Source: Chondrilla cf. caribensis
Taxonomy: Eukaryota; Porifera; Demospongiae; Chondrillida; Chondrillidae
Assembly: GCA_964020155.1 (NCBI GenBank)
Contig: OZ026546.1
Span: 8,368,879 to 8,432,878, forward strand
Length of the DNA: 64,000 nucleotides
Reading direction: 5' to 3'
In this document: one piece after another, positions 1 to 64,000 of the stretch
Numbering within the stretch: position 1 is the first letter of the stretch
How the letters are laid out: each line of letters opens with the position of its first letter
Position numbers and translations under genes: made by a program
The notes under the pieces: model-generated
The model's input: the letters and a program-made list of their open reading frames with translations, nothing else
Database searches by the model: none
What the model was told of the DNA's origin: nothing

Positions 1-380
1 ATGATGACAGTGAGGTCAGTTCCTTCATCTTGACAGTACACTGTACAAGGTGATGTTTGACATGGTCCACTACCTCTCATTGCAGAGAGAAGATCTCTCA
101 ACCTCTAAACTGGATAGCAGTCCCTCTCCTGATAACGATCAAGGTGGCTTCTCTGGAGTACCCAATGGTGACAGTAAGGTCAGTTCCTCCATCTTGACAG
201 TACACTGTACAAGGGGATGTTTGACATGGTCCACTACCTCTCATTGCAGAGTGGAGACCTCCCAACCTCTGCACAGGAGATCAATCCTCCTCCTGATGAT
301 GACAGAGAGGTCAGTTCCTCCATCTTGACAGTACACTGTACAAGGTGATGGTTGACATGATCCTCTACCTCTCATTGCAG
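1..380 (+). repeat. Tandem exon-plus-intron duplication
   Basis: Three introns at 15-85, 179-249 and 310-380 are each exactly 71 bp and almost identical. They start GTCAGTTCC and end CTCATTG/CAG, and the exons between them are related but differ in length. A fourth copy of the same 71-bp intron lies at 20100-20170 in set D. The unit has expanded locally by duplicating an exon together with its intron. Confidence 0.8.
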
Positions 381-585
381 TTCAGAGGCCCTGTACATGA
401 GTCCAGTCCTCCTGATGATGACAATGGTAAACTTCCCATTACTCATCCAAAGGAAAACATTGTTGGAATGGTTTGTTACATTTGTTGTATTATGTCTTGT
501 ACTGTATGTCACTTATAAGGAGTTCTTCTTACTGTAGGTTGTAGCTGAGCATGACAAGGAGCCATCTCTTGACCATACAACTCAG
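1..585 (+). CDS. 3' part of a receptor-type gene: acidic/proline-rich cytosolic tail (5' end outside window)
   Basis: Five exons can be read: 1-14 (partial), 86-178, 250-309, 381-470 and 538-585. All join in phase 0 with GT donors (three of them GTCAGT) and AG acceptors. The encoded peptide is low-complexity, rich in Pro, Asp and Ser (for example NPPPDDD, SPPDDDNGKLP) and ends in a VVAEHDKEPS-type exon. The last two exons match the tail exons of set D at 20171-20266 and 20337-20390, so this is the end of a paralogue of D whose membrane part lies to the left. The final coding exon, equivalent to D 20977-21081, was not found. No enzyme or binding motif is visible; a flexible cytosolic linker is the inference. 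Confidence is good for the exons and low for function. Confidence 0.6.
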
Positions 586-2672
586 GTAACCATGAGATTT
601 TACTCCAGTATCCATTGCACATGATGACAGAATGACTATAACATGTGAATTAATCCTGTATGCAGACCATAGGTGTAGTATGTACATACATATTCCTCCA
701 CATGCAATGTTAGTTCAACATACCCTAACAACATTGAGTGGCATACTGTGTATAATATGATGCCTACTCTCACCAGACAACTTGTGTATGTGAATGTGTG
801 TATGTATGTGTATGTGTACTTATTGCTCTACGACATTATACATCAAAGGCACCACCTGGGCAGTATCTCACTGCCTAGGTGGTGCCCTCAAAGCTCTCTC
901 TCAGCTTTCACATATGTAACCTTGTACAATACAATGGTAACAAGGAATATACTGCTGATTTCTGTTGGATTTCATCATATTGGTAGTGATTTGTTATTAA
1001 TTAATATTTGAATTATCAATAATTGAGTACTTAACAAGATTTCAAATACAAATCCTGATAAGCGTCAGTGATGACTTTCTCTCAGGATAGTCTCCTAAGA
1101 CGATAAACTTTGTGGATGCTGAGCCTTAATTTCAACTTATGAGGATTCCAAGCCCTTCCTTTCGCTTTAAGTGTCAAAATATTTAGTGATATGAGCTAGT
1201 TACTATGCACCTTCATGTCTTGGACAATAAATATAGTTCCTACTATTACGTACGTATGTACGTATGTGTATATGTGTGTACGGACAGTCACATATATATA
1301 TATATTTGTCTACTTTTTAGTCCCTACATTCTGAGTGAAACAACATTTTATTGTTTGAAACTAAACCTTGAAAACAAGTGAGTTTTCTTGTTGCTCTATG
1401 CACACACTAGTACAGATGTAATGTATGTACATACAGTCTAGACCACGGTCCCATGGCCTATCTCTAGCACATGTACTGAAGTAATATGTATTTTTGTATT
1501 AATTGGTACTGGCAAACTTTTGCAAATCTGACCAATTTTGTATTTTGTGTGGGGGGAATTTATACACCTAAATTTACTTAATAGTGGTTGTTTGCTATCA
1601 AATGAAATGATCTCTGTAGAGCATGTGTTTCATGGTACAGTGGGTGGTGGAAAGGTTATTCAACATGCATTGCCATTACACCGACATGTGATGTTGGGTC
1701 ATTTGTGATACATGCAAGTATACTATTAGCATATGACAATGTCACATGTATGTCACATGTTATAGACTTTGAGCGGATATTGTATACACTAGTGCATTTG
1801 TACAGAATTGAACATGAGATGGTCATGGTGGCCAATCAGTGTGTGTACCTACTATAGCTATATCACTATAGCTTATTGATTGGCTAGTGTGACCATCATA
1901 TGTTCAGTGCCGCATACAGTGAATCTGACCATCTCCACTCCCCCATTTGTAGCTGGTGTGAGTGCTGTGTGTGTGTCATATCTGGTGTGAGTGCTGTGTG
2001 TACCAATCATGACTACCTGTCTACAAACACTATCAGTATTTATTGATTATAATTCACATGTTATGATCCACTTCAATTGTAGGTTGTATGTTCACTGTAG
2101 TTTCCATATATCCATGCAGCATTAGTGGCATGAGAACATTACTCAATATCCCCCACAACCGTTATTCTTTTGTACATGATTACCACATGTTGACATATTA
2201 TTGAGTCCACCAAGTGTAGGATGTCCTCAAGCATCTGTTATTCAACCTCCACAATGTACATGACATGATGTAAATATTAATATATTGTATTATAATGTTT
2301 GATTATAATTACCAGTGAGTGTGATGTACATGTGCCACAGTGCGATAATGTAATCCTATTACAACTACATAAATGCAGTATAAAGTTGACTACTGACGAC
2401 TTGTGACATGCGCACTGCATACCAGTACCATCATGTGCTCGTTGAGCATATGGTTTGTAACAGTATTGATACTCTGACCATATTATTCATATAAAATGAT
2501 ATATATTCACGCGAGTGTATGCATGCCACTCGGCTCGAGTGTATACACACCATTCGGCATCATAAGACATGGATCCGGAATTTCCGCCATTTTGTTATGG
2601 TTGCACAATAATATTATGACGCGTCACTCTTGCATAAATATAGCGCTACTTTGTCGCTGGAATATCGAAGCA
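586..2672. other. Intergenic stretch, no gene recognised
   Basis: Apart from short TG- and TA-rich tracts (about 770-830 and 1250-1310) I see no coding exon with convincing splice sites. The missing last exon of the upstream gene could lie here. A TATAAA-like string at about 2490, followed by a CpG-richer stretch, precedes the first exon of receptor A and may hold its promoter; that is inference only. Confidence 0.4.
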
Positions 2673-5644
2673 ATGAAGACGGCTCCAAAGCAACGCTACC
2701 CTGTAGCTGTGTTTGGCTATGTTTCCACTCAGTACACGTACTTTGTGGTTTGTATCATTTTATGGACCTCGATTATCGGTGAGCTAGCTTTGTCACACAT
2801 GTTTGCACGCGAGGAACGCACGTACGTACGTGGTACTTTTCTCCGTGTAGTGTGTTTGCTGCTTCTGAGACATAATTCCGCGTATATGGCTGTATTTTAC
2901 GTGGAGTATTATTATCTATGACAATATATCTACGCGTGCATGTGTGTGCTGTGTGTGTATGTAGCTATGTGCTTAGATCTAAGTTTTGTCAGGTAACAGA
3001 TGAGATTTAATCCCTTATGTCAAGACCACTTAATTCTGAGACCTAGCTGGGCACATGGGTCGTCTCCACTATGCAGATATTGTATCTGCAGTGGCCAAAT
3101 TACTGAATGGATTGTTGCTGTGATGAACCTGCTTTAGTTTATCAAATTGGAATTGATAGCCATCAATGAAGCATGTACATACTCCAAGTCCACTTATCTA
3201 TATAGACCGATCACCGAATGTTGGTGACAATTTTGTGTTGCCTGCAGTGTGCAGGTATTCACCAGGGTGTGATCGGTACTGATATTCAACCTTATGTGGT
3301 AGTGTCTGTTCGCTGGTGTTCCTGGAAAGTACGTACCTCATATTGAGCTTATAGTGGACTATATACGTAGCAGCATAATAATGATGATTATTGTTGAGGT
3401 ACACACACAGTTGTGTGCACCAACATGTGTGAAGAATACAACACAGAAAAAAAGGCTAGTTCCATCACCTTATCTCAATGGTGGGAATAGCTGTACTTTC
3501 TGTATTGTACCACACACCAGTGAATTGTATGAGGTTTCAGTTGTTGGTTACCAGCTGTCTATCCTGACGTGAGGTATTCAAAAGAGTAACTACTCCTTTT
3601 GTCAAGTAGAATTTTCAATTACTATGTGTTAATAATGTTTTCTCCAATGTATAGTTATAATGTATATATTGAACAATACACAATACCTTGGTACACAGTG
3701 TGGGTGGCCCCTTTAATTTAACCCTCAATAGATCCATACTCTTCATAACAAGCAGTCAAGGACCTGTTGTTCTGAACACTATAGAGTAAAAACTGAAATC
3801 AACTATCTCTAAATTGGTTGGTAGATGTTCACACAGTTCAGAATTATTGGATTGTGTTTCACTTTGTGTACTACGACTATGGACTGGTTTGCTAATAGCT
3901 GTTGTTGACTTGCATAGGTCATGCTCAACTCAACATCTCCACATCCACTCCTACTCCATGTTATGGAGATGTAGTGACTCTAGTGTGTCACCATCCTGAA
4001 CTGGCCAGCAACCCTCGAAAGTACGTCACTGCCATCCCCCAGTGGAGGGAGAACGGAGTGGGGATCACACCTGCTATCGGCTCTGTGTTTGATGCCAACA
4101 CAGCTGCAGAGCCCACCCACACAACTCTCACCATCAACATCACAGTGGACCACTTCAGGAACAAGTCCTTCAACTACTATTGTTTGCTGGTGTTAGCAGG
4201 TCTGGATGGACAACCAGACGGAATGGAGACCAGTGGAGAGGTCAATGTGAACCCTGTTGGTGAGTGGCTGTTATTGTTGGAGCCTTGTAGATTCAATTGG
4301 TTATGATCATGAGTATCAATATCTTCAGATGTGCCACCAGCTCCAGTAGTGGTTCAGAAACCGAATGCAACTTCTGACATAATAAAGTGGCAGCTCAACC
4401 CCAAATGCTTCACAGTCCTGGTCTACCACATTCTGTGGTATCCAGTGGACAGCCACTATCAACCAGTATCATCAGCTACCACCAGCAGAACAGAGTTCAC
4501 TCTGACCAACTTGCACAGCAATACGTCCTACATGGTGGAGATCATTGCCGAAACTGTCGACAAGACCCACACAATATCTCATAATGTATCAACCACCTTC
4601 ACCTTTGTGACACCAGGTACAGTAAAGGTTCACCACATCTGGTGTAAAGTGTGATATCATTCAGTACAGTATGTATACATGACAATACATGATATTATTT
4701 AATATGTACAGCTTGTGGATGTAGTCAGCTAAATTCCAGTGAAAATCTGATACCTGTGGCACTAACATGTGAGTGTGTGTCGTTATCAACATGTTCAACT
4801 TTTGAATCACTTTTATTCTAGTTTGTTTCTGGTGTAGCTCTGTCTCCCAACCAGTTTGTAGACACTTCCTGCCAAGGTCAATACACTGCTATTGGTTGTC
4901 TTGCTGTCACCGTGGTTACAAGCTGGCTGGTTTCCACTCTCATCATTGCTGTCCTCTGCAGGAAGTTGACAGGCAGAACACAAGGTGTGCACATGTCACA
5001 TGTGTTCAGTTATATCTGTAACCCACTATAGACTTATAGGAAAAGGGCCTAGACTAAGTATTGTTTAGTATACCTGTACCTGCATGTAGTGGTTGTGAAG
5101 TGTCTTAATGGTAGATTTGTATGTGTATATTGGGGATGTGTATATATGGTGTATGCCAGCGGATGGATACAATGGATTGTATACACAAGTTTTGTGCATG
5201 TTTGTGTTTTCCTAGGTATGCCCATGCTGCTGCATGTGGCTTGAAACCTTGCATATTCATATTATAGTAAATTTTGATGTACAGTGGGACCTCCTAATTG
5301 AATGTATGTAATCCAGCATACTTGATAATCTGACCAATTTCTGAGCATCATCACAAGCTATCGTATGCAAACCACCATAATATGACAGCCTTTGTACTCC
5401 AACATGTAATTGTTTTCCCAAAGAGTGTCTGATTATCAAGGTTCCACTGTACATTGGAAGACACAATGTCAAGCACATGTATGTTTGATCTTGTTTGTCT
5501 GACTGCTAACATTGTGTAGGGAATGTCGAGGACTCCACTACCCCATCTGTTGAAGGACCTTGTGTTGTGGTGGAAGACAGTCCTGCTTATGTCACTATTG
5601 AATTGAGGGACAAAACTGCTAAATCGCAATATATGAACATATAG
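2673..5644 (+). CDS. Receptor A: signal peptide-Ig-FN3-TM protein with ITAM-like tail
   Basis: Exons read from splice sites: 2673-2778, 3918-4259, 4329-4616, 4712-4768, 4838-4984 and 5520-5644. All junctions are phase 1 and together give an open frame of 354 residues. Exon 1 starts at ATG and ends in a hydrophobic run (FVVCIILWTSIIG), a probable signal peptide. Exon 2 is an Ig-like domain with CYGDVVTLVC and the later YYC cysteine. Exon 3 is FN3-like (SNTSYMVEIIAE). Exon 5 holds the TM segment (about VVTSWLVSTLIIAVLC). The last exon is a 40-residue cytosolic tail containing YVTI and, ten residues later, YMNI. SQYMNI also fits the ITIM consensus and YMN fits a Grb2-SH2 site. Expected location is the plasma membrane; the ligand is unknown. 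Its Ig exon is closely related to those of B and C. The 534-bp last intron carries a MITE. Confidence 0.78.
5282..5449. mobile_element. TA-flanked MITE (pogo/Tc1-like ends) in the last intron of receptor A
   Basis: The 168-bp element begins CAGTGGGACCTC and ends in the inverted form GGTTCCACTG, with TA on both sides (5280-5281 and 5450-5451). No coding capacity is visible. The ends resemble those at 43122-43562 and 48545-48740. Confidence 0.7.
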
Positions 5645-5778
5645 GTAGTGTATAGAGCTAGCTGCTCTGTGTGTGTTCACTATAGTATTGCAAAATGCAT
5701 TATTGCAATGATTGTAATATATAATTCCTGGCTCCTTTGACATTGAGCTTCCATCGTCCATGTACTATACCGACTATA

Positions 5779-6271
5779 GGGTAGCGGAGCCATATCCCGG
5801 TCACCTGATGGTTCAAAATAGATAGCCTCGGATAGAGAGCGTATTGAAACTTGATGAAGGCGCGTTTGGATAGATCTTCTATTCGTTCATTCCAACATAT
5901 TCTGTACTTCGCAGAAATATCCTCTTTTTCTGCCGCCGAGTCATTCTGATAACGTGACGTCGTTTTCCCTATTCCCGGACATGTTTTCCTGAATTCGGAC
6001 AGCGGTTTCGAAAGTATTTTAGAAGCTGCAAATCACAACTTAAAGGGGGGGGGGTATGTAATTTAGGCCTATTGTGCAATAAAATATGACCATTGCGTCA
6101 TCTCCTCGACTAGTGTACTTCGCAGGACGACTGCATTTATTTGAATTAAGATAGTTCAAGTTTCCACCAAGTATGATATAGCTTTGAAAACTTGGACTGT
6201 TCGTTTTTTTACCAAAGATTCTAAAAAAGTGTCCGACTAATGGCATTGTCCGGGATATGCGGTACCTACCC
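5779..6271. mobile_element. Non-autonomous element with GGGTAG...CTACCC inverted ends, copy 1
   Basis: The left end GGGTAGCGGAGCCATATCCCGG is mirrored at the right by CCGGGATATGCGGTACCTACCC. A second copy with the same ends and interior lies at 24482-25505, where it carries two extra insertions. No ORF with a recognisable product is seen. A clear target-site duplication could not be assigned. Confidence 0.65.
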
Positions 6272-6907
6272 GATATGGCTTCATGGTGAGGATATCGCTA
6301 GATCCGTGACTTAATGTACACAGTTCTATATACATAGCTTAGTGATACTGTCGGAAAATGGAGGGACATACCTAGCTAGCTAGGCCTATGATCGATCTGT
6401 TGATGTTCTTTGCTGTTGGTTGAATATTTATGACCCCATGCACATGATCTAGACGAGGGTCCTGCCGTGAAGTAATTGCATTGTCATATCCGGGATTCTT
6501 CAAGTTTAATGTTCTGTTCACGGTCCAAAGCAGTCTTCTCTACCCAAGTTTCTTAGCATGATGGTGAGTTATTTCTAGCGTTACTTGACAGGCATTCGAA
6601 TTTACAGCCGGCTATAGCCCTGGCTGGCTCGTTCTCTCGTTCACACTGAGGCACATCGCTCGACCAATCTATAATACTTGGCAATGCTGCTTTTTGGAGA
6701 TCTGGGTATCAGTATTCACCTCTATTGTATACGCTAGCTATATTTTGTAGGTTATCAGCGTCGATTTAAGGGATGGACGTCAATAGCTAGGGCCCATACA
6801 TACCTATAGCATAGTATACTGTGATACTGTACTAGTGACGCATGTGAATGTATGGCTTCAACCTGTCCCACTAATGAGCTACAATAGATAGTACTTTTAT
6901 TTACTGA

Positions 6908-7708
6908 AATTTTCGCGGGACTTTATATTCGCATATTTCGCGAACTTAGTATGGGAAGCTCGCGAAGATAAAATCCCAGTACATAGAGTATATCCCAGGA
7001 GGGTTAAAATAAACCAAGGGGGGATAAAATATCCTAGTAATTTTTAACCGGGGGTTAATCTATTGGGGCTACACCAGACCAAAATTTTCAAACATTGTGC
7101 TGAAAATTTTGGTCCACCTGAACATACAGTCCAGGACCAAAAATTTAAGAGGGGCCAAACTTTTCAGCACAATGTTTGAAAAAATGGTCCTGGACCAAGA
7201 CTTTCAGGAAAAATTGCTGAAAATTTTGGTCCCCAGACGAAGATTTTCAGGACCAAAATTCCAGTGACAGATCCCTAGAATACTGCCTTGAGCCAGTAAC
7301 TTCCAGTGTTATTGTTCCTCTGCGCCTTACAAAGAGCAAGAATACACAAAAGTACTTGCGGGGAACATGCCCAACCAGGGTTGCATCTTCGTACACTAGT
7401 AGCTACTCCAACCGCGAACAAGTCTTTCCTGTTGTGTGTCCGTGAATGCAACGCTGAAACTTGAACCTACAAGACATTACTGGCTTCCTTTCCCAACAAA
7501 CAACAAAGAACCAAATTTGAATACACGGCATGCTGAATTAACACGTGGAAATAGGTACCTATTTTTCATTGTTTGTCTGTCTACTATATACGTATACCTA
7601 TATATCTATCCTCATTAAGCCTAATAGGCGTTAAGTTCGCGAATGTTGTTGGAGTCGCGAAACTAAAAACGCAAAAAATCTCAAATCCGCCGATTCGCGA
7701 AAATTTCA
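6908..7708. repeat. AT-rich inverted-end repeat with CGCGAAAATTT ends
   Basis: TGAAATTTTCGCG near 6915 is mirrored by CGCGAAAATTTCA near 7700. Several further TTCGCGAA strings sit just inside both ends. This looks like a MITE-type element. It encloses the fold-back repeat described next. Confidence 0.5.
6948..7215. repeat. Fold-back repeat, copy 1 (second copy at the window end)
   Basis: The segment contains the hairpin arms ACCAAAATTTTCA / TGAAAATTTTGGT, and then AAACATTGTGCTGAAAA mirrored by TTTTCAGCACAATGTTT. The same 270-bp sequence recurs at about 63711-64000 at high identity, in the same orientation. It is non-coding. Confidence 0.75.
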
Positions 7709-8370
7709 GCCATTACTGATTAGGGTATAACAATGTTTACACTGTCAGATATCTATCCTGTCGTCCATTTATAATAATGAAAAGTAATCAAAACAGTATT
7801 TGTTATGTCATAGAGTATAGATTATGTTATAATGTTCAATTTAGGGACAATTCAATAAATGGATTGAAGCTACATCTTCTTCATTATATGCAATACAGGC
7901 AATGTCACACCAACCACCATGCAGCCTGCTGTAGCACATTGTGCCTTTGATATATACGTGTGCATAGTATTACATTCCTCGCATGTGTGTATACATGCCT
8001 AATTTGCAATATGTATTCAATTTTTATTATGGTATGTACTTATTTCATACAGAATTATGGCAAAGTGTACTCAGATTTTATGATTACTGTAATGATATTG
8101 TCTTTATCAGCCCATATCAGTGAGTTTATGCATGTGTGTGTTTGTGTAAATGTATATGTGTATAATAATATGTATTGTATGTGTGTGTATGTGTACTGTA
8201 TGCGTGTGTGATTGTGTATTTGTGTGAGTACTTTTGTGTGTGTACGTTTGAATGTGTTTCTGTTCTCTTTCCCTCTCTTTCTCCAAGTGAGTGTTACTTT
8301 ATACATCTATGTGTGTATGTACATTCAATTTAAATACTGTGCATACATTCCATGATTCTTTTCCTTACAG
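7216..8370. other. Region upstream of set B, no signal-peptide exon found
   Basis: I looked for an ATG-plus-hydrophobic exon ending in phase 1 at a GT donor, as found for A, C, E and F, and did not find a convincing one. The stretch 8100-8260 is TG-rich. A first exon coding only UTR, or one far away, cannot be excluded. Confidence 0.4.
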
Positions 8371-10408
8371 GTCACACTCAACTCAACATCTCCACATCCA
8401 CTTCTACTCCATGTTATGGAGATGTAATGACTCTAGTGTGTCACCATCCTGAACTGGCTACCAACCGTTCCAAGTACTTCACTACTGTACCAGAATGGAG
8501 AGAGAATGGTGAAAAGATCCCTCCTCTATCCAATACTGAGACATCAGAAGACCTTACATATACAACTCACACCATCAAAATTACAACAGATCACTTCAAA
8601 GGCAGGTCACTCAACTACGCATGTTTTCTAATATTGGATAAAAGTGGACTTCCAGGAAATATAGAAAGTAGTGAAAATATCACTGTGGATCCTGTTGGTG
8701 AGTGGTCGTGCAAATGTTATAGAAAGTCATAGTAATGTTAGTGGGTGTAATTTTTTGGTAAAAATAGTCAGGAAGGGTTCTGTCATTCTCTTGTGGAGAT
8801 TGTGTCACATATTAGAACTGTATTACAGTGTACATGTGCATTTGAACTGCACACAGGATACAGTTGAATGTATGCCTCATGATCAAATATTACTGCACTA
8901 CGCACTAGGTGTAGCCCGCCTAAAAGAACCCTTAATCATAACTGACGATAGTACATACTGTATATAGGTGTATATACACACACATGTACCCTAGCTAGTA
9001 TACATATAAGTTGCTATATATGTGTTGCTTTTACTCACCAGCTCAAAAACTACATGCAGTGATTTCAGTATTTTCATAAGTATCAAACACCATGCATGCA
9101 CAATGTAGACCACCATCACAAAGTATGAATTGTACTGAGCAAATTAAAACATGAAATTTTATTGTTTTTCCAATATTAAGACCTGACCCCACCTCACATC
9201 ACAAACATGGACCCTCTGGAGTCTTCCATCACTGTTGAATGGACCCCCCAACCCTGTGCTGTGAGGTACAATGTATCCTGGATGTACACCAATGGTGATG
9301 GTACTACTACTACTGGTAGTGGAGTCCCTGACCAGGTCACCAACTACACTATCCCAACCAGTGTACAAGGAGTGTATACTGTGTCAGTCCAAGCTGTTGA
9401 TGGAGTGGGTAATGTAGGACCAGCAACTAGTGAAGTAGTGAGGTCCAGTGAGTACTAACTCCACACTCTGTGTCTTGATGATAGTGTGATGATCAATTCT
9501 TCTCTCTTCAGCCTACCCTCAACCCACTGCTGATGCTCCTCCTTGTGAGGACAGGTCACTTGTTCTGACATGTCTAGTCAGTGGACTACACAATGATAGG
9601 AGATCACACTTCATCTGGATTGACGGGAATGGTCCACTTGTTAACTCTGATCAGTACTCCATTACTGGTGATCAGTTGATGATAGCTAAGGTCTGTGCTT
9701 TGAGTGATGGGGAGGACAAGGCCATTCGATGTAGTGAAGTCTTGAGCAATGGAATAGTAGTGACAGGAGAAGTGTACATGGTGGAACCACTCAGCAAATG
9801 CCCATACTGTACGTACTATATCCTTCTCACACATAAATTTATAAATCTCATTGTTGTCTCTCCCAACACACTTGATGGACATCATATGCCCCGTATACCC
9901 CCTGTATTTCATTTCTCCTAAAAATCCCAATGTATGTGTGCACATATGTACATGTACTCATGTATATGTCATGTATGCAGTATCCCCTCACACAGCAGAT
10001 GTACTGTAGACACAACACATGTACAATAACTTCATATGGGATAGTTTTTCATCACTTTCAAAGGAACCAACTGAGCGTATCTCCCATGCACAGGTAGTAG
10101 AGTATGTCATGATACACTGAGTGAAATACCCCGTCTTCTCATAACAATTTGATAGTTTCACTCACTGCATTCAGGGATGCTTCTCCTTTGAATTATCTCT
10201 TGTTGCAAATCTACCTTCCATAGCCGAGTCCCCTCTTACTGAAGGATTCAACCTTGCTGCTGCTATTGCTGTACCTGTCATTGGTGTGGTCACAATCCTT
10301 ATAATTGTTGTCATGGTGATTACTGGTATGTTATGGACTCATCGAAGGAAAGGAAAACATGGAGAATATGAAATGAGACCAGCTACAGATGAACAATCCG
10401 ATCCTTAA
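8371..10408 (+). CDS. Set B: Ig-FN3-Ig-TM exons with short tail, no signal peptide found
   Basis: Exons 8371-8697, 9181-9447, 9512-9808 and 10224-10408 join in phase 1 and give 357 residues to the TAA stop at 10406. The order is an Ig domain (CYGDVMTLVC...YAC), FN3 (VRYNVSWMYTN...), a second Ig-like domain (LVLTCLVSGLH...IRC), then one exon with the TM (about AAAIAVPVIGVVTILIIVVM) and a tail ending in HGEYEMRPATDE. The first Ig exon is close to that of receptor A. The FN3 and second Ig exons, plus the 64-bp intron between them, are nearly identical to those of set G on the other strand. With no start exon of its own, B is either an alternative 3' end of A or a gene whose first exon I missed. 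The short tail has no ITIM or ITAM. The donor after 9808 is the least certain boundary. Confidence 0.68.
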
Positions 10409-11916
10409 GATAATGTATAATATAATTATCATTATACTGTTACAGTATATATACTGCATGATACAAAATTAATAGAACTTATGTGTACCGTGTTTATTAT
10501 TGTAAGTGCTGTGGACGTATATTCTGCTGGGGTGGGTACGTACACATCTGTTACGTGTATGTATAATATGTTTGTACACCCTGCTGGAGGTGCTATGTAC
10601 CCATGCCAGTGGTAACCAACAAAATGTCTTTGGTCACCAGTCACAAATGCTCACCAGTGTCCATATAATGCATAATATATATACGTATATATATATATAT
10701 ATATAATGCACACACTTTGTATGTACACTCCAATATCTCCTCCATATAAACTATAATTAATTGTTCACCTGATGTTTATGTAGCAGTGCTATAGTCTCTT
10801 TATGTACTAAATTGGTTATGATCCAATGCATCAGGTCTTTTCCCGCAGTAATCATATTGGAGTATGCATGTAGATCCATGACTGATATAACAATCCTTCA
10901 GTTTTACATAATGTGTGCATAGAGTACTGCATATACCATTAATAGATACTGTCCATAACAACATAACAATAATAGTATTGTGATTTTTGTAACGTGATAA
11001 AGGCATGATTCGCGTAATTAAGTCTATTCATGGTTTGACCTGACGCAGCACTCAAATAAGGTGAGAGGTGAAACCCTATGAATTTGATTGATGTTGACAC
11101 CCCTCGCTTCCAAGAATTTCAGGACCAGTTTTAAGCGCTTCGATCCATCGATTCATTGGAGAACAACAGATACCCCAACGCCGAGTACACGTAGATTGGA
11201 CGTCTCCAAGTGAGTGAATTAATATTTTGTTAATGACAGGAGTTGGCTTCGGTCGAATAACGAGTGGAGGGATATGGGGTTGTATAGGCGGATAGCCCGT
11301 TCAGAGTTAACACTCTTGATAATATATTACACGATCTAAAAGATCTTTCATAAATTCCGTAGGCTTTAACGAGTGAGCACCTATATTGAAGAGTAAGGTC
11401 AATAAAATATCTTGCAAATTAAGATATCTTGAAGCTGTGCATGCACGGAGCTAATTTTCATTCAATTTGGATCCTGATCTATTTGTGACACCCACAGTAA
11501 ACGGAGGCTAATCTGTGTCAGATCGCAGCTTATAACCGTAGCCGAACCTCTGTAGCCTGTAGCCTGGATTCCGATAAGGCGGAGTGGTTTTGTAACAGCT
11601 ACACTTAGCCGTACGTAGTCTCACGGATTAGGACGTTTATAGAAAGGATGTCCAATTGTGGTTTGAAAGTGCTGGTATGACACAGAGTGTCGAAGCTTTA
11701 GTAATCCCTGGCTACCCTTAGCCTTCAGTAAGACCATGGTTTTGGAAACTTCGGTCACCTAGGGTCTGTCAGTGAACGTTTTTGAGTTCTTATACAAACT
11801 CAGCGAACCTCCTAATTTGCCCATAGGCCACGCTTGGTCCACTATCCGTTTTCTTCACCCATACCAGGACTTCAATGAACATACTGTGCAATATTGCAGT
11901 CTTCCCAGAAAAGAGA
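10409..11916. other. Intergenic region ahead of receptor C
   Basis: A TA microsatellite lies near 10675-10704. From about 11000 to 11900 the sequence becomes richer in CpG than its surroundings, as often seen upstream of genes, and leads straight into the first exon of receptor C. No coding exon was recognised. A promoter here is inferred from position only. Confidence 0.35.
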
Positions 11917-13936
11917 ATGACCCATCACTGGGTTACAGGGATCCTACTGTTGGTGGCTGGTTTTATTCAAAGTGAGTGGGCTTTTCATACTGCTACATGT
12001 ATAGTATATACCGTATAACATACAGCCAGTGATATGCTATTCAAATTCAATCATGGTATGCAAGGTCTTAACAACCAATACCATCCTCACATGTGTACAT
12101 GTATAAACCTGTTTTGGTAGTTTCATGACCAACCAAAATTATTCAATGACATGTTTATGCGTTCTGCAAACAGCTAAAACAGCCCTTTTCTCTGTAGTAA
12201 TTGTGACCTCTTCCTACTGGTATGTACACATTTGACTAGCTAGCTACATTCACAGTGCATGCTAGTGTGTGTGTAAACCCAAAGTGTAAATGTATGTAAT
12301 ATGTGCATTGTTATGATTGAACAATAATCATTTCATATCAATAATCATCATTCCTATACACACAGCCAATTAAATATTATATCCAGATGCTCCCGTATAT
12401 GTTTCCCTTGTTGGCATCCACGTTAATTCTGCTCTCATACATATGCCTGACTTCCTATGTTAGGATCCAATGTGCATGTACTGACTTTATCATATCAGTT
12501 GAAATAGCAATCGCGATTCTATGTATGTTGCCTGTGGTGCCTTGTATTGAACACAATTGTAATCCTAGCTGTGTGGTGTAGTTGGTATGATAAATATGCA
12601 GTGATTGGTAGTATGTTCAGTTACATAAGTAATTATCTCATTCCATTCGACAAATAACAACACCTTAATGTGTACTCCTATAATCACATTAATTTATACA
12701 ATAATGACAAACTCTGCTGTGTGATGATATTTTTGACTTGTCATTGTTTTTTTTTGCTGTTTTCTCTCTCATTGCAATACAGCTCATGCTGACCTCACCA
12801 TCTCCACATCCACTCCTACTCCATGTTATGGAGATGAGGTGACTCTAGTGTGTCACCATCCTGAACTGGCCAGCAACCCTGGGAGGTACTTCAGTACTGC
12901 ACTAACATGGAGGGAGGATGGAGTAGGGATCACACCATCTACTGGTATATACCTCCAACCTGATACATCAGAGGACCACACTCGTACAACTCTCAACATC
13001 AACATCACAGTGGACCACTTTAGGAACAAGTCATTCAACTATTCTTGTCTACTAGTGTTAGCTGAGAATGGACTACCTAGTGGAGTGGAAACTAGTCAAG
13101 AAGTCTCTGTAGACCCTGTAGGTGAGCTAGTCCATTTGTACTGGTGTACTGTGCATGTATACACTTTGTGGTAGCACAACTGTGTCTATGGCACCATCAA
13201 TTAGGTGGTGATTTGTTAATCATTGTTACAGTATGTATGTTATTCATCACTACACACCCTCTTGGTCAAGTGGGTGTGACCTCATGACCTGTACATAGAC
13301 TGCACCTTATATGGTAATGTCAAGTGTAGGGAATGTTTGTGGACAATTTGATCATAAAATCCCCTGTCCAACATCCTGCTTGTAGCCTTACCATACTGTA
13401 CACCTGGTGATTCATTGTGGGTTCATAATGACATTATGAAGTACTGGTGTGCATCTGACCATACAATGGTGGTATATATATTATAAAGAAACTGATGTTA
13501 ATCTACTTCTGGTACCAACTCTCCCATGTTGAGTTACATATTCAATTAATTGTACATCTTACAGTCATTACTTATCCTAACGCACATCCCTCAGGGATCC
13601 AGTAGTTCCCCACCACCTGTAGTCAATTCTTCACTGTGATCTGTGTAGACATTCCCCTGCCACCGAACATCACAGAGATTGATTCTCGACATACTAACGT
13701 TACACTACAATGGTCACATGACAGTATGTGTTTTGAGAACAGTGTATTCCACTACCTTGTAACATGGGGGAGTACCAGTGGTGGTCCCAGCAAGGAGGTG
13801 CGTACATCTGCTAGCAACATCACCATAGCAACCAGTACCAGACAGACATATGTTGTGAAGGTTAGAGCAGTTGGTAAAGATGGGACAAATGAGTATCAGA
13901 GTGAAGAGGTTCTAGTACAAGTTACTGCAGGTGTGT

Positions 13937-13986
<50 letters not shown>

Positions 13987-16176
13987 ACGTGCATACAAGT
14001 TGTACTATGTCATGTTCCACAAACATAATACTGTACAATGCTTGCTATTAATAACTCATAAATCACAATATCTTCATTACACCATATGTAGGCCTCCCAT
14101 TAGTGAATGGACTGGATGATCAGCCATGCTACGACAGGTCCTATGCACTGGTATGTGAGCACCAGTACAGTGGAGGGAGTGTGTGGTTAGTGGGGGAGGA
14201 CCAGGTGCCCATCACTCAGAGTGGCTCACTCTACACTGTCAGCTCAACTACACTGGAGATACACAACACGAGGGAAGCAGTGTCTGAGGGCAGTGAAGTG
14301 TATCACTGTCGTGTGGACCTTCCTACTGGGACCACTGTGAGGGGAAGTGGATACATCCTGAGTCCTTTGAGTGAGTGAGTGTGTGTGTGTGTGTGTGTCC
14401 CCTCACACAATGACAAATAGTCACTTGTTCCAATGTCTCTCATAGTCATGCCACACTATAGGCACAGCTGTTGTTGGTACTGTGCTGGGTACTTTGTGTG
14501 GTCTAATATGTTTAACTCCCTCTAAAGTATTACACATTCCATACACATACCGTACCACCTGTACATGTTCACTCTACTATGATATTATGTGGGGTGTCCT
14601 TCCTCTGTAAGCTGTGTTCTGAACTTGCAAGGATGTCTGTTGTTGTTGTTGTAGGTCGTCCATTGAAACCTGAAATTACATCTGTGAACTCAGGTTCGTA
14701 TGGCATCACTATTTCTTGGAAACAGTCCTCACACTGCTATGAGCTGTTCCAGTTCACTCACGAGGCTCAGTGGAAGAAGGAGAGTGAAACAAAATGGTCC
14801 CACTCCACTCAGCAACCTCCTGGTACCAAACACACCATATCTGGTCTGAGTGCAGCTACTTCATACAACATCAGAGTGAGAGCTGTAGCAGTGGACCCCA
14901 AATCCTCTGATACGACACTTCATAGTCATTTTACTGAACACAACATTGTGACATCATCAGGTGTGTTAGCACCCTCTGACTCATACATGACATGTACCTG
15001 AACACATTCATTCAAGTTGTACACTTCTCTGGTTAGTGCATTGTCGCCAGCTTATGAATGAATACTTATTAGTAGTGACCTTTTGCTATTGATACCCAAA
15101 TTTGCTGAGTCAGGTGCTTATGTGACATACACAAACACACAATCAGCCAATGTTGAACTTGTCACTCCATACCAGTGAAGGGACCCACCTGCTATCTGTA
15201 GCTAGTGGAATGTTTCCAGTACCCAGTTCCTGTATACTTGCACTACTGTGTATACACTCTGTGATACACAGAGTGGTGACCTCTCGTACGTACAAATCAT
15301 ATTACTATACATATGGGATATCTGATGCCTACTTATTATCACCTTTAATAAATTCATTTTTTTGCAAGTTGATGGATGTGGATGGTATCCATAGGAGTGG
15401 GGTGATTCAGGTACAGGTTCATCCTTGCTGTATTACCGATAACTTACTGTAGCATTCTGCCAGCACTACACTAGCTATCAGGTGGAAAATGTACACACAG
15501 TCCCCTTCCACTCAGATGCTGTTACATGTAGTCAATGTATGTACTATACGTATCCTATGTACAGTACGTATATTATGTGTACCTCATTGTTCTGTACATG
15601 TCTGTGTACTTTGTTGATACATGTGTCTAGTATGTGATCCTCACCCACTGCTACCATAATGGTCATATTCCTACCCTTTCTACACAGAACCTCTGATCAT
15701 CAGTTTCGGGATTATCGGATCATTCCTCCTCATCTCAACAATTGTGCTCACAACAATACTCACCATTTCCTGTTGTAGATATCATGTGTCAACCAACTCA
15801 CAATTGAAGCAAAGGAATAAAAAAGGTGAATAAGACACACTAGCTGGCTCTACGTGTGTGTATTGTACATTGTTATACATTCCGTGGTACCGAATACAGT
15901 ATATGATGTCACACGCATATACAATTACGTAGTAACATTCTTGTGCACAGTTGTTGTTTATTGTTGTTTTTATGAAGTTTACATGTTGTTTATAGATGTT
16001 GCTTCATCTCCACTTCAACAGACACTAAAGATGACATCAACGATGCCAACATGGACCACCACAGGAGAGTTCCCCCTAATCCACCACTGGAGAATGAGAT
16101 TTTTGAAAGAATTGCAAATCCTAGTTACCAGCATCTAGAGATGTGTCACGAGAAAGTGACCTATTCAAACCTCTAG
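11917..16176 (+). CDS. Receptor C: signal peptide-Ig-FN3-Ig-FN3-TM protein with an ITAM-consensus tail
   Basis: Exons 11917-11971, 12783-13121, 13649-13930, 14092-14370, 14655-14960, 15688-15825 and 16022-16176 are all phase 1 and total 517 residues. Exon 1 encodes an 18-residue signal peptide with core VTGILLLVAGF. Then come Ig (CYGDEVTLVC...YSC), FN3 (NITEIDSRHTNVTLQWS), Ig (CYDRSYALVC...YHC), FN3 (TSYNIRVRAVAV) and a TM segment (about IIGSFLLISTIVLTTILTIS). The tail exon encodes NPSYQHL and, eight residues after its Leu, TYSNL at the C-terminus, which fits YxxL-x8-YxxL. VTYSNL alone also fits an ITIM, and NPSY fits NPxY. Signalling by Tyr phosphorylation is inferred from motifs only. A second acceptor at 15995/15996 would give the tail in another frame with no such motif. 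The donor after 13930 runs into a GT microsatellite. Confidence 0.82.
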
Positions 16177-16604
16177 ACCATCAGTAGTGGTAAACAGTGT
16201 AACATGAGTCCTTGCTTTGGACAACTGTTTAGAGTTTTCAGTTTAATTCACCAATTGGTAATGGGATTATAGCCATTCTGTCCATGAATGGTGCTTATAG
16301 TAAACCATTATAAGTTTCATAATGTATTGATGTGATACTGTAGCCACAACTTCCACGTGTTCACTGTAACAACAACTTTCATTTAGAATTCTTATCGTTC
16401 ACACGGAATATAAATATATTATATATACATGTGATGTTAGTATAGATATGTATAATAATATGTGTATGTATAATAAGATTGTATAGGTCATGTGATATTA
16501 ATAGGCATTTATTTTGTATAGTAACAGTTTGACGTACGTATGTGTGATACGTATGAGGTTCTTTTCACATATTACGTATTATTTACATTTTCTACCCACT
16601 GCAG

Positions 16605-19600
16605 AACCACAGCCACCCTCTGGTATCAACAACATCACCACTCGTAATACCAGCATTTACTTCGACTGGGCCCACACTCCAGTGGAGTGCTATGAGGGCA
16701 GGACCAGCTACTACGTGTCCTGGGTTAACATTGACAACAACACTGAGAGTGGTTCCAGTGTCACTACAGAACACATGATCAAGATCACAGGCCTTGTTGT
16801 TAATAACACCTACAACATCAGTGTTAGGACGGTAGTGAACGGGAATGTTCAGAGTACAGCTGTATCTAGAAATGTGCTGACTGGTGGGTAGAACCAAAAG
16901 TTGTAATCTTCTACTTGTAAACTGCCATGATGGCCATGCACAGAAAAGACGATGTAATGTTGATTCATGTGTGGAACGCATCAACAAAATTTTCCTCTTT
17001 TACACAAGAACAAACTGTAGCTTGTAACTATGATGTGCCATTTGTGTAAATATTCATATAACGTTGACATATGTATGTATCACTCCCTTCCTTCTTTCCT
17101 GACTTACAAATAATATTACCAGTTATGAATCGTTGTCACAATGTTCTGTGATTGCGTAAGACTAGCTCTGTACTCACAATGCAATAATATTTGTTTGCAT
17201 TCTTATGTACATACGTAGGTGAACCTCGATGTCTCCCAAAGAACCCAACACAGCCAGTTTGTCGCAACAGTAACTATACTTTGGTTTGTGACGTCCCCAT
17301 GATGTATGTAGGCAACTATCGTAACATTTACTGGTTATTTGGTTCCCACAACACGAGTGGATTCACCCCTTACAATACCACAAAAAATGGTAGAGAGCTG
17401 GTCATTCACAATGTGACAACAAATACAACTGGTGACTATGGATGCTGCATTGAGCTGAATAATACCAATGGAACCCTTGTGGGAGGAGAGACGTACCGTA
17501 TGATACCCCTAGGTATGTATATTGCATTATTTGTATAACTGTCACTATGAACTTCCTGTTTTTCCAGGTTTATAACTAAATTCCACGTGGACACTTTACT
17601 TCCTCTCCAACTTGCATAGACTCCCCAAAGAAGCCTCACAATCTGATGCTTGTTCCAGGTGATGCTAGCATCAGGGTATCCTGGCAACATGACAGGTCCT
17701 GCTTTGAGGATCATGAGTTTAAATTCATTGTTACTTGGCAGGAAGTAGACCCCGGAAACACCTCTGGAAATATGACAATGAATGAGAAAACCTTCAACAT
17801 TGAAGGCTTGGAGCCTTGTGCAAACTACAAGATTTGTGTTTCAGCTGTGAGCAACTCTGATGATCAAGTGAAGAGTGGAGAGACTTGTCGGCATGCATGT
17901 AAGAAGTATGCATACATTATAACGCAATTCTTGTATGTCATATGACATGCTGCAGTAACTTTCATTGTATGTATTTTGTGGTGTCAAAGATTGAGGGACA
18001 CGTATGTGACTTCTAACTGGCTACCTTTACCTAAATGTTGACCAGTATAGCCAACAAGTGGTGTGTGTGTGTGTACATGTAACATCTTAATGTCTTGTCC
18101 ACAAATCGATTTATTAACTTCCATTAGCAATGACCTCAACAGAAACAGTCAGCCATACAATAAGTGCATTTTAATGAATTCTTCAACCCATTCAGCCACA
18201 CTCGCAACTGGAGGAGTCAACTCTGTTGCCATTGGTGTTTCCATTGCTGCGGTCGTTCTAGTCCTTACTGGTGTAGTTGTTGTCATTCTGATTGCTTGTG
18301 TGGTCTGGAAGTACAGGAGAAGTAGAAAGACGTTTCTTCCAGTGAGTAGTTTATTAGTAATATTTCATGTCGTTTGTTCATTTGCTTGTGTGTGATGTTC
18401 TCCTCTGAATTGAGGACACCTCCTTGTATTGCTGTGTATGTGTCCACTATAAGGAGATGCCTCAACTCTGTCCGGTCATTTACTTATATCTAACATATAT
18501 CTTTCACCATCAGGTTGACTGTATATTGTACATGTACAGCAAAATGTAAAATCACACAGTTACTCACACAGACACATAGACACATACAGATACATGGACA
18601 TTCATGTGTATATTATGCTGTGAAGTGGATTAAGGGACTTAAGTTGGTAACATCCTCATCACAACGTTCGGCAGGTCTCATCTGTGTTTGAGTTCAGTCA
18701 TTGTGTGTATTTGTACATAGTACCAGCCAGGATTATGGTATCTTGTACGTAAGTTGGAAGTTTAGTTGTTTTCCCACTATTTCTTCAAAAGTCAGAGCAA
18801 CCTGAATCAGGATCAAATCCAGCCTTGGAGAGAGTGGTCATTATGCAAGGAGGTATACAAGCCACCAGGGATCAGCCACAGACTGCTTCTCAGAGAACAA
18901 CCACTATTTATGCAGATCTTGACTTCACTGGTGATCGTCCAATTCGTCCTCCTTCATCTCAGGAGAAAGTGACTTATACCGAAGTGGGAACTAAGCCTGT
19001 AAGTGTGTTACTATTTATGGTTTATGTTTCCTGCTTGTATTTGTGTCTATTCAGGAATAATGAAATGGTACTGAACAAGTTCCATAAAGCCACATATGTA
19101 TATAACATAGATCTACGTCCTTTGCTGTTGGTACTTTATAGGAAGCAAATATTCCTGTCTTTGATCTTTTTTGCCGGAAATGAAAGTATTATTAACATAT
19201 CATTTATGTGTACTCCCCTACTTGCCCCAGTCCAAGGATGTTGATACTTCTCCAGAGTTGCCTCCTAAGCAAGACCAACAACAGAGTGAGATGACATTGT
19301 GTGCACATACACGTAACCATGTTAAGTTTACATACTTACTCTACGTACAGTATATATCATTGACAGCATGTGTACATTTGTTGCATACTTGTAATCTGTT
19401 ATACTGTACATGTGGTAGTGTTAACTGAGGTCTCACTGTGCAGTGTGTCCCTACTCATGTGCTGTACATGTAGTGTTAACTGTGGTCTCACTGTGCAGTG
19501 TGTCCCTACTCATGTGCTGTACATGTGGTAGTGCTGACTGAGGTCTCACTGTGCAGTGTGTCCCTACTCATGTGCTGTACATGTAGTGTTAACTGAGGTC

Positions 19601-21081
19601 TCACTGTGCAGTGTGTCCCTACTCATGTGCTGTACATGTAGTATTAACTGAGGTCTCACTGTGCAGTGTGTCCCTACTCATGTGCTGTATGTCTGTTGCA
19701 GTCAAGGCTTTCAGAGATGACGTGAAAGCTGTTCTGGACAAGAATGGAGTCATTTGCAAAGAGCTTGAAGACACTGAGGAATTAAAAGGAATAAAAAGAG
19801 AGTCTGCATTCACTGCAGAGTACAATGACATCCATTTTGTTGCCATCTGTGTGTACACCTCATCTGATCTTAACATCAACCATGTTCACATGGTGATGGA
19901 AGCCATGCATTTGGCATGGATCAAATTGGGTCTCCTGATATCAAACCAGTCCACCATCCCATCTGAGTCCCTCCTAACACTGGAGGATGCTGGTTGTCAG
20001 TTTGTACCTGTTGGTGGGTATGGGGAGGAAGGATGGGAGGACAGGATGATTGATAAGTTCAAAGATGTCTTCACAAAAGTACCCAATGATGACAGTAAGG
20101 TCAGTTCCTCCATCTTGACAGTACTCTGTACAAGGTGATGTTTAACATGATCCCCTACCTCTCATTACAGCTCAAAGGCCCTGTACAGGAGTCCAATCCT
20201 CCTCCTCCTCCTGATGACGATGGTAAACTTCCCACTACTCATCCAAAGGAGAAAGTTTTTGGAATGGTTCGTTTCATTTGTTGTGTGTATGGTGTGTGCT
20301 GTATGTCACTTATGAGGAGTTCTTCTTATACTGTAGCTTCTAGCTGAGCATGACAAGGAGCCATCTCATGACCATCAAAGTGCAATTCAGGTGAGAGTGT
20401 GATTTTGTTGACAGAACTGTGTGTGTATGTCCTAAGTACATCCATTTCTTCATAGAATTCCTCATTATACTTACATGCATATATAGTATGTGATAGTTAT
20501 CACCTGTTTATGAGGGCAATTAGTCTGATATTGTGTGAGACCTGAGGGCATGATATCAGATGCATTGCCCTTGTAAACAGATGATAATTGGCCTAATGAA
20601 AAATTAAATTACTATAAGACTGAAGTTCTGACGTGTTACTCAAATGTAACAATTATTAAGTAAGTCGCACATAAAAGCAGCCTTAAATAACCATGGGACG
20701 TCAATATAGGCACTTATTTGACATGAAATCATGATTACAAAACATGCTTATGTATAGGCACTAAATCAATATTGCGACATTCCAATACATTATATTGGAG
20801 ATTTCTTTGCAGAACACCCATACAATACAATAATTCATGATGATATATTACTGTATGCATATGTATGTCATGTACATTATCCCCATAGTGTACATATGCT
20901 GTGTCCATTATGACACACTAAACTCCCTGTATGTATCCTGTATATTATGTGTGGGCTATGTTATGGACAACTATAGGAGGAGAGTACGAATGTGCAAAAT
21001 GTAACAGAAGACCACAATCAAAGTCCTCCATCACCTGACACCACCCCCGGATCCCCCAGTAGGACTGATGGCAACAGCTGA
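16605..21081 (+). CDS. Set D: FN3-Ig-FN3-TM with tandem ITIM-like motifs and a novel cytosolic domain; no signal peptide found
   Basis: Exons 16605-16883, 17219-17512, 17620-17898, 18196-18341, 18792-18998, 19231-19285, 19702-20099, 20171-20266, 20337-20390 and 20977-21081 keep one frame of 636 residues to TGA at 21079. The order is FN3 (NNTYNISVRTVV), Ig (CRNSNYTLVC...YGCC), FN3, a long TM (about IGVSIAAVVLVLTGVVVVIL), then a basic stop-transfer RRSRK. Exon 18792-18998 carries TIYADL (Tyr at 18909) and VTYTEV (Tyr at 18975), 22 residues apart, like tandem ITIMs of inhibitory immune receptors. Next come a short linker, the 132-codon unrecognised domain, and Pro/Asp-rich tail exons. Boundaries are phase 1 up to the TM and mostly phase 0 after it. 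Only 428 bp separate it from the stop of C and contain no plausible signal exon, so splicing from C ectodomain exons is possible. Confidence 0.75.
19411..19690 (+). repeat. Minisatellite, about five units of 56-59 bp, in an intron of set D
   Basis: Units contain ACTGAGGTCTCACTGTGCAG and CCTACTCATGTGCTGTACATG and recur about five times, differing by a few bases. The array ends just before the acceptor of the 19702 exon, and each unit contains its own CAG and pyrimidine stretch. Confidence 0.85.
19702..20099 (+). other. Exon encoding unrecognised cytosolic domain, copy 1 (set D)
   Basis: This 398-nt exon enters in phase 1 and leaves in phase 0. It encodes about 132 residues. Visible pattern: a helix-like start, then EYNDIHFVAICVY, a helix-like stretch with HVHMVMEAM, a hydrophobic strand GLLIS, then GCQFVPVGG and a Trp-containing segment ending DKFKDVF. 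The same pattern occurs in the 404-nt exons at 39009 and 40210. I do not recognise the family. The alternation of strands and helices is loosely like small alpha/beta folds such as the restriction-endonuclease-like group, which is only a guess. Confidence 0.6.
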
Positions 21082-21439
21082 CAATAATAACATTTGGTTG
21101 TTGATAATGTAAATCATGATTGCATTCAAATAGGTAGCAAACGGCTAGTTTTCACTTGTTGCTACTTTACCTCCCACTTGTAATGTTGATTGTTAGTGTT
21201 TAGAAATTAGCTTTAATTAATCGTGTACATGTTTGTATTACATCAAATGTAGGAATGTTATCCTTATAGTGAGGTTTGTACATTTACATTATTTCTATTG
21301 ATTTTGATTCATTCAATACTCGAGTGTATAATAATTATTATACATTTAAACATGCATGTACCATTAAAATTTGATGATTCATTGATATTTTATGTACTGA
21401 GATATATAGCTATATACATACCAGCCACTTTAGAAACAC
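21082..21439. other. 3' flank of set D
   Basis: AT-rich sequence follows the stop codon. No further exon was recognised; the polyadenylation site could not be fixed. Confidence 0.35.
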
Positions 21440-22664
21440 TAGTAGAACAATCCATATTCTTTTATGTATACCCGTACATTTGAATATATGTTGTAAGTTG
21501 CAAATTTACTAGTTATGTATATTTCATATAATAAGCTTGTTGGGGAAAGAATGGTCAGCTGTGAACCCAATGATTTATACTTTTCTTCAATTATATCTGG
21601 TATCAGTACAGTGCTTCTACCTAGAGTGAAGAACCAATATCTTTTTCTTGTGGACATGTCCAGAATAGCACCACATTTCTGGATCTAGCTGTTTATTTCT
21701 GTTTATTCGGTTGTCTATTTTGTTGACAAGTAATTATCATTGCTCAAATTACAGTACTCTATCGCTGTTGGTCTGCGTGGGTGTTGGTGCATGTGCACGT
21801 GACTTATAAATGGCTGTCGGTAAGGGCCGTTCATCATAGCATAGCTACCGTGAACACTAACTACCACGCAGGGTATATATCACTTTGAGAATGAAAGAGC
21901 AGCGTGCTCGAGAAGGTGAGCGTGTGTGTGTGTCTATATTTTGGTGGTAATGGTCTGACTGTCCCAGACAACTTCAAAACTCGCTTTCATACAGTGTAAA
22001 GTGTGATAGCTTGAAATTTATCGCCTTAAACCCTCTCAACTTTGAGTTTTTGATACTAGTTCTTGTCTGTGTTATCTCTATAGGTGGATGATGCCACATC
22101 ATGTACAGGAGACAGTTGTCCATGAACCAACATTATCTGTGTGTAACAAACTACACCAAACTCTGTTCTGCAGTTGAACTGTCACAGACTGTGTCTAAAG
22201 ACATTTATTCACTGTTTCCTCACTTTCCCCCATCCTCTCTCTCGAATCCACCTACATAGCATAACTCAAGCAGTGCCTGTCACACTCATTGTCAATGGCT
22301 ATGCATATGAGATGTTTTCCATATCTCCTCTGTACAGGAGGTGTGAGGTCTGGTGATGAGGCGATATGTTTCCCATTCCTTTACACCCCTCTTCATCAAA
22401 ACATTCATCCTACTGTTGTGGGGTTAGCCTGCATGGTGATCCTGTGTCTGGTGTAGTTCCAGATTCTACCTGTCATTTGTTCCTGGAGGTCAAAGGTCAG
22501 GTTTGTTGGCTGGTGTTATCTGTAATCCAATTAGCTTATCAGGGTTTCCTGGGAGATGTGATATCTGACCTGCTTCCTACTTGTGGAGTGACCTGTGGAG
22601 TATGTTGCTGTGATTGGGAGGACACTGCTGTCCCTGCCATAGCACCTAGTGAATCTGGTCACAT

Positions 22665-23212
22665 CATAGATACTCTATACCCCACCCAGGATAGGAAACT
22701 GTGCTCGACTACGTGGCGTGAGGCTTGACCGAATTGGATGTTTGCGGTTTCGTGCAATCTCATTAGAAGCGGCAAAAGTCGACTTTTCGAGCTGTTTATC
22801 TAGACAACGTAAAGGAATCCGACGAAACGGCCCTCGTAGTGTTATAGTGCGGGATTCCAGCTACACGTTGAGTACAAGAATGATGGCATACGTCTTTCTG
22901 ATTTCTTGAAAATTTGTTCTCAAGTTACTCCTGTTGTGTATTTCCAATTTCCCCTTGTTGTGCCAGACTTGTGCTCTGTGTTCCCCAATAACTTAAGTTG
23001 TTGAATAATTTGGGGCTAGTATACCTCAGCGAAGTTGATACTTTTGGTTTAAAACGTTCCCAGAGTCTGTTTCGAATGATTGTAATTATGATCGTTCTTC
23101 GACGATTCATCAGTCAAGCCTCGAGACACTATGCGTAATACGTGTTATAATGTATTGATGTTATACACAATATAAAGAGTTTCCTATCCTGGGTGGGATA
23201 TAGAGTATCTAT
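22665..23212. mobile_element. 548-bp MITE with 34-bp TIRs and GGTCACAT duplication
   Basis: The ends are mirror images for about 34 bp (left CATAGATACTCTATACCCCA, right TGGGATATAGAGTATCTAT) with one mismatch. GGTCACAT flanks both sides (22657-22664 and 23213-23220). The related R1 copy c lacks the element and reads straight through the equivalent site near 52080-52105, so the insertion is directly supported by an empty site. An 8-bp duplication is typical of hAT-type transposons; the family is inferred. No transposase is encoded. Confidence 0.85.
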
Positions 23213-23479
23213 GGTCACATTGAGGATATCTGTACCCTCAAATCACTCCACAGGTGATTGAGGATGATGACTAGCATGTAGTCCTGGGCACAACAAAGGG
23301 TTGTCTGTTTTACAGACATTCATATTGCGTCTTAGTTGGACAAGCCTCTTCTGAGGAAGATCTCAATGTAGCTTTTTGACAATTTTCTTTCAATGCAAGA
23401 ATCACCTTGTGTGTGGTTGTCATTGTTGAGCTATCATGATGAAGTATCCAACAAAACCTACAAGGCCAAGTATCATACT

Positions 23480-23548
<69 letters not shown>
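23480..23548 (+). repeat. (GT)n microsatellite inside R1 copy a
   Basis: About 34 uninterrupted GT units. The inverted R1 copy c has a CA tract at the matching position (51774-51840). Confidence 0.95.
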
Positions 23549-23549
<1 letters not shown>

Positions 23550-24289
23550 GTATAGGGACCATTTATTCTCAGCCAACAAGCAATCACTGTTGTTTACATG
23601 CCTCTTCTGATTATCTCTAGCCCGATAACTGTGTACTCTTTGTATGTCACAGGGACTTTCCCTTCTTACTGCATCACTGCGTCTGCTCTGTCGGCATTTC
23701 ATGGCTGCATGCTGTCACAAGCAAACATGTTTGTACTTCTCAAATTAACAACACTTTCCAACCATATCAGTATTTTCATTTTGTGGCTAAACCGACTTGT
23801 GACTGTTCTTAGCAAACATGTTTTTGGTATTCAAGTTAGCAACTAATCATTTTAATCTGTTCAATTTTCTCTAACCAGCCCACACCTGTTCTACTTCCTC
23901 TGTGTTTTATCAATTGTTAGTGTTTGTACGTACATCACACCATAATGCACTGACCATGATAGGGCTGCTAAAGGATGTGACAACTGTTGGTCATTTGTGT
24001 CTGGATTATGCCCATACCCATTAGGTCATCAAGTACCTTATCTATTATGTATGGGCTGGAATAGTTGACAGACTGCCTGTCTCCTCAGTGTGGTGCAATA
24101 TCCTGTTTGCTTTTTTGGTTGTGCATAGGATAGTTTAACTAAAGTACACCCAGCATTCTTTTGTTACATCACCTTTAACTGATAAGATAATTGAATTTCC
24201 TTGTTTTTGTCAAGAAGAGCAAGTATAATACGTGTGTATATAAATGTATGTACTAGATCATACGTATGTAAGGATTTACAAAGTGCCCA

Positions 24290-24460
24290 GATTTCTCCTC
24301 GTGAACAATTTGTATCAAACTCATCTTCAATCTACAAAGTAGCCGAAGGTACTGACGTTTATAGTTTAGGATAGATTTAACCTACGATCGTAGAGATTGA
24401 TGAATAGAAGCCAAGTGTCCAGTAAATTCGAGACTTCGATCCGTGCATGGATCTTTCCGC
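24290..24460 (+). repeat. Dispersed repeat, inverted partner at 59985-60160
   Basis: The stretch around TTCAATCTACAAAGTAGCCG and CCTACGATCGTAGAGATTGA recurs as its reverse complement near 60000-60150, with few differences. No coding potential is recognised. Confidence 0.75.
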
Positions 24461-24481
24461 CAATCAATTCCGCAAAAATTA

Positions 24482-25505
24482 GGGTAGCAGAACGATATCC
24501 CGGACACCTAATGGTTCAAAATGGATAAGCTTGGATAGAGAGCGTATTGAAACTGACTGAAGGCACGCTTAGATAGATCTTCTATTCCTTCATTCCAACA
24601 TATTCTGTACTTCGCAGAAATGTCCTCTTTTTCTGCCGCCGAGTCATTCTATATTTCTGGGCCCGGTGCCTTTATAGTAGTCCACAGTATAATGCAGTTT
24701 TCCTAACCTAACCTAACCTATAACGCGACGTCATTTTCCCTATTCCCGGCCATTTTTTTCCTGAAGTCGAACAGCAGTCTCGCAAGTATTTTAGAAGCTG
24801 CAAATCACAACTTAAAAGGTGGAAAGTGTGCCAAACAAAATTAAACAGCTTGGTATACCCAGGAATGCCTTGAAGATCCTCTTAGTCAGCATTACGAAGG
24901 TCAACATACGGAAGATGGTGCTGTCACGTTGAATGATTCCAAAGGCTCCTGCTGCCTGCCCAAGGAACATTTCCCATCTATCACCATCGTCGCGGCCTTG
25001 TTTGGATCGATCTTCCATGTTAGCAGGTGCCATAATTTGCAAATTCAACAAAGCTGCATCATTTGTTATTGCTGTCCGACAATTGGTATGAAAAAGTAGT
25101 TTGGATATTCCCCCGTAGCTAGCCTTCTTTTGTTGGTGTATGCATTTGAGTACTATATAACTGATGCTGGTGGTTTAATTTTAAAAAATTACCGTTTATC
25201 GCAAATCAATTGGTCACTCTATGCCTATTTGGCATGCAGGTCAAAGAAATATGCATATTTCTTAGCTTCGCCAATTTCTGCAATGTATTGTGCAGTATAA
25301 TATGACCATTGCGCCATCCCATCCATTACTGTACAGAAAAAATACCAGTGCTCTTCACAGGATGACTGCATTTATTTGAATTAAGATAGTTTAAGTTTCC
25401 ACCAATTATGTTATAGCTTTGAAAACTTGGACTGTTCGATTTTGCCACACATATTTTAAAAAGTGTCCGACTATAGGCATTGTCCGGGATATGGCATACC
25501 TACCC
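24482..25505. mobile_element. GGGTAG...CTACCC element, copy 2, with two insertions
   Basis: Same ends and interior as 5779-6271, for example TTCTGTACTTCGCAGAAAT and TCTTTTTCTGCCGCCGAGTC. Relative to copy 1 there is extra sequence at about 24649-24720, ending in a CCTAA array, and a larger block at about 24816-25285. The right end reads CCGGGATATGGCATACCTACCC. Confidence 0.65.
24702..24720 (+). repeat. Interstitial (CCTAA)n array
   Basis: Nearly four CCTAA units in a row at the edge of an insertion in copy 2 of the GGGTAG element. They resemble the TTAGG-type telomere repeat of some invertebrates rather than the TTAGGG metazoan form. Confidence 0.6.
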
Positions 25506-25679
25506 AACCAATAATGTGGCCTAACTTTCACTGTGTTGACCCAAAGTCTCCAACACAAATGGCTCTTCCTATAGCAATCAACCAGAAATATTGGACATCT
25601 CCTCCAGCCAATAGAAAATGTGATCAAACACGAAGTTATCCCTGCTATCACCGGAAAACAACACATCAACAACATAGAT

Positions 25680-26571
25680 AGTTCAGTCTTCCGCAGAAGA
25701 TGGGTGGTTTAGGAATCAGAATCCCAACTGAGGTAACTCACCAAGAATTTGATAACTCCCTCATGGTGACTAAACCGCTTGTTGAATCCATCCATGGAAA
25801 TAAGAACCTTAACAGCCAGGAGATCAGAGAGGCACAGACCAAAGCAAGGCTAGCTGTTCATCAGAAAAACAAAGAAGCAGATGTAACCAAGGCAGAAGAG
25901 ATCATGAAGTCAATCCCAAAAGCTAACCAAAGAGCAGTCACCCTAGCGCAAGAACCAGGAGCATCATCATGGCTAACTACACTACCAGTAGAAGATCACT
26001 CTTTCACTTTACACAAAGGAGCCTTTTGTGATGCCTTGGCACTTCGTTACGGATGGCGTCCTACCAACATGTCCACAACTTGTGTATGTTGCCACAGCAA
26101 TGATGTCCATGCAGCATGCCCTCAATTGCAAAGTAGGTGGTCTCCCTATCCATTGTCATAACGACATCAGAGATCTAATTGCCTCCCTCATTTCAGAAGT
26201 TTGTGTCAATACCAACATTGAGCCATCTCTCCAACCACTCAGTGGGGAATGTCTGGAAAGGAAAAGTGCGAACACTCGAGATGATGGCAGACTGGGCATC
26301 AGGTGTAGAGGTTTTCGGCAAACTGGCCAGGATGCATATTTTGACATAAGAGCATTCAATCCCCTAGCATGGCATCATTGATATCCCACAAGAGAGCCCA
26401 CCCCTACACAGAAACCATGAAATGGCTCAGATGCTATCTATCTTAGTCTTTTAAGATCTGCCATAACTGCCATCAGAGGGACCAGAACACCTGCCCGTCG
26501 TAACATCCAGCCAGAATCCATCTATTTGGCAATGGCAGAGGGAAACATCATTCAACCTGGATCATGATTGT
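25680..26571 (+). pseudogene. Decayed C-terminal part of a reverse-transcriptase element (same family as 61390-63298)
   Basis: Reading in shifting frames, MGGLGIRIP opens the block, followed by an ALHKGAF-type segment (LHKGAFCDALALRYGWRPT), a Cys/His cluster (CVCCHSND), then EPSLQPLSGE, a GRLGIRCRGF...YFDIRAFNP segment and a final AIRGTRTPARR tail ending at a stop near 26569. The same order occurs on the other strand at 62424-61390. The frame changes near 26160 and a middle segment (KRRAYEQRVREIEHGSF in the other copy) is missing, so it is dead. The upstream reverse-transcriptase part is absent here. Confidence 0.7.
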
Positions 26572-27209
26572 ATGTTATTTTCTTTATGTAATGGTTTTTT
26601 GATTGATTTAATGGCTATAATTAGTAACGTGACAATGTGGCCTAATTCCAACTTCCAATTAATGATCGCGAATGGGGAAATGGCCAATCTGGCAACTTGA
26701 TCCGACCCGCATGTCCTCGGCGTGTGCTCGCTTTTAATGATTTGTGCTTTGCCTAACGTTAGAAAAGTGTTGGAGCGTTTACAACTCTTCAACAACCGTC
26801 CCTGCTGAAGATAGGCTCTCGTTACCAGACTAGAATTATGGATAGAGTTTGCGAAATGGATTGGCGGAGAGATTCGCGGACCCAAGTAGGTGAGTGCCGT
26901 TTTTTTGGAGTTTATGCGGATAATCATTAGTCCCATCTCCTGTATAGGGCTCACTTTATCAATAAATTCGTCGAAGACACTCTTTGTGTTATAGCTGTAA
27001 TTTTGCTTCAATACTGATTGTGATTATTTTAACATCTAGCTAAACCTTTCGGGCCTGGTGTAAATTTCGGACCACGTGTTCAGGTCTACGATAGAAGCGA
27101 AATGTTCATACTTCTTGGTTACTCTCTGAAAACAGCTCACTGCTATTCATCTGGTCGACTACTATTCTGAATACTCGTTCTCACCTCGGATTTACTCCAC
27201 ACCTTTATA
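26572..27209. other. Gap between two mobile elements
   Basis: A 149-codon ORF on the - strand (26562-27011) has no recognisable domain and a composition consistent with chance. Nothing else is supported. Confidence 0.35.
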
Positions 27210-29067
27210 CAGTCCAACTTAACGAACACCCTTCAGACCGTCACAAATGTTCGCTATATCAGGGTGTTCACTATAGCAGGGTATACACCAACATCATGAT
27301 TAATGATAAAAACTAAATCTTAGACCATAAGAAAGCACAGTATAAGTACACAGCACAGCAATTCATAGTATAAATGAGTCCAAAGTAGACTGTCTGAGTT
27401 GTTGTGATCTTTTGGCATAGCATTTATTTTCCAAAATGCTCAGATGGGTAATTTCATCCTCCATGCCAGACAGTGACTGAATGTAGTCCCTCACTGTATC
27501 CATTGCAGCAAGGAGCTGTTTGAAACTGGGTACCTGCACTGGTACAGAGTCGTCAATTTCTTCTGCATCAGTAGGTACCAATGCTTCTTTCCCTCTCAAG
27601 ATTGACTGTACAATGTCTTCATTGGGGCATTCTTTAGATGTTGGAATCTAAGCTTCTTCTTGTAACAACTCCTGAATGGCCTCTACAGTGATACCCAGGG
27701 CCTCACACTCTTCTTCTATTTCTGGTAATTCCGCCTCTTCAGTGCTGCTTCCTGTTTCCCATCCTGCATGCCTGAAACAATTAGCAATACAGTCACCAGA
27801 GACATTGTCCCATGTCTTGGCTGTGCTTTTCATTGCCACTAGCACATCCACTTTGTAGTCACTCCCACTGTCGATTGCTTCAACCATCTTCCCAAGCAGC
27901 AGCTTCTTGTACCACATTTTGAAGCAATGTATGATGCCTTGATCCATTGGCTGCAACACAGCAGTCATGTTAGGGGGCAAGAAATGCACAGTCACAGCTT
28001 GCAACCTTGGTACAATAGGATGAGAGGGACAGTTGTCTGCAAGCAGTAAAACCTTTCGTTTCTGTTGTACCATCTTTTGATCAAATGATCGGAGCCACTC
28101 CTCCCAAATTTCCCCAGTCATCCAGGCATTTCTGCTGTGTTTGTATGTAACAGGCAGTGAATGGACATTCTTCAGGCAACGGGGTTTGGCAAATTTCCCA
28201 ATAAGTAGTGGGCGCAGCAGATCAGTCCCATCCATGCTTGCTCCAAGCAAGAGAGTGACTCTCTGCTTACTTTTCTTGGTACCAGAACAATCATCTCCCT
28301 TACTTGCAAGTGTCTTTCCTGGCAGAAGCTGATAGAAGAGACCGGTTTCATCAGCATTGTATATGTCTCTGGGCTGATATCCGTTAATCAGTTTGGGAAG
28401 AACGTCCTTGATCCAGTTGCTGGTTGTCTCAAGGTTTACTTTCCCTCACCATTGAGCGATTTCAATTTCAGATCGTGCCGTTGTTTGAAGCGATCAATCC
28501 ATCTGTTCGAACACTTGAAATCATTAAGGCCGAATGCAGCAGTGAATTTTTCTGCCTTTCCCTTTAAAAGGTGAGATATGACAGGGAGCTTTCTCTCCCT
28601 GACCTGGATGAACCAGCGATGAACCGCGTTATCCAAGTCTTCGTTCCTGGCGCCGCGCATTCTCTTCCGTGCAGAGCTTGTCTTCCCGTCCTCGATCGAA
28701 TCCTTAATCTTTGAGCGATTGGCCCAAATTGTTGCAACAGTACTCCTAGAGAGTCCTGTATCCTTGCATATAGCAGCTTGTGTTTTGATACCTGCCTCAA
28801 TGTCTTTTACAATTGCAAGTTTGTCCTTCAAAGCAATAGACTTTCCCTTTGATTCGGCCATTTTTCTCTAGCCACCAGGTGACAACGTAGACACGTATAA
28901 ATAGAGTATCAGAGTGACAGTGATCGTTATAACTGGAAATTAGTGAAGTAATCAACGCAATAACAGAGTTAATTAGTACACGGTGGATGTGGTTCCAGCT
29001 AGAGCTTTTGTTCGTTATAAGCCGTGTTATTGTTATAAGCATGGTTCGTTATAATGAAGTTGGACTG
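27210..29067 (-). mobile_element. pogo/Tigger-like DNA transposon, 1858 bp
   Basis: The left end CAGTCCAACTT is mirrored by AAGTTGGACTG at the right, and both ends sit next to TA (27208-27209 and 29068-29069), the target of Tc1/mariner/pogo elements. Inside both ends are repeated TTCGCTATA/TTCGTTATAA strings. The - strand codes for a broken transposase (see next entry). The full length and intact ends mean it could have been mobilised in trans until recently. Confidence 0.85.
27363..28861 (-). pseudogene. Tigger/pogo-type transposase (CENP-B-like HTH plus DDE domain), disrupted
   Basis: Three blocks read in order on the - strand. Residues from 28861 to 28436 start MAESKGKSIALKDKLAIVKD and contain an HTH (GLSRSTVATIW) and a CENP-B-type second DNA-binding part (SNRWIDRFKQRH). 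Block two, about 28437-27648, holds the catalytic stretch: NADETG, LLLADNCPSHP and LQPMDQG, giving the expected three Asp positions. Block three, 27647-27363, matches the C-terminal tail typical of these enzymes (TLDSFIL). A one-base frame change separates block one from two near 28436, and an in-frame TAG at about 27648-27650 separates two from three. It is therefore inactive unless these are reading errors. It would act as a cut-and-paste transposase in the nucleus. Confidence 0.85.
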
Positions 29068-29369
29068 TATAGCCATGTACTTTGTCGGTCATTTGCAGGA
29101 TTTTGTGTTAAAAAGCTGAGGCCTTTAGTATTTTGTCCTTAGATATGAGATCATGACAGAAGTCATCAAACATGTAGACACTCAACGAAAAGAAAACGTT
29201 GCATGGGTTTTTTCGTTCATCGTTGCATTTTTCGATGGTCCGAAAAATATACCGTCCGTCAGACATTTATACCGATTTCGCCATTTTTTGGACCATTCCT
29301 ATTAAATGTATTGGTTCGGTCCGGTCTGATGCGGTCCGAAAAATATACCGGACCACCTTTCAGTGCAGT
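29068..29369. other. Gap with short dispersed motif
   Basis: Contains two copies of CCGAAAAATATACCG near 29240 and 29335. No gene recognised. Confidence 0.35.
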
Positions 29370-29697
29370 AGAGTGTGGCATGAATATCCGGACATCCATT
29401 CACGAACTGTGAGTATACGCAACAACATCGATTCATTGTCGTGCTTGTAGCAACTGTTGACTACTACTTCTGTGTGAATGTTGGTTGTTCTCTCTGATTC
29501 CTCGTGGAAAAGAGAGTGCAAAGAAAATCACTTCGAAAGGGACAAAAATTCGGACGGATGGCACGATATTACAGACACCGGCCTCCCCAATCTAGGAGCA
29601 AGATCAGTGTCTATTCTTTGTATTTCTGGACACAGCCCCAGGTATCCACTATTCAAAACACCACAGCCTGGAAAGTTCCCATCTCCCTGCGCTGAGA
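29370..29697 (+). repeat. Repeat R2, copy a (inverted partner 34118-34446)
   Basis: About 330 bp that recur as reverse complement downstream with high identity, including an open frame with LSDSSWKRE and DTGLPNLGARS in both copies. A GTGAGT donor-like site follows a short ATG frame near 29385-29408. Function unknown. Confidence 0.75.
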
Positions 29698-30549
29698 AAT
29701 AATTGAAATAAAAAAATGGTGGAAGATGGTCCTTTATCTGAATTTGGAGCCGCCCAAATTCATCCTCACGCAGATCTTCTAGTGATTGGAAATCGATTCA
29801 TGACGACCTTAAAGTGGATTTAGGTGTGCACTTTATGCAGAACCTCGCTAAGGAAGAATGTATGATCTAGTCTAGGTACGTATATGTACATATATCAACT
29901 CGAACAATTGTATTGTGATATTAGGTAACTTGGAAAAAAAAACAGTCACGTGCATGCACATGCCATGACGTCATATATTATTTGCAAATGGCTGAAAAGA
30001 TGGACGTCATCATGGCCGGCCAATTCTAGGTCCCGAACTACGTAACGACATACCCTACTTACGCCGAAAGGAAATTCGAAAGTCGTTATTCAGAATTTTT
30101 AGATAACTTGCTAATTCGTGTTTTAAGAGGTCTGCCGATTACATAGCGAGAAGAGTGTCACCGTGAAGGAAAGAAATGTGAGTTGCCTTCTCTTACGCGT
30201 TGTGCAAACTCCAGCTTGTGTGTACAAACGTTCGTTACTTTATTCTGTAGCACGCTGATGCCCGCTCACATCAGCATCAACTAATGTCGAATTTCGTTTA
30301 CGAGCACGTTGAAACTCTCGGCGAAAGAAAGTACAAATGGGACAAAATCTAGATTTTTTAACCCGGAAATTAATCAAATGAGTGGGCGCCAACTCTGGGC
30401 ACCCCTATGCGACGGAAACAGATAACCTCGCGGTATAAACCACTTGGTAATTATTCATCATCAATTTTCATCGCGAGTGCTAAATGTTACCGAAGCAGAA
30501 GAGAAATTTGTTCACTGGTGAATCACCTGTCAAGATACAACTTGCTAAA

Positions 30550-32690
30550 GATACACCACCTTAGATCGCACACAACTGGCCCCAACCGTCTGTCTCACAT
30601 CCAGAAAACAGCCCAGCATTTGGAAGCCACTAAGAACAACCTCTGTGGATCGATCGCAATGCAGTCAGAGCACACAAGATCGCCAAAACTGCCTCCATCA
30701 CCACCAGGCCCGTTCCATTCATCAGTTTGAGAGAAAATTCCAACAAAATCCTTATGACTTCGCCAAGAAAGTCCTGAAAACAACCAACAAGAATGCCCGG
30801 ATTTTGATGAGTCACATGTGTACGACTTTTTCCGAGAACCTTTCAGTAAGAAAAGCCTTCCAGATTGGGTTCAGTCAGTGTTGCTGAATCGTCAAGTAAC
30901 TTCCCATACACATTTCCCTAGCACCTGTCACCCCTAAACAAATCAAGAGTGCCCTATGTAAGTGCTCCTCTAAGTCATCCCCTGGGTGCAATTACATCTC
31001 CTACTATCACCTGAAGCACCTACCTCATATTATTACCTCATTACCTAACCCATCATTTTCTAGCCACGCTTTTCTCTAGAATCCTCTTTGAAAACCACAC
31101 CTGCCCTCCATCCTGGTGTGTTGGGAAATTTATACTCATATACGTACAAGTCTGGTCCCACATCAAACCCGGGCTCTTTTCGCCCTATAGCCCTTATTTC
31201 AACCATTGGTTAATTATTTAACCACATTATTGATACCCACCTAGAGAAATGTGACCTTGCCAATGGAATTATTGATCCAACAATCCAGAAGGACTTTCTC
31301 TCCAAGACACCTGGTGTCCTAGAACATATCTACACCACATCTGCAATCGTGAACAATGCCAAGGCAAACGGTCTCCCACTGTTCATGACGTTCCTGGACC
31401 TCTCTAATGTTTTTGGATCAATCTCCCATCAGCTTATTCAAGACATGCTCAACTATGTTGCCGTCCCTGACCAAGTCACCATATACGTATATATCTGCGA
31501 TGCATACTCAAAACTCTGTGGTTTTGTTTCATGCTTCAGTTGGACAACCGAATTTTCCCCATTGAACATGGTGTTTCAGGGTGACACACTATCTCCGGTG
31601 ATCTCCCTAATTGCTTTTAATCCTATTATTGAACTGGCAAACTCATCAAAATCATCTGGTTCCTCCCTCAAATACCCTGTCCCATCATCTTGTGGCCTAC
31701 CCCTAGTTGATGCCCATATATACCTAAAATGGAATGAACCATCCTCAGATGAGGCCCCAGGTTGGTACCGTTGCCAAGTCACAAAATACCTCCCAAATGG
31801 ATTTACCGAAGTCCACTACCCAAATGGCACCTTTGAAGTTGTTAACCTGCACTCCAATCAGTGGCATTTAGCCACAGGCTGCTCCAAGCAATACCGATCA
31901 GAGGACTGCACTCTTCCTTTTGCCAAAGTACCCAAAGTTAGAGAGAAACTCCACAACATCAAATTTTTCTCTACCGGCTTTCACAGAGTCAAAGGGTATT
32001 GCGACAACCTGACCCTAATCTCATCAAGCCAAAACGAGCACAAGTCCACCCTCAACCTTATTGACCTCCGGTGCCAGGATCTTGATCTCCACTTCAAACC
32101 AGCTACGTAAATGTATTACACTAGCTTTTGACGGCCGGAAAGTGGCTCCTGACGTTACCTATGCCCTCACAGCTGGATGAACCTCGAGTATTTACAACTA
32201 TCCAACCAAATTCCTTGGTAAGGTCCTAGCAGACTACCCCAGGTCCACAGCTAAGCATGCCGTGTCACAACTGAAGTCTTTAATTCTACCCAACCTACAA
32301 AAGATCGACAACACCCAAATTAGAGGAGAGTACAAAACGTGGATCTTGAATTACTACCTACTACCATCCATACATTTCTACCTGATGGTAAACGACATCC
32401 CAAAAAGCCAAATATATTCCTTACAAAGAACACTCACAAAGACTTTGAAGAAATGGTTGAACCTACCACGATGTATCACTCCAATACTCTTACTGTACTC
32501 TTCCACCCAAATGGCCTTAACCTAAAATTATTACCAGCGTTCCATGAAGAAGCTAAGATGTCACTACTGTCAACTGTATACCATTCGTCAGATCCCATAA
32601 ACCATAAACATAATGGCTGTCGGAAAATTACTCTTATTTTTCTGCCTCTTCCTCCCTCCAAGACCGGTCTATTACAGGAAAGAATAGTTT
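30550..32690 (+). pseudogene. Non-LTR-type reverse transcriptase, decayed, with Tudor-like insertion
   Basis: Fragments in several frames follow the usual order. FERKFQQNPYDFAKKVL lies near 30730. The palm region is in the open frame 31349-32110: motif A FLDLSNVFGSISHQLI, then motif B FQGDTLSPVI. About 80 residues then intervene with a PGWYRCQVTKYLPNGFTEV...YPNGTFEVVNL pattern resembling a Tudor-type barrel, followed by GYCDNLTLIS where motif C (usually YADD) should be. Further downstream FLGKVLADYP, IRGEYKTWI and LPRCITPIL continue in other frames. The second catalytic Asp is Asn, and frames are broken, so it cannot be active. The subfamily could not be named with certainty. Confidence 0.7.
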
Positions 32691-34117
32691 GAACACTTCT
32701 AATACGTGTTAACTATGTTTCAATCCCTTAGATACTTCGTACTTTGCTCATTTGATGGAGATATTCGGCATGCCATCACACCTATGAAAAAAGCTTTTAT
32801 CCAAGTGCGGAATTTTGAGGCACAAGTTTAACTTTCTAGCTCGAAACATTCGCAATAATGACACCTAAGTTTTCACCGCATCGCTTGTTGATGTTTTCCC
32901 CCATTCCTGAGATATGACGTTTTTTGTCGGTTCATGACAAGAGGTAAAAAGCATAATCCGTCTCATGTTGACAACGGAAGCGAATATCGACAAGCAACAC
33001 AGTGAAAAGTTAGCTTTGCCCTTCTTCTACCTAATGTTGACGCATACGTAACTCTGGGCTGCAGTTAAAAATTCCGCATTCTCCGAGAAGTTCAACTATG
33101 CTCAAAACCCAGAATGCTCCTCCAGATCACATTACTGTCATGAGGCTCGGATTACATATAAGCATAAATATGAAATTCGTACGACGGTGTCTCTCGTACA
33201 TAATAAGCTTTTAAGAATATGCGAATCTTTCTCAAAGAAACATTTTAATAATATTCGATCTATAAAGGGAGAAAAATGTTCGGTTGCTACTGTGTATTCG
33301 TACAATTGATTTCATGCATTTGAAATGTCACTAATCGTCATGCGGACTGCGTGTGACTCGCCCACACTACCTTTGACTTAATTGTTTACATAGCACCTTA
33401 ACCACCAAATTCTAATCAACGCCCTCATATCTCACATGTTATACCTGCGGAAGGCATGCCTTAACATCTGCAGCTAAGACTGCAATCTCTTCCAGCTACT
33501 TCCTGTTCACCTCCAGGCACTCGCCTTGGACATTGCCTGATAAGTAACACTTACTGATTTTAGCCTGTAAATTTTCTCTGTCTAATGTACGTGCCACCTT
33601 ATGTACCCTTCTTTTTTGTTTTTGCAGTATATTGTACTACGCCTGTATCCAAATCCACAATTATAAACATCATCATTGTACGTACCTTGCCAGGGTTTCA
33701 CCTGTACCCATTGTGTACACCTCATCCCCCTGTGACTGCCACATTTGTTTGTACTGTGTGTTAGGGATCCAAGTAGTACAGATCACCTTCAAGTCATCAG
33801 TTGTGTTATCTGTACATATACATACATAGTGACAGTCTGTTGTATCGAACATGCAATGCATTAAGACACTAGTCGCAGCATTTAGTAGACACATACAACT
33901 TCGGACTATGCTTGGAGTGTCACAGTACAACAAAATAGTATCCCATTAGCATCATAAGCCCAAAATATATTTACTCACATCTAGGAGTTACCTTGCTATA
34001 CTTCAGAAAAGGCTTCTGGTTGTTGTATTGGCTAGAAAGTGCAGCAGATGGTGGTGGGTCCTGGCAGCTGGTGTCCGATTTATCATCCCCCCACAAACCA
34101 TAAAACTATATAGCATT
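32691..34117. other. Intergenic, no gene recognised
   Basis: No exon with convincing splice sites or domain was found on either strand. The 32800-33350 part is relatively CpG-rich. Confidence 0.35.
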
Positions 34118-34446
34118 GTTCAGCGCAGGGAGATGGGAACTTTCTGGGCTGTGGTGTTTTGAATAGTGGATACCTGGGGCTGTGTCCAGAGATACAAAGA
34201 ATAGTCACTGATCTTGCTCCTAGATTGGGGAGGCCGGTGTCCATAATATCATGCCATCCGTCCGAATTTTCGTCCCTTTCAACGTGATTTTCTTTGCGCT
34301 CTCTTTTCCACGAGGAATCAGAGAGAACAACCAACATTCACACAGAAGTAGTAGTCAACAGTTGCTACAAGCACGACGATGAATCGATGTTGTTGCGTAC
34401 TCACAGTTCGTGAACAGATGTCTGGATATTCATGCCGCACTCTATA
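34118..34446 (-). repeat. Repeat R2, copy b, inverted
   Basis: Reverse complement of 29370-29697. The two copies flank about 4.4 kb that holds the reverse-transcriptase remnant. Confidence 0.75.
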
Positions 34447-34631
34447 ATGGACACGTTTTAGAAGTAGAATGTTAGAAATGTATCAATTGGACATCAACTG
34501 TGACAATAGAGTTGGAGTTATTTTCATAGAGTTCTTACTAATGTACTCAAGTACAGCTTCTCGTTTCATTTAGCTAGACCGGGTTTTACTATAAAAATGT
34601 AGACTACACATCAAATATCGTAAAATATCAT

Positions 34632-34820
34632 AATAATGGTGGAGATAAACACCTCCTCACTAACTATCAACCCATCTCACTCCTACCTACTTGTAGCAAA
34701 GTTATAGAATGGGTAGTACGTACTCAGCTGACTGACCATCTTGATGCAAACAATCTCGTCTACCCCCACCAGTCTGGATTCCATCCCAAGCACTCAACAG
34801 CAACCACTCTCCTGATTCAG
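34632..34820 (+). pseudogene. Fragment of a LINE-type reverse transcriptase (fingers region)
   Basis: The 63-codon open stretch reads NYQPISLLPTCSKVIEW...QSGFHPKHSTATTLL, the conserved finger region of Jockey/CR1/L2-type elements. Both ends are lost: nothing recognisable precedes it and a stop follows shortly after 34820. Confidence 0.8.
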
Positions 34821-35213
34821 GTTTACTAGGCGGTGTCCTCTACTAGTATACAGCTTCCTGGGGGGAGGTGACATCCTTAGACCGGAAACTCCATCGAAGG
34901 AAATATACAAGGCAGATGAATTATCCTATGACACCAGCCCTATCGCCCAATCACGTGACTTGTCTCGTAGACACCTATGGATGACGACCTTTTTTGCTCA
35001 AGTACAGCGCTTGGACCAGCCTTTAATATAATGCATAAATACCCCTAACCCTACCCTATTCTGCCTAGCCATGGTGTTACAGATTTCATGTTTATGTGTG
35101 TCTATTTGTATTTGTGATTTTTGTACCTGTACGTATGTACAATTGGTAACAAATTGTGGTCTGTATGTTAATGTCTTCTTGCACAACCCTTAGGCTATCA
35201 GAGACATTGTACA
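34821..35213. other. Upstream flank of receptor E
   Basis: Non-coding. The last 60 bp before the start codon (AATTGTGGTCTGTATGTTAA... near 35150) are shared with the upstream flank of receptor F near 59830-59890, so the duplicated block includes some 5' sequence. Confidence 0.5.
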
Positions 35214-37247
35214 ATGCTATACTTTGTTTTTCTGGCAGTAGCCAGCCTTCAAGGAGGTTTGTGTACCACTAATAGCGGTCAGTTGTAAAGCTGCAATTAA
35301 TTTCACATTTAATGTTTTATTAGCTACAGCTCAGCTCTTCCTCTCAACACCCACTGATGGTGTTCAGTGCTATGGTGACCCAGTCACCTTGGTGTGTACC
35401 CACCCTGTACTACCTCAAGTACCAAAATACATGCGTGCTGATGTTAGCTGGAGGAGAGATGGTACAGCAATATCAACTGCTGGTATGGCTAATAAAGCAA
35501 ATAAGACCAACTCCACAACAACCACACTTCAGATCACCATTGCTGAGGACACTGTTAGGAACTACACTTGTTTTCTATTCAATAATGAACAAAGAAGTAT
35601 TGTGGAGAGTAACAGTGTATCTGTGAGACCACGTGGTGAGTATACATATTAACAATTCACCCTGGTTGAAATAGGCATAACTTTCTTGTGTAGATAAGTA
35701 CCTCAAATGTTGGATGTATGAAGTGTACAAGTATGCCAATTTGTATACAGCTATACTTCAACACACACTCAGTGACTCTCCTTCCTCCAAAGATCACTAC
35801 AATAGAGTCTCTCACTGAGAGAACCTCACTAACATGGACACACAATACAGTGTGTTTTAATACTAGTGACATAGAGTATGTAGTGAGCTGGGTGGACCTG
35901 GCTAGTGGTGGAGGTCTCAATGGTACTACTGTGGAGAGGAACTTCACTATAAGGACTGGAGTGAGGGGGGTGTACCGGGTGAGGATTACGGCTACAGTGA
36001 AGGGTGTGTCCAGTGTAGGAGGTGTGGCTGCTAGCTGGGAGGATAGCGGAACTGAAGTACTGGTACATCCAGGTATGTTACCATTGTGTGTTGTGTGTGC
36101 ATGTCCAAAGATTCACACTCAGAATGTCTCACTACTGCACAGGCCAACCCACTGCTCAAGGTACTGAGGGTGGTGCCTGTTTTGGACGGCCATTTTATCT
36201 GACATGTCTCCATAGCTACACTACTGACTATGACATCATCTGGAGTGTGAATGGAAGTGGAATTGGGACCAGTGACCTAGTGTATGTTGTGAGAGGGGAC
36301 ATCCTGGTAGTCACTAACATCACTGAGGACCTCTTCTCCAATGTTGTCACCTCCTTCAAGTGTGCTGTTCTCCTCAATGGGACTAAGTTCACTGGAGAGC
36401 CCTACCTCATGGACCCTATTGGTACAGTAACTCTTGTGTTGTGTGTGATGTGGAGTGTGTTTCATGAGATGTGTTCTCTCTTCAGAGCGTCCCCTCTCAC
36501 CAGAGGTGATGGTCACAGACTCCACCCCCTACACTATAGTGCTGACACTGGACCACTTGGAGGTGTGTTTTGAGGACTACACTTTCCACTACAAGATCTC
36601 TTGGAGCAGAGCAGATGGAGAATGGTCCCTTCCAGTAGAAGTCCCCCTCATCCCATCCTACACCATCACTGGTCTGAGTCCAGGTAGTGAGTACAGAGTG
36701 AGAGTGTTAGCAGAGAGTGAGGAGGACTCTACTGTAGTCAGTGGACCAGTCACTGTCAGAGCAGTCACACTAGCAGGTGTGTATTTATGTACACAGTTTT
36801 TGCATGTATGTACCTCTGAGTATACGTATGTGTAGCGTGTACGTGTGTGTGTGCATGTGCTAAGTACGTACGTATGTGTTGGTGTATACGTACATGTGTG
36901 TGGGTGAGGCTCCTGGGTGTATGTGTGGTTGTCATATTGTGCACACCCTCATCTGTACCTATTAATGCCCCCAGGTCCTATTATCGGAATAGCTACTTTG
37001 TTTGGACTTCTATCCGTCATCACAACCACATCAACCCTGTGTCTGTTGGTTTGTGTGGTTCAATTATTCAAGAAAAATAAAAGTGATAAAGGTACACTGT
37101 ATGTACTTCAAGGAACATTTGTGTTTAATAATGTGTTTTGATCTCCTCACAGAATCCAATGATTTTCACTTGCCCAATGATGTTCCCATGACAACCAACC
37201 CCGGCTACATGAAGACCATTTTGTCCACCCCACAGCCTCCACCATGA
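35214..37247 (+). CDS. Receptor E: signal peptide-Ig-FN3-Ig-FN3-TM protein with NPxY tail
   Basis: Exons 35214-35256, 35324-35635, 35773-36072, 36143-36421, 36486-36776, 36975-37091 and 37153-37247 are all phase 1 and total 478 residues. Exon 1 encodes a 14-residue signal peptide, MLYFVFLAVASLQG. Then Ig (CYGDPVTLVC...YTC), FN3 (YVVSWVDLASGG), Ig (FYLTCLHS...FKC), FN3 (SPGSEYRVRVLAE), a TM segment (about IIGIATLFGLLSVITTTSTLC followed by LLVCVV) and basic KKNKSDK. The 31-residue tail has NPGYMKTIL, an NPxY motif used by PTB domains and clathrin adaptors, and ends in QPPP. The domain order matches receptor C. F on the - strand is a near-identical inverted copy. Just past the stop a short PPTYENV frame remains. 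Ligand unknown. Confidence 0.85.
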
Positions 37248-37406
37248 CTCCACCCACCTACGAAAATGTGTAGAAAACTGTTGTAGTTGATCATTACGAA
37301 TTCTGCAGTAGTTTATACCTATTGCTAACCCTTTCATACGTCACTTTATTTTCTGTTTTATTATGTGCTTGAATGATACACACACACACACACACACAAT
37401 ACACAG

Positions 37407-45552
<8,146 letters not shown>

Positions 45553-46179
45553 CAAATCATGCTTCCACAACTTGTTTTAAGGTTTGTCTTACATAAAATG
45601 TAATTTATGTGTATCCTTCATTGAGCATGTTCTTGATTTTTTCACAGATTTACATACTCCACTTAGAACTATATACGTATACATATACGTATTCCACAAG
45701 AACTTGTAGCATTGCTACCAGTAAGGCACAGTCTAACTTTGTTCTCCACTTTCATATTAGCTTCCTAATTATCATAGTCACAGTATTTTGTAATGTAGGT
45801 TATTTTTAATGTTTAAAACATGGCAATATTGGTGTGTGATCTAGATCTATGGCATGTAGAATATATGGGCTGCTATACGTCATCAAAGGGAGCTGGTTTG
45901 TTAGTAAATGTATATACCAGTATGTGCTACCCATCATGATCGATAATATAGCTTCTGACTATACTGAACAGACAGAGTCACGCAAAAGAGGACAGATCAC
46001 ATTAAGAATGGCATGTGTGCCGCCATTTTAGTTTGGTTATAAATTTGCATGCATAGTTTGCATGGTGTACGCACAATACAAAAGACATAGTCTGGCCATG
46101 GATAATTAACCATGGTCTGGTGTAGCCGGTCAACCCTTGATCTGCCATTTTATTTTGTTTGGCAGAGAAAAAAGCATCA

Positions 46180-46355
46180 TAATTATGTATAATTTGAATT
46201 TATTATTAGTACATTATTTTTACAATAATTACAATTATAATACAAGAATTTAAATGATATGAACAAGTTAGGTTGTACATGAAGAATAGGATAGGAACTC
46301 AGAGAAGAGACCTCCTTGATGTCAGCAGGAAGAGAGTTCCATGTTGGGGGACCAC
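46180..46355 (-). pseudogene. 3' end of a LINE-type ORF2, fragment
   Basis: On the - strand the frame reads PTWNSLPADIKEVSSLSSYP, the conserved C-terminal signature of CR1/L2/Jockey-type polyproteins, followed by an AT-rich tail. Everything upstream is missing, as expected of 5'-truncated copies. Confidence 0.65.
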
Positions 46356-46545
46356 TTAATGAAATATATTGTGTTATATAGTTACTAACGTGTGTCGTAT
46401 GTCATGTTATATAGGGGAAATCAAAAGCTAGATTTGGCAAAGAGATCCCAAAGGATTTACCAGCTGAGATCTTATCGCCTTTCTTTCTTCAAAGATGCAA
46501 AATTGACTACGCTTTTCTCGGGTTAAGACTTGCATGTGATAAACA

Positions 46546-46636
46546 AGTTACTACAGGCCCACCCTACACACCCTCAAGATGCAGTCTGCGGTCAGTAAAC
46601 ACGTGCACGTTGCGCCTTAATGGCCCTGTAGTAACT
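46546..46636. repeat. Short inverted repeat AGTTACTACAGG...CCTGTAGTAACT
   Basis: Two 12-bp perfect arms about 65 bp apart around a GC-richer loop. It could be a very small MITE or a remnant. Confidence 0.5.
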
Positions 46637-47059
46637 AGTACATATCATGATAAATTTGTATGATAATTATCATGGTCACATCTCAATCGGTTATTTCCTG
46701 TTCTCCGATCCTTATGCATAATACAGTCCAACTTGCTTGGTGAGTACCTCGAAGGGCACACTAAAGTTGTACTTCTTATCAGAGGTACTTGCTATCAGTG
46801 TTTATTTTCTCATGGGTACCATCTTGTTAATGAAAAAATTACTGTATGTGCACACAGAATGAATCTGCCCCTACGGCATAATGTCTGTATATAAACTACT
46901 GAAACTCGTTATCCTACCAGGAATACACTACATATGCATGGAGTTCACTATATACACTGGACTAGGACACCTCCAATCATATTATTTCTAATATAATATT
47001 TCTTGTATGCCTGTTAAACAGTTAGCCCAGAAAACCGATCAGTACCCTTCAATCTGTTA

Positions 47060-47960
47060 TTTCATGCATATACATATGCACCAATCATTTTAAAAATATC
47101 AATAAATAATTCACATGTGTACCCTTTTCTATATACCGGTACACTTGTATATATGTTGTGGTTTGCAAAATTACTAGTTATGTACATTGTATAAGCTTGT
47201 TTGGGAACAAATGGCCAGTTTTGAACACAAAAATTCACACTTTTCTTCAACTGCAAATTGTATTTGGTATCAGTACGGTGTCTGTAATTCCTGTATAAAA
47301 AAACGATATACTTCTTGCTGATATGTCCAGAATAACACCATAATATTATTTCTCGATCTTAAATTCAGCCCAATTACAGAACTCCATTGCTGTTGGTCTG
47401 CGTGGGTGGTGGCGTATGGGCACGGAACTTATAAATGGCTGTCGGTATGGACCTTGAATACCTCACGAAGTTGTAAGGTGACTTCAAAAAAAGATCGCTT
47501 TGAGTATGAAAAGGAGAGTGTCAAGAGAAGTGAGGTACAAAAACGTGTGTTCGTCTTTTATACTAGTGGTAATGGTCAGACTGCCCCAGACAACTTTAAG
47601 ACTCACTTTCATACAGTGCCGGTAAAGTGTGGTAACTTACTAATACTAAAATACTAATACAATTGGAACTTATCGTCTTAAATCCTATCTACACTGTGTT
47701 ATGAATTCAAGCTTATGTCTGTGTTATCTCTTTGAGGGGGGTGATGCCATAAGTTAATATTAACTGTGTCAAAGGACATCCTTTCCAAGCTACCTATACT
47801 CTGCCCTGCAGTTGAATTATCGCAGACCGTGTCTAAAGACATTCGTTCACTGTCACTTCATTCCCCCCATCCTCCAATCCACCTACATAGTGTTGGGCAG
47901 CCACACCCATTGTTACTCCTCACTTATTACTAACATAAAATTCTACACCAAAATCTCACA
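47060..47960 (+). repeat. Dispersed repeat R1, copy b (partial)
   Basis: Matches R1 copy a from its left end through the TTATAAATGGCTGTCGGTA segment (near 47430) and the TCTAAAGACATTCGTTCACTG segment (near 47835). It lacks the right half with the GT tract. Confidence 0.7.
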
Positions 47961-48089
47961 GCGTTGGAGAAGTCCACGGAATCAACGGCAAATACTGTTT
48001 TAGAATGGAACCAGATACCAAGTTTGAAAGCATACTGTAAACACAGCCAGCCACTAATATCTCTCCAGACTGATTGGTCATATGACTAT

Positions 48090-48168
48090 AGTGAAACCTC
48101 GATAATCCGCCACAATTGGGAGTCTCAATTTTATGGTAGATTAGCAGGGCAGATGGATTAACGAGGTT
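48090..48168. mobile_element. Very short MITE
   Basis: AGTGAAACCTCGATAATCC at the left mirrors GGATTAACGAGGTTTGAGTC at the right with a few mismatches, total about 78 bp. Confidence 0.5.
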
Positions 48169-48339
48169 TGAGTCTACCACACACTGGTATGTGCACAAAA
48201 CATCTCAGAGTGTGTAGGATCATGGCAACAAAAATGTAACAATAATAATAGCCCGTTCTTATTTGTCGAATTTGGGTTTTTTCGCTTGCTTTGTTCTCAG
48301 TAGGTGCGCATCAGTGGACAAGTTGAATACTCACGTTGT

Positions 48340-48530
48340 AAACAGAGCAAGTAGTCTAAATTCGAGCATAAAACTTGTTTTGGGTTGCTGCGTTCAAATT
48401 ACTTGGGCGTCTGTTTTAAGTTGGTAAGAACCTTCTCTGAAGATATAACTTTCAGTGAAGCCGTTGCGCTCGAATTCCAGCCCAATTTCTAACTGTCGGC
48501 ATTTTGAAATTGGCCATTTTCTTCGGGGAA
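48340..48530. repeat. Diverged copy of the interior of the 44258-44637 element
   Basis: Shared strings include CTTGGGCGTCTGTTTTA and AATTTCTAACTGTCGGC, in the same order as near 44368-44470, at clearly reduced identity. Confidence 0.5.
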
Positions 48531-48544
48531 ATTATCAGTTAATA

Positions 48545-48740
48545 CAGTGGAACCTCTTTATAAAGGACATGTTGGGACCAGCTAATTTGTCCACTGTAGA
48601 GAGGTTGTCCACTCTTCAGAGGTGAAATGTATTAGCTCTATAGGAAAGTTCATTTTTGGTGCCTAAGAAAGTGTCCCTTGTAGGGAGGAAATTTCTATGG
48701 TGCCCTTTATTGGGAGAGTCCTTCAATAGAGGTTCCACTG
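48545..48740. mobile_element. TA-flanked MITE, 196 bp
   Basis: CAGTGGAACCTCT at the left mirrors AGAGGTTCCACTG at the right, TA on both sides. The interior has AGAGAGGTTGTCCACTCTTCAG. Non-coding. Confidence 0.8.
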
Positions 48741-51050
48741 TACTACTATTTCGTTGTCGAAAACTGTGGTGGATGGCGGTATTGGCGGGTGGCGGATTAG
48801 GTGTATATTAAACGTGTACATTTTCATTCGTTCTTTGAAAACTAGGGCAGAATAGCGGGTTTCATCATGAAGAATCATGCATACCATCAATAACATGCAA
48901 CTACACAATAATCCAAAATAGTTAACAATACATAGAAATATGATGAATACAGAATCTGTTCATGCTTCACATCTCCCATCCGGATGTATTGGGTGTGATA
49001 GTGGAACCTCGGGTGGTGGTGGTGTGTAACTCAAAGTGGCTCACTCACCATGACAAGTAAACAAGCACAAAGTCAACAGGTCTGCCCCATAGATTGAATT
49101 AAAATAGGTTATGCGAGTGAAATTTTACTTTGGCATCCATTTGCTTCAGTAGATGGTGTGGGTGGGGATAGGGCACATTCATAATTCTGTGTTGTAGCTA
49201 CTTGCATAGCAGAGTGTATCATTACTATGTATCCACTCTGTAAGAAGGGAAGATAACAAATTACTGATTATGTCACATCCCATAGTCTAGGTGTCAATTA
49301 AACCAATCCTTCCCATCAATTTTAGATCAACCCACCACAGACCCTAGATACCGGGACTCATGCAGTGGCAACAATTACATTTATATGCATTAACATGTAT
49401 AGGTTACAATATAAATACAAAACTGCAAGGAGTCAAGTGTGTTGTATGTGAGTGGGGGACAACATTTTACTTCTTTCCTTCTTTTAACTCCTAAGGCACG
49501 AGATTGCATGTGTATTTAAACACTTTAAAGAGGTATGCTTCATCCTTTCATATAATATATGTCACAAAGTTTTGAGCAAAGGGTAAAATAACAGCTCTCA
49601 CAAGTAAAACATCCATCATGACTTGCAACATCCAACACGTTTGACCATATTAATTAGCGGGAGTTGCCAGTCCAGGTATCTAGGGTCTATGGACCCACTA
49701 TAGATACCCTAGACATGTAAGGCGAAGTACAGGTTAGTGACACTCCAGATGTAACAGTCAACTTGGAATTCATCAACTGGGATATTAAGAATGGATGAAT
49801 TCTGCTGCTGTGTACAGAAATAATCAGCACAGGCATATAAACAGCACTGAAATGATGATACCGAAATACTACATGAGCATCAGATTCAACAGGAAATTTA
49901 CATACAGTCACCGAGACAACTATGAAAAGGCAGATAACACAAAGTACATAAACCACCTAGTTAGCTCAACATGTCCATCATACACTTATTAGTCAATGAC
50001 AACATTTTGGATGGGAATAACATCTGCATCACTCATAGCATCATCTTGTCTTCCTGCATGACCAAGAATAGAATAGGAGCAAGATAAAAATGTAATTGAA
50101 ATTATGATAATTGAATAAAAATAATAATAATAATAATAATAAAAATGTACCAAAGACTAAAATATAGATTATATAATAATGTAGATTTAATTCCATATGC
50201 ACGAGGATGGATAATTTCAGCTAATAACAATTGCACCTCTACATGCAGGCACATATGTATATAGTCAGTATTACATACGCATATCGCAACATACATACAT
50301 GATCTATAAAATTTTACATACATGTACGCAGATAAAAATGAGTTTGTGGATGCAGCTCAGGTATGTCTATTCATGTAGTAGATTATCATAGTGGAGGTTA
50401 CCAAATGCACACACATGTAACATGTATACTATGTGTGTTCTTGTACATACATACATGGATATAAGCATGAGCATGTGACCTTTTCTTCACACATGCACAT
50501 ACGGCATACATTGTAATTGCACGAATCAGACATTCAATAACATACTGGTGAGTGCCAACTGCCAAACCAGTCTGGTATTTATGTGCCACAACAAATTACT
50601 CCCCACCCTATCAGTCACTTACACCACGGCAACAACAGATGATATGCTGCTCACAACATATAGTACATGTTATGGCAAGTGGTCTCCATAATGTAAGCCC
50701 CTTCACTCAATGATTGAACTAAACAATAAATTAATTATTGACATGTTTTGACATTTGCTGTAAGAAGATAGCTGGTATGTGTGACTGGATCACATGAACA
50801 GCACACAATAGCAGCAACACAATACACCCTGTGTACACATTCAATTATCACATTGTGTGCAGACAGGCAGTCTGCCAACATGTGGACAAGAGTATTCCTG
50901 TATACAGTGCTGGTGAGTAGCCATTGGCTGAAACATGTTCACCATATATGGTCACAAATCAGTCCTAGTTATGGTGTAATTTGATGTCACAAAACAATTT
51001 CAATAGTGCCATTGTCAACAATGTCTGCAACATTTCACCCATGGATGGTT
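48741..51050. other. Intergenic, no gene recognised
   Basis: Contains a TAA/AAT microsatellite near 50118-50140 and a local palindrome (TATCTAGGGTCTATGGACCC, near 49678). No supported exon on either strand. Confidence 0.4.
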
Positions 51051-51256
51051 ACCATAGAGCGGGAAATCTTCACGGAAGAAAATTTCATGTTTTCGCCCGA
51101 AATGCAATTTTCACGGTTTTATTTTTGCGTTTTCACTGTGACTGTTAGGGTTGGGAACAGTCTTGATGAATTTTCGTGTGGTGAAATTTTCACGAATTTC
51201 AATCAATCACGAATAACGCGAAAATAACACCTCACAAAAATTTCCCGCCCTACGGT
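51051..51256. mobile_element. MITE with GCGGGAAA ends, 206 bp
   Basis: ACCATAGAGCGGGAAA at the left mirrors TTTCCCGCCCTACGGT at the right (14 of 16 positions). The interior is rich in TTTTCACG/CGTGAAAA strings. Non-coding. Confidence 0.6.
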
Positions 51257-51419
51257 ATTCACCATTGACTGGAGAAGCTGGACACAATAGGGTCACAGCT
51301 TGTCATGGCTCACTGGAGTTTATTCACAATGGTGTCAACTACTGTATACATAGTATGTCAGTGTAAGATCTCCAACAACAACAACAGCAAATTTATCCAA
51401 GTACGTGCCTCACATCTCA

Positions 51420-51771
51420 CTACCTTGTGATAAGCAAGACAACAAGAACTGCATGATAAAGCATGTGAGAAGATAGAACAGTAACAAGTAAAGATTGACA
51501 TAGTTGGGAAGAGTTTTCAATTTGAGAACTCAAACGTGTTTGCTTGTGACCGCAGCTATGAAATGCCGTATGGTCAAGAGCAGACACAGTGAAGCAGAAA
51601 GAAGGGGAAGTCCCTGTGACATACAATGACTACACAATTACTGTATCAGGACGGAGATAATCAGAAGAGGCATGTAAACAACAGTGATTGCTTGTTGGCT
51701 GAGAATAAATGGTCCGGACCCTGTACCGATACACTACGTGAACATTATAGTCAGAGAGAATGCTTACAAAC

Positions 51772-51843
<72 letters not shown>

Positions 51844-53640
51844 GCCCTTGCAGAAGTTTTGCGGGTCACTTGATCATGATGAATTTAACAATAACACACA
51901 AGATGATTCTTGCATTGGAAGAAAATTGTCAATATAGCTACATTGAGATCTGAAGAGGCTTGTCCAACCAAAACACAACAAGAATGTCTGTAAAATGGAC
52001 AACCCTTGGTTTGCCCATGACTACATGCTAATCATCATCCTCAATCACCTGTGGAGTGATTTGAGGGTACAGACATCTTCAATGAGACCAGATTCACTCA
52101 GTGCTATGGCAGGACAGCGTGCCTCCCATCACAGCAACATACTCCACAGGTCACTCCACAGTAGGAAATAGGTAAGGTATTACATCTCCCAGGGAAACCC
52201 TGATAAGCTAATTGGATTATAGATAAACCAGCCAACAAATCTGACCTTTGACCTCCAGGAACAAATGACCAATGGGACCCTAGAAGTACACACCAGACAC
52301 AGGATCACCAGGCAAACCACACAACAGTAGGATGAGAGTGTTGACAAGGAGGGGTGTAAAGGGAATGGGAAACAACCAGTATTATTGCCAGACCTCACTC
52401 CTCCTGTGCAGAGGAGATAAGGATCTTATATAGATAGCCACTGACAATGGGTGTGGCATGCACTGCTCGAGTTATGCTATGTATGGGGTAGGTGGGAATG
52501 GATGTCTTTTAAGACGTTTGATGTTAATTTATGGCATCACCCCCCCCGAAAGAGATAACACAGGCATACACAAAACTCAGTGTTGAGAGGGTTTAAGACG
52601 ATAAATTTCAAATTACCACACGGTACACTGTATGAAAGCAAGTCTCAAAGGTGTCTGGGACAGTCTGACCATCACCACTAGTATAAGAGATGAATACACG
52701 TTTTTGTACCTCACTTCTCTCGAGACGCTGCTCTTTAAATTTCATTCTCGAAGCAATCCTTTTTGAAGTCACCTTATAACCTCACGAGGTATGAAAGCAT
52801 AGTATAGAGTATCGATGATGAAAGGTCCATACGGACAGCCATTTATAAGTCGTGCACATGCACCAACACCCACGCAGACCAACAGTGATAGAGTACTGCC
52901 ATTTGAACAATGATAATTACTTGTCTGAGGAATGAACAGCTACAGTTGTAAACACTTAATATACCACCACTTATGCCAAACCGCTAATTATGCCGCTATT
53001 TTCCTGAACAAATTCATTAGTATGTAGTTACTATACACATAATTTGCCAAATGCTATATCCGCCATCTGCCATTGTTACACTGACATGAATTGATTGATT
53101 ACCATGTGTTAGGTAATACTTTATATGCCACACCTCACTTCATCAGTTTGTCACTTATCACTATCTATTATGCAACACAGTCTGTTTGCTAATGTTATAG
53201 TAGGAGCTGTGCTTGTCTCCACTATTATCACCATTATTATGTATATCCTCATTAATTTATAATTATTGATTCAATTCAATTACGCTCATTGACTGTTTGG
53301 TTAATAGGCCAAAATTTTTCGAATCCAATTGTGACATATTAAGCGTTGCCACTGTAGATCCAGAAATGTTGTGTTATTCTGGACATGTTGACAAGAAAAA
53401 TATTGGTTCTTCACAGAGACACTGTACTGATGTCAGATACAATTTGAAATTGAAGAAAAGTTTGAATTATTCGGTGTTCACAGCCAACCATTCATTCCCC
53501 AACAAACTCATGCAGTATATGCAACTAGTATATTTGCAACTTACAACATATACGTATGCAAACATACAGGTATGTATGAAAGGGTGTGGACTATTTCACT
53601 AGTGTTTTAAAAATGATTGGTAGGTATATGCATGAAATAT
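51420..53640 (-). repeat. Dispersed repeat R1, copy c, inverted and without the MITE
   Basis: Reverse complement of R1 copy a over nearly its full length, including the microsatellite (here CA at 51774-51840), the GACCTTTGACCTCCAGGAAC segment, the TTATAAGT / GACAGCCATTTATAAG region near 52840 and the left end near 53560-53640. The site where copy a carries the 548-bp MITE is empty here. Confidence 0.75.
51774..51840 (+). repeat. (CA)n microsatellite inside R1 copy c
   Basis: About 33 CA units, in the homologous position of the GT tract of R1 copy a. Confidence 0.95.
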
Positions 53641-53699
53641 CTATAGGAATAAGTATAAATTGAATAGATTAATGGTATATACATTCAAGTACTGAATGG

Positions 53700-54150
53700 G
53701 AGTGGTAGCAAGGGAGGATATTGGACAAGAAGAGGTAGCAAGGGAAGACATTGGACAGGAAGTAGTAGCGAGGGAGAACATTGGACAGGAAGAGGTAGTG
53801 AGGGAGAATATTGGACAGGAAGAAATAGTGAGGGAAGACATTGGGCAGGAAGAGGTAGTGAGGGAGAATATTGGACAGGCAGAAATAGTGAGGGAGGACA
53901 TTGGACAGGAAGTAGTAGTGAGGGAAGACATTGGGCAGGAAGAGGTAGCGAGGGAGAACATTGGACAGGAAGAGGTAGTGAGGGAGGACATTGGACAGGA
54001 AGAGGTAGCGAGGGAGGACATTGGACAGGAAGAAGTAGCGAGGGAGGACATTGGACGGGAAGTAGTAGTGAGGGAGGACATTGGACAGGAAGTAGTAGTG
54101 AGGGAGGACATTGGACAGGAAGTAGTAGTGAGGGAGGATATTGGACCCAT
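53700..54150. repeat. 30-bp minisatellite, about 15 units
   Basis: Unit GAGGGAGGACATTGGACAGG plus a variable AAGTAGTAGT/AAGAGGTAGC part. As the unit is a multiple of three, several frames stay open across the whole array on both strands (+ strand REDIGQEEVA-type repeats, - strand CPMSSLTTSS-type). There is no flanking splice or start context that makes it a gene. Confidence 0.9.
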
Positions 54151-54282
54151 AGAATGACCAGCTGACTGCCTGACTCACAGGAAACACACAATGGTGGCAG
54201 GATCCTAGGGATGTCCTGTGTTGTGGGAAGAATGTTTACCTCATGAATGTACATATGGAGACATATGTACTTCCGCGCATGT

Positions 54283-54283
<1 letters not shown>

Positions 54284-54347
<64 letters not shown>
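54284..54347 (+). repeat. (CA)n microsatellite
   Basis: About 32 CA units, followed by a second short CA run near 54400. Confidence 0.95.
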
Positions 54348-54348
<1 letters not shown>

Positions 54349-54599
54349 TCTAAGCACAACAGTTTGTTCTGTTGTACAGACAGGACCTTCTCCAGACACA
54401 CACACACACACAATGAAAGAACTAATGTAATCTACTTTCAAGTCTCAGATATGTCCAGACAAAGGGATAGCCTATTACACCTCACATTCCTAGTCTATGG
54501 TGGGTCCTCCAGATGGTCTGGGGCAGTGGGACGGTGCCAGCATAGAGCCCACTTGGATGACAATACTGCTTTCTCGGGAAAAGGTGTACGTTAGCGAGA

Positions 54600-54980
54600 A
54601 CTAACCTGCGGGTGAACATGGGCTCGTCTTCCTGTGCTGTCGGTCAGAATGAGACGAAGGCGTCTTTCCTTGAATCATGATATCCATCCTTCCTGTAATA
54701 AAGGGCTTCTCTAAGAAATCTAACGGGAGCCGAATGATACAATCGGTAAAAGCTCGGGTTCTGAAGTGAGAACGGTCGAACACACGGTTGTTTGTAACTC
54801 ACTTTCTCGAGCACGCTGCTCTGTCATCCTCGAAGCGATCCCCTTTGGGAAACCACCTTACGACCTAGCGTGGTCTATGGTATGATGAAAGGTCCGTACC
54901 GACAGCCATTTATAAGTGACGTCAAGGTCACATGCGTTTCACCCACGCACACCATACGCCAGCTGTGTTCCATTCAGTTA
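54600..54980 (-). repeat. Dispersed repeat R1, copy d (partial, inverted)
   Basis: Contains the R1 core: GACAGCCATTTATAAGTGAC near 54900 and, on the - strand, a short ATG frame ending RARE followed by a GTGAG donor-like site near 54800. The rest of R1 is missing. Confidence 0.65.
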
Positions 54981-55344
54981 GTGCAACCATAGATACCGGT
55001 ACAACGGTGCAATGTTGGGGATCAAGGCACGGTGTACATGTATGCAAATAAGCTATAAGTTAATAAGCATGCATGCACACACACACACACCTATACACAC
55101 AAAAGCCTCTACGGGGTGGAATACCAGGGAAAGAAGCTCAAAAATACCCATACTTATTAAAGCATAATAAACAAAGATTGCTTATAGCAAACAACATTAA
55201 AATGTCCTCGTAACACCCACAAGTGTGATGAAATGAGGATACGGGTTTACTGTTGATAACATATGCTATGAACATAGTGCTAAATCACAAAAAATTCAAA
55301 TGTTCCAGTGGCCCCTTTCCTTTCACTATACCGTAGGAGTGCTT

Positions 55345-57576
55345 TCATCCTGGTAGGGAAGACAAAGGTGTTTCAAAATACTTCTCTACTATGATAGCAA
55401 TTGTGGCAACTACACACAGGTAAGCACACACTACGTACAACAGAGTCAACACTGAATGTCCACACACACTAACTTTCTCCTCTCCTACTCCAATTGGAGT
55501 AGCATATGGAGGAGCAGGAACAGGTTGATTATCTCCAAAACCAACCTGAGGACGATAGTCTGTTCTGGTCTGTTCACCATTGGTTAGAGCACCATCAACC
55601 TAACAATTTCATATTGAAGATCATATGATTTGGTTAGAATCCTCATGCACACACACAAACAAAACATACGAAACTCCTTGTGTGTAAATACATGTACATA
55701 CATACACATACGTATTTACATGTACATACGTATATGCACATAAAATTACAGGTATTTATGGAAATACACACAATGCAATGTAACATTATACACATCATGA
55801 ATATAAACATTGCATACACTGTAATGGTACAAATACTTACGTACATGTGGAATAGAGACAGTGTGATACTTTCTTTGTCCTCTTTTATTATGACAATAAG
55901 CTACAAGTATTATCACAAACAAGATTGCAATCGCAAGATGAATACCAATGGTCACAGTAGGGATCAGAAGAGTAGTGGTGAGGTTATTCCCTTTGATAGG
56001 TGGCTCAGCTGAGGAAGAAAATGTTTGCAAAGTACAAGAAAATGCTGTACAAGCATACAGATGTATCTTACAAACATATACACCAGAGGGTAGACCTCAT
56101 CACAGATGTACTGTACTTATATACAGCACACCAGTTGCTGGAGATGTCTTGTACATATTATGCACGTACAAATGTAGACATGTATACTGTACTGTATGTG
56201 TACCTGATATGAAGATAACAAACAGATTCCAAAATTAACTTAATTATACTACATGTGCATGCATATACATGTAGTATAATACATACTATTATAAGTAGCA
56301 TTCATGGTAGTTATGGATGTTATGACTGTAATGTGCATGTACTTTGAAATCTTATTCTAATATTCTAATTTATTGAAAAGTTGCAATGTGGTTATAAAGA
56401 ACTTTTCATGTAGATATTTTGGCTTGTTGCATCCAGAGTTGACTGTATGTGAACTAGACTATTGAATTCCACTATTCGGTTATTAACTGTTGCTCCACCA
56501 ACCATTCCACTCACCAAGTGTTGTTACATTACGTACTCTCATTCCACCAACCACTCCTGATCCACCCACCCCTTGTACACTGATCTGATAAGAGGTACCA
56601 GGTTGGAGTCCACTGATGGTGTATGGAGAGGATGGGGTGGTCACATTGGTACTGGTCCCACTTCCAATCTCATTCCAAATTACAACAAAGGTGAACATTT
56701 CAGACTCGAAACAATGAAGTGCAGTGTTCCACGTTAAAGTGATAGTGGAATCTGTTGTTGTTATAGTCACTTCAGGAGGACCTGGTTGGGCTGGTGGAGA
56801 GGATTATATTAACAATAACAGTGTGGTTGCTGTCACAGTACACAGACACAACTATCATCCTCCAGTATTAGGAGACACCTAACCCAATAGAAGCGAGAGT
56901 GATACAGAACACAAAATGCATGCTGAGTGAACACTTGAAATACATTTCTCAACACACAATACATACCCAGTGGTTCCACCTTGTATTCTGTACCTTCCAC
57001 TACCATTCCATTGTTCAAGACTTCACAGCATTGAATAACCTTGTCCTCCTCACTCAAAGTACGGAGGTTAACTATCACCAATTGATGACCAGTCATGAAG
57101 GATACAGTGGAGTTAGTGAGGTTACTATTCCCGTCCATCCAGAAGAAACGTGATCTCCTATCATTGTGTAGTCCACTGACTAGACATGTCAGAACAAGCA
57201 ATCTGTCCCCACAAGGAGGTGCATCAGCAGTGGGTCGAGGGTAGGCTGAAGAGAGAAGAATTGATCATCACACTATCATCAAGACACAAAGTGTGGAGTT
57301 AGTACTCACTGGATCTCACTACTTCACTAGTTGCTGGTCCTACATTACCCACTCCATCAACAGCTTGGACTGACACAGTATACACTCCTTGTACACTGGT
57401 TGGGATAGTGTAGTTGGTGACCTGGTCAGAGACTCCACTACCAGTAGTAGTAGTACCATCATCATTGGTGTACATCCAGGATACTCTGTACCTCACAGCA
57501 CAGGGTTGGGGGGTCCATTTAACAGTGATGGAGGACTCCAGAGGGTCCATGTTCGTGATGTTAGGTGGGGTCAGGT
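55345..57576 (-). CDS. Set G: FN3-Ig-FN3-TM exons with Pro-rich second-TM exon; no signal peptide found
   Basis: On the - strand: exons 57576-57310 (FN3), 57245-56967 (Ig, LVLTCLVSGLH...QCC), 56790-56515 (FN3, GTSYQISVQGVGG), 56008-55845 (TM about LLIPTVTIGIHLAIAILFVI, then NKRGQRKYHTVSIPH) and 55599-55345. The first two exons and their intron are nearly identical to those of set B. The last exon enters in phase 0 if the TM exon stops at the GTACGT donor. It encodes a Pro-rich stretch (QPVPAPPYATPIG) and a second hydrophobic segment (VLTLLYVVCAYLCVVATIAI) before TGA. That exon is the weakest call: it could belong to another small membrane protein. No signal exon lies between G and the stop of F (about 225 bp), the same arrangement as A/B, C/D and E/E2. 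Confidence 0.6.
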
Positions 57577-57800
57577 CTACATTTGTATAGGAAAGAACCC
57601 AATGAAGAGTGATGTAACATGACATGTTAAAAGGTTAACTGTTGGCTAAAAGCACCAGGTCCAGGAGTTCACTTTCAGGATCTATTTACTGTATGGACTA
57701 TCAAACACGTGACTGCTCATGTAGACTAGCACATGACTGTCATGTATGCTAACTATGCATTAATAAGCTTAGTAGTTGAACAAGTAACAGTTTTAGTTCT

Positions 57801-59821
57801 CTAAATGACGTGAGTGGGTGGAGGTTGTGGGGTGGACAGAGTGGTCCTCATGTAGCTGGGGTTTGTTGTCATGGGAATGTCATTGTCTGAGTCAACATTG
57901 TTGGATTCTGTGAGGAGATCAAAACACAATATCAAATACTTAAAAGTAGTCAATAAAGTACACATGTACGCACTTTTAACATTTTTCTTTTTCTTGAATG
58001 ACATCACACAAAAGAACAGGAAAATAATTGACATGACTGTGGTGATGACAGATAAGAGCCCAAAACCAGATGCCAATCCAATAATGGGACCTGAAGGACA
58101 CAGACAAACAGTTATTAAGTGAGAGTAGTGAGTGCATGTACACACAGTACGTACATATATAGTACAAGTATGGGTCACAGTGTACAACACACACACACAT
58201 ATACAGATCACACCATACACATGCATGTACAACTTCACAACACTCACCTGCTAGTGTAACTGCTCTGACAGTGACTGGTCCACTGACTACAGTAGAGTCC
58301 TCCTCGCTCTCTGCTAACACTCTCACTCTGTACTCACTTCCTGGACTCAGACCAGTGATGGTGTAGGACGGGATGAGGGTGAACTCTACTGGAAGGGACC
58401 ATTCTCCAACTGATCTGCTCCAAGATATCTTGTAGTGGAAAGTGTAGTCCTCAAAACACACCTCTGAGTGGTCCAGTGTCAGTACTATAGTGTAGGGGGT
58501 GGAGTCTGTGACCGTCACCTCTGGTGAGAGGGTACGCTCTGAAGAGAGAACACATCTCATGAAACACACTCCACATCACACACAACACAAGAGTTACTGT
58601 ACCAATAGGGTCCATGAGGTAGGGCTCTCCAGTGAACTTAGTCCCATTGAGGAGAACAGCACACTTGAAGGTGGTGACAACATTGGAGAAGAGGTCTTCA
58701 GCGATGTTCATGACTACCAGACTGCCACCTATCATAACATACACCAGGTCACTGGTCCCAATCCCACTTCCATTCACACTCCAGATGATGTCATAGTCAG
58801 TAGTGTAGCTATGGAGACATGTCAGATAAAATGGCTGTCCAAAACAGGCACCATCCTCAGTACCTTGAGCAGTGGGTTGGCCTGTGCAGTATTGAGACAT
58901 TCTGAGTGTGAATCTTTGGACATGCACACACCACACACAATGGTAACATACCTGTATGTACCAGTACTTCAGTTCCACTATCCTCCCAGCTAGCAGCCAC
59001 ACCTCCTACACTGGACACACCCCTCACTGTAGCCGTAATCCTCACCCGGTACACCCCCCTCACTCCAGTCCTTATAGTGAAGTTCCTCTCCACAGTAGTA
59101 CCATTGAGACCTCCACCACTAGCCAGGTCCACCCAGCTCACTACATACTCTATGTCACTAGTATTAAAACACACTGTATTGTGTGTCCATGTTAGTGAGG
59201 TTCTCTCAGTGAGAGACTCTATTGTAGTGATCTTTGGAGGAAGGGGAGCCACTATGTGTGTGTTGAAGTATAGTTGTATACAAATTGGCATACTTGTACA
59301 CTTCATACGTCGAACATTTGAGGTACGTACTTATCTATCACAAGAAAATTATGCCTACTTCAACCAGGGTGAATTGTTAATATGTGTACTCACCCAGTGG
59401 TCTCACAGATACACTGTTACTCTCCACAATACTGCCTCGGACAGCATTAGTCAGGAAACAAGTGTAGTTCCCAATAGTGTCCTCAGTGATAGTGAACTGC
59501 AGCGTGGTTGTTGTGGAGTTGGTCTTATTAGCCATACCAGCAGTTGATATTGCTGTACCATCTCTCCTCCAGCTAACATCAGCATGCACATATTTCGGTT
59601 CTTGAGGTAGTTCAGGGTGTGTACATACCAAGGTGACTGGGTCACCATAGCACTGAACACCATCAGTGGGTGTTGTGAGGAAGAGCTGAGCTGTAGCTAA
59701 TAGAACATTAAATGTGAAATTAATAGCAGCTTTACAACTGACCGTTATCAGTGGTACACGAACCTCCATGAAGGCTGGCTACTGCTAGAAAAACAAAGTA
59801 CAGCATTACAAAGTACAGCAT
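57801..59821 (-). CDS. Receptor F: inverted near-copy of receptor E
   Basis: On the - strand, exons 59821-59764, 59696-59394, 59251-58952, 58881-58603, 58538-58248, 58090-57974 and 57907-57801, all phase 1, total 484 residues. The domain order is as in E: signal peptide, Ig, FN3, Ig, FN3, TM (about IIGLASGFGLLSVITTVMSI), tail. Exons and introns are highly similar to E throughout. Differences: the signal peptide carries a 15-bp tandem duplication (MLYFV twice), the stop-transfer run is KKKKNVK, and the tail has NPSYMRTTL and ends in PPPTHVI rather than PPP. NPSY is an NPxY motif. Like E it should be a plasma-membrane receptor. The pair are recent duplicates lying about 20 kb apart, facing each other. 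Confidence 0.85.
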
Positions 59822-59984
59822 TGGCCACTGTCTCTGATAGCCTAAGGGTTGTGCAAGAAGACATTAACATACAGACCACAATTTGTTATTATTATTAATG
59901 TGACAAAGAGTTGGAGTTAGCTACTTTCATAGACATCTTATCCGCATAAACTACAAAAACAACACAACACTGAAACACTCACCT

Positions 59985-60160
59985 ATTAACTGGAATCGAA
60001 GTCTCGAATTTACTGGACACTTGACCTCTATTCATCAATCTCTACGATCGTAGGTTAAATCTATCCTAAACTATAAACGTCAGTACCTTCGGCTACTTTG
60101 TAGATTGAAGGTGAGGGTTGATACAAATTGTTCACGAGGAGGAGTTTTGGGAACTTCGTA
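59985..60160 (-). repeat. Inverted partner of the 24290-24460 repeat
   Basis: Reverse complement of 24290-24460, sharing CTACGATCGTAGGTTAAATC and the CGAAGTCTCGAATTTACTGG segment. It lies just upstream of receptor F. Confidence 0.75.
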
Positions 60161-60624
60161 CACCCTTATTTGGGGCGAGCGGAAGCTCGCCTACACTAGT
60201 CTAGCTAGCTAGCCCCACACTAGCGGTAAGACCCGACTTCCGGTTGTGGTCCACATATAGGGTGTGGCATCGAATTCCGGACGTCATGATAAACCGGACG
60301 TATGGCACGCCATTAGTAACAAATTTATACAACGATTACGATTATAGTTTAAAACGTTGCGTGGCGCTTAAAACGTTTTGGGATACGATTAAAATGATTT
60401 GAAACTACTCAAAACGATTCTTAACTCAACCAAAACGTTCCAATCTATGCCCAAACGTTTCAAGTCCAAGCTAGAACGTTTTCAATCTAAAACAAGCACT
60501 AGCTATAGGCTTTTAAACACTTGTAAAACGATTTAATCTATTCCAAAACGTTTCAGGTCCAAGTACAGCATCTGCTGACTTCTACGCTCACCGGATGTTA
60601 TATTAGCTGTTGGTTTAGTAACAA
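60161..60624. other. CpG-richer stretch with repeated AAAACGTT-type motifs
   Basis: Between about 60345 and 60565 the string AAAACGTT, AAAACGAT or its complement occurs roughly ten times, spaced about 15-40 bp apart, some within CCAAAACGTTTCA contexts. No gene recognised. It lies ahead of both receptor F and the - strand ORF that follows only in the sense of position; a regulatory role is speculation. Confidence 0.4.
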
Positions 60625-61053
60625 TCACTCAGCAATGTCGATAGGTTGGCTAGAGTTTTTCACCGCACTATAGAAAGCCTGAAATGTTGGGCATGTTGGA
60701 AGGCCTAGCTTTGCCATAAATACTGAACAGGTACTTTTGTTGGACATGCCAACATGCCTTTTCAGTACAATTGGTGGAATATGAGGAGATAGCTGAATAG
60801 AAAGTGCCTGCGTCTTTCTTCCCAAGCTGATGATATAGCTAGTCCTCAATGAAGAACGTAGTTGTGTTGAGTTGTACAATGTAACCTGCAACTCTCCTTG
60901 ATCTTCAGGGTCTTGGTCCTCCCTCAAAAGTTGTTCAGCGTTGAATTCTACTCCAGAAATTGCTCTGATGGCAATAGCACATCTGCTGACTGCGAACTTA
61001 CAGTATACTTCATTGGATTTGCTATATCTCCTACTAAATTCATACATTGTCAA
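60625..61053 (-). CDS. Unrecognised 142-codon ORF
   Basis: A single uninterrupted frame from ATG at 61053 to a stop at 60625, starting MTMYEFSRRYSK and ending QPIDIAE. It has no signal peptide, TM or repeat, and I recognise no family. The length and balanced composition are better than chance for this AT-rich region, and it could be one exon of a larger gene or part of an unknown mobile element. The nearest neighbour on the same strand is the retroelement remnant at 61390-63298, about 340 bp upstream in its reading direction, so it may be a 3' part of that element. Confidence 0.35.
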   Translation of the reverse strand: MTMYEFSRRYSKSNEVYCKFAVSRCAIAIRAISGVEFNAEQLLREDQDPEDQGELQVTLYNSTQLRSSLRTSYIISLGRKTQALSIQLSPHIPPIVLKRHVGMSNKSTCSVFMAKLGLPTCPTFQAFYSAVKNSSQPIDIAE

Positions 61054-61389
61054 AAGGCTTTCTAGTTCGGTGAAGAACTGAAGGCCTACGGTAAAAAAAG
61101 GCTATATAACGTTTGGAAGAAAAAATCTACTTTCATTCTGAAAACGACATCTACCATCTCAAGAAGTAGTAAATGAAATGTAAATGCGAAAGAAGTGAGC
61201 ATTCTGGTGATAGGTGCCAATTTTCATTACGTATTCTTTACGGTACTTACCTGTACTACTCCGTAAACGATTAAACAGAGAAAATGTCATATGATATAAT
61301 GAAAATTACAGAAAATTATGAGATAGATAAGTACAGATAAGTGTACAAAATATAACTACTCAATAGGATTGGTACATTGTATTATGTTA

Positions 61390-63298
61390 AAATCACATTA
61401 CATGACCCTCACCAAATACCAGATCAATGCTGTCAGGGTCGATATGTGCCCTGCTTGATCTGGATCCTCTGATTGCTGTGATGGCGGCTTTCAAAAGGCT
61501 AAATCGAATTTTGCATCTGATCCAGGTAATTACTTTTGAGTATGGTTGTTTCTTTGCTTCGGCAATCAGGCTGGCAAGACGCTTATAGAAGATGGTGGCT
61601 GATGGACCCATACCTCCAGTCACCGCCATCACAAGCGGGGTAAAGGATCCATGCTCAATCTCCCGCACCCTTTGCTCGTACGCTCTACGCTTCTCTTTTT
61701 CATTCTTTCTCATAATTGCCTCAAATCCAAGGTTCTGGTAGCTAGAAGCTAGAGGGTTGCAAACCCTGACATCAAAGAATGCACCTTGTGAGCTATTCCA
61801 GAATCCTTCGCATTTTATGTCGAGTCTACCATTGTCTTGAACATTTGCTGACCGACCATTGAGTTCTTCACCAGTAAGTGGCTGGAGCGGAGGTTCTATC
61901 TCAACACAATGAACATGGGGTACTTCCTTGAGAAGAGCTGAGGTTGTGTCTCTGATTTCGTTATGACGTTATATGACATATCCGCCTTTCCCGCATGAGA
62001 GAGCATGGTTAACATCATTGGGTTTGCCACATACACAAACACTGGGCATGGCATCAGGGCGCCAGCCATACAGTAAGGCAATTGCGTCCCGGAACGCCCC
62101 TTTATGTAGGGCGTATCCATGCTCCTCGATAGATAAGATTGTCAGCCATGCAGATGATCCTTTCTCTTGTGCAAGTTTCATTCCTCTCCATGTGGTTGGA
62201 TTCAAGAGACTGCTGACCTTATCTGCTTCTTCTTGGAGGTTTTTCCTGTTATTCATTTTTATGTTTTTACACATATCCTCCATTTGTGTTTCGATAGCAC
62301 TGTGAGATTCCTTGTCCTCCTTTCTCAAGATGTTCTTTTGCAATGGCTCGGTGATAGACTTTGATGAATGGTGGAGCTCTTTTGCCACTTTAAGGGGGTA
62401 AGGCAAATAACCGTCTTTCATCATTGCTGATGTGTTTCCTCCCTAGGATCGCTGGTAACAATTCATATCTGATGGTATCCTCAATTGGCTTCAGGTGTGC
62501 ACTGATGCTGTTGGTTGTACGTGCTAGATAGAGCCATCTGTTCTTCAAGCTCTGGGTGAGGGCACAATAGGCTGATTGTGGCTGGCTGGGGGCAATCTTT
62601 GCAAGTGTCTTCAATTCCCGACTCCACTCTTCAACCTTCTTTGCGACAATGATTTCTTTGAATTCAGCAGTCCCTATGGTAGAGCCGAGGTATCTTTTTC
62701 CAGTTGTAGTAATCTGGATGTTGGTGCCTTGGAAAAGTTGCATTGCATCATGATATAATTCTTCCTTTACAACAAGGCAAGTCTTGCTGACATTGGGAAA
62801 GTAGCCAAATGCAGGTCCCCTCTCTTCAATCTTGTCCCACCATTTGCGAAGGTGTAGAAGGCTACCACCTGCTGCAGAGTCGTCCGCATACCATATTTGT
62901 TGGATGTTTAAGGTAGCTTGTAGGTGTTTGATCAGGGGCAATGTACCAATAGCATACATTGCCATGGCACTGGGGTCGCCTTGGGTGAAACCTTCCTTAG
63001 ACATGATGGTCTCCCCATTAACAAAGAGAGATGGATCTGAGCGGTAAGTGTTTACCAATACAATTGCAAGACTAGGGCACACACGCATGGCGTTTGTCAG
63101 GGCAGCTTTCCTATTCAGGCTGTTGAAGGCGTTCTTTGCATCTACCATAAGCACTCCATCTGTTGTTTCTTCATTGAAGATCTCATTCAATGCATGAACT
63201 GCTGCTTCGCATCCTGAGCGCTGGCCTACACATAGTTGGGCCACAAGCCTACAGGCAGTCAAGGGTTTCAAAGGCTTTATATGGGTTGAATGGCGCAA
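61390..63298 (-). pseudogene. Reverse-transcriptase element with C-terminal Cys/His and nuclease-like segments, 5'-truncated and frame-shifted
   Basis: ORF 63298-62390 holds a reverse transcriptase: motif A VDAKNAFNSLNR, motif B FTQGDPSAMAMYAIGTLPLI and intact motif C IWYADDSAAGG, then a GPAFGYFPNVSKTCLVVK segment. The frame then shifts to 62424-61969 with LHKGAFRDAIALLYGWRPD and a CVCGKPNDVNHALSC Cys/His cluster. Another frame (about 61968-61720) has EPPLQPLTGEE and GRLDIKCEGF...FFDVRVCNP, which resembles the core of restriction-like endonucleases, and 61713-61393 gives KRRAYEQRVREIEHGSFTPL and AIRGSRSS. This order is common in uncharacterised marine-invertebrate retroelements; I cannot name the clade. 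The active-site residues survive but the frame breaks indicate a dead copy. A shorter relative lies at 25680-26571. Confidence 0.75.
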
Positions 63299-63710
63299 GT
63301 CGGCCCATATAAATTCCTACTGGCAATATAAATTCGTTCGATTCATTCGATTGTCAAAGAGGGTTAGATTATAAGCTCGGGTTTCTTCAATTCTCGACGT
63401 TTCGCGTTGCTACTAGCAGATTTTAGAGGACATATGTAGAGGTATACGGGAAAGTATTTTGGTGGATTTTTCTTTATCTACCACTCGACCAAAAGACTTT
63501 GTCCGAAAATTGATTGGATCGTCCGAAAATTGATTGTTTCGGACAAGTCGTTTAACTGTTCGTATCGCAAAGATGCGCTAAGGTATAAACATCATAGTAC
63601 GTACTATTTGCTATCTTACAGAGACCTAAATAGTGCTTTTTGTTTGAAGTCCATAGCTTCAGTACTTCCCGAGATCCGAGTGTCCGAAAATTATTATTGA
63701 TTGTTTACTC
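63299..63710. other. Upstream flank of the retroelement remnant
   Basis: Several GTCCGAAAATT strings recur near 63500-63520 and 63680. No gene recognised. Confidence 0.35.
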
Positions 63711-64000
63711 TAGTATGGGAAGCTCGCGAAAATAAAATCCCAGTACGTAGAGTATATCCCAGGAGGGTTAAAATAAACCAAGGGGGGATAAAATATCCTA
63801 GTAATTTTGAACCGGGGGTTAATCTATTGGGGCTACACCAGACCATGGAGTATCTATGACCAGACCAAAATTTTCAAACATTGTGCTGAAAATTTTGGTC
63901 CACCTGAACATACAGTCCAGGACCGAAAATTTCAGAGGGGGGCAAAATTTTCAGCACAATGTTTGAAAAAATGGTCCTGGACCAAGACTTTCAGGGGAAA
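63711..64000. repeat. Fold-back repeat, copy 2 (runs off the window end)
   Basis: Same as 6948-7215, with a 22-bp extra stretch (CATGGAGTATCTATGACCAG...) near 63845. The paired arms ACCAAAATTTTCA / TGAAAATTTTGGT and AAACATTGTGCTGAAAA / TTTTCAGCACAATGTTT are kept. Confidence 0.75.

Follow-up and report, generated by a model that had tools for sequence, protein, structure and literature searches.

In jawed vertebrates, the IgM/IgD locus consists of a leader and a variable Ig exon, behind which two constant regions, both with membrane exons of their own, lie on the same strand. A locus first taken for alternative splicing, Botryllus schlosseri fuhc, proved to be two genes, fuhc-sec and fuhc-tm, separated by a gap of 227 bp; the first part is secreted and has EGF domains, and the second part has its own leader, borne by a 67 bp first exon (PMC3691228). 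Botryllus FcoR and Hydractinia alr are IgSF receptors of recognition loci with ITIM-type tails, and FcoR splicing can exchange signalling motifs; compared by description only, neither is described with a repeated two-stem layout in the excerpts of the source (PMC12065747). No matching report of a two-stem layout was recognised in searches of the open-licence PubMed Central literature.

The window, a 64,000-nucleotide stretch of Chondrilla cf. caribensis contig OZ026546.1, contains three loci with an IgM/IgD-type plan, in which a leader and a V-like exon are followed by two same-strand stems, both of which have a transmembrane (TM) exon. In C/D, E/E2 and F/G the first half runs from the leader through Ig1, FN-Ig-FN and TM to a short tail and a stop, and the second half, again on the same strand, is a group of exons that includes another TM but no convincing leader. 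In E/E2 (forward strand) the signal-peptide exon (35214..35256, MLYFVFLAVASLQG, phase-1 donor) encodes a peptide near-identical to that of F and is followed by the variable N-terminal Ig exon Ig1 (35330..35635, Pfam Ig_2), the proximal FN1-Ig2-FN2 block (35773..36776; exons 35773-36072, 36143-36421 and 36486-36776), and TM1 (36975-37091) with a short tail and stop (37153-37247, PMTTNPGYMKTILSTPQPPP), together 36975..37247. The distal part begins with an FN-like exon (37407..37712), for which no leader of its own was found, and continues with TM2 (38333-38500) and a tail, together 38333..40613, which includes two domains related to the nuclease-fold domain of D (39029-39412 and 40212-40613). 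In F/G (reverse strand) the corresponding parts are the signal-peptide exon (59764..59821), Ig1 (59394..59690), the FN1-Ig2-FN2 block (58248..59251), TM1 and short tail with stop (57801..58090, PMTTNPSYMRTTLSTPQPPPTHVI), the distal FN-Ig-FN2 ectodomain (56515..57576; exons 57576-57310, 57245-56967 and 56790-56515), and, with approximate ends (55468..56008), a TM2 exon from 56008 to about 55845 and a tail exon at about 55596-55468. In C/D (forward strand) they are the signal-peptide exon (11917..11971, MTHHWVTGILLLVAGFIQ), Ig1 (12783..13121), a C-type proximal FN-Ig-FN block (13649..14960), TM1 (15688-15825) and a tail with an approximate acceptor (together 15688..16176), the distal FN-Ig-FN ectodomain (16605..17898), and, with approximate borders (18195..20090), a TM exon (18195-18341), a tail (18789-18998) and a nuclease-fold domain (19695-20090).

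The earlier note had counted four such loci. C/D, E/E2 and F/G were borne out at base level, and the pair A/B falls outside the group because B begins with its own Ig1. B opens with an Ig1 exon of the N-terminal type (8371-8700), similar to the Ig1 of A and that of C, with an FN (9180-9455) and an Ig exon directly after it, so that B (8371..10405, forward strand) carries its Ig1 directly before a G-type stem in a plan without the proximal block. A candidate leader of B lies at 8080-8119, about 250 bp upstream of the first exon, as one among several in a GT-rich stretch. A (2673..4616, forward strand; leader 2673-2778, Ig1 about 3918-4261, FN to about 4616) is a separate small receptor and B an ordinary gene.

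Ig and FN3 domains could be recognised with Pfam for part of the domains and identify the genes as type I membrane receptors of the IgSF/FN3 kind. The fn3 family was above the cut-off at 36485-36775, 14654-14959, 17619-17897, 16604-16882 and 56486-56803, and Ig_2 at 35242-35649, where the Ig1 of E scores 27.7 bits against a cut-off of 27; the remaining domains tested were below the cut-offs or without a match. The AlphaFold model of Ig1 reached a mean pLDDT of only 54, and Rfam at gathering scores found nothing. The E and F exons Ig1, FN1, Ig2, FN2 and TM1 have AG/GT borders, a length divisible by three and phase 1-1, features shared by the exons modelled for C and by the opening exon of each of E2, G and D. 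The phase 1-1 ectodomain exons pointed out earlier are present in the modelled exons of all three loci, but by themselves they prove little and were rejected as decisive evidence, since phase 1-1 exons are the rule in Ig/FN3 genes. The junctions proposed from FN2 to the distal part (36776 to 37407, 58248 to 57576 and 14960 to 16605) coincide exactly with modelled borders, and the distance from the stop to the distal exon, put at about 160-430 bp by the earlier note, was measured as about 160 bp in E, 225 bp in F and 430 bp in C.

The plan recurs on the same strand at no fewer than 21 places in the genome by match position, 17 with E-type and four with C-type proximal blocks; these counts are lower bounds from a table assembled by hand from the match lists, fragments and duplicates being left out. 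The sequence was inspected at 16 of the 21 places, comprising 15 of the 17 E-type (13 from the genome and two from the window) and, among the four C-type, C/D alone. C/D-type blocks are only 27-36% identical to the E type and yet show the same plan at four places among the matches listed. When the closest upstream element on the same strand within 6 kb was taken as the preceding one, the distal first exon followed Ig1 directly in 35 of the 60 matches listed genome-wide and an intervening FN-Ig-FN block in 21. Judged by these positions, the second halves are the stems that a large family of receptors normally uses and not odd signal-less genes. The proximal FN1-Ig2-FN2 block was compared in 19 full copies, E and F among them. 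The mean identity of Ig1 was 0.52 (52%), against 0.88-0.94 for the proximal domains of the same 13 loci.

In genes without the proximal block, one intron separates Ig1 from the stem, and the introns on either side of the block are similar to the two ends of that intron. The simple E2-type introns (L033-L035) are 81-84% identical over 350-420 bp to the Ig1-side intron of the bipartite L025. At the other end, the last part of the L033 intron is 98% identical over 129 bp to the interval between stop and distal FN exon in L022, and the last parts of the L034 and L035 introns are 72-90% identical over 39-102 bp to the intervals of E, L016, L022 or L028. The Ig1-side matches come from G-type loci (L025, L027 and L030) and the distal-side matches, which are partly CA repeat, from E2-type loci only; for G-type stems no distal-side intron match was found, and in none of the 13 bipartite loci tested was a simple intron matched at both ends. 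That the proximal block would sit inside a former single Ig1-to-stem intron is supported but not closed by these matches.

A bipartite locus is probably one gene, with a common leader and Ig1 and two alternative stems picked by splicing. The leader exon and the variable Ig1 exon would be common to both products, and two complete stems would lie downstream, the proximal one with FN-Ig-FN, TM, short tail and stop and the distal one with FN or FN-Ig-FN, another TM and a longer tail. A single pre-mRNA would give either Ig1 with the proximal stem or, by skipping of the proximal exons, Ig1 with the distal stem; in a longer in-frame form the proximal FN-Ig-FN would be kept and only TM1 and its tail skipped. 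As the same stems stand directly behind Ig1 elsewhere (35 of the 60 matches listed), the shared part is likelier to be the leader and Ig1 only, which makes the Ig1-to-distal junctions 35635 to 37407, 59394 to 57576 and 13121 to 16605 the key ones and the likeliest of those proposed. The FN2-to-distal junctions suggested by the earlier note are in frame as well. Its idea of alternative membrane and signalling ends on one gene is thus supported as the simplest account of what the family as a whole shows, with A/B dropping out and the probable junction moved to Ig1. The layout suggests that the same recognition domain could be anchored and could signal in alternative ways, by the choice of the cell; we infer that the splicing would occur under cellular regulation and that signalling would differ between the ends.

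A tandem pair of genes like fuhc-sec and fuhc-tm, in which the distal half starts independently, with a short leader exon that escaped the scans, and the pair was co-duplicated, is rather unlikely, but it stays alive because the similar Botryllus layout turned out to be two genes. Fuhc, too, is a recognition locus of the Ig type, in which a stop closes the first part and the second, membrane part follows within a few hundred bp (PMC3691228); its 227 bp gap compares with gaps of 162-848 bp across the loci here. Unlike in fuhc, the part before the stop has a TM in C, E and F and so is not of the secreted type, the same stems are seen immediately behind Ig1 at other places (again the 35 of 60 matches listed), and the scans found no leader in the gaps of the window. 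The absence of a detectable signal exon, claimed earlier for the second halves, agrees with the strict and relaxed scans of the window, which gave no candidate in the three stop-to-distal intervals of C, E and F. The donor criterion of the strict scan misses even the leader of E itself, and with the relaxed scan the leader is found in E, F and C and missed in A. The relaxed scan slightly exceeded both its controls: six of the 16 stop-to-distal intervals had leader-like exons, whereas shuffling gave an expectation of 2.6, with six reached in 2 of 100 shuffles, and 4 of 19 genuine introns had such exons. Also an in-frame, weakly hydrophobic ATG ORF in the F/G gap, running into the FN exon of G, and the missing two-sided intron match in any single locus (0 of 13) fit two genes; the L021 homologue of this ORF has a stop. 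Within the near-identical pairs L017/L024 and L026/L030 the leader-exon candidates differ, which speaks against two genes, though hydrophobic ATG ORFs are common to both members since their 94-96% identity predicts that. Polyadenylation hexamers were found in two of the 16 intervals, compared with 4.5 in shuffles.

That the distal half is the cut-off remnant of an old stem, silenced by the arrival of the proximal block and its stop and now decaying, is very improbable. The dN/dS of distal G-type exons, 0.86-0.97 in bipartite loci versus 0.60 and 0.47 in the two simple ones measured, may reflect relaxed constraint and would fit decay, as would the local damage (a stop in the Ig exon of L026, a broken Ig exon in L032 and a lost acceptor of FN2 in L023, all G-type); the first FN exon of the E2 type has the opposite trend, with 0.57 in bipartite and 0.98 in simple loci. 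The first distal exon keeps its splice sites and frame in all 15 inspected E-type bipartite loci, and only two copies of the distal exons of bipartite loci have an in-frame stop, against 16.9 expected under neutrality, a deficit that is overstated because copies were treated as independent. The divergent C/D-type pairs, of which C/D alone was inspected, also keep the plan at their four places among the matches listed. In all, 12 of the 116 exon copies checked were damaged, masked or had a non-GT/AG border. The dN/dS values are based on the initial exon mapping with mis-mapped exons left out, and the exon-integrity counts on remapped exons; L023, which has the proximal block without the distal first exon, was counted as bipartite in the dN/dS, exon-integrity and stop tests, the too divergent L031 was excluded from the exon counts, and copies with Ns from the stop test. 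Wholly dead distal halves are rejected by the intact first exons and the stop deficit, though single loci are damaged.

The one-gene reading resembles IgM/IgD in its two same-strand stems, of which the distal would come into use when the proximal one is skipped, by the splicing proposed here. Unlike in IgM/IgD, the variable domain is a single germline exon, the loci are many instead of one, and the tails differ in signalling content. More tentatively, and perhaps wrongly, the some 20 loci, each with a diverse V-like Ig exon and a pair of alternative stems, could amount to a form of antibody class choice that is encoded in the germline and lies beyond the antibodies of vertebrates. One stem block would have spread or been converted from locus to locus while its introns hardly changed; a recognition domain could then swap stems through recombination and select its signalling end, a repurposed nuclease fold included, through splicing. 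If the splicing is real, the choice of a constant region below a common variable domain would not be a speciality of vertebrate antibodies but would exist also in another animal, in a large family of germline receptors, which would offer a testable system for uncoupling recognition diversity from signalling output. In evolution this uncoupling would be seen as homogenised blocks beside a diversified Ig1, and in the cell as alternative ends.

The distal tails are longer than the proximal ones and often include the nuclease-fold domain, and no Pfam family was above the cut-off for the distal tail domains. The tail domain of D has a predicted PD-(D/E)XK nuclease fold with the alpha-beta core present, a predicted fold shared with proteins such as Can2, AF1548, EndoMS and McrC. 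The catalytic motif of this fold includes an acidic/Gln-x-Lys pair, (D/E/Q)-x-K, on the third strand. The pair was found on that strand in none of nine copies aligned by eye, the strand being placed from one model; unlike the nucleases, the D domain is thus without the catalytic pair in the aligned copies and forms the tail of a membrane receptor. The distal tail of D also contains two tyrosine motifs, TIYADL and VTYTEV, and the proximal tail of C ends with VTYSNL, which is ITIM-like by the consensus of that motif. The motif NPxYM was present in the proximal tail of 18 of the 22 inspected loci.

Exact exon models were made for E/E2, F/G, C and the first D exons. In these models the exons Ig1, FN1, Ig2, FN2 and TM1 of C, E and F are all of phase 1-1, with lengths divisible by three and AG/GT borders, and each of the three proximal halves ends with a short tail and a stop. 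In C/D, E/E2 and F/G the distal half starts 160 to 430 bp behind the proximal stop with an FN exon, the acceptor of which is canonical and in phase. The exon models thus bear out three of the four bipartite loci claimed in the earlier note, i.e. a complete proximal receptor followed on the same strand by a second stem. The fourth, A/B, was rejected, as B lacks a proximal block and begins with an N-terminal-type Ig1 of its own (8371-8700) that resembles those of A and C.

The genome (137 Mb, 37 contigs, the window being on contig C1) was searched with the E, G, E2, D and C domains, and first-exon matches were combined by position. The searches revealed a large receptor family, chiefly on C1 and another contig, C13. 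The presence of introns, the Ig and FN3 domains and the receptor-like build indicate an animal genome, perhaps that of a sponge or other invertebrate. By match position, 35 of 60 distal stems directly follow an Ig1, 21 follow a proximal block and four follow neither. The 29 E-type proximal blocks or fragments have a distal stem downstream in 17 cases; on their upstream side 20 have an Ig1, one a distal stem and eight no detected neighbour, four of these eight being broken copies on contig C15. Three copies on contig C19 consist of Ig1 and proximal block, with no distal stem within the stretch fetched. Four of the five C-type blocks are followed by a D-type stem at a distance of no more than 6 kb; for the fifth, a fragment was located 6.1 kb away. 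The two-part layout is general in this genome, and stems of each type, G, E2 and D, are thus found both with and without a proximal block. Since the C and E blocks are only 27-36% identical, the plan is either old or of repeated origin.

The Ig1-to-stem introns of block-free genes were compared with the bipartite loci (labels L013-L040 denote further family loci). The E2-type introns of L033-L035 matched the post-Ig1 intron of bipartite L025 with 81-84% identity over 350-420 bp, a second piece of the L034 intron (bases 371-816) aligning with L025 until about 70 bp short of the block. The G-type intron of L040 matched L027 and L030 in the intron on their Ig1 side. At the other end, the L033 intron matched the interval from the stop to the first distal exon, E2_FN, of L022 (98% over 129 bp) and L028 (90% over 114 bp), and the intron ends of L034 and L035 matched those intervals of E, L016, L022 and L028 (72-90% over 39-102 bp); this distal-side match includes a CA repeat and is partly to be expected from paralogous exons. 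Each flank of the block thus resembles the corresponding end of one intron. The two sides were seen in different bipartite loci; none of the 13 tested matched a simple intron on both sides, and no distal-side match was found for G-type stems. CA-rich repeats adjoin the E2_FN acceptor at 37373-37406 and likewise in L016, L022, L028 and L033-L035, bipartite and simple loci alike; L014 has no long CA repeat there. CA tracts are able to act in splicing.

The block itself is homogeneous. In one set of 13 loci, Ig1 had a mean pairwise protein identity of 0.52 (0.31-0.92), whereas the three proximal domains, with 12 or 13 copies compared, reached 0.94, 0.88 and 0.93. Among 19 full DNA copies of the FN-Ig-FN block (35761-36785 in E, and 18 others in F and the L013-L030 set), exons averaged 93-96% and the two short internal introns 96-97% identity, against 33 and 30% in the flanks 15-150 bp to each side; the similarity breaks off sharply close to the first acceptor and the last donor. 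The block is thus kept alike at the DNA level, by conversion or recent spread. Pieces of 17-25 residues of an E-type Ig1 lie at least about 1 kb upstream of a complete Ig1 of the other type in L023 (442-516), L033 (912-986), L034 (1156-1206) and L035 (1156-1230), being either what is left of an Ig1 that was exchanged or an additional exon.

Of the 22 loci read (L013-L032, E, F), 18 have the proximal tail motif NPxYM, the exceptions being L014 (a variant), L018 and L019 (cut short) and L031 (no match). The first distal exon was intact in all 15 read E-type bipartite loci, and only two of the 36 distal exon copies of the bipartite group contained an in-frame stop, against 16.9 stops expected under neutrality. 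Altogether 12 of 116 exon copies were flagged: FN2 frames (L018, L019, L023, L029), a stop in the distal exon G_Ig of L026, a broken G_Ig and one masked exon in L032, a lost acceptor in L023 G_FN2, GC donors (L016 FN2, L030 G_FN2), a broken additional tandem copy of the first distal exon in L028, and a donor in L037, where a mapping error is possible. Pointing the other way, the dN/dS of distal G-type exons was 0.97, 0.88 and 0.86 in bipartite and 0.60 and 0.47 in simple loci (two exons measured); for E2_FN the difference had the opposite direction (0.57 and 0.98, respectively), and proximal exons of bipartite loci gave 0.54-0.69. The pattern fits diversification, relaxation or noise.

Judged from sequence, each bipartite locus is most likely one gene with two stems selected by splicing. 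Its single leader and Ig1 would be spliced to the proximal stem, giving a short-tailed receptor, or, with that stem skipped, the same Ig1 would be placed on the distal stem with another TM and tail; a longer form with an FN2-to-distal junction would likewise be in frame. The earlier suggestion that one ectodomain is joined to alternative ends is plausible, the junctions to be sought being better placed at Ig1-to-distal. The layout resembles that of IgM/IgD. The closest warning is Botryllus fuhc, which was described first as alternative splicing; a later description has two genes separated by 227 bp, a very small exon for the leader and some joined transcripts (PMC3691228). Two genes would here call for a leader in front of the distal half. 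Under a strict scan 2 of 16 stop-to-distal intervals had a leader-like exon (shuffles 2.35). With relaxed settings, under which the leaders known from E, F and C were recovered and that of A was missed, the number was 6 of 16 (shuffles 2.6, with 2 of 100 shuffles reaching 6), or 1.30 per kb compared to 0.64 per kb in genuine introns (4 of 19); none of the six was in the window intervals. The near-identical pairs L017/L024 and L026/L030 have hydrophobic ATG ORFs in common, as expected, and their exon candidates differ within each pair. A short ATG segment is common to several G-type gaps, its frame varying between gaps (L025 and L027 are alike). These scans establish no leader for the distal half; outside the window one is possible.

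In Botryllus FcoR genes, ITIM and hemITAM motifs are described as exchangeable through splicing (PMC12065747). In L016 (3639-5273) one proximal ectodomain is followed by three tandem TM-plus-tail sets with repeated FN2 exon ends between them, possibly further alternative ends. In L013 and L020 (C1, about 8.197-8.200 Mb) a pair of proximal blocks, each with TM and tail, lies tail to tail on opposite strands, with a D-type FN2 and tail behind them. Genes of the Ig1-G and Ig1-D types that lack a proximal block mostly alternate in a tandem cluster on C13, at about 3.51-3.68 Mb.

Among the cytoplasmic domains of the distal tails, that at 19695-20090 has a predicted PD-(D/E)XK nuclease fold lacking the catalytic pair, and those at 39029-39412 and 40212-40613 are relatives. 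No Pfam family exceeded the cut-off for these domains, which may represent a pseudo-nuclease signalling domain in membrane receptors. The repeats with which the window starts (1-515) resemble the sequence at 20099-20344, which directly follows the D tail domain, a picture that would arise if another D-type gene ended upstream. The long ORFs at 31214-32107 (+) and 62393-63316 (-) resemble, by eye, pieces of reverse transcriptase, and 53711-54146 is a minisatellite (unit 30 bp, 14.5 copies) with several frames open on both strands.
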